Assembly (NCBI RefSeq): GCF_000331105.1
Contig: NC_020054.1
Coordinates: 3,470,478 to 3,534,477, forward strand
Direction of reading: 5' to 3'
Source: Fibrella aestuarina BUZ 2
Lineage (GTDB): Bacteria > Bacteroidota > Bacteroidia > Cytophagales > Spirosomataceae
DNA length: 64,000 bases
Below the pieces are notes generated by a model. That model was given only the letters and a program-made list of their open reading frames with translations, searched no databases and was not told the origin of the DNA. Made by a program: the position numbers and the translations under genes. This document shows, in pieces, positions 1-64,000 of this stretch (positions are counted from its first letter, which is position 1; every line of letters starts with the position of its first letter).

Positions 1-906
1 CGGACCGTAGACGATGTAGCTATGACCGGTAATCCAGCCCACGTCGGCGGTGCAGAAGTGAATATCGCCCGGCTCGACCTGAAATACGTTCTCGAAGGTG
101 TACTGCGCATAGACCATGTAGCCCCCAACTGTGTGCACCACGCCTTTGGGCTTGCCCGTGCTACCCGAGGTGTAGAGAATGAACAGCGGATCTTCGGCGT
201 CCATCTCCTCGGCGGGGCAGTCGCTCGTGACCTGCTTCATTTCGGTTTCCCACCACACGTCGCGGCCTTTGCGCATCGACACGGCCGTGCGGGTGTGGGT
301 CATCACGATCACGCGCTGCACGCTGGGGCAGCCAATCAGTGCATCGTCGACGGTATCTTTCATCGGGATGCTTTTGTTGCCCCGCGCCGCGCCGTCCGAC
401 GTGATCACCACCGAGCACTGGGCGTCATTAATACGGTCGGCGATGCTCTGTGCTGAAAACCCGCCAAATACCACCGAGTGAATGGCCCCCACGCGGGCGC
501 AGGCCAGCACGGCCACGGCCAGTTCGGGCACCATCGGCATGTAGATACAAACGCGGTCGCCTTTTTTTACCCCGTTGCGCTTCAGTACGTTGGCAAAGCG
601 GCACACATAGTCATGCAGCATCTTGTAGGAGAGCGTCACGCTGGGTTCGGCGGGGTCGTTGGGTTCCCAGATGATGGCGGGCTGGTTGGGCCGGTCGCGG
701 AGGTGGCGGTCCAGCACGTTTTCGGTGATATTGAGCTTGCCGCCCGGAAACCACTTGATCGAAGGCTCCTCGAAATTCCACTGAAGGGTCTTGGTCCAGG
801 GTTTCCGCCACTGAAATTCCTGCGCTACTTCCGCCCAGAAGGCTTCGGGGTCGTCAACGCTGCGTTGGTAGGCGGTCTGGTAGTCGGCAAAGGTTCGGAT
901 ACGCAT
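1..906 (-). CDS. acs: Acetyl-CoA synthetase, N-terminal part (gene continues past the left edge)
   Basis: Encodes the first 302 residues of an AMP-forming acetate-CoA ligase, which activates acetate through acetyl-adenylate to acetyl-CoA in the cytoplasm. The frame opens at the ATG at 904-906 (MRIRTFADYQ) and has no stop before base 1, so the C-terminal half lies outside the window. Visible family features are the N-terminal ACAS region (FWAEVAQEFQW near residue 23), the YMPMVPELAVAVLACARVGA stretch and the adenylate P-loop YTSGSTGKPKG near residue 243. The acetylatable C-terminal lysine cannot be checked. It lies 115 bp downstream of a PrpE-like paralogue on the same strand and is probably co-transcribed with it, the small membrane protein and the MHS transporter. 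Identification is strong; the exact substrate range is inferred. Confidence 0.95.
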   Translation of the reverse strand, partial: MRIRTFADYQTAYQRSVDDPEAFWAEVAQEFQWRKPWTKTLQWNFEEPSIKWFPGGKLNITENVLDRHLRDRPNQPAIIWEPNDPAEPSVTLSYKMLHDYVCRFANVLKRNGVKKGDRVCIYMPMVPELAVAVLACARVGAIHSVVFGGFSAQSIADRINDAQCSVVITSDGAARGNKSIPMKDTVDDALIGCPSVQRVIVMTHTRTAVSMRKGRDVWWETEMKQVTSDCPAEEMDAEDPLFILYTSGSTGKPKGVVHTVGGYMVYAQYTFENVFQVEPGDIHFCTADVGWITGHSYIVYGP

Positions 907-1021
907 AAGGGGTAATGAATAAACGGTTCGTGGTTTTAAAAGTAGCGGGCCAGACTGACTTTACGTTGACCGATTCTATCAAATTTGCTCAATGGCCCCG
1001 GTCACGCCCCGGCGGCTCGCG

Positions 1022-2938
1022 TCAGGCGTCGGCAAAAGCGATCCCAACGCGAGCCACCACCAATGCGTCTCGGATCTCGCCGATAATGGCCGGGTCGTCG
1101 ATGGTCGGCGGGATGTCGAACGGTTCGCCATCGGCCAGTTGCCGGATGGTTTTGCGCAAAATCTTGCCCGAGCGGGTTTTGGGCAATCGTTTGACCGTGA
1201 GTGCGTTGCGAAACCAAGCTAGGGCGCCGATTTTCTCGCGCAGCAGCGTCACCAGCTCCTGTTCCAGCTCGGTCGGGGTGATGGTTTGCCCGTCTTTCAG
1301 GACGATGAGGCCAACCGGGCGTTGCCCCCGCAGCGGGCAGGCAATGCCTACCACCGCGCACTCCGCCACGGCGGGGTGACTGCTGACCAGTTCCTCCATT
1401 TCGCCGGTCGACAGGCGGTGGCCGGCCACGTTGATGACGTCATCGACCCGGCCCATGATGAACACGTACCCATCATTGTCGACGTATCCACCGTCGCCGG
1501 AGAGGTAGTAACCGGGGAAGCGGCTGAGGTACGCGTCACGGAACCGGGGCGTGTCACGCCAAAGCGTGGGCAGGCAGCCCGGCGGCAGGGGTAGCTTCAG
1601 ACAGACGTATCCTTCTTCGTTGGGGCCGAGTGGTTGCCCGTCTTCGCCTAAAATCTGTACATCATAGCCGCAGACCGGCCGGGTGGCCGAGCCGGGTTTT
1701 ACCGGCAGCGCCTCGATACCCAACTGATTGGCGACCATCGGCCAGCCCGATTCGGTTTGCCACCAGTGATCGACCACGGGTACGTTGGTGACCAGTTGCA
1801 GCCAGGCCAAGGTGGGCGGGTCGCAGCGCTCGCCGGCCACGAAGACCGCTTGCAGGGTCGAGAGATCGTACTGGCGGCGGAGCGTGGCGTTGGGGTCTTC
1901 TTTTCGGATGGCGCGGAAGGCCGTCGGGGCCGTAAACAGCACGTTCGCGCCGTAGTCCTGCACGATGCGCCAGAACGTACCGGCGTCGGGGGTGCGCACG
2001 GGCTTGCCTTCCAGGATCACCGAGGTGCAGCCGTGCAGCAGCGGCCCATATACAGAATAACTGTGGCCCACCGCCCAGCCAAAATCGGAGGCCGTAAATA
2101 GCACCTGACCCGGTTGCAGGTTGTAGATGGCGGTCATGCTGTAGACGAGCGCCACGGCATGACCGCCGTTGTCGCGCACGATGCCCTTGGGTTTGCCGGT
2201 CGTGCCCGACGTGTACAGAATGTACAGCGGATCGGTAGCGGCCACGGGCACACATTCGGCTGGCTGTGCCTGCGCGACGGTCGACGCCCAATCGGCGTAG
2301 CGCGGGAGGCTCAGGTCAGCTTCGCACTGCGGGCGCTGGAAAAGCAGGCAATGATCGGGCTGATGGGTCGCCAGCCGGAGTGCTTCGTTGAGCAGGGGCT
2401 GGTACGGAATCACCCGGTCGAACTCGATGCCGCAGGAAGCCGTCAGCACCACCACTGGCTGCGCATCGTCGATCCGGATGGCCAGTTCGTGGGGGGCAAA
2501 GCCGCCAAACACCACCGAATGCACGGCCCCCAGCCGGGCGCAGGCCAGCATCGCCATGGCTGTTTCGGGAATCATGGGCATGTAGATGATCACCCGGTCG
2601 CCGTGCCCGACGCCCAGTGCCCGCAGCGCGCCCGCCAGTTGGGCCACCTCGTCGCGCAACTGGCGATAGCTGATGCGCCGCACCACGCCCGTCACCGGCG
2701 AGTCGTAGATAAACGCATCTTGCTCCCCCCGGCCCTGTTCCACCTGGTAATCAACGGCGGCATAACAGGTGTTGAGTTCGCCATCAGCAAACCAGCGGGT
2801 AAGACCATCGGCGTCGGTTGTGCAGATGCGGCTGGGCGTTCGACTCCAGGGAAGAGCTGCCGCCTGTTCGGCCCAAAAACCGTCGGGGTCGGTCAGGCTA
2901 CGCTGGTATTGGTTGTTGAGCGGCGGCAAGGTGTTCAT
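1022..2938 (-). CDS. Propionyl/acetyl-CoA synthetase-like AMP-forming ligase (PrpE-like)
   Basis: A 638-residue acyl-adenylate-forming CoA ligase that should convert propionate, acetate or a similar short acid to its CoA thioester. It has the ACAS N-terminus (DGFWAEQAAALPW), YMPMIPETAMAMLACARLGA, the P-loop YTSGTTGKPKG near residue 241 followed by IVRDNGGHAVAL, a run I associate with PrpE rather than Acs, and the C-terminal RSGKILRK near residue 590, whose lysine is the usual acetylation-controlled catalytic residue. Length is normal for the family. It sits between a 72-residue membrane protein (95 bp upstream) and acs (115 bp downstream), all on the minus strand. The paired Acs and PrpE-like genes suggest use of more than one short-chain acid. 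Substrate is inferred, since PrpE and Acs overlap in specificity. Confidence 0.88.
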   Translation of the reverse strand: MNTLPPLNNQYQRSLTDPDGFWAEQAAALPWSRTPSRICTTDADGLTRWFADGELNTCYAAVDYQVEQGRGEQDAFIYDSPVTGVVRRISYRQLRDEVAQLAGALRALGVGHGDRVIIYMPMIPETAMAMLACARLGAVHSVVFGGFAPHELAIRIDDAQPVVVLTASCGIEFDRVIPYQPLLNEALRLATHQPDHCLLFQRPQCEADLSLPRYADWASTVAQAQPAECVPVAATDPLYILYTSGTTGKPKGIVRDNGGHAVALVYSMTAIYNLQPGQVLFTASDFGWAVGHSYSVYGPLLHGCTSVILEGKPVRTPDAGTFWRIVQDYGANVLFTAPTAFRAIRKEDPNATLRRQYDLSTLQAVFVAGERCDPPTLAWLQLVTNVPVVDHWWQTESGWPMVANQLGIEALPVKPGSATRPVCGYDVQILGEDGQPLGPNEEGYVCLKLPLPPGCLPTLWRDTPRFRDAYLSRFPGYYLSGDGGYVDNDGYVFIMGRVDDVINVAGHRLSTGEMEELVSSHPAVAECAVVGIACPLRGQRPVGLIVLKDGQTITPTELEQELVTLLREKIGALAWFRNALTVKRLPKTRSGKILRKTIRQLADGEPFDIPPTIDDPAIIGEIRDALVVARVGIAFADA

Positions 2939-3033
2939 CGCGATGATGGATTGGGTCCGGATTCAGGTAAAAAAAGCGGTCGCTGGTCCATCGTGCTGAC
3001 CCAGGACCGCTTTACTCTGACGGGGCAGGCTGG

Positions 3034-3252
3034 TCAGTCGTCGTATTCGCCCCGTACGGCGTAGTAGCCAAATGTGGCCAATCCGCCAACAATCAGGGGC
3101 ATCAGCACGAAGACGACAATGATACCAAAAACGAGATCGTCGGTTTTATCAGAAACCAGTTTGGGCAGGCCCAGCGCCGTTATGCCAAAATAACCGCTGA
3201 GGGCCGCCAGTGCGAGCCAGACAACGCCCAGGATGCGTTTGATTCGGTTCAT
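3034..3252 (-). CDS. Small two-helix membrane protein next to MFS transporter
   Basis: A 72-residue protein with two hydrophobic segments, about residues 8-28 (VVWLALAALSGYFGITALG) and 40-65 (DLVFGIIVVFVLMPLIVGG), joined by a short charged linker (KLVSDKTDDL) and ending in an acidic tail (RGEYDD). I do not recognise a characterised family. It lies 52 bp downstream of the MHS-type transporter and upstream of the two CoA synthetases. By position it resembles the small YjcH protein between acs and actP in E. coli, though I see no sequence relationship. Likely an inner-membrane accessory subunit of the transporter, which is an inference from gene order only. Confidence 0.75.
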   Translation of the reverse strand: MNRIKRILGVVWLALAALSGYFGITALGLPKLVSDKTDDLVFGIIVVFVLMPLIVGGLATFGYYAVRGEYDD

Positions 3253-3304
3253 CTATCACGAATGTTTTCGAGTGAAGAAAAAGAAGGGGTTCCGCCAGAA
3301 GCCG

Positions 3305-4885
3305 CTACTCGGTAGCCTGCGGGCGGTTTTTGATGTAAAACAAACCAATCACAAAGCTGACCGACGCAATGACGATGGGGTACCAGAGCCCTTCCAGGTA
3401 CGGGGCTGCGTAGGGGAGGGTGGCCCCGGCTTTCGCCGCCGTGGCGTTGGCTTCGTTGGCGCCGGTTGCTAGGTACGTTGCCACCGCCGGGAGGAGTCCG
3501 CCAAACACGCCGTTGCCGATGTGGTAGGGCAACGACATGGACGTGTAGCGAATCTTGGTCGGAAACATTTCGACCAGAAAAGCGGCGATCGGGCCGTAAA
3601 CCAGCGTCACGAAAATGACCTGCACGAAGACCAGCCAGATGAGCGTCCAGCGGTCGGCATCGTTGAGGGTAACGGTCTTCTTGATCTCGGGTTTGGCCGG
3701 CGCGGCCCCGGAGTCGGACGTTACTTTTCGCTTCGTAACCTCGGTCAGTTTGGTGCCGTCGGTGTAGTCGCGGTGCAGGGTTTTGGTCAGGATCGACACA
3801 CCGGACAGCTTGGGGTCGGCCGTCAGCACCGAGTCCTGCGTGATGGTGGCGGTGATCGCTTCTTTGTTGGCCAGATTGGTGGTCTGGTAGATTTTCTCGT
3901 AGATGGGCCGGTACGTAAAAATGGCCACCAGCATCCCCGCCAGCATGATGCCCTTGCGGCCGATCCGGTCCGACAGCCAGCCAAACACCACAAAGAACGG
4001 CGTGCCCATCAGCAGGGCGATGCTCATGAGGCTATCGGCCTGAATGGCGTCGACGTTACACACCGTTTTGATGAAGCTCATGGCGTAGAACTGCCCCGTA
4101 TACCACACGACACCCTGCCCCATCGTAGCGCCAAACAGGGCCAGCAGCACAAACTTGAAGTTGTAGGTATTGCCAAAGCTTTCTTTCAGCGGGTTGGTCG
4201 AGGCTTTGCCTTCGGCCTTCACCTTGGCAAACAGGGGCGACTCATGCATGTTGCGGCGGATGAGGTACGAGACGAAGACCATCAGCACCGACACCCAGAA
4301 CGGAACGCGCCAGCCCCAGTCGTCGAAGGCTTCTTTCGACAGCGACAGCCGCGTGATCAGGATCACGATCAGCGACACGAACAAACCCGCCGTGGCCGTG
4401 ATCTGAATCCACGAGGTCCAGAAACCGCGCTTGTCGGCGGGTGAATGCTCGGCCACGTAGGTTGCGGCCCCGCCGTATTCGCCGCCCAGCGCCAGCCCCT
4501 GCAACAGCCGGAGTATGAGCACCAGCAGGGGCGCCAGAAAGCCGATGGTCTCGTAGCTGGGTACTAGCCCAATGGCAAAGGTGGCCCCGCCCATGAGCAT
4601 CAGCGTGACCATGAACGTGTATTTGCGACCGATGAGATCGCCCAATCGCCCGAAAAACAGGGCCCCGAACGGACGCACCACAAACCCGGCGGCGAAGGTG
4701 GCGAGTGTCGACAGGAAAGCCGCCGTGGGGTTCCCTTCGGGAAAGAATTTGGTCGCCAGAATGGTGGCCAGTGAGCCAAAGATGTAGAAGTCGTACCACT
4801 CGATGAGGGTACCAACCGACGACGCCCCAATCACGCTGATCAGCGAACGGGCTGAGGCGGTCTGGGGCTGTTGTTCTGTGAGCAT
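3305..4885 (-). CDS. MFS transporter, metabolite:H+ symporter (MHS) family, with a periplasmic insertion
   Basis: A 526-residue 12-helix permease. The N-terminal GTLIEWYDFYIFGSLA and the loop signature RPFGALFFGRLGDLIGRKYT are characteristic of the MHS family (ProP, KgtP, ShiA relatives), which move organic acids or zwitterions with protons. Between about residues 330 and 410 there is a hydrophilic stretch (YEKIYQTTNLANKEAITATI through the Lys-rich PAKPEIKKT) that ordinary MHS proteins lack. Counting helices, it falls between TM9 and TM10 and so should be periplasmic. First gene of a minus-strand set leading to two acyl-CoA synthetases, which points to acetate, propionate or another short carboxylate as substrate. 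Family assignment is firm; substrate is a context-based inference. Confidence 0.9.
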   Translation of the reverse strand: MLTEQQPQTASARSLISVIGASSVGTLIEWYDFYIFGSLATILATKFFPEGNPTAAFLSTLATFAAGFVVRPFGALFFGRLGDLIGRKYTFMVTLMLMGGATFAIGLVPSYETIGFLAPLLVLILRLLQGLALGGEYGGAATYVAEHSPADKRGFWTSWIQITATAGLFVSLIVILITRLSLSKEAFDDWGWRVPFWVSVLMVFVSYLIRRNMHESPLFAKVKAEGKASTNPLKESFGNTYNFKFVLLALFGATMGQGVVWYTGQFYAMSFIKTVCNVDAIQADSLMSIALLMGTPFFVVFGWLSDRIGRKGIMLAGMLVAIFTYRPIYEKIYQTTNLANKEAITATITQDSVLTADPKLSGVSILTKTLHRDYTDGTKLTEVTKRKVTSDSGAAPAKPEIKKTVTLNDADRWTLIWLVFVQVIFVTLVYGPIAAFLVEMFPTKIRYTSMSLPYHIGNGVFGGLLPAVATYLATGANEANATAAKAGATLPYAAPYLEGLWYPIVIASVSFVIGLFYIKNRPQATE

Positions 4886-5222
4886 ACAGACGATAAGGAA
4901 GGGGTTTCAGGAACGCTGTTGACGGCTGGCAGCCTGGTAACTAAAGCCAAAATGAACTGCCGGGGCGCGCCATATCGGGAAGGAAAGCCCGTCCCAATCA
5001 TACTCACAGCCGGGGCGGTAAAAAGGGGCAGGTCAGGCGTAGACGGGGCGTTTGGGTGGCATGGGGCCGGGAATGGGCTTACTCTCTTTCGGGATTGGCG
5101 TAACTGGCCAATGCGGCAGCTCCGGCCCCGTTCGGCAATAGGCTACTAAGCCAGTAGATTTTATTTGCAAACAGTCGGTGGGCCTGTCGGTTGGAAAGGG
5201 TACACAAGCAAACGCCAACGGT
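4886..5222. other. Intergenic region between divergent genes
   Basis: This 337-base gap separates the divergently read transporter and small acidic protein genes and should hold both promoters. I see no exact TAnnTTTG element, no convincing hairpin and no conserved open frame. The AT-rich patch near 5155-5170 (GATTTTATTTGC) is a weak promoter-like match for the rightward gene. Confidence 0.4.
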
Positions 5223-5477
5223 ATGACTACTGAAGAAAACGACGACATCATCCGGGCCAAACAGGCCATTTCACCCGCCGGACTGGGTGATCAATCCATC
5301 GAAGGCAACAGCGGCCCCGGTGCCGAGATAGACGCCCCCGAGTTGGAACCCAATGAGCGGGAAGAGACCTACATGGACGGTGACGAGCCGAGCGCCAATG
5401 CGCCGATGACCCACCCCAATCGTAATGCCGACGGCAAGGCCGATTTGGATAAGCCCGGCTATGGTGGTGGCCATTAA
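5223..5477 (+). CDS. Small acidic, probably disordered protein
   Basis: An 84-residue protein starting at the ATG at 5223 (MTTEENDDIIRAKQ). An upstream alternative start at 5178 would add 15 residues of non-conserved look. It is rich in Asp, Glu, Asn, Pro and Gly, has no Cys, and ends in a Gly/His tail (KPGYGGGH). There is no signal peptide, membrane helix or recognised domain. It lies 47 bp upstream of the MBL-fold gene on the same strand. Cytophagales genomes carry many such short polar proteins of unknown function. Coding is supported by GC-rich third positions and by its position ahead of the hydrolase, but no function can be proposed. Confidence 0.6.
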   Translation: MTTEENDDIIRAKQAISPAGLGDQSIEGNSGPGAEIDAPELEPNEREETYMDGDEPSANAPMTHPNRNADGKADLDKPGYGGGH

Positions 5478-5524
5478 CCTGCCATCGGCCAGGCTGCCTT
5501 ACTTAAAAACTGATCTCAACGACG

Positions 5525-6523
5525 ATGAAAACACAAACCCCTAACGCACTGCTTGAGCAGGACAACCCCGCTGTGGCGCCACTGGGCAACAGCCTGGGTA
5601 TAGACACGCCTGAAGCCACTCCTTATGACGTGACCGACGACGTAAAGGGCCTTAAAACGCTGTTTGTCAATGTCTTTTTTGTGGGTCATCCTGGCCCTGG
5701 TAATGACTGGGTGCTGGTCGACGCGGGCTTTATGGGCTACGCCGATTCGATCCGGCGGCGGGCTGCCTCGCTCTATGGACCCGGCACGGCACCCAAGGCG
5801 ATCGTGCTCACGCACGGCCACGCCGACCATGTGGGGTCATTACGTGAGTTGCTGAAACACTGGGGAAACGTACCCGTCTACGCTCACCCGCTCGAACGCC
5901 CCTACCTGACAGGCGTATCCAGCTACCCACCCCCCGATCCGGCGATTGGTGGTGGGGCGATGTCGCTGATGTCATGGGTGTTTCCCATTGGCCCCGAAGA
6001 CTTTAGCGACGTACTGCAACCCATTCCGGCGTCGGGGAAAATCGACGAGTTGCCGGACTGGCGCGTCATCCACACGCCGGGCCATGCGCCAGGCCACGTA
6101 TCGCTGTTCCGCGACGAAGACCGGACGCTGTTGGCTGGTGATGCCTTTGTTACGACCAACCAGAATGCGCTGTCAGCGGTCATCAATCAGACCGAAGAAA
6201 TCCACGGGCCACCGGCTTATTTCACCTGCGACTGGAAAGCCGCCGAAGACTCGGTGCGTAAGCTGGCCCTGCTGAACCCACACAGCGTCGGTACGGGGCA
6301 CGGCCACTCGATGCGCGGCCTCGATCTGCAACTCGAACTAGGCCGCCTCGTCAGCAATTTCTCAGAACGGGCTATTCCGTCAGAGGGGCGCTACGTGAAA
6401 GAGGCCGCCGTGACCAACGAAAACGGTATTGTCTCGATGCCATCGCCTACCTCCTTTGTGGTGGCCCGCGCGCTGGGCATTGGCCTGCTCGTCGGACTTA
6501 CCGTCTGGGCGGTGAGGCGGTAA
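5525..6523 (+). CDS. MBL-fold metallo-hydrolase with C-terminal membrane anchor
   Basis: A 332-residue metallo-beta-lactamase-fold hydrolase. The metal-binding motif HGHADH is at about residues 97-102, followed by HTPGHAPGH near 185, the bridging Asp in LLAGDAF near 205 and a terminal metal His in GTGHGHS near 258. These make it a probable di-zinc (or iron) hydrolase of the broad glyoxalase II/lactonase-like group. Unusually for a soluble MBL protein, it ends in a hydrophobic segment (ALGIGLLVGLTVWAV) plus two arginines, so it looks C-terminally anchored in the inner membrane with the catalytic domain in the cytoplasm. Its substrate cannot be told from sequence. It is followed directly by a long inverted repeat and a convergent SulP transporter gene. 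Confidence 0.9.
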   Translation: MKTQTPNALLEQDNPAVAPLGNSLGIDTPEATPYDVTDDVKGLKTLFVNVFFVGHPGPGNDWVLVDAGFMGYADSIRRRAASLYGPGTAPKAIVLTHGHADHVGSLRELLKHWGNVPVYAHPLERPYLTGVSSYPPPDPAIGGGAMSLMSWVFPIGPEDFSDVLQPIPASGKIDELPDWRVIHTPGHAPGHVSLFRDEDRTLLAGDAFVTTNQNALSAVINQTEEIHGPPAYFTCDWKAAEDSVRKLALLNPHSVGTGHGHSMRGLDLQLELGRLVSNFSERAIPSEGRYVKEAAVTNENGIVSMPSPTSFVVARALGIGLLVGLTVWAVRR

Positions 6524-6530
6524 GGGTAAG

Positions 6531-6656
6531 GAATGCACAATGAATAATGGACAATGAATAATGGGCCGTGCGGTGGACCGCTGACGCCAGATTACCGGAG
6601 CGTCAGCGGTCCGCCGCCTGGTTCATTATTCATTGTCCATTATTCATTGTGCATTC
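6531..6656. repeat. Long intergenic inverted repeat LIP-1 (bidirectional terminator-like)
   Basis: The left arm begins at 6531 and the right arm ends at 6656. The outer 33 bases, built from the repeated word CAATGAATAATGG, are perfectly complementary. An inner stem (GCGGTGGACCGCTGACGC against its complement with one mismatch) carries the GCTGACGC apex. The element fills the gap between two convergent genes and ends four bases from the SulP stop codon. Confidence 0.9.
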
Positions 6657-6659
6657 CCA

Positions 6660-8264
6660 TTACTCCCCCGTAATCACTTCCCGGATGGGTTCGTAGCGTG
6701 GGAGTTTGTGTTTGTGTTGCGTGACGTCGCGGAGTTCGTAGTCGATACCCTGCAAGACAGCTTTTTCACGGAAATCGAGCAGAATGTTGTAGATGTCCTG
6801 ATCGATGAAGTTGGCGTTTCGGCCATCGACCAGCACCGAGTCGCCAGTTCGTAGGCCGTGCAGCGTTTCTTTCAACTGCGGTTTGCTCAGAAAATAAAGG
6901 TCTTTCTGGAATTCAATCAGCACCCGGTTGCCCGTGCGGACGACGCGGAACGTGGTCTGGAAATTCGAGTAGAGAATAAAGCCGATGCCGACCACCGTGC
7001 CGAGGGCAATCCCCACCAGCAGATCGGTAAAGACAATGCCGAGTACCGTTACGATAAACGGAATAAACTGGTTAAGCCCGTCGCCCCAGGTTTTGGTGAA
7101 AATCGATGGTTTGGCCAGTTTGTAGCCCACCATAATCAGCAGGGAAGCCAGACAGGCCAGCGGAATATGGTTCAGGATGGAACCCGCCAGAAAAACAGCC
7201 GCGCAGAGCAATACGCCGTGTGTAATGGCGGAGACCCGGGTTTTGGCCCCGCCGAACACGTTGGCCGACGTGCGCACCACCACCGACGTGATCGGTAGGC
7301 CACCAATCAGCCCCGACAGCAGGTTGCCCATGCCCTGCGCCATCAGTTCCTGATCGGGCGACGACGTTCGCTTGTACGGATCGAGCCGGTCGGAAGCTTC
7401 CAGATTCAACAGCGTTTCCAAGCTCGCCACCAGCGCAATCGTCGCGGCGATTTTGTACAGCTGCGGGTTGCTCAGTGCGCTGAAGTCGGGAAAATCGAAG
7501 ATCGAGAAAAAGCTGTCGCCCGCTTTCACCAACGGAATACGCACCATGTGTTCGTTGGAATCGCCCAGGTACCAGTCGGGCATGTACGCCCCAAAGAAGT
7601 AGTTGAGCCCCACGCCAAGGAAAACCACCGCCAGCGCAGCGGGCAGGTTCTGAAAAAACTTGACGCCCCGCCCCGCCGTGCGTTCCCAGGTAATCAGTAG
7701 TACTAGCGAAATCAGGCTGATAACCACAGCGCCGGGGCTGGCCGTGGCGATAGCCCGGTAAATTTCGGACAGCGTATTTTCGCCGTCGGCTAGTTGCTGA
7801 AACTCAAATTCCCCTTCGTAGTCATTGTCGCGACCGAGGGCGTGTGGAATCTGTTTCAGGATGATCACCAGCCCAATCCCCACCAGCATGCCCTTGATCA
7901 CAGCATCGGGAAAGAAGCTGCTGAATCGACCGGCTTTGATCAGCCCCAGCACCAGTTGAATGGCGCCCGCCAGCATGACCGCCACCAGAAACGCTTCGTA
8001 CGAACCTATTTTTAGGATCGAATCGGCTACAATGACAGCCAGACCAGCGGCCGGGCCACTGACGCTCAGTTCGGAGCCCGAAAACAAACCAACCACCATG
8101 CCCCCGATGATTCCCGCCACCAGACCGGCAAACAGCGGCGCGCCAGACGCCAGCGCGATACCGAGGCAGAGGGGCAGAGCCACCAGAAAAACAGCTACGC
8201 CAGCCGGCAGATCGTAGCGAAACCATTGGGGCTTATACGCCGCCAAACTTTTAAACGGATTCAC
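6660..8264 (-). CDS. SulP-family anion transporter with C-terminal STAS domain
   Basis: About 534 residues if it starts at the GTG at 8262-8264 (VNPFKSLAAYKPQWF). The frame stays open upstream to ATGs at 8405 and beyond, but those residues lack family character and the extension would run into the divergent methyltransferase gene. The protein has the SulP core starting YDLPAGVAVFLVALPLCLGI, about ten or more membrane helices, and a cytoplasmic STAS domain at about residues 440-520 (RTGDSVLVDGRNANFIDQDI). SulP proteins move sulfate, bicarbonate or other anions with Na+ or H+. Bacteroidota members of this type are often suspected to be bicarbonate transporters, but no carbonic anhydrase lies nearby to support that. 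Family firm, substrate open. Confidence 0.88.
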   Translation of the reverse strand: MNPFKSLAAYKPQWFRYDLPAGVAVFLVALPLCLGIALASGAPLFAGLVAGIIGGMVVGLFSGSELSVSGPAAGLAVIVADSILKIGSYEAFLVAVMLAGAIQLVLGLIKAGRFSSFFPDAVIKGMLVGIGLVIILKQIPHALGRDNDYEGEFEFQQLADGENTLSEIYRAIATASPGAVVISLISLVLLITWERTAGRGVKFFQNLPAALAVVFLGVGLNYFFGAYMPDWYLGDSNEHMVRIPLVKAGDSFFSIFDFPDFSALSNPQLYKIAATIALVASLETLLNLEASDRLDPYKRTSSPDQELMAQGMGNLLSGLIGGLPITSVVVRTSANVFGGAKTRVSAITHGVLLCAAVFLAGSILNHIPLACLASLLIMVGYKLAKPSIFTKTWGDGLNQFIPFIVTVLGIVFTDLLVGIALGTVVGIGFILYSNFQTTFRVVRTGNRVLIEFQKDLYFLSKPQLKETLHGLRTGDSVLVDGRNANFIDQDIYNILLDFREKAVLQGIDYELRDVTQHKHKLPRYEPIREVITGE

Positions 8265-8414
8265 AGAAACGGAATGGTTATCAATTTGTGTAGAAAAGAG
8301 AGTAGGAACGCCATACCACCGAGTTGACCCGCTTACTGAGGCGACTGGCTGGTATTGGTAAAGGAGAATTAAATCTACATTAAAGATAAGTCGAATTGCC
8401 CGCATAAACATCCT

Positions 8415-9620
8415 ATGGTGCAACATCTTACCGACGCTGAGCGCGCAGCCATCACTACCCATCTGACGCAGGACGTGCGCGCGTTGGCCCTGCAACTGAC
8501 CAAACGGACCGACATCGATGGCCTGGTGGTAGTGGCGCAGATTCAGGCCCGGCAAAAGGCCCGCACCAAACTGCCCGGTTGGTACGCCAACCCGGCGCTG
8601 ATTTTCCCGCCGCCGCTCTCGGTGGAGCAGGCGTCGTCGGAAGCTACCGCCGCCTACAAAGCCTCGTTGGTGGGCGGGGGTACCTTGCTCGACCTCACGG
8701 GGGGCATGGGCGTCGACACGGCCGCCTTTGCCGCTCGTGTGGCCCGCGTAACGTACCTGGAACAACAACCCGCCGTGGCCGCCGCCACCGCCTATAACCT
8801 GCTGCAATTAGGCCTTGCCAACGTGGAGACGCAGGTTGGCGATGGGCTGGCGTATCTCGGCAACGTACCTGAGCCTGTCGATTGGCTCTATCTCGACCCG
8901 GCCCGCCGCGACGAACGGGGTGGGCGGGTGGTTGGCCTTGCCGACTGCGAGCCCGATGTGCTGACGTACCTGCCGTTAGTGCTAGCGAAAGGGCGAAACG
9001 TGCTGATCAAAACATCGCCCCTGCTCGACATCGAGGCCACTTTACGGCAATTGCCCACGTGCCGGGCGGTGCATGTGGTGGCGGTGCAGGGCGAGGTGAA
9101 AGAGCTACTCTTTGTGTTGGGCCAAACCGAACGGCCTGCCAGCGCCGTGCAGCTTGTGGCTGTAGACCTGCGCCACGATGGCCCCGTGACTTTTGCCTTC
9201 GAACGGGCCGACGAAACCCGCGCCACCGTTGCCCTGACCGAGTGGGCAACCGGCTTACCAACGTACCTGTATGAACCCAACGCGGCGGTGCTGAAAGCCG
9301 GTGCCTTCCGGCTGGTGGGCGAGCGGTTTGGGTTGGCTAAAGTGGCGCCCCACAGCCATTTGTACACGGGCAACCGCCTGGTAGAAGGGTTTCCGGGTCG
9401 CGCCTTCCACATTGACGCTCTTTGCAAGGCCGACCGAAAAACGCTGCTTGCTCACGTACCCGGCGGGCAGGCTAACCTGACGGTGCGGAACTTTCCGCAG
9501 ACAGTCGACCTGTTACGCAAGCAGTTGAGCCTGCGCGAAGGCGGTGATGTCTATGTATTTGCCACAACCCTGCCCAACAACGACAAGCGGTTAATAATAA
9601 CCCGCAAAGCATTACTTTGA
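8415..9620 (+). CDS. Class I SAM-dependent methyltransferase with THUMP-like domain
   Basis: A 401-residue protein. The SAM-binding motif LDLTGGMGVDTAAFA is at about residues 92-106 and is followed by YLEQQPAVAAATAYN and the catalytic-region motif LDPARRDERGGRV near 160. This LDPxRRD form is seen in an uncharacterised bacterial family carrying a THUMP-like C-terminal domain. The C-terminal part (YLYEPNAAVLKAGAFRLVGE) matches that layout. A THUMP-like module suggests RNA, perhaps tRNA, as substrate, but this is not established. It is read divergently from the SulP transporter. No methyl acceptor can be named. Confidence 0.82.
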   Translation: MVQHLTDAERAAITTHLTQDVRALALQLTKRTDIDGLVVVAQIQARQKARTKLPGWYANPALIFPPPLSVEQASSEATAAYKASLVGGGTLLDLTGGMGVDTAAFAARVARVTYLEQQPAVAAATAYNLLQLGLANVETQVGDGLAYLGNVPEPVDWLYLDPARRDERGGRVVGLADCEPDVLTYLPLVLAKGRNVLIKTSPLLDIEATLRQLPTCRAVHVVAVQGEVKELLFVLGQTERPASAVQLVAVDLRHDGPVTFAFERADETRATVALTEWATGLPTYLYEPNAAVLKAGAFRLVGERFGLAKVAPHSHLYTGNRLVEGFPGRAFHIDALCKADRKTLLAHVPGGQANLTVRNFPQTVDLLRKQLSLREGGDVYVFATTLPNNDKRLIITRKALL

Positions 9621-9733
9621 GGACTAAACATGGTCTAACCACCAACGATTTGGGCATTGGCTGACTCCTTAGACAAGAACCACCGGGCAGCAGCGCCTGA
9701 CTCCGACAAAAACTCATCTACACACAACTAACT

Positions 9734-10405
9734 ATGCGTAACGTACTGATTGGCGCCGGGCTTTTCCTGGCCACCTTACCCGCCCTCGGCCAGACCATTT
9801 ACGCGGGTGACCAGACGATCGACAAGCAAACCTACAAAGGCCTGTTTCTGACCATTCCGATGGCCGACCGGCAGGTAGAGCGCGACTGGGAGGAGCAACT
9901 GAAGCAATATGGCCGCCTCACCACCTCGCGCAGCGTGTACCGCGTGACGACCGCCGACATCCGCGACATTTCGTCGGAGCCGGTCAACCTGACGAGCCAG
10001 CTCAAAGGCAACAAAAAATCGACGACGCTCTTCGTGGCCTTCGATCAGGGTGGCGGTAACTTCATCGCCCCCGGCAACGGCAACTACAGCGCCGCCGAAA
10101 CGCTGCTGAAAAATTTTGCTGACAAAACGATTTTCAACGATGAAGTGCGGGGTGCCGAAGAGTCGTTCAACGAGGCACAGCGGGCGCACCAGAAGCTGGT
10201 GAAACGCGGCGAAAACCTGGTCAGCGACATCGAGTCGAACCGCAAGGAGAAAGAGCGCCTGCTCCGCAAGATCGACGAAAACGCCAAGGAGCTAGAGCAG
10301 TTGCAGAAAGACGTCGAAACCAACAAAACCGATCAGGCCAACGCCCTGACCGAGATGGATAACAAACGCAAAAACGTCGAAGCCGTAAAAGCGAAGAAGC
10401 AATAG
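9734..10405 (+). CDS. Exported coiled-coil protein of unknown function
   Basis: A 223-residue protein with a clear signal peptide (MRNVLIGAGLFLATLPALGQ, cleavage after GQ or before it). A globular part of about 110 residues (GDQTIDKQTYKGLFL, TTLFVAFDQGGGNFI) is followed by a long Lys/Glu-rich coiled coil from about residue 140 to the end (RKEKERLLRKIDENAKELEQ). I do not recognise a domain. It is probably periplasmic or attached to the cell envelope. It lies 113 bp downstream of the methyltransferase and is followed by an inverted repeat, so it may be its own transcription unit. Confidence 0.75.
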   Translation: MRNVLIGAGLFLATLPALGQTIYAGDQTIDKQTYKGLFLTIPMADRQVERDWEEQLKQYGRLTTSRSVYRVTTADIRDISSEPVNLTSQLKGNKKSTTLFVAFDQGGGNFIAPGNGNYSAAETLLKNFADKTIFNDEVRGAEESFNEAQRAHQKLVKRGENLVSDIESNRKEKERLLRKIDENAKELEQLQKDVETNKTDQANALTEMDNKRKNVEAVKAKKQ

Positions 10406-10412
10406 ACAGGAA

Positions 10413-10514
10413 CACGGTTTATGTTCACTGGCCTCAGTTCACTGTCTTCTGTTGGCTGATTAGCCAACAAAGGACAGCGAACTGAGGGCAGCGGACAATA
10501 AACAGTAAACCGTG
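10413..10514. repeat. Long intergenic inverted repeat LIP-2
   Basis: Imperfect palindrome whose arms read CACGGTTTA...CTCAGTTC...TGTTGGCT on the left, with the complement on the right, closing on TTGGCTGATTAGCCAA at about 10453-10468. It fills most of the gap between two co-directional genes and belongs with the other long palindromes of this window. Confidence 0.8.
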
Positions 10515-10557
10515 AACCGGAGTTGACATAACGTAATCAACTTATCCGATCAACGTT

Positions 10558-10953
10558 ATGCAGTATTCTGAATTCATTCATGCCGCCAAGGCCAAGCTTG
10601 GTGTCGACACCGAGCAAGATGTGCTTGATGTGTCCCGTGCGTTTCTGCACACCCTCACGACTCACCTGGCTGGTAATGCCGCCGACAAACTGGGCGCCCA
10701 ACTGCCGGGCCCGCTGCTCGATATTATCCGCGAAATCCCGCCCGAAGAACGCGATCAGGGCGAGCGTTTTAAACTCACCGAGTTCTACGAACGCGTGGGC
10801 GATCAACTCGGCGTCGATGCCGAAGAAGGCAAGCAAAAGACGCATCAGTTCATGGAATTGCTGGGACAGATGATCACCACCGGCGAGCTGCACAAAATTA
10901 AAGTCACCCTCTCCGACGACTACGCCCCACTGTTTGACGGCATGGTCGTGTAG
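10558..10953 (+). CDS. DUF2267 domain protein
   Basis: A 131-residue cytoplasmic protein that is mostly alpha-helical in character. The pattern of two related halves, each with an E-F-x-x-x-V or L-x-E-F-x-x-R-V element (YSEFIHAAKAKLGVD; LTEFYERVGDQLGVD), and the PGPLLDIIRE segment fit DUF2267, a family with no established function. It has no signal peptide or membrane helix. It lies between two long inverted repeats, upstream of a CoA-transferase gene whose own start falls just after the second repeat. The family match is from memory of its repeats and length, so moderately secure. Confidence 0.75.
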   Translation: MQYSEFIHAAKAKLGVDTEQDVLDVSRAFLHTLTTHLAGNAADKLGAQLPGPLLDIIREIPPEERDQGERFKLTEFYERVGDQLGVDAEEGKQKTHQFMELLGQMITTGELHKIKVTLSDDYAPLFDGMVV

Positions 10954-10956
10954 GAG

Positions 10957-11083
10957 TTTCGAGTTTGACGGTTGAAGTTTGCAGCTTCGGGTTTATAGTT
11001 AGCTAACGCAAGCCGACCATGCGCGAGCCAACTGTAAACTCGAAACTGCAAACTGCAAACTTTAACCCGAAGACGCCAAACGG
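10957..11083. repeat. Long intergenic inverted repeat LIP-3
   Basis: Imperfect palindrome with arms made of GAGTTT/CAGTTT words, closing around AGTTAGCTAACGCAAGC on the left and GCGAGCCAACT on the right (about 10998-11033). It is clearly related in sequence to LIP-4 on the other side of the CoA-transferase gene. A reading frame through its right arm lengthens the CoA-transferase frame artificially. Confidence 0.8.
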
Positions 11084-11093
11084 CAATTGTCCC

Positions 11094-12374
11094 ATGCCCC
11101 TTCCGCTCACGACGCCTGAACAGGCGGTTTCGGCCATCCAATCTGGTAACCGAGTATTCATTCATAGCGTAGCCCAGACGCCCCACGTCCTGATTCGGGC
11201 GATGGTCGCGCAGGCCGACCGGCTCACCGACGTCGAGATCTGCCACATCCATACCGAAGGCCCGCTGCCATACCTGGAGCCCCAGTATCAGACCGCCTTT
11301 CGGCCCAACTCCTTCTTTATCGGGGCCAACATGCGCCGGCAACTGGCGCAGGGCATCGGCGACTACGTACCCATCTTTCTGAGCGAAATTCCGCTGCTGT
11401 TTAGCCGCAACATCCTACCCGTCGATGTGGCGCTGATTCAGGTGTCGCCGCCCGACGCCCACGGCTACTGCTCGCTGGGGCCGTCGGTCGACGTGTCGCT
11501 GGCGGCTATCCGGGCGGCCAAATACGTGATCGCGCAGATCAACCCGCGGGTGCCACGTACCCACGGCGATGGCCTGATTCCCGTATCGATGCTCCACGCC
11601 GCCGTGGAGGTCGACGAACCGATCTACGAAGTAAAACCCGGTGCGATTGACGCCACCGACCGCAAAATTGGGCAGTACGTAGCGAGTCTGGTCGAGGACG
11701 GCGCCACGCTGCAACTGGGCATCGGCGGCATTCCCAACGCCACCCTGGCCGAGCTGATACACCACAAAGGGTTGGGCATTCACACCGAAATGTTTACCGA
11801 CGGCATCATCGACCTGGTGGAGCGGGGCGTCATCACGGGCGAACACAAGACGGTGTTGCCCTATCGCATCGTATCGAGTTTCGTGATGGGCAGTCAGCGC
11901 GTGTATGACTTCATCGACGACAACCCCGCCGTGGCCATGAAACAGGCGAGCTACACCAACGACACGGCCATCATCCGCCGCAACCCGAAGGTGACGGCCA
12001 TCAACAGTGCCATCGAAATCGACCTCACGGGGCAGGTCTGCGCCGATACCATCGGGACGATGCAGTATTCGGGTGTGGGCGGCCAAATGGATTTTGTACG
12101 GGGCGCCTCGCTGTCGGAAGGAGGCAAGCCCATCATTGCCCTGCCGTCAGTCACGAGCAAAGGCCTGAGCAAGATTGTACCGTTTCTGAAAGAAGGGGCC
12201 GGCGTAACCACCACCCGCGCCCACGTCCACTACATCGTGACCGAATATGGCATTGCCAACCTCTACGGCCAAAACCTGCGCCAACGGGCCCGCGCCCTCA
12301 TCAACATCGCCCACCCCGACCACCGCGAAGCTCTGGAACGGGAAGCCCACGCCCGATTCGGGCCGTTGGGTTGA
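11094..12374 (+). CDS. Acetyl-CoA hydrolase/transferase family protein (4-hydroxybutyrate/acetate CoA-transferase-like)
   Basis: A 426-residue class I CoA-transferase of the Cat1/AbfT type, which moves CoA between acyl-CoA and acetate or a related acid through a glutamyl-CoA intermediate. Diagnostic stretches are LGIGGIPNATLAELI, the catalytic-Glu motif GIHTEMFTDGIIDL, and the C-terminal HYIVTEYGIANLYG. I start it at the ATG at 11094 (MPLPLTTPEQAV). The frame continues 25 codons upstream to 11019, but those codons lie in an inverted repeat and read as its repeated words. Function would fit the acetate/propionate theme of the left end, though it is not in that operon. Specificity cannot be read from the sequence. 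Confidence 0.88.
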   Translation: MPLPLTTPEQAVSAIQSGNRVFIHSVAQTPHVLIRAMVAQADRLTDVEICHIHTEGPLPYLEPQYQTAFRPNSFFIGANMRRQLAQGIGDYVPIFLSEIPLLFSRNILPVDVALIQVSPPDAHGYCSLGPSVDVSLAAIRAAKYVIAQINPRVPRTHGDGLIPVSMLHAAVEVDEPIYEVKPGAIDATDRKIGQYVASLVEDGATLQLGIGGIPNATLAELIHHKGLGIHTEMFTDGIIDLVERGVITGEHKTVLPYRIVSSFVMGSQRVYDFIDDNPAVAMKQASYTNDTAIIRRNPKVTAINSAIEIDLTGQVCADTIGTMQYSGVGGQMDFVRGASLSEGGKPIIALPSVTSKGLSKIVPFLKEGAGVTTTRAHVHYIVTEYGIANLYGQNLRQRARALINIAHPDHREALEREAHARFGPLG

Positions 12375-12378
12375 GGTT

Positions 12379-12490
12379 GGCGTTTCGGGTTTTATGTTTC
12401 GAGTTTTGGGCTTCGAGTTTACAGTTAGCTAACGCGAGCTAATCATGTATCAGTTAACTGTAGACTCGAAACTCCAAACTGAAAACGCCA
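12379..12490. repeat. Long intergenic inverted repeat LIP-4
   Basis: Imperfect palindrome just after the CoA-transferase stop. The arms carry GGCGTTT, CGAGTTTACAGTTAGCT and their complements around the core TTAGCTAACGCGAGC (about 12424-12438). The right half repeats much of LIP-3, including ACTCGAAACT.CAAACT, so the two flank the gene as related copies. Confidence 0.8.
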
Positions 12491-12543
12491 AACGATAAAC
12501 TCTATTGACAATCAAAGCACTTTACTGCACTTTTCAAGGAATT

Positions 12544-12575
12544 GGCCGGGGTTCGCCTCCCGGCCTTTATTTTTA
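12544..12575 (+). terminator. Intrinsic terminator
   Basis: GC stem GGCCGGG / CCCGGCC (12544-12550 and 12559-12565) with an 8-base loop, followed by TTTATTTTT. It would end transcription coming from the CoA-transferase before the glucosidase gene. Confidence 0.7.
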
Positions 12576-12626
12576 CACCTTGTTTTACAGTTCATTACCA
12601 TTCAGGCTATCGTACGACAAAACGTC

Positions 12627-15317
<2,691 letters not shown>

Positions 15318-15329
15318 TGACCTAGCAGA

Positions 15330-15374
15330 TGGCTCTGTGACGTATATTGTGGTAACGGATACGTCACAGAGCCA
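15330..15374 (+). terminator. Intrinsic terminator of the glucosidase gene
   Basis: A perfect 16-bp stem (TGGCTCTGTGACGTAT, 15330-15345, and its complement, 15359-15374) with a 13-base loop, starting 12 bases after the stop codon and followed by TTTGGTTT. Confidence 0.8.
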
Positions 15375-15622
15375 TTTGGTTTCCGGCCGTGATTATAATT
15401 GGTGAGTGCTGAAAAGTGTGTTTAATGTCTTGTTAATCAGCACTTTGAGGATTCGGAAAAGCCCGAAGGCTGGGGCTGGAATAGTGTCGCTGGCCTTAAC
15501 GTGCCTAATCCACAGCAAGATGGATTGAAACTACTTCCCCACCGCCCGCGAGGCCCAGGCGGCACTTGTCATAACGTACCTGATCCAGAGCAAGAAGAAT
15601 TGAATGAGACCGCCAGGTAGCC
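15375..15622. other. Gene-free stretch holding two CRISPR-like repeat copies
   Basis: After the glucosidase terminator there is no credible open frame up to the phospholipase stop codon at 15623. The only structure I see is the pair of 36-base repeats described separately at 15496-15531 and 15571-15606. Confidence 0.5.
15496..15606. repeat. Two diverged 36-bp direct repeats with a 39-bp spacer (possible relic mini-CRISPR)
   Basis: Copy 1 spans 15496-15531 and copy 2 spans 15571-15606. They share 28 of 36 positions. Copy 1 ends in GGATTGAAAC, the ATTGAAA(C/G) 3' end common in type I/III CRISPR repeats. Copy 2 ends in AATTGAATG, and a decayed last repeat is usual in arrays. The geometry of a 36-bp repeat and a 39-bp spacer fits. 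There are only two copies and no cas genes in the window, so an ordinary duplicated intergenic sequence is equally possible. Confidence 0.35.
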
Positions 15623-16531
15623 TTATAGCCAGTTGACAAGCGATACGGCTAGGCCGATGGTGGTCTGGCGGTGGTTGTAGTCGATGAGGGTTTCGCCGTA
15701 GCCATGTAAAATCTGAAGGTCGCCGCGCAGGTTTCCCGTCACCGGAAACGTCCAGTCGAACTGAACCTGCCCCCGGTTGCGCGTCCCGCCCCGGAGGGAG
15801 TGACTACCCACCACCGAAAACATATGGCGGTCTGTGTGGTAGATGACCGTCGCATCGGCCCGGCCGATGTTGTCCGTGATCGCCGGGTTTTCGTCTTCGG
15901 CATCGGGGAGCCGTAACCACGGACGAAGCAGCACGGTCCACCGGCCCCGCTCAAAACCGGCGTGCAGAATCACCCGGTTCCAACTGCGCGACAGCGGCAC
16001 GGCCCGCCCGTTTGACTGATGGTTCAGGGCGATGCCGACCATCCGGGTCCGTAGCCCCAGCAACGGAAAATTGGTGGCGAAGTTGAGAATCGCCTCCGGT
16101 TCGTAGTTGGTTTCGCGGAAGGGCCGCGAGAACGTCGTGTTATAGACCTGCCAGTGCGATTTTTGCGTGTAGCCCACCCACAGATCGCCGTGCTTGCCAA
16201 AAATGCCCTGTAAGGCCTTCACTTTGAGGCTCAATTGCCAGCGGGCTTCATAGCGGCCCAACGGGATATAGAACGGATAGTTGTAGGTGGGGTTTTCGCT
16301 GACGGGCTGTTCGTTGGGGTCGCTCGACCAGCGTCCGGCTGTCACGTACAGGGGCTTGTAAGGCGTAATCAGGAACGTACCCCGGCGCGTGGCCGAGTCC
16401 AGTTCCCACCGATCCGACAAGGTGCCAAACACGGGCTTCTTGGCAAACAGGGGGTCTTTCTGCGCGTGGCAGGGCGAGCCACACAGGCCACTGCCGAGCA
16501 GCGTGATAAGCCAGCATAAAGGATGTTTCAT
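15623..16531 (-). CDS. pldA: Outer-membrane phospholipase A (OMPLA-like)
   Basis: About 302 residues starting at the ATG at 16529-16531 (MKHPLCWLITLLGSGLCG), which begins a signal peptide ending near CHAQ. A start at 16552 adds seven residues before it. The mature part is a predicted 12-strand beta-barrel with the OMPLA active-site signature NHQSNGR near residue 170, containing the catalytic His and Ser (in E. coli PldA the motif is HxSNG). It ends with aromatic-rich strands (TTIGLAVSLVNWL). It should hydrolyse phospholipids at the outer membrane to lysophospholipid and fatty acid, and then fully deacylate them. It is the last gene of a minus-strand run with a glycerophosphodiesterase and a lipase, which suggests a joint role in lipid turnover. 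Confidence 0.88.
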   Translation of the reverse strand: MKHPLCWLITLLGSGLCGSPCHAQKDPLFAKKPVFGTLSDRWELDSATRRGTFLITPYKPLYVTAGRWSSDPNEQPVSENPTYNYPFYIPLGRYEARWQLSLKVKALQGIFGKHGDLWVGYTQKSHWQVYNTTFSRPFRETNYEPEAILNFATNFPLLGLRTRMVGIALNHQSNGRAVPLSRSWNRVILHAGFERGRWTVLLRPWLRLPDAEDENPAITDNIGRADATVIYHTDRHMFSVVGSHSLRGGTRNRGQVQFDWTFPVTGNLRGDLQILHGYGETLIDYNHRQTTIGLAVSLVNWL

Positions 16532-16594
16532 CCGTTGTTGGAGAAAGTGCACGTACTCAGCGCCGCTGAGTACATACCTGATTGATGACGATTG

Positions 16595-17248
16595 TTACCA
16601 GGATAATACCCGCCAGAGCAGTTGTGCCTGTAGGGAGGCGGCATTCTCGCGGGTAGCGGTGGGGTTTAGCCAGCGGACTTCGGCGGCGAGGCGGAGGCGA
16701 TTCGAGAGCGGCTGCGTGTACGACAGCGCCCACAGCCAGCCCGCACTCAGTTCCTGCGAGTTGACCGAGCCTTTATAGCTGTATTCTGACCGGATCAGGT
16801 ACGTGCCGAAGCCAACCGTTGCGGCCAGGCGCCGCCACAAACTGCGCTCGGTCCCCGAGTGCCAGGCTAGAGGCATCTGATACACCAGCAGGATCGGAAT
16901 GGCCGACACGCTGACGGAGCCGGGTTCGCCGTTGACGACACCCTTGTAGGTATAAAACGTGGTCAGGCCGGTTTCAAGGCCAGTTCGAAACCGGTGGTCG
17001 GGGTGCCACAAAGCACGGATCATCACCGACTGCCCCAGCCGATTCGTCTCCGTTTGCCGCCAGGCGGGCGGAATACCGATGGCACTGGCGTACTGCGAAC
17101 TGCCCACGCCCACCGTTACGACGATGTGGTACGTACCCCGTTTGCCGCCAGTGGTGTCGGTAGGGGGCGAGAACTGCGCCCGGGCTGCTCGTCCGGCAAG
17201 TAGGGCCAACAAGCTTAACCCGATGATTGTACGTGCGTGCATAGTCAT
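16595..17248 (-). CDS. Predicted outer-membrane beta-barrel protein
   Basis: A 217-residue protein with a signal peptide (MTMHARTIIGLSLLALLAGR to ARAQ). The mature part is rich in alternating polar and aromatic/aliphatic residues typical of beta-strands (TYHIVVTVGVGSSQYAS; LSAGWLWALSYTQPLSNRLR) and ends LLWRVLSW. I do not recognise a family. Its start overlaps the stop of the glycerophosphodiesterase gene by four bases (ATGA), and the phospholipase lies 63 bp downstream, so the three are very likely translated from one message. It may be a small porin or a structural barrel serving its enzyme neighbours. Confidence 0.75.
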   Translation of the reverse strand: MTMHARTIIGLSLLALLAGRAARAQFSPPTDTTGGKRGTYHIVVTVGVGSSQYASAIGIPPAWRQTETNRLGQSVMIRALWHPDHRFRTGLETGLTTFYTYKGVVNGEPGSVSVSAIPILLVYQMPLAWHSGTERSLWRRLAATVGFGTYLIRSEYSYKGSVNSQELSAGWLWALSYTQPLSNRLRLAAEVRWLNPTATRENAASLQAQLLWRVLSW

Positions 17249-18513
17249 GGCGCGGTGTAATGGTAGTAGGCAACCGCCGGGGCGTAATTGGAAAGAATAC
17301 CGTTCAGGTTGGCCTGCTTGACGAATTTTTCGATGAAGGGCGCATCATCCAGTGTCCAGACGAAGACCCGCCGCCCTTCAGCCTGCATGGCCCGAACCTC
17401 ATCGGTCTGCGGCCCCAGCGTCCAGCGGGGCGCCCAGACGGCCGCGCCCAGTTCGCGAACAAGGGCCGGGTCCAACTCGCAGAGCACGGGCGTATTGGCT
17501 TTGTTGGGTAAGGCCCGGTAGGCGGCCACAGCGTCGGTGCTGGGGAGCCCAATCACGATTTGCAGCCGTCGGCCCCGCAGCCGGGCGCGTTCGTTGAAAC
17601 GCTGTTGCAGGGCCTGTACCCGGTCCATCGGCCCGCTGAACTTGGCGTCGATCCAGACAAACTGCAGGTCGGTATTGTCGACGATGGTTTGCAGGGCCTG
17701 CTCCAGCGTCGGAATCCGTTCGCCGTAGAGCAGCGGAAACGAGGTTTGTAATTGCTCGAAGGTGTAGTCGCTGATACCGCCGCTCAGCCCATTTTTCTGG
17801 ATTAGCCGCTGATTGAGCCGGTTGTCGTGGTAAAGAACCGGTATGCTGTCTTTGGTATAGCGCACGTCGATCTCCACACCCGTAGCCCCAAACCGGGCTG
17901 CCCGGCGCAGAATCGCCAGTGAATTTTCCGAAACACCCAGCAAATCGGCCGTCCGCCCACCGCCCCGGTGCGCGATGATCTCAAACGGTTTCGGGTTGAG
18001 CGGGCGTCGATACATGAGCGTAATGGATCGGGCGGGGGTACCCGTACCCGTATCGAACGTACCCCGAAGGGCCAGCGTGTCGCCCGCCTGCGGGGTGGCG
18101 TTGAAGGGAAGCAGGCTGCCGCCCCGTTTGCGAACCAGTTGCAGCGCCGCCTGCCCCGTGCCCTGGTTAGTCAGGGTGCGCCAGAAGCCCGTCAGGCGCA
18201 GGCTGTCGGAAGTCTGATCGATTTCCAGGTTAAAGAAGCCCACGCTGACACCCGTCAGAATCGACAGGGTGTGCACACTGTCGACCCCGTCATTGACCGC
18301 CGACCAGCGCAGCACCACCTGTTCGCCAAACGTATCGGTGCCACCCGATACGGCATAAACGCCTTCCATGCTTCGGCGAATGCCCGTGCGAAACGGCCCG
18401 CTGCCGGGCTTGTTGCTGAAATCGTACGGAATCGGGGCTTCGTAGACAGGGCGGCACCCCATCACCAGTAGCCACAGGCTGGCCAGGTTAAGCAGACAGG
18501 AGCGCATCAGCAT
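17245..18513 (-). CDS. Glycerophosphodiester phosphodiesterase family lipoprotein
   Basis: A 422-residue protein with a lipoprotein signal peptide (MLMRSCLLNLASLWLLVMGC), so probably anchored to a membrane by its Cys. The N-terminal 150 residues are a beta-rich extension of unknown role. From about residue 175 there is a GDPD TIM-barrel: IAHRGGGRTADLLGVSENS with the catalytic His near 180, GVEIDVRYTKDSIPVLYHD with metal-binding Glu/Asp and the second catalytic His, and a C-terminal MQAEGRRVFVWTLDD. It hydrolyses glycerophosphodiesters, the product of complete phospholipid deacylation, to sn-glycerol 3-phosphate and an alcohol. That is the logical next step after the PldA encoded two genes downstream. 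Start and stop overlap with both neighbours (1 and 4 bases). Confidence 0.9.
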   Translation of the reverse strand: MLMRSCLLNLASLWLLVMGCRPVYEAPIPYDFSNKPGSGPFRTGIRRSMEGVYAVSGGTDTFGEQVVLRWSAVNDGVDSVHTLSILTGVSVGFFNLEIDQTSDSLRLTGFWRTLTNQGTGQAALQLVRKRGGSLLPFNATPQAGDTLALRGTFDTGTGTPARSITLMYRRPLNPKPFEIIAHRGGGRTADLLGVSENSLAILRRAARFGATGVEIDVRYTKDSIPVLYHDNRLNQRLIQKNGLSGGISDYTFEQLQTSFPLLYGERIPTLEQALQTIVDNTDLQFVWIDAKFSGPMDRVQALQQRFNERARLRGRRLQIVIGLPSTDAVAAYRALPNKANTPVLCELDPALVRELGAAVWAPRWTLGPQTDEVRAMQAEGRRVFVWTLDDAPFIEKFVKQANLNGILSNYAPAVAYYHYTAP

Positions 18514-19283
18514 CAGTAGTGGATGAAGTTAAAAATGAGTTCGGGGTAAAACAGGGGCTTGTCGAATGTGCTGTACAGCGCCCAGAACTGCCAGTTGTAG
18601 CGCGTGTAGGCCCCCCGGAAGCCCATCGAGATGTGCCGTTTGTGGTAATAAGGCTGTTCGAGCATAAAGGTGACAGCAAAGCCATCGCGCTCGCGGCTCC
18701 GTTGTGAGACACGCAACCCACCCACCGACGAACCGTAATAAAAGCCGAGAATGGCCTCTACCTTCAGCGTGTATTGCAGGTCAGATGCGGGGCGAAACCC
18801 CACCGACAGGTTGGGCATCATGAGCAGCCCCGCCGCCTGGCTGTTGAACACATCGCTGATTTTCAGGAACCCGTGCCAGCCGTTGAGCTCATCGCCGACA
18901 GCCAGAAACAACCGCTTCGACAGGGGGAGCGCGTAGCGAAGACCGAGGGTGCCGCTCGTTTGCACGAACTGCGTTTGCAGCCGCCCCGTGGCATACAACC
19001 GCTGGCTCAACCCCCGCTGCACCTGTATATCGAGTGCTGGAATGCTGATGCGCAACTCTTCCGTCAACTCGGGTGGGGCGGGGGTGAGGGTAATTCCCAC
19101 CGATTGCCGCCATTGGCCCGGCAGCGGGGCCTGCGGGAAATAGATGCCCGGTCGGTGCTCAACGGCTGCGGCCGCCGGTTGCTGTGGCTGGCTGTTGTCC
19201 TGCTGCCCCCTGCCTACCAGCGGCACCAGCGCCAGACCCACAAGCAGCGCCGCCACGAGCCGTTCGTTCAGGTATCCAGTCAT
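18513..19283 (-). CDS. Predicted outer-membrane protein of the lipid cassette
   Basis: About 256 residues from the ATG at 19281-19283 (MTGYLNERLVAALLVGLALV), which begins a signal peptide. An upstream alternative at 19322 would overlap the neighbouring gene. The protein has strand-like segments (LFLAVGDELNGWHGFLKISD; YTLKVEAILGFYYGSSVGGL; HISMGFRGAYTRYNWQFWAL) and a terminal aromatic-rich strand, as in outer-membrane barrels. It has a proline- and glutamine-rich linker after the signal. No family recognised. Its stop shares a base with the GDPD start, which makes co-translation likely. Confidence 0.72.
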   Translation of the reverse strand: MTGYLNERLVAALLVGLALVPLVGRGQQDNSQPQQPAAAAVEHRPGIYFPQAPLPGQWRQSVGITLTPAPPELTEELRISIPALDIQVQRGLSQRLYATGRLQTQFVQTSGTLGLRYALPLSKRLFLAVGDELNGWHGFLKISDVFNSQAAGLLMMPNLSVGFRPASDLQYTLKVEAILGFYYGSSVGGLRVSQRSRERDGFAVTFMLEQPYYHKRHISMGFRGAYTRYNWQFWALYSTFDKPLFYPELIFNFIHY

Positions 19284-19299
19284 TGTAAAGCGGCGTTGG

Positions 19300-20001
19300 T
19301 TAGAGGGCGCTGCCCAGAACAAGGCTCAGGTACGTGCCACCGGGGTTAACACCCGGTCCACCGCTGAGGCTCACGGCGTTAGTTTCCCAATTCGGCGTGT
19401 TAAGCGGGAACAGATAGCCCGCTCGCAGACCCAGCAGCAGCTTCTGGCCCAGGCTACTCTGCCCCAGCCCCGTCTTGCTCACTTGCAGCCCCACGTTCCC
19501 TACCACTTGCTCCCGCGTCAGGCTCTGCTGATTGGTGGGGCCGGTCAGATACCCGCTGAACGTGGTGCTCGCGGGGGCCACCTTCGAGACCCGCGTACCA
19601 AACCAGGCATAAGCCAGCCCGGCATAGGGGATGCACTGGATGCGATCAGTCCTCCCCAGCACGATCCCCAGCGAAGCGCCGGCGGTGGAGCCACGTACCC
19701 AACTGCTACGGTTGGCCTCGGTGTCGGTACCGCTATACGACATAAACGTGACCAGCGTAGCCAACCGGGCTTTAGGAAACACGGTGTACAAACCGGCTCC
19801 TCGTAGGAGGTAGGCACCCGATAGGGGCAAGAAACCGGCGTTGCTCAGCTCGGTGTTGAGGCTGGAAACGCCCGGCAACGCCACGCCGACTACCGAGTGC
19901 AGGTATACCCGCTTGGTGGGCGGAACGGCCGACGTTGACTGCCCGGCTGCCCGCAGGGCCAGCAAGAGCAGGAGTGAGACAAGGAGAATAGTTGGTCGCA
20001 T
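19300..20001 (-). CDS. Predicted outer-membrane barrel protein
   Basis: About 233 residues from the ATG at 19999-20001 (MRPTILLVSLLLLLALRAAG), a clear signal peptide. An ORF extension to 20064 overlaps the end of the lipase gene and lacks signal-peptide character. The mature part has repeated strand-like, Gly/Ser/Thr-rich segments (ARLATLVTFMSYSGTDTEAN; LLLGLRAGYLFPLN) and ends YLSLVLGSAL. It is 16 bp upstream of the next barrel gene. Function unknown; probably outer membrane. Confidence 0.72.
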   Translation of the reverse strand: MRPTILLVSLLLLLALRAAGQSTSAVPPTKRVYLHSVVGVALPGVSSLNTELSNAGFLPLSGAYLLRGAGLYTVFPKARLATLVTFMSYSGTDTEANRSSWVRGSTAGASLGIVLGRTDRIQCIPYAGLAYAWFGTRVSKVAPASTTFSGYLTGPTNQQSLTREQVVGNVGLQVSKTGLGQSSLGQKLLLGLRAGYLFPLNTPNWETNAVSLSGGPGVNPGGTYLSLVLGSAL

Positions 20002-20029
20002 AACGTTTGGTGAAGGAGTAAGAACGCAC

Positions 20030-21502
20030 TTAGCGTCGGGTAAAGCGCATGACCGCCACATCATCCGTTAGCAGGGTCAGCGTGTCGTTGGCGAGCGCGT
20101 AGCGGTTTACCCGCTGCAGGCTATCGAGGAAACGGCGTTCGCCATCACCGGGGCATTGCATCCGGGTGAGGGCAAATGCCTTCGGGATACGGATGCTGCC
20201 GTTGGTGAATTGAACCGGCATAGTAAACCTGTTGCAGCCGGTCGTGCCCGATACGCGCTCGTTGGCGGGCTCGATAAGCAGCGTCGGTTTTTTGTCGGGG
20301 TATAGCGTGGTCAGGTCAGTGCCCGTATCCATCAGGTACGTTAGTTCCCAATTGCCAGCAGGGGCAGGGCCCGGCGCGTTGGCTACCACACCGGGCGCCG
20401 ACAGGTTGTTTTCGGCCAGGTACAGATACGGCGGGTGGAAATGATGCGTGAAGACCTTATCCGCGCTGTCCGGGAAACGATGATAGTAGGTCGAGTCGGC
20501 CAGCAGCACGACCATCGCGCCCGTTCTGACGTAGTGATTGCTGTTGTAGTAATCGGGCGCTACATAGCCGTTGAGGCTTTTCTTCACCGTCCGTGAAGCC
20601 ACGTTGCCGAGGTATTTCTGGTAGTTTTTCTGGGCCTGGAGGGCGGGTTTGCTCAGGTCGTTGTATACCTTACGCAGGACCAGCCGCTTCAGAAAAGGTT
20701 GTTTTTTAATGGTTTGATCGGCCCCCGCGAAGGGATTGGTGGTGTTCATGTCGTTGACCGTCTGGATCGAAAACGGTACTTCGGGCACCCAGTCGGCCGA
20801 GTTGACCACGTTGTAGGCCCAGCCCGCCTGCGTCAGGGCTTCGTAGTCGTAGGCGAAATACAGGTTGCCCGGTTTGGGGCCCGCGCTGCAATACGTTTTA
20901 AACCGGATGTCGGCGGGGAGCTTGCCTTGCCGTTGCAGGTTGTAGAGGTGCGCCGTGAGCAGATACGCGATGGCGCCACCCTGACTGTGGCCCATAATCA
21001 GTACATTTCGGGTGCCCCGCCGGTAGCTCGAATCGAGCTTGGGCAGGATGTCGCGGCTCAGAAATGCCATACCGACCAGCCAACCCACGTGCACGGCGGC
21101 CCTGGGGTTATCGGCGAGGTGATAGGTGAATCTGTCGTTGTCAGCGAGTTGCAGTTCCCCTTTGGCGGGTACCATCGCGGCGTAAAAGTTGGCCAGCCAG
21201 CTCGCGCTATTGGCGGTTGTGCCGCGCAGGTTAATCACCGCCGTGTTGCCGCCGTCGCTCCACAGGTCCCACAGATTATCCAGCCCGACTACCGCCGCGC
21301 GGTAAACCGGCTTGAAACGCTGAGGCTTGGGGAAGTTGGCGATGTAGGTCGAATCACCGAACTGCGCCGATACTTTCAGCAGTTCGATGTACTCGGCCTT
21401 GTCGAAGCCGGATTGCAGCGACTGAGCCGGAGCGCTGGTGAGTACGAGCAGACCCGCCAGGGCAGTAAGGCAGGTCGTGAAGGCAAGTGCCATTCGCTTC
21501 AT
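20030..21502 (-). CDS. Exported lipase (class 3-like) fused to a META/HslJ domain
   Basis: A 490-residue protein with signal peptide MKRMALAFTTCLTALAGLLV through APAQS. The central alpha/beta-hydrolase part carries the nucleophile elbow GHSQGGAIAYLLTAHLYN near residue 170, with candidate Asp/His downstream (NSADWVPEVPF; NHYVRTGAMVVLL), as in class 3 lipases. The last 100 residues form a separate META/HslJ-like domain (NWELTYLMDTGTDLTTLYPD; ANERVSGTTGCNRFTMPVQF; TRMQCPGDGERRFLDSL). HslJ-type domains occur on envelope-stress and heat-shock lipoproteins. Fusion of the two is unusual. It heads a run of exported lipid-related genes on the minus strand. Substrate could be acylglycerols or phospholipids; not decidable here. 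Confidence 0.82.
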   Translation of the reverse strand: MKRMALAFTTCLTALAGLLVLTSAPAQSLQSGFDKAEYIELLKVSAQFGDSTYIANFPKPQRFKPVYRAAVVGLDNLWDLWSDGGNTAVINLRGTTANSASWLANFYAAMVPAKGELQLADNDRFTYHLADNPRAAVHVGWLVGMAFLSRDILPKLDSSYRRGTRNVLIMGHSQGGAIAYLLTAHLYNLQRQGKLPADIRFKTYCSAGPKPGNLYFAYDYEALTQAGWAYNVVNSADWVPEVPFSIQTVNDMNTTNPFAGADQTIKKQPFLKRLVLRKVYNDLSKPALQAQKNYQKYLGNVASRTVKKSLNGYVAPDYYNSNHYVRTGAMVVLLADSTYYHRFPDSADKVFTHHFHPPYLYLAENNLSAPGVVANAPGPAPAGNWELTYLMDTGTDLTTLYPDKKPTLLIEPANERVSGTTGCNRFTMPVQFTNGSIRIPKAFALTRMQCPGDGERRFLDSLQRVNRYALANDTLTLLTDDVAVMRFTRR

Positions 21503-21561
21503 AACGTGGATCTAGTTTGAGGGTTGGTAAAAAGGTGTCGACCGATCAGTCGGGCCGTTTT

Positions 21562-22215
21562 CTATTGACGGGCAACAACCAGCGATACCGCCCGATTATC
21601 CCAGCCCACTGACCGTAGCTCCGCCGATTGCCCGCGCACTTCGCGTACCATCCCGCCGAATTGGTTTCGGTCGAAAAGCCGGACAACATAGCCCGCCGAC
21701 GCCTGCACCGATGAAATCTGGCGCGCCAGCCCCTGTAAGTCCCTGGCGCGGTATTGGCCCGGCGTCAGGGCGATCATCCGCCCACCAAACCGCTCGTGTT
21801 CATACAGATACACAACGGGCCGTCCGCCAGCAGGTGGCGTCACGGGGATGGGCCCTACTGGGCGGGGTGGCTGTATGACGGGGCGGGGCGGCTGGGTGGG
21901 CAGCCCGATCCGGCGTACCCGCGCCGACTGGATGCGATCGTCCCAGATTACCAGCCGGGGAATGTCGCCGACGAGGCGGATAGACTGACCGCGCAACTTG
22001 GGCCGGTCGTAGGCATATAGTTCGTAGCCAGCCGGCACCCGCACCGACGTTACCTTGCCGGTGATGGCCGGGCCCAGGCGGTTGTAGATTGATTCACCCA
22101 GGATGGCCTGCTGTCCCGTGAAATTAGGGTCGGTATACAGCCGGACCTGCGCGCGTAGTACCGCCGTTGGGCCTAAAATGAACGCGAAAAGTAAAGCTGG
22201 ATAAAGCTGCTTCAT
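21562..22215 (-). CDS. Exported beta/gamma-crystallin-like protein
   Basis: About 217 residues from the ATG at 22213-22215 (MKQLYPALLFAFILGPTAVL), with a signal peptide ending RAQ. Two Greek-key modules can be seen: VRLYTDPNFTGQQAIL...ELYAYDRPKLRGQSIRL at the N-terminal side, and VVYLYEHERFGGRMIALTPG...VVRLFDRNQFGGMVREVRG at the C-terminal side, separated by a Pro/Arg-rich linker (about residues 105-130). Bacterial crystallin-fold proteins often bind calcium through [N/D]-x-x-S/D sites, but the canonical N/D-N/D-x-x-S/T-S motif is not obvious here. Located just upstream of the lipase gene and downstream of a membrane-bound AraC-type regulator. Confidence 0.8.
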   Translation of the reverse strand: MKQLYPALLFAFILGPTAVLRAQVRLYTDPNFTGQQAILGESIYNRLGPAITGKVTSVRVPAGYELYAYDRPKLRGQSIRLVGDIPRLVIWDDRIQSARVRRIGLPTQPPRPVIQPPRPVGPIPVTPPAGGRPVVYLYEHERFGGRMIALTPGQYRARDLQGLARQISSVQASAGYVVRLFDRNQFGGMVREVRGQSAELRSVGWDNRAVSLVVARQ

Positions 22216-22334
22216 GACGTTGGCTGCGATGACTGTTTGACCAGCAAAGCAACGCATCAATACCTCCGCAGGGCGCTTTCGGCCAGATGGGTTAGTTTCA
22301 CATTCCTGATTTGATACTGAATCAGCCCGGCGGC

Positions 22335-23579
22335 TCAGTTGTCGATGGCGTTGGCGCGTTGCATGTACTGGGCCGGGGTAACGCCCATGTGCTTCTGAAA
22401 CGCCCGGTAGAAGGTCGTTTTCGACGAAAAACCCACCTGCGTGCTGATGCCCTCCAGCGTAAGGTGACTATACTGGTTACTCTCCAGCAACTGGCACAGG
22501 TGCCGAACGCGGTGGGCGTTGACGTAGTCGCGGAAGTCGAGGCCCAGCACACGATTGAGGATTGCCGACAGCAGATACGGCGGAATCTGCGTGGCAACTG
22601 ATACATCGGCCAGCGATAGCCGGGGGCGCAGGTAGGGCTGCTGACTGTGCATGTACTGATCTAGCTGCGCCAGCTTGTCGGCCGCCGCCTGCTCCAGGGT
22701 ATCTCCCTCAGCGGGCCGGGGCGGCTCGGGCAGGGGTACCGCCTGATGAGCAGCATCCGATAGGACGACTGGAAGAGCCGGGGAGTCAGGTACGTTGCCC
22801 GTGAGCGGCTGGCGAGTGCCGTTGAGCGAAAAAGCCCCGTAGAGCAGGGTAGGGCGCTGAATAATGTAGAAGCAGATGACCAGCTGCGCCACTAGGTAGG
22901 TGATGTTCAGGATCAGATTGCCGTAGGGTGCATGGCGGATGAAGGGTATTTCGGCCAGCCACACCCCATTGACGATCAGGTGTATGAGCACGAACGTTTT
23001 GAGCCAATTGCCGAACGCCGGATTGCTGTATGGGGTACGTCCCTCGCGTTGGCGGTAGGTCCACCACAGGCCCGCCGCCAGTAGCGAGTAGACAAAGCTC
23101 GACAGGCTGTAGCCGATCAGGTGAAAGTGGGGCGGTAACAAACCCTCGTGTATGGTGAAAAGCGTATTGGGCGCGGAAGCCAGTTGCTGAAGCCGAGCCA
23201 GTTTGGCGGTCGCCGGTGAAACGTAAAACGGCAAAAACTCGACCACGTTCAGCAGGAAGGGCAGCAGCAGCCAGCCGTAGCGCCGCCCATCGAAGCGGGT
23301 GGTCGATAGTAGCGATGCCCGCGCGTACAGGTAAATCAGCGGGCCAACCAGGTAATTGAGCGGCGCGGCCGTTCGAAACAGATGCGGTACGTGCACAATG
23401 CCCCCGTTGGTAATGAGCAACGTAACGAAGTCAATGTAAACGTAGGTGAAGAGCAGGGTGGCCAATAACCGATTGGCATGTCGACCGGGCTGTTTGCGTG
23501 TCCAGAGCAGCCACCCGATCACCGTCGACAGCAGGCAGCAGCCGAACAGGATATAAGCTAACAACGATTTCAAAGGCAT
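22335..23579 (-). CDS. Membrane-anchored AraC-family transcriptional regulator
   Basis: About 414 residues from the ATG at 23577-23579 (MPLKSLLAYILFGCCLLSTV). The N-terminal half has about seven hydrophobic helices (residues 5-250), followed by a linker and a C-terminal AraC DNA-binding domain with two helix-turn-helix units (ADVSVATQIPPYLLSAILNR; LEGISTQVGFSSKTTFYRAF), ending QKHMGVTPAQYM. Such 7TM-AraC proteins are common in Bacteroidota and are thought to sense an envelope or small-molecule signal directly. It is 119 bp upstream of the minus-strand exported lipid cassette, the obvious candidate target. That link is inference from position. Confidence 0.88.
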   Translation of the reverse strand: MPLKSLLAYILFGCCLLSTVIGWLLWTRKQPGRHANRLLATLLFTYVYIDFVTLLITNGGIVHVPHLFRTAAPLNYLVGPLIYLYARASLLSTTRFDGRRYGWLLLPFLLNVVEFLPFYVSPATAKLARLQQLASAPNTLFTIHEGLLPPHFHLIGYSLSSFVYSLLAAGLWWTYRQREGRTPYSNPAFGNWLKTFVLIHLIVNGVWLAEIPFIRHAPYGNLILNITYLVAQLVICFYIIQRPTLLYGAFSLNGTRQPLTGNVPDSPALPVVLSDAAHQAVPLPEPPRPAEGDTLEQAAADKLAQLDQYMHSQQPYLRPRLSLADVSVATQIPPYLLSAILNRVLGLDFRDYVNAHRVRHLCQLLESNQYSHLTLEGISTQVGFSSKTTFYRAFQKHMGVTPAQYMQRANAIDN

Positions 23580-23811
23580 CGGAGTCAACGTGTTGGGGAA
23601 GCAGTTAAGATATAGATGAAGCGACTATAGACCTACCTACTGTGTCAATTTTGTGTAAACGGTTAATTTGTAAACGGGCTTATCAGCCGGGCCGGATGGT
23701 TGAGCCTGCGTGCGGCCGGGTGCCGGGGCCGCACGTACCTGACCGCTGGTAGGGCTTTTTTCGGAAACCACTCTTGCCTCATCTGGTGTTAGTGGGCTAA
23801 ACCGGAATGAG

Positions 23812-24192
23812 ATGCTGAACGTAACACCTGACAATAAACTGAAACGCCTGCTTGTGGTGGGCGACCGCGTCCTGATCAAACCCAAAGGCCCGAGCGAACG
23901 GACGTCGTCGGGGCTATACCTGCCGCCAACGGTGCAGGAAAAAGAACAGGTGCAGTCGGGCTACGTGGTGAAAGTGGGACCGGGGTACCCCATCCCCGCC
24001 GCCGTCGACGACGAGCCCTGGCGCGAAACCGAAGAAAAAGTGAAGTACATGCCCTTGCAGGCGCAGGAGGGCGACCTGGCCATCTACCTGCAACGCAATG
24101 CCATTGAACTCGACTATGAAGGGGTCCCGTATGTGATCGTGCCGCAGCAATCCATCCTGCTGCTCGAACGGGCCGACGACCTTTTCGATTAA
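23812..24192 (+). CDS. GroES-family co-chaperonin, divergent paralogue
   Basis: A 126-residue Cpn10-fold protein. The start of the fold VVGDRVLIKPKGPSERTSSG, the LYLPPTVQEKEQVQSGYVVK mobile-loop region, and the closing EGVPYVIVPQQSILL are recognisably GroES-like, but the protein is about 30 residues longer than GroES, with an insertion (GPGYPIPAAVDDEPWRETEE). No groEL follows. Bacteroidota often encode such a second GroES-like protein away from groESL. Its partner is unknown. Divergent from the AraC gene and 14 bp upstream of the DUF4174 gene. Confidence 0.85.
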   Translation: MLNVTPDNKLKRLLVVGDRVLIKPKGPSERTSSGLYLPPTVQEKEQVQSGYVVKVGPGYPIPAAVDDEPWRETEEKVKYMPLQAQEGDLAIYLQRNAIELDYEGVPYVIVPQQSILLLERADDLFD

Positions 24193-24205
24193 ACCGATAA
24201 ACATC

Positions 24206-24655
24206 ATGCGACGACTCGGGTTAGTAAGTATATGCCTGCTGGCATTTATCGTACTCAACATTATGGAAAGTGTAGCCAACCAGAAGAAGTCGCTCAAGGC
24301 GATTCTTGACGAAAAGAAAGACCATCGCCGCGTTGTATTGCTTTACGGACGCGACATCAATCAGGGCCACCTCATCGAGCAGCAACAGGCACTCACGGCC
24401 GCGCCCGACGGCCTGGCCGAGCGTGACCTCGACGTAATCGTGCTGATCAACAGCGAACTGATGGAGCCCGACCGCCAGTTCCTGATGCACACCTACCACG
24501 AGTTTGTGCCCTCCGACGACTTTGCCGGTTACCTGATCGGTAAAGACGGCCTGCTGAAGAAAAAATTCACCAAACCCATCGCAGCCGACGAGCTGTTCAA
24601 AACGATCGACGCCATGCCGATGCGGAAAGACGAGATAAAGAAACAGCACGACTAA
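24206..24655 (+). CDS. DUF4174 domain protein (thioredoxin-like fold)
   Basis: A 149-residue protein with an N-terminal hydrophobic segment (LGLVSICLLAFIVLNIM) that is a signal anchor or signal peptide. The rest matches DUF4174: RRVVLLYGRDINQGHLIEQQ, LAERDLDVIVLINSEL, YLIGKDGLLKKKFTKPI and ELFKTIDAMPMRKDEIKKQ. The family adopts a thioredoxin-like fold but lacks the CxxC, as here (no Cys in the domain), so it is not expected to be a redox enzyme. It follows the GroES-like gene by 14 bp and is closed by a terminator. Confidence 0.82.
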   Translation: MRRLGLVSICLLAFIVLNIMESVANQKKSLKAILDEKKDHRRVVLLYGRDINQGHLIEQQQALTAAPDGLAERDLDVIVLINSELMEPDRQFLMHTYHEFVPSDDFAGYLIGKDGLLKKKFTKPIAADELFKTIDAMPMRKDEIKKQHD

Positions 24656-24672
24656 CGAAGCCGTGCCGGGAA

Positions 24673-24720
24673 AAGGGTCAGCGTAGTTGAGTATCAACTG
24701 GTCGCTGACCCTTTTTTTGT
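24673..24720 (+). terminator. Intrinsic terminator
   Basis: AAAGGGTCAGCG and CGCTGACCCTTTTTTT pair around an inner hairpin (AGTTGAGTATCAACT). The run of T residues at 24713-24719 makes it a typical rho-independent terminator for the GroES/DUF4174 pair. Confidence 0.85.
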
Positions 24721-24765
24721 GGCTGATAACAAACCCGTTCAAGCGAGGGAAAACCCCGAAAGGCC

Positions 24766-25638
24766 ATGACCACTCTACTAATTACTACACCAACGGGCAA
24801 CGTGGGACTCGAAACCCTGCGCGCGCTGGCGATGCGGCCTGAACGCCCCACGCTACGCATCATCGGTGGCGTTCGGCGGCCCGAGCAGGACCGCACCCGG
24901 CTGGAGGGGCTGGTGGATCAGCTCGTGCCGTTCGATTTCTCGGAGCCCGGCACCGTGGCGGCTGCTTTGCAGGGAGTCGATAAGGTATTGCTGGTGCGTC
25001 CGCCGCAGCTGGCCGACGTCGACCGGTATTTCCGGCCGCTGATAGAGGCCATGACCCGCGCCAGGCTGAAGCAGGTTGTCTTTCTGTCGTTGCAGGGCGT
25101 CGAAAACAACACGCTGACGCCCCACCACAAAATCGAGCAATTGATCAGGGAAGCGGGCCTGCCGTATACGATGCTGCGGCCGAGTTTTTTCATGCAAAAC
25201 CTGAGTACGACGCACCGCCGCGAAATTGCCGAACGGAACGAAATTTACATCCCGGCGGGTAACGAACGCACTAACCTGATCGACGTCGTCGATATTGGCG
25301 AGGTGGCAGCGCTCGTACTGGCGACCGGGCAACACCTGAACAAGGCCTACGAACTAACCGGAACCGAAGCGCTGACGTACACCGAGATAGCCGCCATCCT
25401 GACCGAGGTGCTGGGCCGACCGATTACCTACAAAGCCCCATCGGTGCTGGCGTTTGTGTACCGGAAATGGCTGGTCGAAAAGCAACCCCTCTCGTTTGTG
25501 CTGGTCATGGTGGCCTTATATACCGTTGCCCGGTTGGGAAAAGCAGCAGGTCAGACGTCGGTGTTTCAGGAGTTGACCGGCCAGTTGCCCCGCACGTTTC
25601 GCCAATTTGCTATTACTAACCAAAAAGTATGGATGTAA
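24766..25638 (+). CDS. NmrA-like NAD(P)-binding oxidoreductase
   Basis: A 290-residue atypical short-chain dehydrogenase. The N-terminal dinucleotide-binding motif is TTPTGNVGLETLRAL (a GxxGxxG variant, TGNVG), followed by VDKVLLVRPPQLADV, a FLSLQGVENN strand and YTMLRPSFFMQNL. It lacks the Tyr-x3-Lys of classical SDRs and fits the NmrA/azoreductase-like group, members of which act as quinone or azo reductases or as redox sensors. No neighbour explains a specific role. Cytoplasmic; substrate unknown. Confidence 0.85.
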   Translation: MTTLLITTPTGNVGLETLRALAMRPERPTLRIIGGVRRPEQDRTRLEGLVDQLVPFDFSEPGTVAAALQGVDKVLLVRPPQLADVDRYFRPLIEAMTRARLKQVVFLSLQGVENNTLTPHHKIEQLIREAGLPYTMLRPSFFMQNLSTTHRREIAERNEIYIPAGNERTNLIDVVDIGEVAALVLATGQHLNKAYELTGTEALTYTEIAAILTEVLGRPITYKAPSVLAFVYRKWLVEKQPLSFVLVMVALYTVARLGKAAGQTSVFQELTGQLPRTFRQFAITNQKVWM

Positions 25639-25677
25639 CGGAAAATCGTAAATTGGTGGCCTTTTCCAGACCACCGT

Positions 25678-28600
25678 ATGAATCGACTGTACTGCCTGAC
25701 CGTAAGCCTGTTACTGCCTAGCTGTGCCTACGCCCAATCGCCGGTTTACGGCAATGAGTGGATTAATTACCAACAGACTTATTACAAAATCCCGATTGCC
25801 CAGCAAGGGGTTTACCGCCTCAGCAGCAGCGACTTGCAAAAGGCGGGCGTGCCCATTGCCGCGCTCGACCCGCGGACCCTGCAACTGTTTCATCGGGGTG
25901 TCGAGCAGGCGATCTGGGTGGACGGGGAGACCGACGGCACCTTCGATGCCACCGACTACGTGGAGTTTATTGGCCGGGGCAACGACGGCCTGCCCGACTC
26001 GGCCCTCTACCGCCCGGCGTCGGCGCAACCCCATCCGTATTACAGCCTGTATTCCGATACGACGGCCTATTTCCTGACCGCCCGCCTCGATGCGAAACCC
26101 GGCAAGCGCATGACCCGCTACACCGACCTGGACCTGGGTAGCGGCGCGACGGCCCTCGTGCCCGAACCGTATGTATGGGTAGAGGAAAGACGGGTGTTTA
26201 CGGAACAGTATCCGGCCGGGACTATCTACCCGATAGGCGCAGGCTACGGCAACGGGGCCATTCTGAGCAGCTACGACGTGGGCGAAGGCTGGATGGGCAA
26301 CAGCATCAAACCCCAGAGCACCTACAGCCAGACTATACCCATCAGCCGCCTCTACACTGGTAGCCCCACCGCCACTCCCCGGCTCGACCTGATCGTAATT
26401 GGCCGCACGCCCACCAACCACCTCGTGCAGGTGCGTGTAGGCCCTAATGGCCAGCAACGTACGGTGGCCCCGCTCGAACTGATGAACTACGACACCAAAC
26501 GACTGACGGTGCCGCTGTCGGCGACCGAAGCACAGGGCGACCTGGTTTGTAGCCTGAGTCCGCAGAACGCCAACGACGAGGTTTCACTGGCGGTATTGCA
26601 GGCAACGTACCCACAGCAACCCGATATGGCGGGTTACACGTACCGCGAATTTCGGCTGAATCCGGTGGCGGGAGGCCGGGCGCTGCTCCGCCTGACCAAC
26701 GTGGGTACCAATGCCCGCCTGTATGACGTCACCAGTCCGGAGCAGGCATCCATCCTGTCAGGTACGTTGGTCAACGGTGCGTTTACGAGCGTCGTGCGCG
26801 GGGCTGGTGTGGCGCGTAACCTGCTGCTGGTAAGTGAGGTGAAAGCGGTGCCGGCCATTCGGGCCGTGGTGTTTCGAAACATCAACCCGGCTAAGGTGAA
26901 TTTCGCCATCATCGCCCACCCACAAACGCGGCAGGCCGTGGCCGAAACGCCCGGTACCCTTGCCCGAGACCCCGTAGCCACCTACGCCGCCTATCGCGCC
27001 TCGAAAGCCGGGGGCAGCTACGACACCCTGACGGTATCGATCCATCAGGTATACAACCAGTTCAACTACGGCGAACGGTCACCACTGGCCATTCGCCGGT
27101 TTGCCGATTACCTGGTCCGGGCGGGTGGTTCTACCGCCGACGACCCCACCAAATACCTGCTGCTGATCGGGCGGTCGTATGATCCGCAGCGGTTTCGGAA
27201 AGAGCCACAGATCGACACCCTCGATATGATTCCCAACGGCGGCTGGCCCGGCTCCGACCTGTCGATGGTAACGGGCATTGCCGGGCGACCCGCCTACGTA
27301 CCGGGCGTCGCTATCGGGCGGCTCAACGTAACGCGCCCACAGCAGGTGCTCGACTACCTCAATAAACTGAAAGAGCACGAAGCGGCCCCCGCCACGGCCC
27401 CCTGGCGCAAACAGATGCTGCACCTGAGCGGTGGCAAATCGGCCTATGAACTGGCCCTGTTCCGGGCGTTTGTCGACGACTTTGGCCAACGAATCACCGG
27501 CCAATATGCCAGTGCTACGGTCGAGACGGTATCGAAACAAACCGATAACCCGACCGAGGCGATTTCGGTGGTGGCGCAGATCAACCGGGGGGTGGGCATC
27601 CTGTCCATGTTTGGCCATTCGAGCCTCGACATCGCCGACATCGACATTGGGTACGTGAGTGATGATCGGCTGGGCTACCGCAACAAGGGCCGCTACCCGC
27701 TGATCATCGCCAACGGCTGTGCATCGGGTAATTTCTATTTCTACATCAACGGCTTCCGCCCGTTTGTGACCGATTGGGTGCTCACGCCCAACCGCGGGGC
27801 AATTCTGGCCATTGCTCACACGCACAACGGCTTTGCCAGCGCGCTCAAAAACTACGCCGATCAACTCTACGCCGTGCTCGCCGACAGCGCCTGGATTGGC
27901 CACACCTTCGGCGCTATTCAGGTGGAAACGATTCGGCGGTATCTGGCTCAAAACCGGTCGGTGTATGATCTGGCCAATGCCGAGCAAATTACCTTGCAGG
28001 GTGACCCGGCGGTGCGGCCATTCCCGTTCACCAAACCCGATCTGAGTTTTTCGGAAGGCGGCATCATGGTGAAAACAACGGGCAGTGCCGTGACGCTGCG
28101 GGTCGTGGCACTCAACCTGGGCCGGGCTACTACCAAGCCCGCCGAGGTGCGCCTTCGGGCCTACGACGCCGGCGGGCGCATTCTGTTCACAACCAACACA
28201 CGCCTCGACGCGACCCGTTTCGCCGATACGCTCACCGTAGCCTTCACGTTACCCACCGCCGCGACGACGCCCTATTACGAGCTGTATGCCGACGCCGACG
28301 GCCTGCTCGACGAAGAGCGCCGTGATAACAACAGCCTCCGCTTCGATGCCACCGGCAAGCTGGCCGATTTGCCCTTTACGATCGATAACACCCCGCCCGT
28401 GGTGGAAGTGGCCTTTGATGGACGCCGCCTCCGCACCGACGAACTGGTAGCGCCTCAACCCACGATTGAGGTGCTGGTAGCCGATGAAAACACGCGGCTG
28501 TCAGCCACGGCCCCACCCACGGTCGAACTGTATCTGCAACGGCCCTGCGCACAGGCACCCTGCCCGTTTGAACGCCTGCCGGTCAGACCTCCCGCTGCTA

Positions 28601-29061
28601 GCTGGGCCAAACGCGGAACCGACTATGTGCTTTCGTACCGCCCCGCTGTGCCCTTCGCCGATGGCGTCTACACGCTGGAAGCCTACGGCAGCGATCTGAG
28701 TGGCAACCGCGCCCAACCCTACGCCATCCGGTTCAGGGTGCGTACCGCGCCGGTCGTCACCGAGGTGGCCGCAGCCCCCAACCCGTTCGTCGCCCAGACG
28801 GTGGTACGCTACACGTTGGCTGGCGCGCAAACCCCGGCTCCGGCTACGCTCCGAATCTATGATTTAGCCGGGCGCGAGGTCCGCGCCGTTCGGCTGGCGG
28901 CCCATATCGGTATCAACGAGTTTGTCTGGGACGGTACGACCGATAGCGGAGCCCCGGCAGCATCGGGAACGTACCTGTACCGCCTCGACCTGCCCGGTTA
29001 CACCGCTTTCGAAAACGACGCAAACCGCAAGCTGGCGGGTAAGCTGGTGTTGTTGCGATGA
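25678..29061 (+). CDS. C25 cysteine peptidase, PorU2-like type IX secretion sortase candidate
   Basis: A 1127-residue exported protein (signal peptide MNRLYCLTVSLLLPSCAYAQ). The N-terminal domain (YYKIPIAQQGVYRLSSSDLQ; FDATDYVEFIGRGNDGLPDS) and the gingipain-type C25 domain match PorU-family proteins. Candidate catalytic residues are the His in MFGHSSLDIADI near 646 and the Cys in IIANGCASGNFYFYI near 681. The C-terminus (PNPFVAQTVVRYTL; YDLAGREVRAVRL; GIYLYRL-like end GTYLYRLDLPG) is a FlgD-like Ig fold of the kind found in type IX cargo and PorU2. PorU cleaves the sorting tail of type IX cargo at the cell surface and attaches the cargo to lipopolysaccharide. Whether this paralogue does the same is unproven. 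Overlaps the next gene by four bases. Confidence 0.85.
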   Translation: MNRLYCLTVSLLLPSCAYAQSPVYGNEWINYQQTYYKIPIAQQGVYRLSSSDLQKAGVPIAALDPRTLQLFHRGVEQAIWVDGETDGTFDATDYVEFIGRGNDGLPDSALYRPASAQPHPYYSLYSDTTAYFLTARLDAKPGKRMTRYTDLDLGSGATALVPEPYVWVEERRVFTEQYPAGTIYPIGAGYGNGAILSSYDVGEGWMGNSIKPQSTYSQTIPISRLYTGSPTATPRLDLIVIGRTPTNHLVQVRVGPNGQQRTVAPLELMNYDTKRLTVPLSATEAQGDLVCSLSPQNANDEVSLAVLQATYPQQPDMAGYTYREFRLNPVAGGRALLRLTNVGTNARLYDVTSPEQASILSGTLVNGAFTSVVRGAGVARNLLLVSEVKAVPAIRAVVFRNINPAKVNFAIIAHPQTRQAVAETPGTLARDPVATYAAYRASKAGGSYDTLTVSIHQVYNQFNYGERSPLAIRRFADYLVRAGGSTADDPTKYLLLIGRSYDPQRFRKEPQIDTLDMIPNGGWPGSDLSMVTGIAGRPAYVPGVAIGRLNVTRPQQVLDYLNKLKEHEAAPATAPWRKQMLHLSGGKSAYELALFRAFVDDFGQRITGQYASATVETVSKQTDNPTEAISVVAQINRGVGILSMFGHSSLDIADIDIGYVSDDRLGYRNKGRYPLIIANGCASGNFYFYINGFRPFVTDWVLTPNRGAILAIAHTHNGFASALKNYADQLYAVLADSAWIGHTFGAIQVETIRRYLAQNRSVYDLANAEQITLQGDPAVRPFPFTKPDLSFSEGGIMVKTTGSAVTLRVVALNLGRATTKPAEVRLRAYDAGGRILFTTNTRLDATRFADTLTVAFTLPTAATTPYYELYADADGLLDEERRDNNSLRFDATGKLADLPFTIDNTPPVVEVAFDGRRLRTDELVAPQPTIEVLVADENTRLSATAPPTVELYLQRPCAQAPCPFERLPVRPPAASWAKRGTDYVLSYRPAVPFADGVYTLEAYGSDLSGNRAQPYAIRFRVRTAPVVTEVAAAPNPFVAQTVVRYTLAGAQTPAPATLRIYDLAGREVRAVRLAAHIGINEFVWDGTTDSGAPAASGTYLYRLDLPGYTAFENDANRKLAGKLVLLR

Positions 29062-30251
29062 GGGTTGCGGCGCTATGGCTCCTGCTGACAGGCCTGATTG
29101 CCGGGCTGACGTTCCTCAACCCCAACCATTACCTCAGCGTCGATTCGCAGTATTATCTCTCTATGGCGGGTTGGCTCGTTGGGCTGGATGGTGATCAGTA
29201 CGGCCATGTCAGCACCGGCTGGGAGAGTACCTTCCCGATTGGCTATCCGCTGCTGATTGGTGCGCTGGCCCGGCTCACGGGTACGTCGTTGCTGGTTGCG
29301 TCCAAACTCTGGCAAAGCCTGCTGCTGGGTGGGTTTCTACTGAACTGGCAGCGGCGGCTGGGCAGCACCACGACGCGCTGGATGGGGTCGGTGCTGCTGC
29401 TGGGTGGGTTTGTGCGTCTCCTAACCTATACCTGGTCGGAGTGGGCGTTTGTGGTGGTGTTGCTAGAATGTTACTGGCTCACCAGCCAACGTACCCAGCC
29501 GCCCGAGTATGCCTACAGCCTACGCCTGTGGCTGCTGACGATGGGCCTGTTTCTGCTCCGGTACGTCGGTGGGTTTGTGGTTGTGGCGTATGGACTGCAA
29601 GCCATCGTGACCTATTGGCGCGGGGAGCGCCCCGGCATCCGGCATCGCATTGGCCCCGATTTGTTGTACGTGGGGCTGTCGGTAGGGGGGATGCTGGCCT
29701 ACTTCGGCCTCAATCAGTACCTGACGGGCTCCCCCTACGGCGGCGAACGCTTCCTGGGAACGACCGAACCGTTGTGGACTACCCTGTCGCTGACTGTACT
29801 GTCGCTAGCGAACGAACTGCTTTTGCTCCGCGACTACGTACCCGGCGAATCGGCCACGCTTGTCTGGTTGGGGGTGGCGGTTCAACTCGGGTTGCTGGTT
29901 TGGCTCTGGCGGATCGTCCGGCCTCGGCGCGAGACCTTTTTACCACCCGACGACCGACTTCGTCGGCTGTGGCGTGTCTGGGGTTTGGCCTCGGCAACGT
30001 ACCTGGCGATCCTGTTCACATTGCGCCTGCTGAGTCCGTTCAGCGGCCCCAACGCCCGGATGCTAGCCGTTGTTTCGCTACCCTTGCTGCTGGGCGTCGC
30101 GGCCTGGGTAAGCCGTTTCCCCAACCTGACCCTCCGCCGTCAGCTCGCCCGTTGGTGGGCCGTGCTACTGCTGGCCAGCTGGCTCCAACTGCTGCCCCAA
30201 GTTAACGTAGAAAGAAAATTGAATCGGTTTTTTTGGAACGCGACACCTTAG
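29058..30251 (+). CDS. Polytopic inner-membrane protein, glycosyltransferase-39-like
   Basis: A 397-residue protein with about nine to ten membrane helices. The first periplasmic loop contains NPNHYLSVDSQYYLSMAGWL, an Asp-containing loop after TM1, followed by TFPIGYPLLIGALARLTG. This layout resembles lipid-linked-sugar glycosyltransferases of the PMT/GT39-like group, in which an Asp of the first loop is catalytic. The ATG overlaps the stop of the C25 peptidase gene (ATGA), so translation is coupled. If the family guess is right, it could glycosylate surface or secreted proteins handled by the type IX system. That link is an inference. Confidence 0.7.
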   Translation: MRVAALWLLLTGLIAGLTFLNPNHYLSVDSQYYLSMAGWLVGLDGDQYGHVSTGWESTFPIGYPLLIGALARLTGTSLLVASKLWQSLLLGGFLLNWQRRLGSTTTRWMGSVLLLGGFVRLLTYTWSEWAFVVVLLECYWLTSQRTQPPEYAYSLRLWLLTMGLFLLRYVGGFVVVAYGLQAIVTYWRGERPGIRHRIGPDLLYVGLSVGGMLAYFGLNQYLTGSPYGGERFLGTTEPLWTTLSLTVLSLANELLLLRDYVPGESATLVWLGVAVQLGLLVWLWRIVRPRRETFLPPDDRLRRLWRVWGLASATYLAILFTLRLLSPFSGPNARMLAVVSLPLLLGVAAWVSRFPNLTLRRQLARWWAVLLLASWLQLLPQVNVERKLNRFFWNATP

Positions 30252-30270
30252 CGCCTTCGCGTTCCAAAAC

Positions 30271-31793
30271 CTACCCGAAGAACTCCGGGTTGAAGTTCAT
30301 TAGGAAGGCCTCATCGGTGGAGCGGGTGAGGGCCGTGTAGAGCCAGCGCACGAACTCCTGGTTTGACTGGCCTTCGGGCAGGTAACCCTGATCGATGAAC
30401 ACGGCGCTCCACTGCCCACCCTGCGCCTTGTGGGTGGTAAGGGCGTAGGCAAATTTCACTTGCAACGCACTCAGATACGGGTCGCGGCGAATGGCTTCGG
30501 ACCGTTCTTTCTTGTTGGTGATGTATAGGTAATCCTGCGCCACGCTTTCATACAGCGCTTTGTTCTGCTCCTGCGTGAGCGAGGGGGCTGCCGAGTGCAG
30601 CGTATCCAGGATGATCTTCGCCTCGAAATCGGGCTGATCGTCGTAGTCGACCATGTGCAGCGTGACGGTCGCAAACCGGAACCCATGCATCTCTTCCTGC
30701 CGCCGCACCTTCTGCACCTCCACAAACTCCCCGTTGGCCAGGAACCCCGCCGGCGAGTCGTCGCCCAGAATGGTGTAGTTGTTTCGGGCAATCATGAGCA
30801 TATCGCCCGCGTCGAGTTCGTCTTCGCACTGATCGATCACCCGCCGGATAAACTGATTATACTGCACCGCCATCTTGTTGGAGCGGCACAGAATCGCCGT
30901 GTTTTCGCGGCCGTATTTGTTGTAGGCGTACCGAATGCCGTCTTCCAGCTTATTCAGCGGCATTTTGAACAGGTCCTGAAACGGATTCGTCACGATGCGA
31001 ATCGACGTGGCGGGGAGGGGGGCTTCGGAACGTCGTCGCTCAATAGGTGTTCAAACGAGACGGCCTTCGGTTCCCCGCCGCCGGGGTTCAGAATCTCGTC
31101 GGAAAGCAGCTTACGCAGTTCGGTGGCGTTGTGCAGAATGCCCGACTCAATATCCTGACGCATCACCTCGGTCAGTTCCTGTTCGTAGACGGTCATGTCG
31201 AAGGCGCGGGCCAGAAACCCCCGGTCGAGAGCGGGGCTGTAGTCGCGGCCGACGGGTGGCAGCTGAGCCGTGTCACCCACCAGCATGAGCTTATTGCCTT
31301 TGTTCTCGAAGACAAATGAGATCAGGTCGCTCAGCAGGCCTTTGCCGCCGAACTCGGCTTCGTCGGAGATCATCGAGGCCTCATCGACGATGAAGAGCGT
31401 GTCTTCGTGGTAATTTTTCTGCCGCTGAAACGCCAGCGTACCGGAACCCTGCTCGGCGACCTGCCGGTAAATTTTCCGGTGAATCGTTTGCGCCTGCTTC
31501 TTGGAGTAATTGCCCATCACCTTAGCCGCCCGGCCCGTGGGAGCCAGCAGCACCGACTTCATGCCGAAGCGGGGCAGCACTTTGATGAGCGTACTGATGA
31601 GGGTGGTTTTACCCGTACCAGCGTAGCCCCGCAGCAGAAAGCAGTCGCGGTAATGCTCAAATTCCTGCGGGGTGATGAACTGACCAATTTTGTCGAAGAA
31701 GGAAAGCTGCCCCGGTGTGGGTGCAAACGGAAAGCGTTTTGCCAGCAGTTGCGCCGCTGTTTGCGTCTCATTCATATCCTCTAATTTACGCAT
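30271..31793 (-). pseudogene. RecD-like AAA helicase split by a single-base frameshift
   Basis: Two abutting frames on the minus strand read as one superfamily 1 helicase. The N-terminal part (stop at 30990; start at the ATG at 31793 or 31775, MNETQTAAQLLAKRF) has Walker A GYAGTGKTTLIS, LLAPTGRAAKV, Walker B FIVDEASM and LVGDTAQLPPVGRD. The C-terminal part (30271-30993, opening only with GTG) has FAYALTTHKAQGGQW and WLYTALTRSTDEAFL, the UvrD_C_2 motifs. The frame is lost in a C6-T-C4 run at about 31011-31021. One extra C would restore ...KPPLPATSIRIVTNPF in one 507-codon protein. It may be a real mutation, a phase-variable tract or a sequencing error. The intact family unwinds DNA in repair or recombination. 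Confidence 0.85.
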
Positions 31794-32025
31794 TTTCGAG
31801 GAGAAAGTAATGGCTCGCCGATGAGGCAGATTCAACAGATTGGCACGGAGTTTTAGGTACGTGTCTACGCAGATGGAGAGGGTGTGGCAATCAGACCCGT
31901 TGACACACAGCGCTAAAAAATCCGCGCTAATCCCTTACATCCGCCCCATCTGCGGGCCATTCATATTTGCGATTGCGTTGAAATTCACTTACTTTTTCCA
32001 CTCCTTACATAACTGCTCCCTTACC

Positions 32026-32463
32026 ATGAACATCCGGCAAATCCTTCAGCGTAAATCCATTAACACCATTTATTCGGTCGCGCCCGGCGAAACCGTCTAT
32101 GAAGCTCTGCAACTCATGGCCGCCAAAAACATTGGTGCCGTTCTGGTGCTGGACGGCGGCGATTTGGTGGGTATTTTCTCGGAGCGCGACTACGCCCGGA
32201 AAGGTATTCTACAGGGGCGGGCCTCGAAAGACACGCTCATCCGCGACGTGATGACAAGCAGCCTCATCACCATTGCCCCCGAACAGCTACTGGAGTCGGC
32301 CATGCTGACGATGTCGGAAAAGCACATCCGCCACCTGCCGGTGCTGGAAGGGGAACGACTGATCGGCATTATCTCGATCAACGACGTGGTGAACGCCATC
32401 ATCCACGATCAGAAAGCCCGCATCAGCTCGCTCGAAAGCTATATTTCAGGCAGTTCGTATTAG
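32026..32463 (+). CDS. CBS-domain protein
   Basis: A 145-residue protein made almost entirely of two CBS motifs (residues about 12-65, YSVAPGETVYEALQLMAAKN...LVGIFSERDYARK; and 75-130, SSLITIAPEQLLESAMLTMS...LIGIISINDVVNA). Such stand-alone pairs form a Bateman module that binds AMP, ATP or SAM and regulates a partner. The ATG at 32026 is chosen because the family starts there (MNIRQILQRKSINTIYSV). The open frame runs 62 codons further upstream through a low-complexity intergenic stretch. Followed at once by an inverted repeat. Confidence 0.88.
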   Translation: MNIRQILQRKSINTIYSVAPGETVYEALQLMAAKNIGAVLVLDGGDLVGIFSERDYARKGILQGRASKDTLIRDVMTSSLITIAPEQLLESAMLTMSEKHIRHLPVLEGERLIGIISINDVVNAIIHDQKARISSLESYISGSSY

Positions 32464-32540
32464 TGGTAAGCGGTGAGTGATAACGAGTGGGTGACCAACA
32501 ACTTAGGCTCTCACCGTTTACCACTCACCACTTACCACTA
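32461..32540. repeat. Intergenic inverted repeat LIP-8
   Basis: Begins at the CBS stop codon. TAGTGGTAAGCGGTGAGTGA on the left pairs with TCACCGTTTACCACTCACCA and CTTACCACTA on the right with a few mismatches and gaps. The right arm overlaps the TATCTTTG promoter element of the NUDIX gene, so hairpin and promoter are physically coupled. Confidence 0.7.
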
Positions 32541-32546
32541 TCTTTG
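32539..32546 (+). promoter_or_regulatory. Promoter -7 element TATCTTTG for the NUDIX gene
   Basis: An exact match to the Bacteroidota TAnnTTTG -7 consensus. A start site a few bases downstream would leave a leader of roughly 25-30 bases before the GTG at 32578, which supports that start codon. No clear TTG element is seen at -33. Confidence 0.65.
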
Positions 32547-32577
32547 CCCCTCTTTTTAATCAAACACTACCGTAATT

Positions 32578-33075
32578 GTGACAAACGTTCTGGACGTGCC
32601 TCGTCAGCAAGTAGTCAAATTATATGGCAACCGGCTGCGTGCCCGCGTGTGTGGCCTGTACCGGGAGGGTGACCGGCTGCTCATGGTGCGTCACCGGGGC
32701 ATTGGCCCAACAGATACCTTTTGGTGCCCACCGGGTGGCGGGGCGCAGTTTGGCGAAACCGCTACCGACGCCCTCAAGCGGGAGTTTATCGAAGAAACCG
32801 GCCTGCACGTGTCGGTGGGTAGCCTGTTGTTTGTGAATGAATTTTTGGCACCACCCTTGCACGCACTCGAATTGTTCTTCGAAGTAGAAGCCATTGGAGG
32901 CAGCCTGAGTATGGGTATGGACCCCGAAATGGACGCCGATGGGCAGATTATCTCCGAAGTGCGCCTGATGACGTTCGACGAGATTAAAGCCTATCCCGCC
33001 AGCGAAGTACATACCCTGTTTGCCCGTTGCCAGTCGCTCGACGATGTGTTTCGGCTTCGGGGCTACCTCAATTAG
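32578..33075 (+). CDS. NUDIX hydrolase
   Basis: A 165-residue protein with a complete NUDIX box starting GGGAQFGE and ending REFIEETG at about residues 53-75; the REFIEE segment supplies the metal-binding glutamates. It hydrolyses a nucleoside diphosphate linked to another moiety; the substrate cannot be told from the box. The GTG start at 32578 gives MTNVLDVPRQQVVKLYGNRL and fits the promoter immediately upstream. Followed 36 bp later by a DUF3822 gene on the same strand, probably the same transcript. Confidence 0.88.
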   Translation: MTNVLDVPRQQVVKLYGNRLRARVCGLYREGDRLLMVRHRGIGPTDTFWCPPGGGAQFGETATDALKREFIEETGLHVSVGSLLFVNEFLAPPLHALELFFEVEAIGGSLSMGMDPEMDADGQIISEVRLMTFDEIKAYPASEVHTLFARCQSLDDVFRLRGYLN

Positions 33076-33111
33076 CCAGCAGCGCGACGCCCGCGCCCTG
33101 CCCACTACGTT

Positions 33112-33996
33112 ATGATCGTTATGCCCACTTTATCACCAACGGTTTCGGTTCGCCCAGATGCACTCACAGCCGGGCAGGCCGAAAAGTCGATTCTATGCCT
33201 CGACCTGGCCCCTCAACGGCTCCGGCTGACGCTACTCGACCCCCAGCGGCGGATGGTGTGGCTCGATGAATACGCACAACCCACCCTGCTGACCGAAGAG
33301 TCGTTGCTGACCCAATTGCCGACCCTGTTTGGCGACCACCCGCTGTTGCACTACGATCAGTTTCAGCAGATCCGGGTGGCGGTCAACGCCTCGGCGTTTA
33401 CGCTCATTCCGAACGAGTTATACCGGAAAGAATACGCCAGCAACTACCTGACGCTCATGCGCGGGCATCAGCCGCCGCCCAACGAAATCGCGTCGGCCTA
33501 CGAGCATAACGAGGGGTTCACGGTGGTGTTCGGTCTCGACCGCGCCATTACGGAGTTTGTGGGCGGGCAATACCCGTTGCAGCCCATCACCTACGTGCAT
33601 CAGGCCAGTACGCTCATCCGGGCTACGCAGCCCATCGACAAACAGGAGCCCGAGACGCAGAACCTGTTTCTGCATTTTGAGGAAGAATTTGCGTTTGTGC
33701 TTTTCCGCGAGGAGCGCAAACTGCGCTACTGCAATCGGTTTGGCTACAAAAACGTGCAGGACCTGGTCTACTACGTGCTCTATGTAGCCGACGAACTGGG
33801 TGTCGACCCCGATACGCTCAATGTGCTGGCCTACGGCGAGATCACCCCCTTTGCCGAAGCCTACATTGCGCTGTCGCGTTTCCTGCCTAACCTGCACATT
33901 GGCTCGCCGCCCAGCGGCCTTAACCCCGCCCCCGACCTCGCCGACCTGCCCGAACATCGCTACCTCGACTTGCAGGGCCTGTGCTTGCTAAGCTAG
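33112..33996 (+). CDS. DUF3822 family protein
   Basis: A 294-residue protein of a Bacteroidota-specific family. Recognisable stretches are KSILCLDLAPQRLRLTLLDP near the start, VNASAFTLIPNELYRKEYAS, and NLFLHFEEEFAFVLFREERK. The layout suggests an actin-like ATPase (ASKHA) fold similar to type IV pilus PilM proteins, but phosphate-binding motifs are not evident. In many Bacteroidota DUF3822 precedes rsmD and coaD. Here coaD follows after 95 bp with no rsmD between. Function unknown. Confidence 0.82.
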   Translation: MIVMPTLSPTVSVRPDALTAGQAEKSILCLDLAPQRLRLTLLDPQRRMVWLDEYAQPTLLTEESLLTQLPTLFGDHPLLHYDQFQQIRVAVNASAFTLIPNELYRKEYASNYLTLMRGHQPPPNEIASAYEHNEGFTVVFGLDRAITEFVGGQYPLQPITYVHQASTLIRATQPIDKQEPETQNLFLHFEEEFAFVLFREERKLRYCNRFGYKNVQDLVYYVLYVADELGVDPDTLNVLAYGEITPFAEAYIALSRFLPNLHIGSPPSGLNPAPDLADLPEHRYLDLQGLCLLS

Positions 33997-34085
33997 TTTA
34001 CCGCTTGTTGTTTGAGAGTTGACGTTTCCTCGTCGTGCAACGTGAACTGAAACAACGTCAACCCTTAACCAATAACCGCCAAACC
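33995..34085. repeat. Degenerate intergenic inverted repeat LIP-9
   Basis: TTTACCGCTTGTTGTTTGAG AGTTGACGTTT on the left and AACGTCAACCCTTAACCAAT AACCGCCAAA on the right are partly complementary. The arms are again short AAC/GTT words. It fills the gap between DUF3822 and coaD; pairing is weaker than in the other copies. Confidence 0.5.
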
Positions 34086-34091
34086 GTTTCA

Positions 34092-34550
34092 ATGTCCCGT
34101 ATTGCACTTTTCCCCGGCTCGTTCGATCCCTTTACTAAAGGGCACGAAGATATCGTTCGCCGGGGGTTGCATCTCTTCGATGAAATTATTGTCGGTATTG
34201 GCCGGAACGCCAGCAAACAACGCTACTTCCCGCTTGAACAAATGATCGGCTGGATCGAGCAGACGTTTCAGGATGCCCCTCAGGTACGTGTCGTGGCCTA
34301 CGATGACCTGACGGCCAACGTCGCCCGCCAGTTGGGAGCTCGTTTTCTGCTGCGGGGCTTGCGCAACACCACCGATTTTGAGTACGAAAACGGGATTTCG
34401 CAGGTAAACCGCTTCGTGTATGAAGAAGTCGAAACGGTATTCCTGATCACCTCGCCGCATCTGGCGCCCATCAGTAGCAGCATCATCCGCGACCTGCACC
34501 GCTACGGCCAACCCGTCGATTCGTTTTTACCCTACAAGCTTAAAGAGTGA
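34092..34550 (+). CDS. coaD: Phosphopantetheine adenylyltransferase
   Basis: A 152-residue enzyme of coenzyme A synthesis that makes dephospho-CoA from 4'-phosphopantetheine and ATP. It has the nucleotidyltransferase N-terminus IALFPGSFDPFTKGHEDIVR (T/HxGH motif TKGH), the NVARQLGARFLLRGLRNTTD FEYE substrate-binding region and the C-terminal ISSSIIRDL motif. Length is normal. The start is the ATG at 34092 (MSRIALFP); an upstream in-frame start at 34035 lies in an inverted repeat and is not convincing. The terminator stem downstream overlaps its last codons. Confidence 0.95.
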   Translation: MSRIALFPGSFDPFTKGHEDIVRRGLHLFDEIIVGIGRNASKQRYFPLEQMIGWIEQTFQDAPQVRVVAYDDLTANVARQLGARFLLRGLRNTTDFEYENGISQVNRFVYEEVETVFLITSPHLAPISSSIIRDLHRYGQPVDSFLPYKLKE

Positions 34551-34594
34551 AAGACTGGCGCAAGCCATATGGGTGCGCCAGTCTTTCACTCTTT
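34542..34594. terminator. Bidirectional terminator overlapping the coaD stop
   Basis: A perfect 21-bp stem: AAAGAGTGAAAGACTGGCGC A at 34542-34562 and its complement at 34574-34594, with an 11-base loop. The stem starts inside the last two codons and the stop codon of coaD and lies between convergent genes. Confidence 0.85.
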
Positions 34595-34601
34595 ATCGCT
34601 T

Positions 34602-35657
34602 TCACTCGTTGAAAAAGCTCCCGTTGCGGGTTTCGAGGAAGGCCTTGAAGGGGATCATTTCCTGTTTCAGAAAACCTTGCTGCGGTAATTGTTCATCGGC
34701 GACCAGCTCAACTACCGCCGCTACGGAACCGGCGGTGGTCCAGGAAATGGCCCGCCAGGCTTGCCCATCGATCAGGCGGGGGTGATAGGCCCGGTAAAAC
34801 TCTTCGCGGGCCAGTTGGCCATTGCGCCAGCCTTCCACCACGGCGTAGACATACACCACGTCGGCCTGTACGGGTGGTTTGGCTTCGGTCAGAATCTGCT
34901 CGGTGAGTTCACGCTGGTTTTTCAGGATCAGCTCATAGAGCAGAAAGCGCATCAACTTGCAGTGGCCGGGGTAGCGGATCGTCTTGTAGTTGAGCGTATC
35001 GACCTTGCCTTCGTAGGTCTCGCACAACGTACCCAGCCCGCCCGACGTACTGAAGGCCTCAAATTCCTGCCCTTCGATGTTGATCAACTCGATACCATCG
35101 AGCGCCGGCACCATCTTGCGCTGCCCGTTGGCGATCACTTCGCAATCGTTGAGGTACTCGTTGATGACCCCCGCCGGCGACCAGGTAAATGAATAGCCCA
35201 ACAGCCCGTTGGGGTAACGAGGTAGCGCCCCTACACGCAGTTCAATGTCGCGCAGCCGGTCGAATCGCTGCGCCAGATCGGACCCCACGATCCCGATAAG
35301 ACCCGGCGCCAATCCGCATTGCGGTGCCATCACGCCCTTAGCCGTTTTAGCCATCTCCCGAATGGCATCGGTGGTGGGTACATCCTCGGTCAGGTCGAAA
35401 TAGTGAATGCCCAGTTGGTGGGCGACGCGGGCAATGGGCAAATTCAGGTTGTAGGGGAGGCACGACACCACGCCATCGGCAGCCTGGAGTGCGTCCTGTA
35501 ACGCATCGGTATCCGTCACGTCGCCCTGCCGAACGGGAAAGGGTAATTCGTAGGCAGGCGCCTGCCGGTCGAACCCGCTCACGCTGAAACGCTTACTCAA
35601 TAACAGGCCTACCAGCGAGCCTACTTTACCTAAACCAACAACGACGATTGTCTTCAT
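34602..35657 (-). CDS. Saccharopine dehydrogenase-like oxidoreductase
   Basis: A 351-residue protein with an N-terminal Rossmann motif MKTIVVVGLGKVGSLVGLLL (GxGxxG), the DVTDTDALQDALQAADGVVS CLPY segment and the catalytic-domain region GVMAPQCGLAPGLIGIVGSD. This matches the saccharopine dehydrogenase/carboxynorspermidine synthase group, which couples an amino acid to an oxo acid by reductive amination or performs the reverse. It is shorter than classical lysine-pathway enzymes. The true substrates cannot be assigned. Convergent with coaD across a strong terminator. Confidence 0.85.
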   Translation of the reverse strand: MKTIVVVGLGKVGSLVGLLLSKRFSVSGFDRQAPAYELPFPVRQGDVTDTDALQDALQAADGVVSCLPYNLNLPIARVAHQLGIHYFDLTEDVPTTDAIREMAKTAKGVMAPQCGLAPGLIGIVGSDLAQRFDRLRDIELRVGALPRYPNGLLGYSFTWSPAGVINEYLNDCEVIANGQRKMVPALDGIELINIEGQEFEAFSTSGGLGTLCETYEGKVDTLNYKTIRYPGHCKLMRFLLYELILKNQRELTEQILTEAKPPVQADVVYVYAVVEGWRNGQLAREEFYRAYHPRLIDGQAWRAISWTTAGSVAAVVELVADEQLPQQGFLKQEMIPFKAFLETRNGSFFNE

Positions 35658-35696
35658 GAAAGGCAGGAAAAAGGTTGATGAATAGAGGCAAGATAC

Positions 35697-35740
35697 ACAA
35701 AAAGCCGCCCCAGACGGGACGGCTTTTTGTGTATCTATTA
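35697..35740. terminator. Intrinsic terminator
   Basis: ACAAAAAGCCGCCC and GGGACGGCTTTTTGT pair around a short loop with A and T tracts on the two sides, so it can act in both directions. It lies downstream of the minus-strand rplY gene, next to the start of the saccharopine dehydrogenase-like gene. Confidence 0.8.
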
Positions 35741-35848
35741 GCTCGAAAGGTCGTTTGATGCGCAGACGTCAGGGGTTGACGATAGGCAGCGAACCGACTA
35801 ACCGTAAACTTGAAACCGCGGCGGACCGCCCAAACAGCAAACTTACGT

Positions 35849-36412
35849 TTACTTGGACACCTGGCCACGCAGTGCGCGCGGGATCTCGATGCTGGCTACG
35901 GGGTTCGACGCCTGCTCCAGCATTTCGATGCCGTCGACGGGAATCTGACCCACCCGAACAGACTTACCCAGGTCGAGGGTTGATACGTCTACGTCGATGT
36001 ACTCGGGGATGCTGTCAACCGGTCCACGTACGCGCAGTTTGCGGATACGGGTTACCAGTTTACCCCCTTTCTGTACACCGGGTGCATTACCCACCAACCG
36101 AACCGGAACGGCTACTTTCACGGCTTTGTCTGACACTTGCAGAAAGTCGGCGTGAATCAGCGCGTCGCTAACGGGGTGGAACTGTGTTTCTTGCAAAATG
36201 GCGCGGTACTCAGCGCCTTCGATGTTCAGCGTAACGTCATAGACGTCGGGCGTGAACAACAACGGACGGAACAAAATAGCGGGGGCATAGAAATGCACCT
36301 GCTGACCATTTCCATACAACACACAGGGTACATTACCCTCGGCGCGAATGGCTTGTGATTCCGTCCGGCCGAGATTCGCTCGTTGATACCCTACAATCTC
36401 GATTTTTTTCAT
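35849..36412 (-). CDS. rplY: 50S ribosomal protein L25 / general stress protein Ctc
   Basis: A 187-residue long-form L25 (CTC type), which binds 5S rRNA in the large subunit. The N-terminal L25 domain (EIVGYQRANLGRTESQAIRA EGNVPCVLYG) is followed by the TL5-type beta domain (VKVAVPVRLVGNAPGVQKGG KLVTRIRKLRVRGPVDSIPE YIDVDVS). It lies downstream of prs on the same strand, a common order in bacteria, with a palindrome in the gap. Length and motifs are normal. Confidence 0.95.
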   Translation of the reverse strand: MKKIEIVGYQRANLGRTESQAIRAEGNVPCVLYGNGQQVHFYAPAILFRPLLFTPDVYDVTLNIEGAEYRAILQETQFHPVSDALIHADFLQVSDKAVKVAVPVRLVGNAPGVQKGGKLVTRIRKLRVRGPVDSIPEYIDVDVSTLDLGKSVRVGQIPVDGIEMLEQASNPVASIEIPRALRGQVSK

Positions 36413-36417
36413 AATTC

Positions 36418-36482
36418 GTAGTGCCGAACGTCCACGTTCAGCTTAAGAGATGATACTGCCGGACGTGGACGTCCGGTGCTAC
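36418..36482. repeat. Inverted repeat between prs and rplY
   Basis: GTAGTGCCGAACGTCCACGT at the left end pairs with ACGTGGACGTCCGGTGCTAC at the right end at 17 of 20 positions. The right arm contains the perfect palindrome CCGGACGTGGACGTCCGG-like core (one central asymmetry). It begins with GTAG and resembles REP-type palindromes more than the AAC/GTT-word repeats elsewhere in the window. Confidence 0.75.
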
Positions 36483-37424
36483 TTAGTAGCGTATAAACAG
36501 GGAACTAATAGATTCGTGATCACGGATGCGGCCGATGGCTTTGGCAAACAGCTCGGCAACGGACAGCACCCGAATTTTGGGGTTGGGCTGGCTCAGCGGC
36601 AGCGTATCGGCTACGACCAGTTCTTCCAGCACCGAGTTGGCGATGTTCTCGTGCGCTTTGCCCGACATCACCGGGTGTGTACAGATCGCCCGAACCGACA
36701 GCGCTCCCTTGTCGAGCAGGATTTGCGCGGCTTTGCAGAGCGTGCCGCCCGTGTCGATCAGGTCATCGACCAGCACCACGTTGGCCCCTTCCACATCACC
36801 GATTACCTGCATCGAGGCAATCTCGTTGGCCCGTTTCCGGTGCTTGTCGCACAGTACGATTTCGGCGTTGAAGTGCTTGGCAAACGTGCGGGCGCGGTTG
36901 GCGCCACCCACGTCGGGCGAGGCAATAATCAGGTTTTCGAGGTTCAGGTTGCGGATGTATGGCACAAATACCGACGTGCCTTCCAGATGATCGACGGGGA
37001 AATCGAAAAAGCCCTGAATCTGACCCGCGTGCAGGTCAATCGTCATCAGGCGGTCGGCACCCGAAGCGGCCAGCATGTTGGCCACTAGTTTGGCGGCAAT
37101 CGCCACGCGGGGTTTGTCTTTCCGGTCCTGCCGCGCGTAACCGAAGTAGGGGATGACCACCGTTACGTAGTGAGCCGAGGCCCGCCGCGCCGCGTCGACC
37201 ATCAGGAGCAGTTCCATCAGGTTGTCGCCCGGCGGTGGGGTCGACTGAATCAGGAACACGTCGCAGCCTCGCACCGACTCTTCAAAGGAAGGCGACATCT
37301 CGCCGTCGCTGAACCGCCGGCAGGTGTAGCCACCCAGATCTTTCCCGTAGTAGTGAGCAATCTTCTCGGCCAGGTACGTCGATTGACTGCCGGAAAAAAT
37401 CTTGACGGGGTTGAACGATGCCAT
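36483..37424 (-). CDS. prs: Ribose-phosphate pyrophosphokinase
   Basis: A 313-residue enzyme that makes PRPP from ribose 5-phosphate and ATP for nucleotide, His and Trp synthesis. The start is the ATG at 37422-37424 (MASFNPVKIFSGSQSTYLAE). Nine more in-frame codons upstream cross the predicted transcription start. Signatures are GCDVFLIQSTPPPGDNLMEL, YFGYARQDRKDKPRVAIAAK, DLHAGQIQGFFDFPVDHLEG and the PRPP-binding loop VLVDDLIDTGGTLCKAA. A TACTTTTG promoter element lies about 25 bp upstream. Confidence 0.95.
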   Translation of the reverse strand: MASFNPVKIFSGSQSTYLAEKIAHYYGKDLGGYTCRRFSDGEMSPSFEESVRGCDVFLIQSTPPPGDNLMELLLMVDAARRASAHYVTVVIPYFGYARQDRKDKPRVAIAAKLVANMLAASGADRLMTIDLHAGQIQGFFDFPVDHLEGTSVFVPYIRNLNLENLIIASPDVGGANRARTFAKHFNAEIVLCDKHRKRANEIASMQVIGDVEGANVVLVDDLIDTGGTLCKAAQILLDKGALSVRAICTHPVMSGKAHENIANSVLEELVVADTLPLSQPNPKIRVLSVAELFAKAIGRIRDHESISSLFIRY

Positions 37425-37448
37425 GAGTGGGTGCGCCTGAATTTTCCG

Positions 37449-37456
37449 CAAAAGTA
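37449..37456 (-). promoter_or_regulatory. Promoter -7 element TACTTTTG for prs
   Basis: Exact TAnnTTTG match on the minus strand. It would place transcription start near 37440, giving a short leader before the ATG at 37424. No clear -33 TTG at the right distance. Confidence 0.6.
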
Positions 37457-37473
37457 CGGTTTATAGTCGCATA

Positions 37474-37505
37474 AACCTATAAGGTTTCAAAAACCTTATA
37501 GGTTT
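37474..37505. terminator. Hairpin after the XRE relic
   Basis: CCTATAAGGTTT and AAACCTTATAGG pair around a short loop. The relic's stop codon falls inside this stem, so it may have been that gene's terminator. It sits just upstream of the prs promoter. Confidence 0.6.
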
Positions 37506-37881
37506 GGGTAACCCTCCCCCTCCTGCACTATACGTCTTAGCTCGGCTATTTCCACTTCTAGCTGCTGAATTCGGCAGCGTTGCAGGGCAATCAACTCCTC
37601 ATGATGCATTGACAGCGAAGGACTGTATGGATGGGTAGTTGACTGATCGAGTTCGGCTGGTAGCAGGTCACGCACCGGAACGCCGAATACGTCGGCTAGT
37701 TTGGGCAGGTACGTGTCTTAACGTCCGTTTTGGCGCTCTCTTAAGAGGCGTACGTATTCTGGCGAACGCCAACGGCTTCGGCTATTTCATCTTGTGAGAG
37801 CCGACGTTGACTCCGTAGCTGAATCAGAAGCGTGCTGAGTGGGGCGGATAAAAAAGAAGTTGGTGGCTGTTTTGTCAACAA
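37496..37881 (-). pseudogene. Broken XRE-family helix-turn-helix regulator
   Basis: Read on the minus strand, one frame gives LSTLLIQLRSQRRLSQDEIA EAVGVRQNTYAS and stops near 37742. Another frame takes up at about 37712 with YLPKLADVFGVPVRDLLPAE LDQ and continues through a Glu-rich helix (HHEELIALQRCRIQQLEVEI AELRRIVQ) to a stop at 37496. Together they match a small XRE repressor with a C-terminal coiled segment. The link between the frames, normally the recognition helix and SRLE-type turn, is damaged by frameshifts in 37712-37752, and no ATG start is present. Probably a decayed regulator of the adjoining AT-rich island. Confidence 0.7.
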
Positions 37882-38433
37882 TCCGCACTATGTAGAGCAT
37901 TTGGTACTTATGTATGATGGCTTATCGACCAAGTAATTAATTTTTATCAAAAAATCGAGTATATTAGGCACAAAGTAATGGTCAGTTTTTTGGCAAGCAA
38001 ACGTCAGTTAATGGGCACTACTCAACTACTTCTATGTCAGAACGAACCGCTGCCGACCGCAACGCCAGGCAGGCCCTTGTGCCGGATGTCGACTTGCCAA
38101 TCAGCAGACGAGTAAATTAATAGGACAGATTCCCGATTTACGTGTGGAGGTGACACTCGTAGGCAGCACTCACCCCAGCGACAAGGCAGGTAGCTCAGCA
38201 CTTACTCGGCTTATCTGGCTCCGGAAGCGATGGAGTACTGGTTCAATGATTCACAGCAACCTGTGATCGCCTGGGAGCGTGATGTAGGTACGATGCACAT
38301 CAGTGCTGCATATACCGCATCCGACCTGCCATATCTGCGCTGCATATGGTCGGCCGACGTGTCGGTTTGCCCAATGATGAATTTAGTTGAATCGCTATGA
38401 ATTACTGTTTCACAAATCAAGCATATTATCATC
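37882..38433. other. Degenerate stretch at the edge of the AT-rich island
   Basis: About 550 bases without a convincing gene. It holds two short plus-strand open stretches: a 28-codon frame from the ATG at 38034 (MSERTAADRNARQALVPDVD) and a 56-codon frame from the ATG at 38230 (MEYWFNDSQQPVIAWERDVG) to 38400. They sit in different frames and resemble no family I know. They may be remains of a gene lost by frameshifts. Confidence 0.4.
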
Positions 38434-38595
38434 ATGAAAGACAAGTTAACCAGTTTTCAGAACGCTACTATTACCGGCGCAGAAATGCGTATTGTAAAGG
38501 GAGATTTATGGGATTACACCTACATGTTTAGGTGTGGTAGGATTATTTACGTCGCCAGCCGTAACATTAATTCTTATCGTGAGGATGCACAATGA
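38434..38595 (+). CDS. Small peptide with RiPP/bacteriocin-like leader
   Basis: A 53-residue peptide. The first 24 residues, MKDKLTSFQNATITGAEMRI VKGD, follow the pattern of Bacteroidota natural-product precursor leaders: MKxxLxxF, a hydrophobic spacing, then an [E/Q]M(K/R)xVKGG-type end. Here the double Gly is GD. The rest (LWDYTYMFRCGRIIYVASRN INSYREDAQ) is aromatic, basic and has one Cys. It lies 110 bp upstream of a large TlpA-type protein in AT-rich DNA. No leader peptidase, ABC exporter, cyclase or radical-SAM enzyme is nearby, so it could be an orphan or a relic. Resemblance is by pattern only. Confidence 0.45.
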   Translation: MKDKLTSFQNATITGAEMRIVKGDLWDYTYMFRCGRIIYVASRNINSYREDAQ

Positions 38596-38705
38596 AATTG
38601 TGCTGGCAGAGGGCCAATACATTGTGCGTTTCAAGAAAACAAATCTCAAGTCTATAAAACAAGTATTAGTGTGTTCAATTTTCACAGCGGTACTTGATGT
38701 AATCT

Positions 38706-40634
38706 ATGTCAATTATGGTGAGCATGAAATGGATATTATTGTTTTATTTATTGATCAATATTTTTGCCTTGCGTCAGGCCATATGCCAGGAAAGTAGTAA
38801 CCTAACATTTGACTGGATACAAGGTAAGGACAGTTCTAGCGTAGGTGTAAACTACCATGATAAGATGAATTTATTTTCTTCAACAGATAGCTTATATATA
38901 ATATATTATCTAAACAAAAGATTTACGAAAGAGCCAAGCGCATTTGAAAAGAAATGTGTTTTTCGGGATAATAAGTGGTATGCTAATATAGTCGTTCCTA
39001 ACGATGCAGTAAGCTTGATGTTAATAGTAAAAAACGAAAACAATAAATTAGATAATAACAAGGGCACAGGTTACTGGTTACCCGTAACTCATGACGGTGT
39101 TGTTTCAGAGGGTGCTTACGCAACTATTGCCTATATGTATGCTGGCGCTTGGGAGGCACCAAATTACAACTTATCAACTCAGCGAGATAGCGCTCGAATT
39201 CTATTTGAACAGGAGTTTACATTGTATCCACAGAGCAAGCGTTTTTACCATAGATATTATTTGTCTACTCTAAGTAAAAGTGGTGAAAAATATAAATCGG
39301 AACTTAGTATGTTTGAAAGTTATAATGATTTGGATCAATGGGAGCTATTAATGCTAACGGATTTGTATAAATATAAAAATAACGTCGAAAAAACTAGATT
39401 TTTTAATGATAGGTTGTTTAAAACATATCCTGGTGGATTTTGGTCTATGCAAATAAATTCGATGCCATTGCAAAAGGCTTTTTCTGGAACCGACGATATG
39501 GTAAAGAAGCGAAAGGCATATGAAGAATTTAAGGAAAAATACAAGACGTTTGAAGATGATGATACAAGGCGATACATTGAACTAAGAAAAGGAATTACTA
39601 TGCTCAGCAGACTATTGCCTCATTTTGTAGAGTATGATCTGGAGAAGGAATGGCTGGCAGATGTCAATGAATTGAGTGATGAATTCAAAATTCCAACATT
39701 AGCCTTTGGTGCTCGCTCATTGAATAGCAATGGCAATGGCCTTGTTGCTGAAAAGTATGCAAAAATGGCTGTTGAACTTATGAAAATGTATTTAGATACA
39801 AATGTAAGAAAGGTGACAGAAAGGTTATATTACACAGATAAGGAAGTGCGAAATATACGCGAGAGCCTACTGGCTGACTACTTATACATATATGGCCATA
39901 GTCTTTTCTTGCAAAAAAAGTATGAACAGGCCGATACAGTGTTGCAGCAAGCAGCTTTAAAATACGCCAAATCAACAGATATTACGAAGAATAAACTTTA
40001 TCTCAGATGTCTAATCGAAGCAAAGCAATATAAGAAAGCGCAGTCTGTGATGCGCGGTTTTATGAAACGGGGCAAAGTAGACAAAGAAATGGATGAGCTA
40101 ATGATAAACTTGCCAATAGCCGACGGTGATAAATATGATGCGGAAGAGGCGGTGAAATACGTGATCCGAGATAAAATAAGAGCGAACATTATTAGAGAAA
40201 ATATACCTGACATGGTATTTAGAAACTCGCTAGGGGAGAAAGTGTCATTGAGTAGTTATAAGGGAAAGATAGTTATTTTAGATTTTTGGGCTTCCTGGTG
40301 CGCTCCCTGTATTGCTGGTCTCGGGGTGCTTGACAAGTTTAGGGCAGACAATAAACTGGATGACAAGGTTGTAATAGTCTGCGTGAATACGTTGGAATAC
40401 GATCTCAAAGGGCGAAATAGAGCAAACGAGATTATGGCTAGTCGTAATTACTCTCTTGTTAGTTTATTCGACGAGCTGAATGAAGCGCCTAAACAAGCCA
40501 GATTCACAGCCTTGCCTACCCGCGTCTTTATTGATCAGTCTGGCCAGGTCCGTTATAGGCAGACGGGTATCGAGGGAAGTGAGACCGAACAGTTAGCCGA
40601 ACTGGCTGTCATCGTAGGCGAGATCAGGAAATAA
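38706..40634 (+). CDS. Large exported TlpA-family thiol-disulfide oxidoreductase
   Basis: A 642-residue protein (636 from the ATG at 38724, MKWILLFYLLINIFALRQAI, a signal peptide ending near CQE). The first 490 residues are a helical, TPR-like region without a named domain (QADTVLQQAALKYAKSTDIT; AKQYKKAQSVMRGFMKRGKV). The C-terminal 140 residues are a TlpA/thioredoxin domain: VSLSSYKGKIVILDFWASWC APC with the CxxC redox pair, then the cis-Pro region ARFTALPTRVFIDQSGQVRY. It should reduce or shuffle disulfides in the periplasm. Codon and base use are AT-rich, unlike every neighbour, which suggests horizontal transfer. A GG-leader-like peptide precedes it. Confidence 0.85.
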   Translation: MSIMVSMKWILLFYLLINIFALRQAICQESSNLTFDWIQGKDSSSVGVNYHDKMNLFSSTDSLYIIYYLNKRFTKEPSAFEKKCVFRDNKWYANIVVPNDAVSLMLIVKNENNKLDNNKGTGYWLPVTHDGVVSEGAYATIAYMYAGAWEAPNYNLSTQRDSARILFEQEFTLYPQSKRFYHRYYLSTLSKSGEKYKSELSMFESYNDLDQWELLMLTDLYKYKNNVEKTRFFNDRLFKTYPGGFWSMQINSMPLQKAFSGTDDMVKKRKAYEEFKEKYKTFEDDDTRRYIELRKGITMLSRLLPHFVEYDLEKEWLADVNELSDEFKIPTLAFGARSLNSNGNGLVAEKYAKMAVELMKMYLDTNVRKVTERLYYTDKEVRNIRESLLADYLYIYGHSLFLQKKYEQADTVLQQAALKYAKSTDITKNKLYLRCLIEAKQYKKAQSVMRGFMKRGKVDKEMDELMINLPIADGDKYDAEEAVKYVIRDKIRANIIRENIPDMVFRNSLGEKVSLSSYKGKIVILDFWASWCAPCIAGLGVLDKFRADNKLDDKVVIVCVNTLEYDLKGRNRANEIMASRNYSLVSLFDELNEAPKQARFTALPTRVFIDQSGQVRYRQTGIEGSETEQLAELAVIVGEIRK

Positions 40635-40723
40635 CGCTATCCAGGCAAGAGCATATGCGACTTTGTCATTATCGTCAAGCAGATGCAATGGACAGCGGCC
40701 CTACTACGGCGGTTGAAAGGGCG

Positions 40724-41779
40724 CTAGGTACGTTCCCGACCGCCTTCATTTCGATGAATCGTTGCCTTGCGATCGATCTTGCCAGTGGCGGTTTCGACGA
40801 ACGTACTTACAACCTGCCACGCTTTGGGTACAGCATACGGGCCTATGCGCTGCCGGACAGCCTGTTGCACCGCTTGCCACTGGCCCTCAGTTAGCGATAT
40901 ACCTTCGCTGAACACCACGATCCGCTGCCCCAATCGCTCATCAGGCAGCCCCACTACGAACAGGCGAGGACCGAGGTGCCAATCGGCCAATTGCCGGGCA
41001 ATAATTGCCTCTACAGCTTCGGGTTGCACTTTCACACCGCCCGTATTAATGATCGAATCGGCCCGGCCCAGCAACCGGAAACGTACCCGGCTATGGCTGT
41101 CTGATGGTAACAACTCGACTACGTCGTTGGTCTGAATCCGGTCGTAATTCGTAGCGGCGGCGGTAATGTGCAGGCAACCCCGTTCGTCGGTGCCGACGTC
41201 GACGCCGGATAGTACCGTAAACAGGTCACTGCGGTCGGGGCCGTTGAGGCGTCGAATGGCGATGTGTGACACGGTTTCGGTCATGCCATAGGTACTGTAT
41301 ACGGGCGCGTCGATCGCCTGTAAGGCAGTTTCCAGCGCGGGGCTGGTGGCGGCTCCCCCCACCAGAATGGCCTTCATGCCATTCAGAATGGGCAACGCTT
41401 TAGGCTGCCCAGACGTACCCACATCGGCCAGCATCGTTTGCAGTTGTAAGGGTACAAAAGCCGCAAAATCGAAATGGGTTGTGGCGGGGTCGAACGTACC
41501 CAGCGGGTTGGCTGAAGGTTCGACGAGGGTCAGTTCCAGGCCGAGCACCTCGCCCCGAACGAGCATCATTACGCCCGCAATGTAATCCGTATTGAGGCAG
41601 ACCAACGCCCGATCGCCCGGCTCCAACCCGAAAGTTTGCCCGGTCAGGCGGGCGCTGGCTTCCATCTGCGACCGGGTCAGGTGGATTGGCTTGGGTAGAC
41701 CTGTCGAGCCAGAGGTTTTTAGTATAAATTGCTGTTCGCCCGACCGCCAGGTATCTATGAATAAATGATTAAGTGTCAT
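40724..41779 (-). CDS. menE: o-Succinylbenzoate-CoA ligase (MenE-like AMP-binding protein)
   Basis: A 351-residue short acyl-adenylate synthetase. P-loop TSGSTGLPKPIHLTRSQM at residues 22-39, the YSTYGMTETVSHIAIRRLNG motif, the hinge LLGRADSIINTGGVKVQPEA and the C-terminal FVETATGKIDRKATI lysine are all present. The short N-terminus is typical of MenE rather than of fatty-acyl ligases. MenE makes OSB-CoA, which MenB (3 kb away, opposite strand) cyclises in menaquinone synthesis, the respiratory quinone of Bacteroidota. Assigned by length, motifs and proximity to menB. Confidence 0.85.
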   Translation of the reverse strand: MTLNHLFIDTWRSGEQQFILKTSGSTGLPKPIHLTRSQMEASARLTGQTFGLEPGDRALVCLNTDYIAGVMMLVRGEVLGLELTLVEPSANPLGTFDPATTHFDFAAFVPLQLQTMLADVGTSGQPKALPILNGMKAILVGGAATSPALETALQAIDAPVYSTYGMTETVSHIAIRRLNGPDRSDLFTVLSGVDVGTDERGCLHITAAATNYDRIQTNDVVELLPSDSHSRVRFRLLGRADSIINTGGVKVQPEAVEAIIARQLADWHLGPRLFVVGLPDERLGQRIVVFSEGISLTEGQWQAVQQAVRQRIGPYAVPKAWQVVSTFVETATGKIDRKATIHRNEGGRERT

Positions 41780-41840
41780 AATGACGAAAACTATTACTTT
41801 TACGGGATAACTACTTACAAAAAACGTAGGTGGATATCTC

Positions 41841-44108
41841 GTGCTCTACTTCACAAACAGCAAACTAACCCATTTGGTGAAATTTTTACCGTTTTTGAGT
41901 TTCCTGCTGATCGCCCTGCCCGCGTTTTCCCAGAAAAAGAACGAGGCGTATCAGTATCACATCAAACGAACGAACACCCCTGTCGTACTGGATGCCTCGC
42001 TCGACGATGCCGCCTGGCAAGATGCCCAACTGGCGTCTAACTTCTGGATGGTGTTGCCGATGGACACCAGCCGCAGCCGGTTACGTACCGATGTGCGGAT
42101 GACCTACGACGCCCAGCATATCTACCTGAGCGCCATTTGTTACTACGACAGTTCGCTGATTGCCCGCAATGCCCCGCCTTACATCGTGGAGTCGATGCGG
42201 CGAGACTGGACGTTTGGCCGAAACGACAATTTTCTTTGTTTCATTGATCCGTTTGATGACCAGACTAATGGCTTTGCATTTGGTACGAACACGGTGGGGG
42301 CGCAGTGGGACGGCCTCATGTACGAAGGGGGCAAAGTCAACCTGAGCTGGGACAACAAGTGGGCGTCGGTGACACGTAGCTACCCCGATCGGTACGTGAT
42401 TGAGATGGCCATTCCGTTCAAAACCATCCGCTACAAGCAGGGCATCAGTCGGTGGGGTATCAATTTTAGCCGGAATGATCTGAACTCCACCGAAAAATCG
42501 GCCTGGGCACCCGTTCCGCTTCAGTTCCCGACGGCTTCGCTGGCCTACACGGGCGTGCTCGTCTGGGATCAGCCGCCGCCATCGCCCGGCCCCAATATCT
42601 CGGTCATTCCCTACGCGCTGAGTAGCCTTAATGCCAATTACCAGGGTAACGTACCTACGGAAGCCAAATTCAATGCGGGGCTCGATGCGAAAGTGGCCGT
42701 TACGTCGTCGCTGAACCTTGACCTGACCGTCAACCCCGATTTTTCGCAGGTCGACGTCGATCAGCAAGTGACCAATCTCGACCGGTTCGAGCTGTTTTTT
42801 CCCGAACGGCGGCAGTTTTTCCTCGAGAACGGCGATCAGTTTACCAATTTCGGTTACGCCACCATTCGCCCCTTTTTCAGTCGCCGAATCGGGTTGGGCG
42901 GTGTGCCGATCCGGTTTGGGGCGCGGCTCAGCGGAAAAATCAACAAAGACTGGCGCTTCGGCCTGATGGATATGCAAACGGGGGCCGTGCCTAATTCGGG
43001 ACCGGCGGGGGAGACGCTGCCCGCCCAGAATTTTGCCGTCATGGCCCTGCAACGCCGCGTCTTTTCCCGGTCCAACATCGGCGTGCTGTTTGTGAATAAA
43101 CAGTCGATGAATTACAATCCGGTCGGCGACAGGCCGCTCTATTCGGTCTACAACCGAAACCTGGGGTTTGAATACAACCTGGCCTCGACCAATAACCTCT
43201 GGACCGGGAAATTGATGTACGTGAAGTCGTTCAGTCCGGGGGTGGTGGGGCAGGACGCCGTGTATGCGGGTAATCTGCAATACAGCAGCCGAAACTGGCT
43301 CCTCAACGGCCAATGGGAAACCGTTGGGCCCAACTACACAGCCGAGGCTGGGTACGTGCCGCGCCGGGGCTACAGCCGGGCCACGGGCATTGCCAACTAT
43401 TCGTTTTTCCCGACGGGCACGCGCATTCTGTCGCACGGGCCGCAACTGTCTGGCTTCTACGTGGTTGACCCCGCCGGGCGGCGCAGCGACTACGAAGGCG
43501 TGCTGGGGTACCAATTCGTGTTCCGGTCACGAAGCGCGTTTTTGGTCTGGGCGGCGTCTGATTACGTGCGGCTGTTACAACCGTTTGATCCAACCAACAC
43601 GGGCCGTGAACCCTTGAGCACCGGCTCTACGCACCGTTGGCAGGCATGGGGTACGACCTTTATCTCCAAGCCGCAGCAGCTATTTACCTATGGGTTTTCG
43701 ACCCGTTACGGGGGCTATTACGCCGACGGAACCCGGCTGAATGTGACGGCTGATCTGGGCTACCGGTTTCAGCCGTACGTGAGCCTGGCGGTCAACGCTA
43801 ACTACAACGACATTCGCCTGCCCGCGCCCTGGAACAATACCAAGTTCTGGCTCGTCGGTCCGCGCTTCGACCTGACGATGACCAACACGCTCTACCTGAC
43901 GACGTTTATTCAGTACAATGAGCAGCAACGCAACATGAACGTGAACGCCCGGATTCAATGGCGCTACAAACCGGCTTCCGACCTGTTTATCGTCTATACC
44001 GACAACTACCTGCCCACCACCGGCCTGCCCAACATGGACAACGTAGGGCCATTTCTCGTAAAAAACCGGGCCGTCGTTCTGAAATGGACGTACTGGTGGA
44101 ATCTGTAA
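41841..44108 (+). CDS. CBM9-like / DUF5916-type outer-membrane protein
   Basis: A 755-residue exported protein. The frame opens with GTG at 41841. A second GTG at 41877 (VKFLPFLSFLLIALPAFSQ) would begin exactly with the signal peptide and may be the true start. Residues about 45-240 are a CBM9-like beta-sandwich (VVLDASLDDAAWQDAQLASN; YVIEMAIPFKTIRYKQGISR WGINFSRN). The remaining 500 residues are beta-strand rich (DLTVNPDFSQVDVDQQVTNL; ERRQFFLENGDQFTNFGY) and fit DUF5916, a predicted outer-membrane barrel. The last strand is NRAVVLKWTYWWNL, with terminal aromatics. Role unknown. Located between menE and menB but unlikely to act in that pathway. Confidence 0.83.
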   Translation: MLYFTNSKLTHLVKFLPFLSFLLIALPAFSQKKNEAYQYHIKRTNTPVVLDASLDDAAWQDAQLASNFWMVLPMDTSRSRLRTDVRMTYDAQHIYLSAICYYDSSLIARNAPPYIVESMRRDWTFGRNDNFLCFIDPFDDQTNGFAFGTNTVGAQWDGLMYEGGKVNLSWDNKWASVTRSYPDRYVIEMAIPFKTIRYKQGISRWGINFSRNDLNSTEKSAWAPVPLQFPTASLAYTGVLVWDQPPPSPGPNISVIPYALSSLNANYQGNVPTEAKFNAGLDAKVAVTSSLNLDLTVNPDFSQVDVDQQVTNLDRFELFFPERRQFFLENGDQFTNFGYATIRPFFSRRIGLGGVPIRFGARLSGKINKDWRFGLMDMQTGAVPNSGPAGETLPAQNFAVMALQRRVFSRSNIGVLFVNKQSMNYNPVGDRPLYSVYNRNLGFEYNLASTNNLWTGKLMYVKSFSPGVVGQDAVYAGNLQYSSRNWLLNGQWETVGPNYTAEAGYVPRRGYSRATGIANYSFFPTGTRILSHGPQLSGFYVVDPAGRRSDYEGVLGYQFVFRSRSAFLVWAASDYVRLLQPFDPTNTGREPLSTGSTHRWQAWGTTFISKPQQLFTYGFSTRYGGYYADGTRLNVTADLGYRFQPYVSLAVNANYNDIRLPAPWNNTKFWLVGPRFDLTMTNTLYLTTFIQYNEQQRNMNVNARIQWRYKPASDLFIVYTDNYLPTTGLPNMDNVGPFLVKNRAVVLKWTYWWNL

Positions 44109-44110
44109 AG

Positions 44111-44212
44111 TGAGTTTTTGAGTTTTCAGTTTGGTAGTTTTCAGTTGGCTGACGCCTGAACGAGCTTGCGTCAGCCAACTGAAAACTACCAAACTGAAAA
44201 CTCAAAAACTCA
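44111..44212. repeat. Long intergenic inverted repeat LIP-5 (perfect 45-bp arms)
   Basis: Left arm 44111-44155 and right arm 44168-44212 are perfectly complementary over 45 bases, with a 12-base loop (CTGAACGAGCTT). The arms are made of GAGTTTTCAGTTTGG-like words and close with TTGGCTGACGC / GCGTCAGCCAA. The element starts two bases after the upstream stop codon. Confidence 0.95.
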
Positions 44213-44247
44213 TAAACTGAAAACCCAAATTTGCGGTTACCTTCTGC

Positions 44248-44703
44248 ATGGAAGAGGCCAAAATCGTCAATCCGATCTCGCCTGACAAGGTGACCGATCG
44301 TCCGGGTTTGCTGGAGTACGCACACACAGCGGGCGGGGCGGTCATCAGGCCGGAAGACAAAGGCAAAATCACGGGTCGGGCTGTAACGGCCATGCGCGAA
44401 CAAACCGACCTGCAAATCGCGCAGCTGTACAAGCAGATGCAGTTACTGGCCGAACAGGCCACGGCCATTCGCCATCGGGTCGAGGTATCGGAGCGCATTT
44501 ACAGCGCACATATGAGCTTTGAGCCGATTGTTGGCCAGACGTATTATTTCTACCTTCGCAAAAACGGCACCGATGTGTTGTCGATGGTGGCACCGCACGA
44601 ATGGGGCCGCAAATTCCCGTTTGAGCGCTGTGTTGCCACCGTCCGTATGCTGGCCGACCACACCTGGGACGTTACCTACCACGAAACACCAATGAGTGAA
44701 TGA
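44248..44703 (+). CDS. DUF2452 family protein
   Basis: A 151-residue cytoplasmic protein of a family seen in Bacteroidota and some proteobacteria. Typical stretches are GLLEYAHTAGGAVIRPEDKG, a helical LQIAQLYKQMQLLAEQATAI and MSFEPIVGQTYYFYLRKNGT DVLSMVAPHEWG. No catalytic motif can be seen. It lies between two inverted repeats, upstream of menB on the same strand. Function unknown. Confidence 0.82.
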   Translation: MEEAKIVNPISPDKVTDRPGLLEYAHTAGGAVIRPEDKGKITGRAVTAMREQTDLQIAQLYKQMQLLAEQATAIRHRVEVSERIYSAHMSFEPIVGQTYYFYLRKNGTDVLSMVAPHEWGRKFPFERCVATVRMLADHTWDVTYHETPMSE

Positions 44704-44774
44704 GCAAACGAGTGAACAGGTGAAGCAAAGGATTAGCTAGTCACTCGTTCGCTCGCTTGCTGGTTCGCTCATTC
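44698..44774. repeat. Degenerate intergenic inverted repeat LIP-6
   Basis: GAATGAGCAAACGAGTGAAC on the left is partly complementary to GTTCGCTCGCTTGCTGGTTC GCTCATTC on the right, closing around GGATTAGCTAGTCACTC. The arms are built of GAGCGAAC words. The left end overlaps the stop codon of the DUF2452 gene. Confidence 0.6.
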
Positions 44775-44780
44775 TATTTT

Positions 44781-45602
44781 ATGAGCACCTATAACTGGAC
44801 ATCGATTCGCGAGTACCGCGAGATCAAGTTTGAGTACTTCGAGGGGATCGCCAAGATCACCATCAACCGACCCCACAAACGCAACGCCTTTACGCCCCTG
44901 ACTGTCAAGGAGATGTCGGAAGCCATGGAGCTGGCCCGGCAGGACGAGCGCGTTGGCGTCGTGATCCTCACCGGCGAGGGACCCGATGCCTTCTGTAGCG
45001 GCGGCGATCAGTCGGTGCGGGGCCACGGCGGCTACATCGGCGAAGATGCCGTGCCTCGGCTCAACGTACTGGATCTGCAGATGCAGATCCGGCGTATCCC
45101 CAAGCCGGTCATCGCCATGGTGGCGGGCTACGCTATCGGCGGCGGCCACGTATTGCACGTAGTCTGCGACATCAGTATCGCGGCGGATAACGCCCGTTTC
45201 GGGCAGACTGGCCCTAAAGTCGGGTCCTTCGACGGGGGCTTCGGTGCCTCGTACCTGGCGCGGGTAGTGGGTCAGAAGAAGGCTCGCGAAATCTGGTTTT
45301 TGTGCGATCAGTACAACGCGCAGGAAGCATTGGACATGGGACTGGTCAACAAGGTGGTTCCCCTGGAACAGCTCGAAGACGAGACCATCGCCTGGTGCCG
45401 GAAGATCCTGGAAAAGAGCCCCATCGCTCTGCGGATGCTGAAGGCCTCATTTAACGCCGAACTCGACGGGCAGGCCGGTATTCAGCAACTGGCGGGTGAT
45501 GCCACCTTGTTGTATTACCTGTCGGAAGAAGCCAAAGAAGGCAAGAACGCCTTTCTCGAAAAGCGCAAACCCGACTTCAGCCAGTTCCCTAAATTCCCAT
45601 GA
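44781..45602 (+). CDS. menB: 1,4-dihydroxy-2-naphthoyl-CoA synthase
   Basis: A 273-residue crotonase-fold enzyme that closes the second ring of menaquinone from OSB-CoA. The start is the ATG at 44781 ([20 protein letters not shown]); eight extra upstream codons lie in a repeat arm. Motifs are [40 protein letters not shown], the oxyanion-hole and active-site region [20 protein letters not shown] and the C-terminal [16 protein letters not shown] that is typical of MenB and inserts in the neighbouring subunit. It is near-certainly the functional partner of the MenE-like ligase 3 kb upstream. Confidence 0.95.
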
Positions 45603-45608
45603 AAAATT

Positions 45609-45700
45609 GTTCAAGGTTCAATGGCTAAGGTTCAACGTTGGCTGACGGATGAGCAATTGTGCGTCAGCCAACGTTGAACCTTAGCCATTGAACCTTGAAC
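45609..45700. repeat. Long intergenic inverted repeat LIP-7 (perfect 39-bp arms)
   Basis: Left arm 45609-45647, right arm 45662-45700, perfectly complementary, loop 14 bases. The arms are made of GGTTCAATGG / AAGGTTCAAC words and end in TTGGCTGACG / CGTCAGCCAA at the apex, the same closing sequence as LIP-5. It occupies nearly the whole gap between menB and the deacetylase gene. Confidence 0.95.
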
Positions 45701-45708
45701 TAATCACT

Positions 45709-46431
45709 ATGACTGTTGACGTATTGTGCATCGCGGCGCACCCCGACGATGTTGAAATGACCTGTGCCGGCACGGTACTCTCCTTGGTCGAGCAGGGGAA
45801 AACCGTCGCCGTTATCGACTTGACCAAAGGGGAGCTTGGCACCCGCGGCACGCCCGAAATCCGATTGCAGGAAGCCGAAGAAGGGGCTCGGCTGATGCGG
45901 TTGTCGGCCCGGCATAACATGGGCTTTAAAGATGGCTTCTTCCGGAATGACGAAGACCACCAAAAAGCCCTGATCGCCTGGATTCGCCACTTTCAGCCCA
46001 CCATTGTGCTGACCAATGCCATTGACGACCGCCACCCCGACCACGGGCGTGGGGCTGCCCTGGTAACCGATGCCTGTTTCTACAGTGGGCTTCGGATGAT
46101 CGAAACCACCGACCCCGAAACTGGCGAACAACAAGCCGCCCACCGCCCAACGTACCTGTACTCGTTTATTCAGGATCGGTCGTTGGTGCCCGATTTTGTC
46201 GTGAACATCACGCCCTATTGGGAGCAGAAACTGGCGGCGATCAAAGCCTATAAAAGTCAGTTTTTTAACCCCGATAGCACCGAGCCGCAGAGCTACATTT
46301 CGGGTGAGCCGTTCATGAAATTTCTTGAATCGCGCCACCGTGAGCACGGTCACATGATCAACGTCGAATTTGGCGAGGGTTTCATGAGCAAACGCATGCT
46401 CGGCGTCGATGATTTGTTTGCGCTTAAATAA
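45709..46431 (+). CDS. bshB1: PIG-L deacetylase, bacillithiol biosynthesis BshB1-like
   Basis: A 240-residue LmbE/PIG-L zinc deacetylase. The start is the ATG at 45709 (MTVDVLCIAAHPDDVEMTCA). The zinc motif AHPDDVE is at residues 9-15, NAIDDRHPDHGRGAALVTDA holds the third ligand region, and RRAHSHxGHMI-like SRHREHGHMINVEFGEGF is at the C-terminal end. The opening GELGTRGTPEIRLQEAEEGA RLM is characteristic of BshB1. It removes acetate from N-acetylglucosaminyl-malate on the way to bacillithiol, the low-molecular-weight thiol of many Bacteroidota. BshA and BshC are not in the window, so the assignment rests on sequence alone. Confidence 0.88.
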   Translation: MTVDVLCIAAHPDDVEMTCAGTVLSLVEQGKTVAVIDLTKGELGTRGTPEIRLQEAEEGARLMRLSARHNMGFKDGFFRNDEDHQKALIAWIRHFQPTIVLTNAIDDRHPDHGRGAALVTDACFYSGLRMIETTDPETGEQQAAHRPTYLYSFIQDRSLVPDFVVNITPYWEQKLAAIKAYKSQFFNPDSTEPQSYISGEPFMKFLESRHREHGHMINVEFGEGFMSKRMLGVDDLFALK

Positions 46432-46489
46432 GCCTGCCTGAACGGGTTGGCGGCGAATCTGCTTAAGCTGTTCAGGTACGTTCCCCGCG

Positions 46490-47938
46490 TCAGTTGCCTG
46501 CCGACACGCGGGTGCTGATGCGGCTATATGGTTTCAGATCGACCCCGTTGCGGCTGCGAAAAGCCGTGCGGGTTCGCCAGGGGTAGTTGAGAACCAGGTG
46601 ATTTATCGCATTGGCAACCAGCCGGACCTGAACCTGTAACATGGTGCCGTCGTTCGTCCAGCGTAAATCGCTGGTGGCGGGCGTCAGCGCCACGCGTTCC
46701 TGGCGAACAACCTTGCCCGCCTGCTCGACAGCCCTGACGAGATTGAGCGACGTGTCGGCCATCATCGGCTCCGAGAAACGGATGATCAGGGTGGCTACCG
46801 TGTCGGCGATCGTCTGCTTATCCAGATTACAGTGGGTGATTGTCGGCTGGCTCAGCGACGAAGTCAGCGCGCCAAGCCGCCGGATGAACGCCGGATACAG
46901 GTCGTTGAGCCTTTGACCGGGCCGACGGGCCTTGTACAGCCGGGTCAATTCGTGGTTAAAGGCCGAACTGGCAAAGAAGCCGCGTGTGGCGTTTTGCAGC
47001 GCCCAGTCTTGACTGACGGTGGCGGCTACATCCGGAAAGTAGGTCTGTACGTAGAGGTCATACACCGCCCAGGTCATGTACTCGTTAAACACCCCGACGC
47101 TGTCCCGCCCGTACCCGCTGCTCATATCCCACCGGCTGGCCGTAAAGTTTGCCGCCAGTAAGGCCTGATGCTGCGCCGTGGCCGGGTTGACAAAGGCGTG
47201 GTCAAGTTCCGTGAACAGCATATGCGTGCTCGAAGCGATTTCCGCCCGCGTAGCTTTGTTGACGGCCCGGCCGTCGAGCAGAAAGTCGGGTAGGGTGATG
47301 AAGTCCGTTCCCACGCCCGCCACGGTGCGGTGGCAGTTCATGCGGCCGACCAGCGGGGAAAACACGATGGCGTAGGCGGTTAATTCGCTACGTTTTCCGA
47401 ACTCATTTTCCAGAAAATGCCGCATCTCGTCATAGCGTTGCGAGGCCAGATAGGCCGTTGCCAGACGCTGGTAATAGGGGAGATGCGCCCGGTAAAACTG
47501 GCGGAAACCAGTCGTTCTGACAAAATCCTCAATCAGGTTTAACTGCTCCTCAAACGGGTTGAACTCCTTGTTGGCGTGAAAATCGATGGCCCTGACCAGC
47601 CGGCTGTTGGCGTCGAACGTGAAGGCATACGCATCTGTCCGGAAGCTCAGGTAGCTCTCCCATTTTTCCCGCGAATAATTCACCGCAGTCAGCAGCGGAT
47701 GATGGGCATACGGGTCGAAATGAGCCCGCACGTCTTTATAATAAGCCGAGTGTTGCGCCACCTCCCACGGGTCGGTTTTGCCGTAGTCGGTCAGGGCCAG
47801 AATGATGTTGGCGAGTTCGTAGGTCTCCGATACACGAACTGGATTAGGGCCGGGCTGGGCCTCGACTCGCGAGCCGAATCCGGCCCAAACGAGCATAGCG
47901 ATAGCGACCGACAGCCGCGTCAGAACAAGGGATTTCAT
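46490..47938 (-). CDS. Exported DUF4932 protein
   Basis: A 482-residue protein with a signal peptide (MKSLVLTRLSVAIAMLVWAG to RVEAQ). The core (YELANIILALTDYGKTDPWE; FVRTTGFRQFYRAHLPYYQR; TLPDFLLDGRAVNKATRAEI; MLFTELDHAFVNP) matches DUF4932, a family with features of zinc metallopeptidases. The T-E-L-x-H order near residue 245 is a possible remote metal site but not a clear HExxH. The C-terminal part resembles a bacterial Ig-like domain (IADTVATLIIRFSEPMM). Lies 16 bp downstream of the LytTR regulator gene and may be its target or part of its transcript. Confidence 0.75.
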   Translation of the reverse strand: MKSLVLTRLSVAIAMLVWAGFGSRVEAQPGPNPVRVSETYELANIILALTDYGKTDPWEVAQHSAYYKDVRAHFDPYAHHPLLTAVNYSREKWESYLSFRTDAYAFTFDANSRLVRAIDFHANKEFNPFEEQLNLIEDFVRTTGFRQFYRAHLPYYQRLATAYLASQRYDEMRHFLENEFGKRSELTAYAIVFSPLVGRMNCHRTVAGVGTDFITLPDFLLDGRAVNKATRAEIASSTHMLFTELDHAFVNPATAQHQALLAANFTASRWDMSSGYGRDSVGVFNEYMTWAVYDLYVQTYFPDVAATVSQDWALQNATRGFFASSAFNHELTRLYKARRPGQRLNDLYPAFIRRLGALTSSLSQPTITHCNLDKQTIADTVATLIIRFSEPMMADTSLNLVRAVEQAGKVVRQERVALTPATSDLRWTNDGTMLQVQVRLVANAINHLVLNYPWRTRTAFRSRNGVDLKPYSRISTRVSAGN

Positions 47939-47954
47939 ACGTGTTATTGGTTGG

Positions 47955-48704
47955 TCAGGAGAGGTTCAGGGCTTGCCTGATGGCTTCTTTTTTGCCCCGC
48001 GAAATCGGTACGTCGGTGCCGTCGGTCAGGCGTAGGAAGTCGCCAAACTCTTTCTTCCAACTCCTGATCCACGTTCTGTTGACCAGATGCGACTGATGGC
48101 AACGCAGGAACCCATACGCCTTCAACGACGCCTCGTATTCGTAAATAGGCTTGCACACCAGCAGCGCTTCGCCGTCGCTCAGAAAGAAGGTCGTGTAGTT
48201 GTTGGATGATTCACACCGGATAATGTCGCCCACCTTGACCAGCCGGGTTTCTTTCGCGGTGGCCAGCGCCATGCGCGGCTCCTCGTTGGTCTGTTGGGCT
48301 TGTAGCAGTTGCATCAAATGCTCCAACTGCTGATTCTGCACTTTTAACCGACGCTGTTTGATGGCCTTGTCTACCGCCGCCTGCAATTCACCGATGTCGA
48401 TGGGTTTGAGCAGGTAGTCTACCGCCGCGAACCGCAGGGCCTGGATGGCATATTGATCGTAGGCCGTGACGATTATCAGCTCAAAGTCATAAACCGGCAG
48501 GCTCCGTAGCAGGTCGAAACCCGTTTGGCCGGGCATTTGAATGTCCAGGAAAACCAGGTCCGGCTGATGCTGATAGAGCAGCGTTTTTCCCGCCTCCGCG
48601 TCCAGAGCGGTCGCGCACACCGTCACCTGTGGGCAGTAGTGGTGCAGCAACGCCTGTAGGTTGTCCAGATTAGGCTGTTCGTCGTCGATCAGGATAGCTT
48701 TCAT
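47955..48704 (-). CDS. LytTR-family response regulator
   Basis: A 249-residue two-component regulator. The receiver domain (residues 1-120) has the acidic pair in AILIDDEQ, the phospho-acceptor D54 in DLVFLDIQMPG, and the conserved Lys in YLLKPIDIGEL. A Gln-rich coiled linker (about 130-150) leads to a LytTR DNA-binding domain (TRLVKVGDIIRCESSNNYTT FFLSDGEALLVCKPIYEYEA SL...FLRCHQSHLVN). Its start overlaps the kinase stop by four bases, so the pair is co-translated. Confidence 0.92.
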   Translation of the reverse strand: MKAILIDDEQPNLDNLQALLHHYCPQVTVCATALDAEAGKTLLYQHQPDLVFLDIQMPGQTGFDLLRSLPVYDFELIIVTAYDQYAIQALRFAAVDYLLKPIDIGELQAAVDKAIKQRRLKVQNQQLEHLMQLLQAQQTNEEPRMALATAKETRLVKVGDIIRCESSNNYTTFFLSDGEALLVCKPIYEYEASLKAYGFLRCHQSHLVNRTWIRSWKKEFGDFLRLTDGTDVPISRGKKEAIRQALNLS

Positions 48705-50320
48705 GCAAACCAGTGGTTAAAACGGAGCGTCAAGGTGGCCCCGGTCGGTGAGGGGGGCGCTATCTCAAGCTCGATCGGTTGCTCCCGGTTCAGTTCGGTC
48801 AGCAGGTTGATGCGGTCGCGGGTGAGTTTCAATCCGAAGCCACCGGTTGGAGCATCGCCCCGAAAACCGTTTCCGTTATCGCTAATCTGAACCAGCATAG
48901 TGTCATTTATTCTGTCGAAACGTACCTGAATCCGGCCGGCATCGCCCAGGGCCGAAACCCCGTGCTTGACCGCGTTTTCGACGAGTGGCTGCAATAGCAG
49001 GGCGGGGATACTGCCGTCGTAGGGGTTAATCGAATCGGCGAGGCTAATCTGGTACTCAAACCCGAACCGAAGCCGTTCCAGTTTCAAGTACGTATCCAGG
49101 CCCTGTAGTTCTTCGTGGATTGAAATCTCGTCTTTGTTGCTGTTGGTCAGCGACTCGCGTAGCAAGCGGGCAAAATCAGACAGGTAGTTGTTGGCTCCCT
49201 GAATATCCTGTTTGTTGATAAGCCCCTGTATCGAATTCAGCGCGTTGAACACGAAATGGGGGTTCAGTTGCGCGTAGATAGCCTTCAGCTCGAGTTGCAA
49301 CTTCGTTTTTTTGGCCAGTTCCTGCCGACTTTTCTGTTTCTGCTGAACGTACAGCAGCAGGAAAAAAATGGCCCCCAGGCAGGCTGCAACCACGATACCC
49401 ACCATGATTTTGAACCCCCGCGACTCATACCAGGCTGGCTCGACCACAAACCGGTAGGTAGTTACGTGCTGAGGCTGAGCCGTGTAGCGGAGGCGTACCT
49501 GATACGTACCTGGCTTGTAATCTTTGAGCCAGACAAAGCTGTTGTCATACGCGTTGTTCGTCCAGGGAATCACCACATCCTCATTGCGGACGAGCTCATA
49601 CTGTACTTGTTCTTTGTGGTAAATCGCCGCGTTCAGCACCAGAATCAGATTGGTATTGGTCGACGGGAGCGTCAGGGGCTCGGCGGGGTGGCGCTTCGTT
49701 TCTCTGGCCCAGGGGTATTGGAGCTTTTTCAGGAAATCGTCCAGATTATCAGACGTGTAAACGTTGGTAATGACGGGGCGTATGGCCACCCAGGCGATTA
49801 GCGACGTTGCGACGATTTGCCCGGTATTGGCTTTGCGGACATCCACGATCAGCGTATGGCCCAGTGGCGCCCTGAACCCGCCCAGGTACCCCATCTGGGG
49901 TAAGCCGCTTTGTTGCATGAGCGAGGCCTCTGTGAACTGCTCGATCTGATGCCAGGGTACGACAACCCGGTTCGTTGGATAGTCAAGCACACGAAACTCA
50001 TAAGCGGCGGCATTGTTGGGACGTACCCCATGTAGAAAAAAATGAGCCCGCGCCGTGTCGAAAGTCGTACGGGCAACCAGATCGGCGGGACGTACCTGCC
50101 GAAACGACGAATCGCTGACCAGCTTATTCAACTGTGGGCAGGTTTCGTGCGTTGTCCAGAAGGAGTTGTTCGCCGAAGGGATGGCCAGCATAAGGGCCAC
50201 GGTTGCCGGGTTATCCGTTGCTCCATCCGGAAAACTCTGCGAATAGGCACCCCAGTCGATCTGCCCGTAAGCCATGTGGGTTACCCAAAAAAGGAAAAGC
50301 TGTACACCGATCGTTCTCAT
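48701..50320 (-). CDS. LytS-type sensor histidine kinase
   Basis: A 539-residue membrane kinase. A signal peptide (MRTIGVQLFLFWVTHMAYGQ) leads into a periplasmic beta-rich region of about 285 residues, ending with a Y_Y_Y-like Ig domain (DNSFVWLKDYKPGTYQVRLR YTAQPQHVTTYRFVVEPAWY E). One membrane helix (about 308-330) follows, then a coiled segment, the His_kinase domain with phospho-acceptor in YAQLNPHFVFNALNSIQGLI, and an HATPase domain (LLQPLVENAVKHGV, DNGNGF, GFGLKLTRDRI). Partner of the adjoining LytTR regulator. The signal is unknown. The periplasmic part lacks the usual beta-propeller repeats. Confidence 0.92.
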   Translation of the reverse strand: MRTIGVQLFLFWVTHMAYGQIDWGAYSQSFPDGATDNPATVALMLAIPSANNSFWTTHETCPQLNKLVSDSSFRQVRPADLVARTTFDTARAHFFLHGVRPNNAAAYEFRVLDYPTNRVVVPWHQIEQFTEASLMQQSGLPQMGYLGGFRAPLGHTLIVDVRKANTGQIVATSLIAWVAIRPVITNVYTSDNLDDFLKKLQYPWARETKRHPAEPLTLPSTNTNLILVLNAAIYHKEQVQYELVRNEDVVIPWTNNAYDNSFVWLKDYKPGTYQVRLRYTAQPQHVTTYRFVVEPAWYESRGFKIMVGIVVAACLGAIFFLLLYVQQKQKSRQELAKKTKLQLELKAIYAQLNPHFVFNALNSIQGLINKQDIQGANNYLSDFARLLRESLTNSNKDEISIHEELQGLDTYLKLERLRFGFEYQISLADSINPYDGSIPALLLQPLVENAVKHGVSALGDAGRIQVRFDRINDTMLVQISDNGNGFRGDAPTGGFGLKLTRDRINLLTELNREQPIELEIAPPSPTGATLTLRFNHWFA

Positions 50321-50537
50321 GCCCTAGGGAAACAACAGCAAAGGTGAACACCACTTTCCAGACTCGGCGATCAACTGTGAATTTGGCACGTCTGGCTGTG
50401 AAATCGGCGTCAAAACAGCGATTCGACGAAGTAGTTACCCATGTTCAGCTGTCGGCGAATAGGTCGGAAGAGACAAGGAACTGATGAGCAATGTGTGTTG
50501 ATAGAGTGAATCAGCACACGGATGTTCGCCAAACAAA

Positions 50538-50565
50538 AAAGCCACTCGTTCTACGAGTGGCTTTC
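50538..50565 (-). terminator. Terminator of the tRNA-Thr gene
   Basis: AGCCACTCG and CGAGTGGCT pair around a 5-base loop. On the minus strand a T-run follows (complement of the AAAAAA at 50532-50540), placing it directly after the tRNA 3' end. Confidence 0.75.
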
Positions 50566-50578
50566 TGTCTGATTACTG

Positions 50579-50651
<73 letters not shown>

Positions 50652-50732
50652 TTTTCCGCTCCGCGTTGGCCAGGCTTCCCGCGAATTGTGATGCAAAAGT
50701 AGGCCTTCAGAGCCGTTCCTGCAAGCCTTTGC

Positions 50733-50778
50733 CCATAAAAAAACGTCCGATCGAAAGCGCGTCAATCGGACGTTTTCT
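50733..50778 (-). terminator. Terminator of the DUF349 gene
   Basis: AACGTCCGAT and ATCGGACGTT pair around the AGCGCG-containing loop, flanked by an A-run at 50738-50743 that becomes a T-run on the minus strand. Confidence 0.8.
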
Positions 50779-50816
50779 AATCAATTGGCTATCAGAAACC
50801 TAGCCTAACGAACAGC

Positions 50817-53255
50817 TTACTGGTTCCGCAGAGCATCTAACTGTTTCTGCGCATCGGCAATTTTCTTCTCGATATCAGCCCGGAGTTTGTCGGCGTTTTT
50901 TGACCGCGCAAAGAACTCGATGTTGTTCCGGTACGTGGCGATGTCGTTTTCGAGGGCGTTGATACGGCGGCGCGTTTCGCTGCCACCACCTTCCGTATTC
51001 CGACGGTACGCTTCAAAGTCGCCACTTTCGCGGTAGCCGCCTTCGTTCCGGCCCCGATTTTGATCCCGACGAGGACCTCGATCGCGGTTTTCACGGTTAC
51101 CACCACCCCGCGATTCGTCGCGGTTCCGGTTGAAATCACCGCCGCCGCGCGGACCCCGATCACCACGCGGGCCACCCGAACGCGCCACTTCGGCCTCGTT
51201 GTCCTGCATGGCCCGCTCTTTTTCTGAGGTCGACAGGGTGCCGTTGGCCCGAACGAGTGCATTGATGGCCGCAATGTAGCCTTTCTGAATCCGTTCTTTG
51301 TCTTTCTTGGGCACAAACCCAATGCCGTTCCACTCTTCTTTAAAAGCGTTAAGCTGCGACAGGTCGGCGTTTTCGGTGGCTGACGCTTCAATCCGGCGAA
51401 TCAGGTCCTCCTTCTTCGCCAGATTGGCTTCAAACTCGCGGTCGGTATCCTGATTGCGGTTGCGTTTCTTGTCAAAGAAGGCATCGCAGGCGGCTTTGAA
51501 GCGATCGAAAATGCTGTTTTTCTGCTTCTCGGGCACCTGACCCACGTTTTTCCACTGTTTCTGCAACTCGATCACCCGCTGGGTGGCATCGCTCGACTCA
51601 TCGCCCGAGGCCAAGATTGCTTCCACCTGCTCGCAGAGGGCAGTTTTGGCCCGGAGGTTTTCTTCACGCTTGCTTTCCAGCTGCCGGAAGAATTCCCCTT
51701 TGTTGGCGAAGAACGTTTTGAGCGCCGCCCAGAATTTCTTGCTCAGCTCTTTGCCTTCTTCGCGGGGCATCGGCCCTTTGATGGCATTCCACCGATCCTG
51801 AATCGCCATGACCTCTTTGGTCTTGTCGTTCCAGTCGTTGATGCTTGATGAGCTAAACGACGTCAGCGGAATGAGTTCTTCGTAAATCTTCGATTTTTCT
51901 TCGTACAGCTGCGCCGATTCTTTGCGCTGCTCTTCGTTCTGACCGCGACGCTTTTCGTACAGCGAGTCGAGGGCGGCTTTCATCCGTTGCCACAGCACCT
52001 CTTGCTCGGCTTTGGGGGCCGGACCGATGTGCTTGTATTCCTCGAACAGATTATTCGCCTCGTCGATTGTCTGACGCGTCACCGATTTGTCTTCGTGCGC
52101 TTTGGCAATCGCCTCAACCTTTTCGATCACCTCCATTTTCTGGGTGGCGTTCTTCTTGCGGTCGAGTTCTTTCAGCTCGAAATAGATATTACGGTTGCTG
52201 TAATAGCGATCAACCAGAGCGTGGTAGGTAGCCCACAGGGTAGCATTGTGCGGGGAGTTGATGTTGCCCGCTGCTTTCCACTCATCCTGAATCTTCTTGA
52301 ACTCACCCCAGCTCGTTTTGGCATCGCCTGCGTTGGCTTCATCAGACTCCACCAGTTCGCGCAGGCGGCGAAGCAGATCGGTTTTTGAATTGAAGTTGGC
52401 GTCTTTGGCTTTGTCAAGCGTCTGGAAATAGGTGTTCTTCTGCGACTTGATCTGCTTGTAGAGTTCTTCGTAGCGGATCGCCAGGTCGTCGGTCCGGAAC
52501 TGGAAGCCTTCTTCGGCACCCGTCTCGGCGATGTACTTGTCCAACGCCGCCTGCCGTTCAGCCCGCTTGAGCTGATCCATGGCCGGTTTGGTCTGCTTCA
52601 GAATCTCGTCGGCCTGCCGGTACTGGGCGGGGGTGGCGCTTTCCGCCTTCAGGTTGTTGGCCAGTTGGTCGAGGGTAGCCACCAGTTCCTGCTTCGAGTA
52701 GGTGCTGTAGTCCACAACGGGAGCAGCCACTTCTTCTTCGGCTTCGTCGGTAGGCTCGGCCTCCCCGTAAGAAGCCGTTATCTCTTCAGCCACGGCGGGT
52801 GCCAACTCGGTCAGATTGCCCGGATCGGTGTCGTCGGTTGCCGTAGCCTGGGGTTCAGGGGTTTCGTCGGCCGGGGTGGCTTCTTCGCTGACTGCTTCGA
52901 TGGCTTCCGGTGCGTCAGTCGCGGGCTCGGTAGCCGCCGGTACGTCGTCGGCCGGAGTCTCGTCGGGCGTTGCCTCCGCAACGGGTTCGGCCTCGGGGGC
53001 CGCGTCTGCAACGGGTACGTCGGCCTGCGCTACGGGTTCGGTAGCGGGCTCGTCGGTAGCGGTTGGTTCAGTGGACGGTTCGGCCACGGGGAGAGCGTCC
53101 GCCGATTCGGTTACCGATTCGGACACTGCCGGTTCAGAAACCTCAGATGCGGGCGCAGAAGCAACTTCATCAGTTGCCGGAGTCGTCTCGGTCAGGGGTG
53201 CGTTGGTCTGGTTCGCAGTCTCTGGCCGATCGATTTGCTGTTCTTCGTTTGTCAT
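50817..53255 (-). CDS. DUF349 repeat protein with disordered acidic N-terminus and RG-rich C-terminus
   Basis: About 812 residues from the ATG at 53253-53255 (MTNEEQQIDRPETANQTNAP). The first ~190 residues are almost only Ala, Glu, Pro, Thr, Asp and Val and must be disordered. Residues ~200-680 hold about five DUF349 helical repeats (recurring FxxxxDxFFxKK / W(K/N)xxGxxP patterns such as IDRFKAACDAFFDKKRNRNQ-like and WNGIGFVPKKDKERI). After ~690 there is a Gly/Arg-rich stretch (GGPRGDRGPRGGGDFNRNRD) like eukaryotic RGG boxes. The end is a coiled coil (IEKKIADAQKQLDALRNQ). Function unknown. The basic repeats and RG tract suggest RNA or ribosome association. A TAGTTTTG promoter lies upstream. 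Confidence 0.85.
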   Translation of the reverse strand: MTNEEQQIDRPETANQTNAPLTETTPATDEVASAPASEVSEPAVSESVTESADALPVAEPSTEPTATDEPATEPVAQADVPVADAAPEAEPVAEATPDETPADDVPAATEPATDAPEAIEAVSEEATPADETPEPQATATDDTDPGNLTELAPAVAEEITASYGEAEPTDEAEEEVAAPVVDYSTYSKQELVATLDQLANNLKAESATPAQYRQADEILKQTKPAMDQLKRAERQAALDKYIAETGAEEGFQFRTDDLAIRYEELYKQIKSQKNTYFQTLDKAKDANFNSKTDLLRRLRELVESDEANAGDAKTSWGEFKKIQDEWKAAGNINSPHNATLWATYHALVDRYYSNRNIYFELKELDRKKNATQKMEVIEKVEAIAKAHEDKSVTRQTIDEANNLFEEYKHIGPAPKAEQEVLWQRMKAALDSLYEKRRGQNEEQRKESAQLYEEKSKIYEELIPLTSFSSSSINDWNDKTKEVMAIQDRWNAIKGPMPREEGKELSKKFWAALKTFFANKGEFFRQLESKREENLRAKTALCEQVEAILASGDESSDATQRVIELQKQWKNVGQVPEKQKNSIFDRFKAACDAFFDKKRNRNQDTDREFEANLAKKEDLIRRIEASATENADLSQLNAFKEEWNGIGFVPKKDKERIQKGYIAAINALVRANGTLSTSEKERAMQDNEAEVARSGGPRGDRGPRGGGDFNRNRDESRGGGNRENRDRGPRRDQNRGRNEGGYRESGDFEAYRRNTEGGGSETRRRINALENDIATYRNNIEFFARSKNADKLRADIEKKIADAQKQLDALRNQ

Positions 53256-53279
53256 GTTGGTTACGCACCAATTACTTTG

Positions 53280-53287
53280 CAAAACTA
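53280..53287 (-). promoter_or_regulatory. Promoter -7 element TAGTTTTG for the DUF349 gene
   Basis: Exact TAnnTTTG match on the minus strand, 25 bp upstream of the ATG at 53255. It argues against the longer frame opening at 53282, which would start inside the promoter. Confidence 0.55.
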
Positions 53288-53345
53288 AACATTTATACGC
53301 GGATTATACCTTTTTTTAGGCCTTAGCCCGCTTTCCAACCTGCTT

Positions 53346-53987
53346 ATGGCCACCGAACTTGCCGATCTTCGTAAAGAGTATACGCTAAACGGACTTGACG
53401 TACCTGATGTTGCGCCGGACCCGATCAATCAATTCCAGGTTTGGTTCAACGCGGCGCTGGCTGCCAATGTTCACGAACCCAACGCCATGCACCTGAGTAC
53501 CGTCGGAAAAGACGGGCGTCCGGCCGGGCGTATTGTGCTGGTGAAGGGGGTGGATGAACGCGGTTTTACGTTCTACAGCAACTACAGTAGCCGAAAAGGA
53601 GAGGAGCTGCTGGCCAACCCCGTGGCTTCACTTACGTTTTTCTGGCCTGAGCTGGAGCGTCAGGTACGTATCGAGGGGTACGTTGAGCAAGTAAGCGCCG
53701 CCGAGTCCGATGCCTATTTCAACAGCCGCCCCCGAGGGAGTCAGCTGGGGGCGTGGGTGTCGCACCAGAGTGAGGTGATTGCGGGGCGCGAGGTGCTCGA
53801 AGCCGAACAGCAACGCCTGGAAGCCCAGTTTGCCGATCAGCCCGTACCGCGCCCGCCGCATTGGGGTGGTTTTCTGGTCCGGCCCGACGCCATTGAGTTC
53901 TGGCAGGGCCGCCCCAGCCGCCTCCACGACCGTATCCGGTACCGCAAAACGGGCGACAACTGGCTCATCGAGCGGCTGTCGCCCTAG
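53346..53987 (+). CDS. pdxH: Pyridoxine/pyridoxamine 5'-phosphate oxidase
   Basis: A 213-residue flavoenzyme that oxidises PNP or PMP to pyridoxal phosphate with FMN and O2. Family features in order: [22 protein letters not shown] at the N-terminus, [40 protein letters not shown] with FMN contacts, the [19 protein letters not shown] strand, [20 protein letters not shown] and the C-terminal [27 protein letters not shown]...ERLSP. Length normal. It reads divergently from the DUF349 gene and converges on a PLP-dependent enzyme gene. Confidence 0.96.
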
Positions 53988-54002
53988 GCGGTTGCGGTGG
54001 CT

Positions 54003-55160
54003 TTAGGCGGCGAGCGCCTGTTCCAGATCAGCAATGAGGTCATCGGCGTCTTCGATGCCGACGCTGAGGCGGATCAGTGTGTCTTTCAGACCGTTTTTAA
54101 GGCGTTCTTCTTTCGGGATGCTCGCGTGGGTCATGCTGGCCGGATGCGTACACAGCGACTCAACCCCTCCCAGCGATTCGCCGAGCGAAAAGAGCCGGAT
54201 ACTTTCCATGACCTTGATGGCTTCGGGATACGAATCGCCGGTTAGTTCGAAAGACAGCATGCCGCCAAACCCGCGCATCTGCCGGGCGGCCAACTCGTGG
54301 CCGGGATGGGAGGGAAGACCGGGGTAATAGACTTTGCCCACGCGGGGGTGTTGGTCTAGATACTCGGCTACCCGCTGGGCATTTTCGCAGTGGCGCTGCA
54401 TCCTGACGTGCAGCGTCTTGATACCCCGCAACGCCAGAAAGCAATCTTGTGGCCCCGGCACAGCCCCGCAGGCATTCTGAATGAATCGCAGCTGAGCGGC
54501 GGTGTCGTCGTCGTTCGTGATGATGGCCCCCATTACCGTATCGGAGTGGCCGCCGATGTATTTGGTAACCGAATGCACCACCACGTCGGCACCCAGATCG
54601 AGCGGATTTTGCAGGTAAGGCGAGGCAAACGTATTGTCGACGACCAGCCTGATGTTTTTTTCCTGATCGTCTCCACGCCGGGTACGTTGGGCGATGGCGT
54701 TGATGTCAACGAGCCGGAGCAGGGGGTTGGTAGGTGTCTCGATCCAGACCATGCGGGTACGTTCCGTCAGGGCCGCGTCGAGGTTGGCGGGGTCGTCGAG
54801 CGAGACGAACTTGAACGTCAGGCCCAGCGGCTCGAACACCCGTACCATAATCCGGTAGGTACCGCCGTAGAGGTCACTGCTGGCGATGATCTCGTCGCCG
54901 GGTTTGCAGAGTTTCAGGATGGCGTCTGTGGCGGCCAGGCCCGAGGCAAAACAAAGGCCATGCTGTCCATTTTCGAGCGCCGCCAGATTAGCCTGCAGGG
55001 CGTCGCGAGTCGGGTTTTGCGTCCGGGCATACTCGTAGCCTTTGTGCTTCCCCGGCGACTCCTGCACGTAGGTCGAGGTTTGGTAAATGGGCGTCATGAT
55101 GGCGCCCGTAGTTGGGTCGGGGTGTACGCCCGCGTGGATGGCTTTCGTTCCGAATTGCAT
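54003..55160 (-). CDS. Cystathionine gamma-synthase-type PLP enzyme
   Basis: About 385 residues from the ATG at 55158-55160 ([20 protein letters not shown]). Cys/Met metabolism PLP-enzyme family: [48 protein letters not shown], the PLP-lysine motif [21 protein letters not shown], and the C-terminal [22 protein letters not shown], which is typical of cystathionine gamma-synthase and gamma-lyase. It makes or breaks cystathionine between cysteine and homocysteine; direction cannot be fixed from sequence, so no symbol is given. Converges on pdxH, whose product is its cofactor. Confidence 0.9.
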
Positions 55161-55263
55161 AGATGAAGTCAGGTACGTCGATGGCACGAAACTAGTTCAT
55201 TCGGCGCAACCACCCACATGGCCCGTCCTTGTTTCCAGCTTATGACCCCATTAGACGACAAGC

Positions 55264-55301
55264 AAACGCCGCCGGTCGATGAGTCGACCGGCGGCGTTTG
55301 G
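55264..55301 (-). terminator. Strong palindromic hairpin
   Basis: AAACGCCGCCGGTCGA and TCGACCGGCGGCGTTT form a 16-bp perfect stem around TGAG. It lies downstream of the minus-strand 75-residue gene and upstream of the cystathionine enzyme gene and should end the former transcript. Confidence 0.8.
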
Positions 55302-55324
55302 GTATAAAGAACGGTATGTATTGA

Positions 55325-55552
55325 CTAAAGCAGACTGCGCAGTATCGTTTCGACGAGCGAGGCGACATCGGCCAGACGGGCGGCTACCCAATTGGCCACA
55401 CTCAGCTGGCTGTTGTGCGGCAGGGTCAACGTGGGTCGCTGAGCCGCTGCTGGCTGTAGCATGCGCAACGTCATGAATCCGGCCAGCATCAGGCAGTTCA
55501 GGCTCAGGGTGAGCACGGTCTTACTTCGTAGCAGTTGAGCAAGCCAGTTCAT
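55325..55552 (-). CDS. Small hypothetical membrane-associated protein
   Basis: A 75-residue protein from the ATG at 55550-55552 (MNWLAQLLRSKTVLTLSLNC). One hydrophobic segment (TVLTLSLNCLMLAGFMTL) could be a membrane helix or a signal peptide ending near AAAQ. The rest is short and polar with a C-terminal amphipathic helix (VAARLADVASLVETILRSLL). No family recognised. A TAATTTTG promoter element 22 bp upstream and a strong terminator downstream support it as a separately expressed gene. Confidence 0.55.
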   Translation of the reverse strand: MNWLAQLLRSKTVLTLSLNCLMLAGFMTLRMLQPAAAQRPTLTLPHNSQLSVANWVAARLADVASLVETILRSLL

Positions 55553-55573
55553 GATGGTGTTGGTTAACAGGCA

Positions 55574-55581
55574 CAAAATTA
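55574..55581 (-). promoter_or_regulatory. Promoter -7 element TAATTTTG for the 75-residue gene
   Basis: Exact TAnnTTTG match on the minus strand, 22 bp upstream of the ATG at 55552. No convincing -33 element. Confidence 0.5.
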
Positions 55582-55600
55582 ATCAGGGCAATGAAAATAC

Positions 55601-57067
55601 CTATTTTGCGATCACCTTTATTAAGGATCCCTGCTGCACCTGATCATCGTTTTTCATGCTGTTCAGCACCCCCAATTCTTCCAACCGGCTGCTGGGCATA
55701 CCCAGGGCCGTCATGGCGTCGCGGAACGTACCTGTGCGAGGCACTTGCTTCACGTACACCCGGTCCGGTTTGCGGTTTAGTTTGTCGGGGTCGGTGAGGG
55801 TGCGGAAGCTTTCCGATACGCGCTTGAACGAAGGGAACGCCTGCTGAAAATCGGTGGCCGCTGACAGCCCGTGCAGGGCATAAATCCCGTTGTTATACTG
55901 GATCAGGTACGTTCCGATTTGCAGCGTGTTGGCGGCTGACTGCTGTTGCTGGGGCTGGCCTTGCTGCTGTTGCGGTTTCTGCTGCGAAATGACCACCAGC
56001 GCGGGCAGACCATTAACGGTTGTCTTGCCATTTTCGAGCACCGTCAGGCCCAGTTCTTTAACCATGTTCTGAGCGGCTTCATCGAGCGAATTGCCTTTCG
56101 CCAGCATCAGGATCATCGCCGACTTGCCGTCTTTGGGGCCCATCTGGAACTGGGCGGGCGAGTTCTGGTACTGCCAGCCGCTCGGCACGCTAAACTGAAA
56201 CTTCAGCTCGGGGTGATAAAACATGTTGTTTTCCACAAAACCCTGCCTTGGGTCTTCGCCAAACATAATGCCATCGACGAGCCGCAGGTAGGCGTCGCGG
56301 TTGATCTGGTAGTTGGCAGGGTTCTGGGTCTGATAGTCCTTGGCCAACTGATTGACGCGCGTGAAGCGGTTGCCCGGGTCGGGGTGAGTCGAGAGCATGT
56401 TGGGCACGGCCTGTCCCGAATTATCCTGAATCCGTTTGATGGTGCTGAAGAAGTTGGCCATCTGCCTGGCGTCATACCCAATTTTGCTTGAGTAACCCAC
56501 GCCCAGCTGATCGGACTCTGATTCGTGGTCGCGGCTGTATTTGAGCGTCAGGAGTTGCGCGCCCTGCATGAGCGTTTCGCCCAGTTGCGGCACGAAGATG
56601 GTACCGGCGATGGCTCCTAGTGTGCTGAACAACTGGCTGGTTTGCTGCCGAACGGAGTGGCGCGCCGTAACGTGCCCAATCTCGTGCCCCAACACACCGG
56701 CAAACTCCGCCTCGTTGTTAAAGTGGGCCATAATCCCCCGCGTGAAGTAAACGTACCCACCCGGCACGGCAAAAGCGTTGACGACGGGCGAATCGACGAT
56801 GTAAAATTGGTAGGGCAGGTCGGGGCGGTGCGAAATGGCCGCCATGGCCTTACCTTTTTCGTTGATGTAAGCGGTCAGCTTGGCATTCTCGTAAATCCCC
56901 ATCGACGCGACGATTGAGGGGTGCGACTCTTTGCCAAGGGCGATTTCCTGCTCGGTCGACATCAGGCTTATCTCGCGCTTGCCCGTGACTGGATTTCGGG
57001 CGCAGTGGGTGAGTGTCAGGGCCAATCCGGCAATGGCCAACCGGGTAAATCGTGTAGTGAACTGCAT
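55601..57067 (-). CDS. M48-family metalloprotease lipoprotein
   Basis: About 488 residues from the ATG at 57065-57067 (MQFTTRFTRLAIAGLALTLT HC), a lipoprotein signal with the lipobox Cys followed by ARNPVTGKREISLMSTEQEI, a start typical of BepA/YcaL-like M48 proteases. The zinc motif GVLGHEIGHVTARHSVRQQ is near residue 126, with the third-ligand Glu in YSRDHESESDQLGVGYSSKI. The C-terminal 250 residues form additional domains with a Gln-rich linker (QQKPQQQQGQPQQQQSAAN) and a LysM-like or substrate-binding end (RDAMTALGMPSSRLEELGVL NSMKNDDQVQQGSLIKVI). Likely acts in the periplasm on outer-membrane proteins; substrate inferred from BepA only. Confidence 0.9.
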   Translation of the reverse strand: MQFTTRFTRLAIAGLALTLTHCARNPVTGKREISLMSTEQEIALGKESHPSIVASMGIYENAKLTAYINEKGKAMAAISHRPDLPYQFYIVDSPVVNAFAVPGGYVYFTRGIMAHFNNEAEFAGVLGHEIGHVTARHSVRQQTSQLFSTLGAIAGTIFVPQLGETLMQGAQLLTLKYSRDHESESDQLGVGYSSKIGYDARQMANFFSTIKRIQDNSGQAVPNMLSTHPDPGNRFTRVNQLAKDYQTQNPANYQINRDAYLRLVDGIMFGEDPRQGFVENNMFYHPELKFQFSVPSGWQYQNSPAQFQMGPKDGKSAMILMLAKGNSLDEAAQNMVKELGLTVLENGKTTVNGLPALVVISQQKPQQQQGQPQQQQSAANTLQIGTYLIQYNNGIYALHGLSAATDFQQAFPSFKRVSESFRTLTDPDKLNRKPDRVYVKQVPRTGTFRDAMTALGMPSSRLEELGVLNSMKNDDQVQQGSLIKVIAK

Positions 57068-57270
57068 TGTGCGAACGGAGAATGTGTCGTGTAGTAAGTA
57101 AGTAACCACGCAGGCAGTGCGTATGTTTGCTGGGTAAATGTGCTATGAATTCGGGAGATTGTACAAAACGGCAGAGCTTTCCCCAGACGGGAAGCCATTT
57201 ACTACCCACGTGAAACCATCGTGGTGGGGAGCGCGGGCTCGTTGGCCGAAGCGACTGTTGGTGAATTGGG

Positions 57271-58470
57271 CTATAAAATGAACCCCAGCGCGAGCCCTCC
57301 CAGAATGAGCGCAAAAGGGGGCGTTTTGGTGAATTCGAGCAGCAGAATGGTGCCCATAACCACCGCGACGAATGGCCAGTGGATGACCATCGGCTCGAAG
57401 AGAATGATGGCCGAAGCGGCCGTCAGGCCTGTGCTGGCGGCGTTGATGCCGTCAAGCGACGCCCGTACGGGACGATGGCGTTTGACCTGATCCCAGAAGC
57501 GGTACACAAAGAAGATCAGGAACGTACCTGGCAGGAAAATCGCCACCGTAGCCACCAGACTGCCCAGCAGTTGGCCCTGAAAGCCTTCGGCGCGCATGGC
57601 GAGTGTGCCGATGTAGGAGGCAAACGCGAATACCGGCCCCGGCATCGCCTGCACCAGCCCCAAACCCGACAGAAACTCTTCGCGGCTGACGTAGTGCTTA
57701 AACGCAACGAACTCGTTGTAGAGAATGGGCGTAAGCACCTGCCCACCGCCAAACACGAGGCTGCCATTGCGGTAAAAATTCTCGAACAGCCGCACGGGCA
57801 ACGACTGCGTAATAGCCCCTAAGACCGCCGCGCCGACGAGCACGCCCAGCCACAGAAAAAAATTGGCCCACTGAATCTGCATGGGCTGGTGTTCCATTTT
57901 CTCGTGCTTCTGATACTTCAGCGCCGTAGTGAGGCCACCCACCAGAATCACGATGGGCGTCATAAACGGCGACCGAAACGCGTAGGCCGCTAATGCCGCC
58001 AGAACGGCCAGCACGACCCCGGTCTGATCGCGAATGACCTTGCGGCCAATCCGATACCCCGCCACCACCAGGAAGCCAACGGCCATCGGCTGCACGTAGC
58101 GCGTGAACGCCAGCGACCCGTTATGTTGCTCGACGTAGAAAATGCCGATGCCTGCCGCCGTCATCATCAGCACGGCTGGCAGGCACCAGATCAGGAGCGT
58201 CAGGTAGGCCAGATTGGGGCCGCCAATTTTGAAGCCCAGCGCCGTAATCGTTTGGGTCGAGGTGGGGCCGGGCAAGAGTTGGCAGAGGGCCGTCAACTCC
58301 ATCAGTTCTGCCTCGGTGAAGTACCGCCGTTTGCGCACCAGCAGTTCCAGAAAGAGGGTGAGGTGCACCTGTGGTCCACCAAACGACGTTAGGGCCAACA
58401 CCAGCACGTCCTTCAGGAAAATGAAGTAGCGAATCTTCCGAACGGGCGGCAGGGTAGAGGTAAACTTCAT
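57271..58470 (-). CDS. chrA: Chromate transporter, ChrA family
   Basis: A 399-residue membrane protein with two homologous CHR halves. Each begins with the family signature: FLKDVLVLALTSFGGPQVHL and, in the second half, FENFYRNGSLVFGGGQVLTP I. Other motifs are LTALCQLLPGPTSTQTITAL GFKIGG and GLVQAMPGPVFAFASYIGTL. About ten to twelve helices. Long ChrA proteins export chromate, often with sulfate as a competing substrate. Many environmental bacteria carry them without a chromate operon; no chrB or chrC is nearby. Family firm, physiological substrate uncertain. Confidence 0.92.
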   Translation of the reverse strand: MKFTSTLPPVRKIRYFIFLKDVLVLALTSFGGPQVHLTLFLELLVRKRRYFTEAELMELTALCQLLPGPTSTQTITALGFKIGGPNLAYLTLLIWCLPAVLMMTAAGIGIFYVEQHNGSLAFTRYVQPMAVGFLVVAGYRIGRKVIRDQTGVVLAVLAALAAYAFRSPFMTPIVILVGGLTTALKYQKHEKMEHQPMQIQWANFFLWLGVLVGAAVLGAITQSLPVRLFENFYRNGSLVFGGGQVLTPILYNEFVAFKHYVSREEFLSGLGLVQAMPGPVFAFASYIGTLAMRAEGFQGQLLGSLVATVAIFLPGTFLIFFVYRFWDQVKRHRPVRASLDGINAASTGLTAASAIILFEPMVIHWPFVAVVMGTILLLEFTKTPPFALILGGLALGFIL

Positions 58471-58473
58471 GCA

Positions 58474-58547
58474 GCAGGGGCAAGGGGCACGGGGCTTCGG
58501 GCACGAGTAGCAGGAACGCTTGCTCCCCTGCCCAAGCCCCGTGCCTT
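58474..58547. repeat. Inverted repeat between chrA and the oxygenase gene
   Basis: GGGGCACGGGGCTTCGGGCA on the left pairs with TGCCCAAGCCCCGTGCC on the right with one mismatch, and GCAGGGGCAAG has a further partner in CTTGCTCCCCTGC. The right arm runs into the oxygenase stop codon region at 58546. GC-rich member of the long palindrome group. Confidence 0.7.
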
Positions 58548-59505
58548 ACTTTTTCTTCAATCCCAACTCCTGCAAACGCTCATCCAGAAACTCGCCGGCG
58601 GTCATGTCGGCGTAGAGTTTCGGATTTTTGGCGTCGATGCAACTGCCGAGGCTGGTTAGGTCCATATCAGCGCGGGGATGCATAAAGAACGGAATGGAAT
58701 ACCGCGACGTCCCCATCTTTTCGCGGGGCGGGTTCACTACCCGATGAATGGTCGATTTGAGGCGGTGGTTGGTCAGCCGGTCAAGCATGTCGCCTACGTT
58801 CACAATGATCTGATCGGGCAGGGCCGTGATCGCGATCCACTGACCGTCGCGGCGGAGCACTTCCAGCCCATCGGCCGAGGCACCCATCAGCAGCGTGATC
58901 AGGTTGATATCGCCGTGAGCCGCCGCCCGTACGGCGCCTTCGGGCGTGGTGTTTGGGTCGAGCGGAAAGTAATGCAGCGCCCGCAGGATGCTGTCGCCGT
59001 TCCGAACTTTATCCTCGAAATAGGCTTCGGGCAGGTTCAGGTAGAGCGCAATCGCCCGCAACAGCGTTTTGCCCGTGTTCTCCAGAATCCGGTACGTATC
59101 GACGGTATACTTGCCAAAATCGGGGTACTCATCGGGCAGCACGTTGGCGGGCATCGACCCTTCCGGTTCGGGCTGACCGATGTGGTAGAACTCTTTCAGG
59201 TCGGCCACCTTAAAGCCTTTGGCCGTCTCTTTCCCCTTACCAACGTACCCACGTTGCCCGTTGAGTTCGGGGTGTTCGTAGCGCTTTTTTACCTCATCGG
59301 GTGCCTGGAAAAATTCCCGAGCCGATGCGTATAAGTGTTCCGTTAGCTCGGCGGTGAGGCCATGGTTCCGGATTGCAACAAAACCAATATTGGTAAAGGC
59401 GTCGCCAAGTGCCTGCACAAACTGAGCGCGGCGAGCGGCGTCGCCTGACGTAAAATCCGCTAAGTCGAGCGAAGGTATCTGGTCGTACAATGATAAATCA
59501 GCCAT
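58546..59505 (-). CDS. Isopenicillin-N-synthase-like 2-oxoglutarate/Fe(II) oxygenase
   Basis: A 319-residue non-haem iron dioxygenase. The N-terminal DIOX_N domain (IPSLDLADFTSGDAARRAQF; GFVAIRNHGL) is followed by the 2OG-FeII_Oxy core with the metal triad AAHGDINLITLL (His, Asp) and STIHRVVNPP (His), and RYSIPFFMHPRAD carrying the R-x-S co-substrate anchor. Length is normal. The family hydroxylates or cyclises diverse small molecules. No biosynthetic neighbours point to a substrate. A TAATTTTG promoter element lies upstream. Confidence 0.9.
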   Translation of the reverse strand: MADLSLYDQIPSLDLADFTSGDAARRAQFVQALGDAFTNIGFVAIRNHGLTAELTEHLYASAREFFQAPDEVKKRYEHPELNGQRGYVGKGKETAKGFKVADLKEFYHIGQPEPEGSMPANVLPDEYPDFGKYTVDTYRILENTGKTLLRAIALYLNLPEAYFEDKVRNGDSILRALHYFPLDPNTTPEGAVRAAAHGDINLITLLMGASADGLEVLRRDGQWIAITALPDQIIVNVGDMLDRLTNHRLKSTIHRVVNPPREKMGTSRYSIPFFMHPRADMDLTSLGSCIDAKNPKLYADMTAGEFLDERLQELGLKKK

Positions 59506-59530
59506 GATCGAAGACGAAGTTGCTAAACGA

Positions 59531-59538
59531 CAAAATTA
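59531..59538 (-). promoter_or_regulatory. Promoter -7 element TAATTTTG for the oxygenase gene
   Basis: Exact TAnnTTTG match on the minus strand 26 bp upstream of the ATG at 59505. A second exact match on the plus strand, TACTTTTG at 59591-59598, could serve the divergent histidine kinase gene. Confidence 0.55.
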
Positions 59539-59590
59539 CGAAAACCCGCAGAATCCTTGTTAGTGGTCCTAAGTCAAGCAGCGGTTGCGT

Positions 59591-59598
59591 TACTTTTG
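59591..59598 (+). promoter_or_regulatory. Promoter -7 element TACTTTTG for the PAS histidine kinase gene
   Basis: Exact TAnnTTTG match about 88 bp before the ATG at 59686, giving a leader of roughly 80 bases. A TTG at a suitable -33 position is not evident. Confidence 0.5.
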
Positions 59599-59685
59599 CG
59601 GCTTCAACCAACAACCAATCGGCCTGGTTGGTTGACACTCAGAAAAACACCCACACGTACGTTCTAAAGCGACTATTCACGTTCT

Positions 59686-61254
59686 ATGCAATCATCCTCA
59701 GATGTGCCTGCGCCAGCCGCTGACTCCACAGTTATCAGCTTAATGCAGGCCGCCTTAGACCAGTCAGCTAGCGGTATCATTGTCTGCGAAGCCGTACGGG
59801 ACAACCGGAGAGGAATCCAAGCGGCTCGTGTGGTGCTGGTGAACCGGCGGGCCGAGCAATACCTGGGCCTGTCCCGTAGCGAATTGATTGGACAGACCGG
59901 TGACAGCATTTTAGTGACGGCTACCAGCAGTGATCTGTGGCCCAACGTCTACAAGGCCATCGAGACGGGGGAGCCGAACCGCTACGACGTGTTTCTGAGT
60001 ATTCGGCGGAGTGAGGTAGCCGCCTGGTTTGATATGTGCATCGAGCCGGTGGGCGACGGCGAACGTGTGGTGGTTTCGCTGGCCGACATTACTGAGATAC
60101 GGAATGCCAAACAGGCTCTGATGGGTGAGTCGATCCTGTTCAAAGCGCTTTCGTCGACGGTGCCTGAGATGGGGGTTATCGTCACCGATTATTTCAAGAA
60201 AATTCTAACCGCCAGCGGCCTGCTGCCCGATCTGCTCTCAAATACCAATCCCGATGAGCTGGTAGGGGGGCTGCTGGAAAACTTTGTGTTGCCCGAATTT
60301 CGGCAAGACTGGCGCAATTACCTCGGTACGGCCCTTCGCGGCGAGGCGCACTTTTTCTCCGACCACTGGGCGGGTTGGCGCAGTGAAGTATATGTGGGGC
60401 CCGTCTATAATGACGTGGGCGCGGTGGTCATGATTCTGGTTGTGTTCCGCAACGTCACCGAGCAGTACCGGCAGCAACAGGCCCTCATTCAGAGCAACAT
60501 GGCCCTGGAACAGTCGAACCGGAGCCTCGAACAGTTTGCCTACGTGGCCTCCCACGATTTGCAGGAGCCATTGCGGAAAATCAAATCCTTTGGTGACTTG
60601 CTCCGTACGAATTACGGCGACGCCATCGGCGAAGAAGGTATCGGTCTCATTCAGCGGATGCAGTCGGCTTCGGAGCGGATGAGCACCCTGATTCAGTCGC
60701 TGTTGGCCTACGCGCGGCTCAGTTCCGAGCAGCGATCGCCCAGCGTGGTGCATCTGGAAGACCTGTTCAACGAGCTCATCAGCGACCTGAGTGTAGCTAT
60801 TCAGGAACGAAACGGCGTGGTTCGTCTGAAACCACCCCTGCCTATTATCCCCGGCGACGAGCAGCAGCTACGGCAGCTGTTTCAGAACCTGTTGACCAAC
60901 GCCCTGAAGTTTGTGCCCTCCGACCGAACGCCCATCATCACGATTGGGGCGCGGGTGGTTGAAGGCCCCAAAGTGCCTCATGTGGCGGCCGCGGCCGATG
61001 CCATCTACGCCGAAGTCGATATTCAGGACAACGGCATCGGAATCGATAAGGAGAACTACGACAAGATTTTCGGACTCTTCAACCGGTTGCACGGCCGCAA
61101 GCAGTATGAAGGATCGGGCATTGGGCTGGCGACGACCAAAAAAGTGGTCGAAAACCACAAAGGCGCGATCACCATCGACAGTCAGCTCGACAAAGGCACC
61201 ACGTTTCACGTATACCTGCCTATGAAAGGCGAAGGCGATACGATAGAGGCATAA
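59686..61254 (+). CDS. Cytoplasmic PAS-domain sensor histidine kinase
   Basis: A 522-residue kinase without a membrane helix. Two PAS-like domains: residues about 18-140 (ALDQSASGIIVCEAV...QYLGLSRSELIGQTGDSILV...VVVSLADITEIRNAKQAL) and 145-265 (VPEMGVIVTDYFKKILTASG...VILVVFRNVTEQYRQQQ, with FRNVTEQ as the PAS end). A coiled linker leads to HisKA with the phospho-acceptor H290 in ASHDLQEPLRKIKSFGDLL, then HATPase_c (FQNLLTNALKFV, DNGIGIDKENYDKIFGLFNR LHG, GSGIGLATTKKVVENHKG). The layout is that of phytochrome-like orphan kinases of Bacteroidota. No response regulator adjoins. Signal unknown. Confidence 0.92.
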   Translation: MQSSSDVPAPAADSTVISLMQAALDQSASGIIVCEAVRDNRRGIQAARVVLVNRRAEQYLGLSRSELIGQTGDSILVTATSSDLWPNVYKAIETGEPNRYDVFLSIRRSEVAAWFDMCIEPVGDGERVVVSLADITEIRNAKQALMGESILFKALSSTVPEMGVIVTDYFKKILTASGLLPDLLSNTNPDELVGGLLENFVLPEFRQDWRNYLGTALRGEAHFFSDHWAGWRSEVYVGPVYNDVGAVVMILVVFRNVTEQYRQQQALIQSNMALEQSNRSLEQFAYVASHDLQEPLRKIKSFGDLLRTNYGDAIGEEGIGLIQRMQSASERMSTLIQSLLAYARLSSEQRSPSVVHLEDLFNELISDLSVAIQERNGVVRLKPPLPIIPGDEQQLRQLFQNLLTNALKFVPSDRTPIITIGARVVEGPKVPHVAAAADAIYAEVDIQDNGIGIDKENYDKIFGLFNRLHGRKQYEGSGIGLATTKKVVENHKGAITIDSQLDKGTTFHVYLPMKGEGDTIEA

Positions 61255-61275
61255 GGCTGAGCGGTTGTAAGTGGG

Positions 61276-61397
61276 TAAGTCTGGAACGTCGTACAGAAAA
61301 AGTCCGGCGTCTGGATAGTCCGTTTGGGTGATGCTTACGCAAAGTCAACACCCAAACGGACTATCCAGACTCCGGACTTTTTCCTGTATGACTTATC
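61276..61397. repeat. Long intergenic inverted repeat LIP-11
   Basis: The inner arms GTCTGGATAGTCCGTTTGGG TG (61309-61330) and their complement (61348-61369) are perfect over 22 bases. The outer part extends pairing through GTACAGAAAAAGTCCGG / CCGGACTTTTTCCTGTATGA C with small gaps. It lies between convergent kinase and sodB genes and probably ends both transcripts. Confidence 0.85.
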
Positions 61398-61407
61398 TCA
61401 GACGTCT

Positions 61408-62103
61408 CTATGCCTGGAACAGCTTACTGGCTTTGTCCCAATCGTAGAGGTTCCAGGCAGCGGCCACGTAGTCGGGGCGTTTGTTCTGGTATTTGAGGTA
61501 GTAAGCGTGTTCCCACACGTCGAGCCCGATCAGGGGCTTACCTGGTTTCTCGGCCAGTTTCATCAGCGGGTTATCCTGGTTGGGTGTCGATACGATCTCG
61601 ACCTCGTTGCCGGTCTTGATGAGCCATACCCAGCCTGACCCAAAACGGCCCGTAGCGGCTTTGCCCCACTCGTCCTTAAACTTATCGAACGACCCATACT
61701 TTTTGGTGATCGCATCGGCCAGCGCCCCTTTAGGCTGCCCGCCGCCCTTCGGCGACAGAATCGTCCAGAAAAACGAGTGGTTCCAGTGGCCACCTCCGTT
61801 ATTACGCACCGCCGCCGGGGTTTTGGCGTCGATAGCGCGTACCAGATCGTCGATGTTCATTTTCGCCATATCCGTGCCCGCCACTGCCTTGTTGAGGTTG
61901 TCGACATAGGCTTTATGGTGCTTCCCGTGGTGAATTTCCATCGTCATCTTGTCGATGTGGGGTTCCAGGGCGGCAGCGTCGTAGGGCAGAGCGGGTAGCG
62001 TGAATGGGCCGGCGGGTTGCTGGCCTATGAAGCCAAACGAGTTGGTAAACGACAGGCCTGCGGCGGCTCCGAATGCTATTTTTAGGAATTCAGCGCGGTT
62101 CAT
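61408..62103 (-). CDS. sodB: Exported Fe/Mn superoxide dismutase
   Basis: A 231-residue SOD with an N-terminal export sequence ([24 protein letters not shown]), so probably periplasmic; the NRAEFLK start is Tat-like but without the twin arginine. Metal ligands are visible: His in [11 protein letters not shown], His in [11 protein letters not shown], and Asp and His in [22 protein letters not shown]. The [10 protein letters not shown] and GSGWVWLI stretches are usual for Fe- or Mn-type enzymes; the metal cannot be fixed by eye. It removes superoxide. The gene symbol is by family convention. Confidence 0.92.
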
Positions 62104-62266
62104 GGAGTTGATTGATTGGGGGTAAAGGCCCGCCGAAACGGACCGACTTGGGCAAAGAAAGCGGTTTTTGCGGAATGCTGCTCATCCCGACCGGCAGGCA
62201 GACTCGCCGCCCCGCCAAGAACATAACCGCTATGGAATGGTTTTGTCTGTGTAGCACACACAACGA

Positions 62267-62998
62267 ATGCGGTTTACGGATAAGGTTTGTTTGATCACGG
62301 GCGCCACGTCGGGTATTGGCCGGGCGGTGGCGCTGCAAATGGGTACTGAAGGCGGCAAAGTCGCCGTGATAGGGCGGAAGCCCGACGAAGGCGACGAGGT
62401 GCTCGGGGCCTTTGGGGAATTGGCCGGTGAGGCCATGTTTATTCAGGCTGATATTGCCGACGCAGCGGCCATCCAACGGGCTGTTCAGCAAACAATCGAC
62501 CGCTGGGGGCGGGTTGACGTGCTCGTCAATAATGCCGCCAAAATGACCTTCACGCCCATCGTCGAGCTAACCATCGACGATTGGGACGACCTCATGGCGA
62601 CCAACCTGCGGTCGGCGTTCTTATTCTGCAAGTACTGTATCCCGCACATGAACGGTGGGGCTATCGTCAACGTCAGTTCGGTGCATGCGCATCAGACGAC
62701 GCCCAACGTGGTACCTTATGCCGCGTCGAAAGGGGCGCTGGAAGCCTTCACGCGTGGGTTAAGCCTTGAACACCCGCGCGCTACCGTGCGCGTCAACTGT
62801 GTGGCACCGGGCGCGGTGGATACCCCAATGCTATGGGATAATCCCAACGTGAAAGCCAACCGGGAAACGATTGATATGACCGAAGTGGGCCAACCCGAAG
62901 ACCTGGCATCCGTTATCTGTTTCCTGGCGTCGGACGAAGCCCGGTTCATTAACGGCACTACGCTCGTAGCGGATGGCGGCCGCCTCGACAAACTGTAG
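62267..62998 (+). CDS. SDR-family oxidoreductase
   Basis: A 243-residue classical short-chain dehydrogenase. Cofactor motif TGATSGIGRAVALQMG at residues 10-25, an NNAAKM motif in VDVLVNNAAKMTF, the catalytic Ser in IVNVSSVHAHQ, and YAASKGALEAF with the Tyr-x3-Lys. The C-terminal end FINGTTLVADGGRLDKL is typical. The loop after the cofactor site contains GRKPDEGDE, with an Arg that suggests NADP(H) preference. Substrate unknown. Divergent from sodB with a 163-base gap. Confidence 0.92.
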   Translation: MRFTDKVCLITGATSGIGRAVALQMGTEGGKVAVIGRKPDEGDEVLGAFGELAGEAMFIQADIADAAAIQRAVQQTIDRWGRVDVLVNNAAKMTFTPIVELTIDDWDDLMATNLRSAFLFCKYCIPHMNGGAIVNVSSVHAHQTTPNVVPYAASKGALEAFTRGLSLEHPRATVRVNCVAPGAVDTPMLWDNPNVKANRETIDMTEVGQPEDLASVICFLASDEARFINGTTLVADGGRLDKL

Positions 62999-62999
62999 G

Positions 63000-63129
63000 T
63001 GGTGGCAGCAGTCCTAAGTGGCTGAACCTGAGTAGGGAGTAAATGTCCGTAAAAATTAGTTTGGCCCACTGACTAGAAAATAAGGCGGTTTCTTGCAGCG
63101 GGAAACATTTTGCCTTTATTTGCGTTACA
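63000..63129. other. Gap between the SDR gene and the rho promoter
   Basis: No open frame or strong hairpin is seen here. It is the upstream part of the 418-base gene-free stretch before rho; the remainder is promoter and leader. Confidence 0.4.
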
Positions 63130-63158
63130 TTGATTACTGACGGAGTAGTCTATCTTTG
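63130..63158 (+). promoter_or_regulatory. Promoter of rho: TTG-N18-TATCTTTG
   Basis: The best promoter in the window. TTG at 63130-63132 and an exact TAnnTTTG at 63151-63158 are 18 bases apart, as in Bacteroidota primary-sigma promoters. Transcription would start near 63165, about 250 bases ahead of the rho ATG. Confidence 0.75.
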
Positions 63159-63164
63159 TCGCTT

Positions 63165-63416
63165 AGCGAAACCCTGAGCCGTAGTCTACTGGACCGGTTT
63201 TTGTTCGTAATCTGCAGGCAGTAGACTCCGTTGCAGAATCAATCATCCGGTCAATCGCACTGGATGTGGCCAATCTAGCCAGTTAACTTCGCCGATTTCC
63301 TGACGACCCTCACTTAGTGCTTACCAACTCCTAGTTGCCGTTCGGGCCACTCACCAACGTTCCTCACGTGCGCGTTCATTCCGGTCTTCTGCTCACCGAC
63401 TGCGCCACCCCTTAGT
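63165..63416 (+). promoter_or_regulatory. Long 5' leader of rho
   Basis: About 250 untranslated bases between the predicted start site and the ATG at 63417. It contains a hairpin with a 9-bp perfect stem (AGTCTACTG, 63183-63191, and its complement, 63219-63227) and C-rich, poorly structured downstream sequence. Long leaders allow rho to end its own transcription early in E. coli. A similar autoregulation is a reasonable inference here. Confidence 0.5.
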
Positions 63417-64000
63417 ATGTATACCTCAAGCGAATTGAATGCTAAGCTCCTTGCAGAGCTGCGCGGCCTTGCCAGTCAGTTTGGTATTGAAGACGCCGCC
63501 AAACACACTAAAAAAGAATTAGTTACGAAAATTTTGGATAACCAAACCCAACCCCCCGCGGCTACACCTACCGATGCTTCCGCCGCGCCAGCGCCTAAGC
63601 GCGCTACCTCCCGTAGCCGTAAACCCCAACCCGACGCCGGTGCCCCCACCGACGCCCTGCCCGCCGTTGAGGCTGATCCGCAGGCACCCGCGGCAGTAGC
63701 TGCGCCGGCCGACACCGCCGACGCTACCCCCGCCCGGCCTACGCGCCAACGTGCCAAACGCACCACCGACGTACCTGCCGAGGCGCCTCAGTCGGTTGCC
63801 GCCGAACCAGTAGCCCCGGTAGCCGACGCAGTGGCGGCCAACGTACCTACCGACAACGTACCTGCGGTTGCAGAAGCCCCCGCCGAAGCAAACCCGGCTA
63901 CCGACGAGCAGGCTGGCCTGCGGCGCGAGCCCCGGCAGCGCCTCGATGCCCCCCGCCCGGCCGATGCCCGCCAACAACGCACGGGCGATAACCGGTTCAA
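63417..64000 (+). CDS. rho: Transcription termination factor Rho, N-terminal part (continues past the right edge)
   Basis: The first 194 codons of rho. The start MYTSSELNAKLLAELRGLAS QFGIEDAAKHTKKELVTKIL is the helical Rho_N domain. It is followed by a long low-complexity region rich in Ala, Pro, Thr, Asp and Arg (ATPTDASAAPAPKRATSRSR; PARPTRQRAKRTTDVP) that runs to the window edge, where RREPRQRLDAPRPADARQQR TGDNRF shows the start of a basic tract. The RNA-binding and ATPase domains lie outside. Bacteroidota Rho proteins carry such a disordered insertion, and in Bacteroides thetaiotaomicron it is known to promote phase separation. Identification is from the N-terminal fold and that insertion. 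Confidence 0.82.
   Translation, partial: MYTSSELNAKLLAELRGLASQFGIEDAAKHTKKELVTKILDNQTQPPAATPTDASAAPAPKRATSRSRKPQPDAGAPTDALPAVEADPQAPAAVAAPADTADATPARPTRQRAKRTTDVPAEAPQSVAAEPVAPVADAVAANVPTDNVPAVAEAPAEANPATDEQAGLRREPRQRLDAPRPADARQQRTGDNRF

What the first reader, a model, noticed from the sequence alone, without database searches (positions are those of the whole stretch)
6531..61397. A family of long, locus-specific intergenic palindromes with a shared apex
At least ten gaps (6531-6656, 10413-10514, 10957-11083, 12379-12490, 32461-32540, 33995-34085, 44111-44212, 44698-44774, 45609-45700, 61276-61397) are filled by inverted repeats. Arms reach 45 and 39 bp perfect complementarity, far more than a terminator needs. 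Arm sequences differ completely between loci, yet each arm is a string of short repeated words (for example AATGAATAATGG; GAGTTTTCAGTTTGG; GGTTCAATGG). Several close on the same apex TTGGCTGACGC or TTAGCTAACGC. Conserved apex, conserved symmetry and free arm sequence suggest a mechanism that rewrites one arm from the other, or a structural role read from RNA or cruciform DNA. Seen directly: the symmetry and shared apex. Inferred: a common origin and any function.
Basis: partly seen in the sequence, partly recalled or inferred. Interest (0 to 1): 0.8.

Follow-up and report, generated by a model that had tools for sequence, protein, structure and literature searches.

The report
Self-mirroring hairpins after stop codons
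In this bacterium and its relatives, many gaps just behind genes are filled by long near-perfect DNA palindromes that tend to keep their place and symmetry while their letters change, apparently because one half is sometimes recopied from the other during DNA replication.

Summary
All ten gaps fold better than shuffles. A 1.26-Mb sample has 51.6 palindromes of score >=25 per Mb; shuffled gaps and 150 kb of E. coli have none. They start a few bases after stop codons, often fill convergent gaps and are rare in divergent ones. Arms are strings of 7-base words, G-rich on the gene side. The apex GGCTGACGC marks a subset: 35 exact copies here, any in 9 of 98 relatives. Orthologous gaps often keep a palindrome with other arms (13 of 18 comparisons). 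Between close species loops are inverted at four loci and arms change symmetrically, transversions included: the footprint of template switching between arms. I read them as 3'-end hairpins, mostly without U-tract, whose symmetry template switching helps to restore. Against pure rewriting: polarised changes are mostly one-sided. REP/RAYT is not supported: no Y1 transposase here. RNA function was not testable.

The parts
6530..6657 (.). palindrome between convergent genes (5525-6523 + and 6660-8264 -); AATGAAT words, apex CGCTGACGC
   Evidence: 58-nt arms, 91%; z -17.7; gene ends
10422..10497 (+). imperfect palindrome after gene 9734-10405 +; apex GTTGGCT/AGCCAAC
   Evidence: 36 nt, 83%; z -11.0
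10965..11065 (+). imperfect palindrome after gene 10558-10953 +; apex TTAGCTAACGC on the 5' side
   Evidence: 46 nt, 78%; z -6.0
12377..12491 (+). imperfect palindrome after gene 11202-12374 +; apex TTAGCTAACGC on the 5' side
   Evidence: outer arms 28 nt, 79%; z -6.3
32461..32540 (+). imperfect palindrome at the end of gene 32026-32463 +; AGTGGTAAGCGGTGAGTG words, no shared apex
   Evidence: 38 nt, 76%; z -8.0
33996..34084 (+). weak imperfect palindrome after gene 33253-33996 +
   Evidence: 31 nt, 77%; z -3.5
34541..34595 (.).
   Evidence: no palindrome >=18 in the orthologous gap of G002, G003 and G004
44111..44212 (+). 45-bp perfect palindrome just after gene 41841-44108 + (DUF5916); apex TTGGCTGACGC
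   Evidence: z -17.7; orthologous gaps in G002 and G004 hold different palindromes; Pfam
44698..44774 (+). imperfect palindrome between the DUF2452 gene (44248-44703) and the enoyl-CoA-hydratase family (menB-like) gene 44781-45602; GAGTGAA words; the site followed across Spirosoma
   Evidence: z -8.0
45609..45700 (+). 39-bp perfect palindrome after the menB-like gene; GGTTCAA words, apex TTGGCTGACG
   Evidence: z -17.5; other palindromes in the same gap of G001, G002, G003 and G004, that of G002 with a similar word type
61296..61383 (.). palindrome between convergent genes (59830-61254 + and 61408-62103 -); no shared apex
   Evidence: 38 nt, 95%; z -13.2

Best explanation
These are gene-end hairpins. 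Most lie right behind a stop codon and would form a long stem at the 3' end of the messenger RNA, or of both messengers where two genes converge. The likeliest role is a 3'-end barrier: stopping RNA polymerase read-through and/or protecting the RNA end. Selection keeps a hairpin at many of these sites but cares little for its letters. Symmetry is restored in part because a replicating strand sometimes switches template between the two arms, copying one arm onto the other and sometimes flipping the loop. Slippage by 7 bases makes the repeated words. Shown: position, symmetry, 7-base period, transcription-oriented G skew, turnover at orthologous sites, loop inversions, symmetric transversions. 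Inferred: the RNA role, template switching as the cause, slippage as the source of words, and selection or homogenisation as the reason for the common apex.
For: Arms start a median of 6 nt (codirectional, n=50) and 5 nt (convergent, both sides, n=78) from the stop codon at score >=20; palindromes >=18 in 47 of 146 convergent, 62 of 581 codirectional and 4 of 133 divergent gaps. Outer 5' arm G>C in 45 of 62 codirectional arms >=18 in this genome (13 C>G, 4 ties, p 3e-5) and in 23 of 29 in the Fibrella kin (4 C>G, 2 ties). Best repeat lag is 7 in 29 of 65 arms, 6.5 in shuffles. Loops inverted at four loci: 11343 and 87233, 25736 of G231 (listed as 39298 of G230) and 52639; 0 to 5 of 5000 shuffled loops reach the inverted identity, and 4 of 1876 windows in 92 gaps without palindrome look inverted. 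Symmetric WC-to-WC changes in 31 of 1081 arm pairs; both sides changed in 54 of 1081 true pairs against 149 of 6476 slid pairs. Mismatches hardly favour G.U over A.C in codirectional palindromes of this genome (108 v 101). Template switching is known to homogenise arms and invert spacers (PMC8604942, abstract and passages) and to make and mend RNA hairpins (PMC8794818, abstract and opening).
Against: Changes between G227 and G246 polarised by G240 (12 loci): paired to G.U 8, to A.C 3, to other mismatches 7, unpaired to paired 6, G.U to paired 1, unpaired to another mismatch 4, symmetric double 1; 16 pairs unpolarised. This looks stepwise and leans to RNA selection. Pooled over four sets G.U slightly exceeds A.C (215 v 172, p 0.03). 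Arm sites differ at 12.8%, not less than the sequence outside (840 of 8327). Nine of 29 gaps with a palindrome in one close species have none at threshold in the other, and 5 of 18 far comparisons have none. One site changes wholesale at 88-91% flank identity (G042 8774), which arm copying alone does not give. At one site the palindrome is 99% identical between L208 and L210 while the flanking genes are 86-88% alike, and unlike in L212, the nearer relative. T run of four or more at the 3' end in only 7 of 60 palindromes >=25. No expression data; no direct test of template switching.
Confidence: 0.6

Rival explanations
1. Ordinary selection on an RNA hairpin (terminator or 3' stabiliser) is enough: mutations in one arm are compensated one by one, as in Bacillus cereus terminators, and no arm copying is needed.
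For: 3'-end position; one-sided changes and restorations dominate polarised changes, with G.U 8 v A.C 3; compensatory evolution of terminators with G.U as commonest intermediate is published (PMC5381666, abstract only).
Against: Loop inversions at four loci need strand exchange, not compensation; symmetric changes are mostly transversions, which do not pass through G.U; G.U and A.C are nearly equal in this genome; arms of 45-54 perfect pairs exceed need.
Confidence: 0.22
2. They are dispersed mobile palindromes (REP- or MITE-like) that insert behind genes and replace one another; the common apex is the mobile core.
For: Similar palindromes lie at many loci in each genome; apex loops share a consensus near AAGAGTACTCTT in G004 and G002 (0.549 v 0.319 and 0.427 v 0.324 shuffled; 20 listed loops each of 63 and 50); wholesale difference at one site.
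Against: No Y1 transposase match in this genome nor in G230 and G231, though palindromes occur in all three; no naked apex, 14 of 14 exact apex stems in the sample have outer arms of 10 or more; a core inserted into a random site would not have mirror-image flanks. Other transposase families were not searched.
Confidence: 0.12
3. DNA-level function: cruciforms or protein sites at gene ends that absorb supercoils between converging transcription units.
For: Convergent-gap bias (47 of 146 against 62 of 581 codirectional); long perfect arms.
Against: Also present in codirectional, operon-like gaps (DUF2452-menB gap); a transcription-oriented G skew is not expected of a strand-symmetric DNA element; loops of 10-16 nt hinder cruciform extrusion (recalled).
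Confidence: 0.06

Closest known systems
Intrinsic (Rho-independent) terminators, including bidirectional ones
   Same: stem-loop a few bases after the stop codon, common between convergent genes
   Different: arms of up to 54 bp, loop median 12 nt at score >=25, U-tract in only 7 of 60 of score >=25; arms often made of 7-base words
Quasipalindrome / inverted-repeat template switching (PMC8604942, PMC8794818, PMC3820800)
   Same: arm homogenisation, symmetric changes, inversion of the spacer; PMC8604942 says that in bacteria it favoured transversions (passage)
   Different: described there for single events in yeast genes or in RNA genes; here a genome-wide class at gene ends in one family
REP / BIME elements and RAYT transposases (PMC3733652, abstract and section 6)
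   Same: extragenic palindromes behind genes, many copies, convergent and codirectional gaps
   Different: no unpaired GTAG/CGTC tag beside a short fixed stem; arms vary by locus; no Y1 transposase match in this genome
Heptamer direct repeats: TAACTGA repeats (PMC4679880, abstract and section 10) and cyanobacterial STRR (recalled)
   Same: intergenic arrays of 7-base words in some Bacteroidetes and Cyanobacteria; indels in 7-nt steps reported for two Cyanothece strains
   Different: those are direct repeats, in the main genome studied mostly before start codons; here two mirrored arrays behind stop codons

Membership tests
Intrinsic terminator | stem-loop just downstream of the coding end | tested here: met
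   median 6 nt and 5 nt from the stop at score >=20
Intrinsic terminator | run of U directly after the stem | tested here: not met
   T run >=4 in 4 of 32 codirectional and 3 of 28 convergent palindromes >=25
Intrinsic terminator | RNA 3' ends at the site | not testable with these tools
   no transcript data held
REP/RAYT system | RAYT (Y1 transposase) gene in the genome | tested here: not met
   PF01797: 0 in G000; 10 of 13 genomes searched have a match, G000, G230 and G231 do not
REP/RAYT system | short conserved stem with an unpaired GTAG or CGTC tag outside it | tested here: not met
   CGTC lies inside the paired apex next to a 10-16-nt loop; published CGTC REPs have 8-9-bp stems and 4-5-nt loops (PMC3733652 section 6)
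Template-switching inverted repeats | inversion of the spacer between arms | tested here: met
   four loci, chosen because they looked inverted, 17 of 22 palindromes clearly keep the same orientation
Template-switching inverted repeats | symmetric changes in both arms beyond chance | tested here: met
   54 of 1081 true pairs v 149 of 6476 slid pairs changed on both sides
Template-switching inverted repeats | symmetric changes arise in one step | tested here: inconclusive
   one polarised symmetric change against about 30 one-sided ones, 16 pairs unpolarised
Heptamer repeats | 7-base period | tested here: met
   identity at lags 7/14/21 0.389/0.383/0.346 v about 0.27 in other gaps; weaker in the Spirosoma sets (7 of 24 and 7 of 22 arms with best lag 7)
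DNA-uptake sequence (inverted pairs as terminators) | motif also abundant singly across the genome | tested here: not met
   24 of 60 GGCTGACGC lie outside palindromes, 17.3 expected by composition

The most novel reading that the evidence does not exclude
A family-wide gene-end element whose identity is its symmetry, not its sequence: position and mirror form are inherited for long times while transcription-coupled template switching and 7-base slippage keep rewriting the letters, with an apex core perhaps marking where the switch happens.
Probability: 0.25. Interest if true: 0.8.

Novelty: new variant of a known kind. Interest (0 to 1): 0.62.

Why it matters
It would give a natural, genome-wide record of template switching in bacteria, with enough sites to measure rates, loop flips and transcription effects. 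It would also show how a 3'-end structure can be conserved while its sequence is free. The main texts of two surveys of inverted repeats do not contain the word Spirosoma (PMC13155455; PMC4060949; I saw passages only), and the first capped spacers at 8 bp, which leaves out loops of 10-16 nt. The source of 7-base words in Bacteroidetes and Cyanobacteria becomes testable here.

Tried and rejected
REP/RAYT: no Y1 transposase match in this genome; presence of Y1 genes does not track the palindromes in the 13 genomes searched. DNA-uptake motif: single copies near background. Rfam: only a tRNA in the window at the gathering threshold. Backup stop codons: stop triplets in the sense arm are modestly enriched (103 v 87.5, sd 6.9, codirectional; 96 v 75 and 93 v 73 on the two sides of convergent ones), not enough to explain the arms. 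Source copy for the 99% identical palindrome of L208/L210: in the nine genomes searched only the orthologous site of those two matches at 99-100%; listed others reach at most 83% over comparable length (capped list). Paper searches for a description of these elements listed none among the 10-20 papers shown each; most subscription papers are not held. E. coli as a G.U/A.C control was too thin (5 v 0).

Caveats on method: genes were called by my own script, so stops and starts are approximate; palindromes were found without gaps in the arms, so indel-bearing ones are missed; one search's list of 128 includes four runs of masked N, dropped from then on; one search counts three-species comparisons that share loci and, like, does not orient G.U and A.C by strand; some symmetric changes come from loci where only one of the two species has the palindrome; the pooled 215 v 172 counts at least one locus twice; the menB sequence of L205 was misread (frame broken), so its menB values are not used; five comparisons looked inverted by more than 0.1, of which I discount two menB comparisons of low identity; the group 'Spirosomaceae menB loci' was put together by me from menB identity and record titles and holds a record labelled Flavobacterium sp.

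On checking, one count was mended: one search's tally of 10 of 99 includes this genome, so it is 9 of 98 relatives.
Full report
WHERE. The window is G000:C2:3470478-3534477 of a 6.94 Mb genome in two contigs. I think it is Fibrella aestuarina; that is an inference from size and recall, and only the name's taxonomy was looked up.

OBSERVATION. Nine of the ten gaps are in the inverted-repeat list, the tenth is an imperfect hairpin, and each of the ten folds better than all of its 200 shuffles. I then sampled the genome with 60 stretches of 20 kb plus the window (1.26 Mb of 6.94 Mb). Palindromes of score >=25 number 65, or 51.6 per Mb; the longest has 54 perfect pairs. In 629 gaps (110 kb) there are 148, 98 and 58 palindromes at scores 14, 18 and 25, against means of 0.3, 0 and 0 in ten dinucleotide shuffles. 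E. coli K-12 has none >=18 in 150 kb. Density >=25 per Mb: Fibrella kin 97.1, Spirosoma 60.0, Spirosomaceae menB loci 58.4, other Bacteroidota menB loci 8.6 (5 in 49 loci).

POSITION. Palindromes >=18 lie in 47 of 146 convergent, 62 of 581 codirectional and 4 of 133 divergent gaps; in convergent gaps of 100-200 bp it is 17 of 25. They begin a median of 5-6 nt from a stop codon at score >=20, and in 23 of 28 convergent cases >=25 they cover at least 79% of the gap. Few have a U-tract (7 of 60 at >=25), and loops have a median of 12 nt at >=25.

ARMS. Identity at lags 7, 14 and 21 is 0.389, 0.383 and 0.346 in 65 arms against about 0.27 in 469 gaps without palindromes. Lag 7 is best in 29 of 65 arms here and 20 of 35 in the Fibrella kin, but only in 7 of 24 and 7 of 22 in the two Spirosoma sets. 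Seen along the gene, the outer 5' arm is G-rich and C-poor (45 G>C, 13 C>G, 4 ties, p 3e-5); the left arm in convergent gaps is too (30 G>C, 10 C>G, 7 ties), so by mirror symmetry both genes of a convergent pair see it. In the Spirosomaceae menB set the same trend is not significant (15 v 6 codirectional). This ties the element to transcription.

APEX. GGCTGACGC palindromes: 35 exact in this genome, 50 in G002, 63 in G004, 1 in G003, 0 in G001, 35 in G059, 2 to 9 in five others; 9 of 98 relatives in all. All 14 exact apex stems of the sample have outer arms of 10 or more. The loops of apex palindromes resemble each other more than shuffles, clearly in G004 (0.549 v 0.319), less here (0.375 v 0.331) (all 35 loops here, the 20 listed ones each of G004 and G002). 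So the apex core has a common origin or is homogenised, but it is not needed for a palindrome.

ORTHOLOGOUS GAPS, FAR RELATIVES. At six palindromes of score >=18 here I could compare 18 relative gaps in the genus: 13 hold a palindrome or long hairpin and 5 do not (window 45602: 4 of 4; 44108: 2 of 2; 35582: 1 of 3; 34550: 0 of 3; L017 2810: 4 of 4; L017 18637: 2 of 2, judged by folding). The arms are mostly unrelated in sequence, though G002 at 45602 keeps a similar word type, while the flanking genes are 73-94% alike as proteins or 75-87% as DNA. The reverse also occurs: G002 has a score-51 palindrome at 36412 where this genome has none. In the DUF2452-menB gap about 22 of 30 Spirosoma species, judged by eye, have a strong hairpin of GAGTGAA- or GAATGA-type words; the rest have a weak one or none.

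ORTHOLOGOUS GAPS, CLOSE RELATIVES. I compared syntenic stretches of Spirosoma. Loops are inverted at four loci: G227 v G240 at 11343 and G227 v G246 at 87233, G231 v G230 at 25736 and 52639. The inverted reading fits at 0.88, 0.76, 0.95 and 0.92 against 0.54, 0.41, 0.79 and 0.64, with 0, 5, 0 and 0 of 5000 shuffled loops as good; the control gives 4 of 1876 windows. The four were chosen because they looked inverted and their windows were cut by hand, with some inner arm bases; 17 of 22 palindromes clearly keep their orientation. Arm pairs changed on both sides are twice as common as in slid registers (54 of 1081 v 149 of 6476), and symmetric changes are 21 transversions to 10 transitions, and 12 to 9 in three independent species pairs. 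Example: two symmetric transversions and no other change among the paired bases at G042 21247. Arm sites differ at 12.8%, loops at 126 of 500 and the sequence outside at 840 of 8327.

RESULTS AGAINST. With G240 as outgroup, 12 loci give 8 changes from paired to G.U, 3 to A.C, 7 to other mismatches, 6 from unpaired to paired, 1 from G.U to paired, 4 between mismatches, one symmetric change, and 16 pairs that could not be polarised. G.U slightly exceeds A.C when four sets are pooled (215 v 172). Both speak for some RNA-level selection and against arm copying as the only force. Nine of 29 gaps with a palindrome in either close species lack one at the threshold in the other. A wholesale difference (G042 8774) and the L208/L210/L212 conflict ask for replacement or recombination as well; one search found no paralogous source in its list.

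MECHANISM. Arm copying and loop inversion together are what polymerase template switching between inverted repeats does (PMC8604942, abstract and passages; a passage says that in bacteria it favoured transversions). It can create and maintain RNA hairpins (PMC8794818, abstract and opening), and in yeast it is promoted by transcription through RNA:DNA hybrids (PMC3820800, abstract). The G-rich sense strand here would favour such hybrids; that link is my inference. Selection for a 3'-end hairpin then explains where palindromes persist. Step-by-step compensation with G.U intermediates, as published for Bacillus terminators (PMC5381666, abstract), probably runs beside it.

KNOWN OR NEW. Each ingredient is known. 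The combination - a dense class of long gene-end palindromes with 7-base-word arms, a lineage-specific apex and loop flipping - was not among the papers listed. Heptamer repeats are known as direct repeats in five Bacteroidetes (PMC4679880, abstract and section 10). I call it a new variant of a known kind.

Noticed in passing
window 38500-40500: AT-rich island (GC 0.35-0.41 in a 0.57 window) with a 642-aa ORF at 38706-40634 that ends in a redoxin/thioredoxin-like domain; the gap between the genes on either side of it is 81 bp in G002 and about 1.1 kb in G003. Looks like an insertion.
   Followed up: partly
L208, L210, L212 (DUF2452-menB gap): Palindrome and about 20-40 bp around it 99% identical between two species whose flanking genes are 86-88% alike, but different in the nearer sister species; could be short-tract recombination or strong constraint.
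   Followed up: partly
L205 and L207: Palindrome arms nearly identical, loop different, flanking DUF2452 gene 88% alike.
   Followed up: partly
own-genome sample, e.g. L006 14997, L027 14224, L009 2392, L030 5151: Two further palindrome classes without the apex: GTCATT-word arms (like cyanobacterial heptamers, recalled) and TTTTGTCATCCC...GGGATGACAAAA arms.
   Followed up: no
window 37460-37510, L051 15138, L059 19927: Dispersed palindromes with the words AAACCTATAAGGT.
   Followed up: no
G227:C1 near 3371343 (L324, 11343 of the joined stretch): A long palindrome in a divergent gap, where they are rare; present in three Spirosoma species and with an inverted loop in one.
   Followed up: yes
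own-genome sample: Stop triplets are modestly enriched in the sense arms; a 7-base word shifts frame each time, so repeated words can offer stops in all frames.
   Followed up: partly
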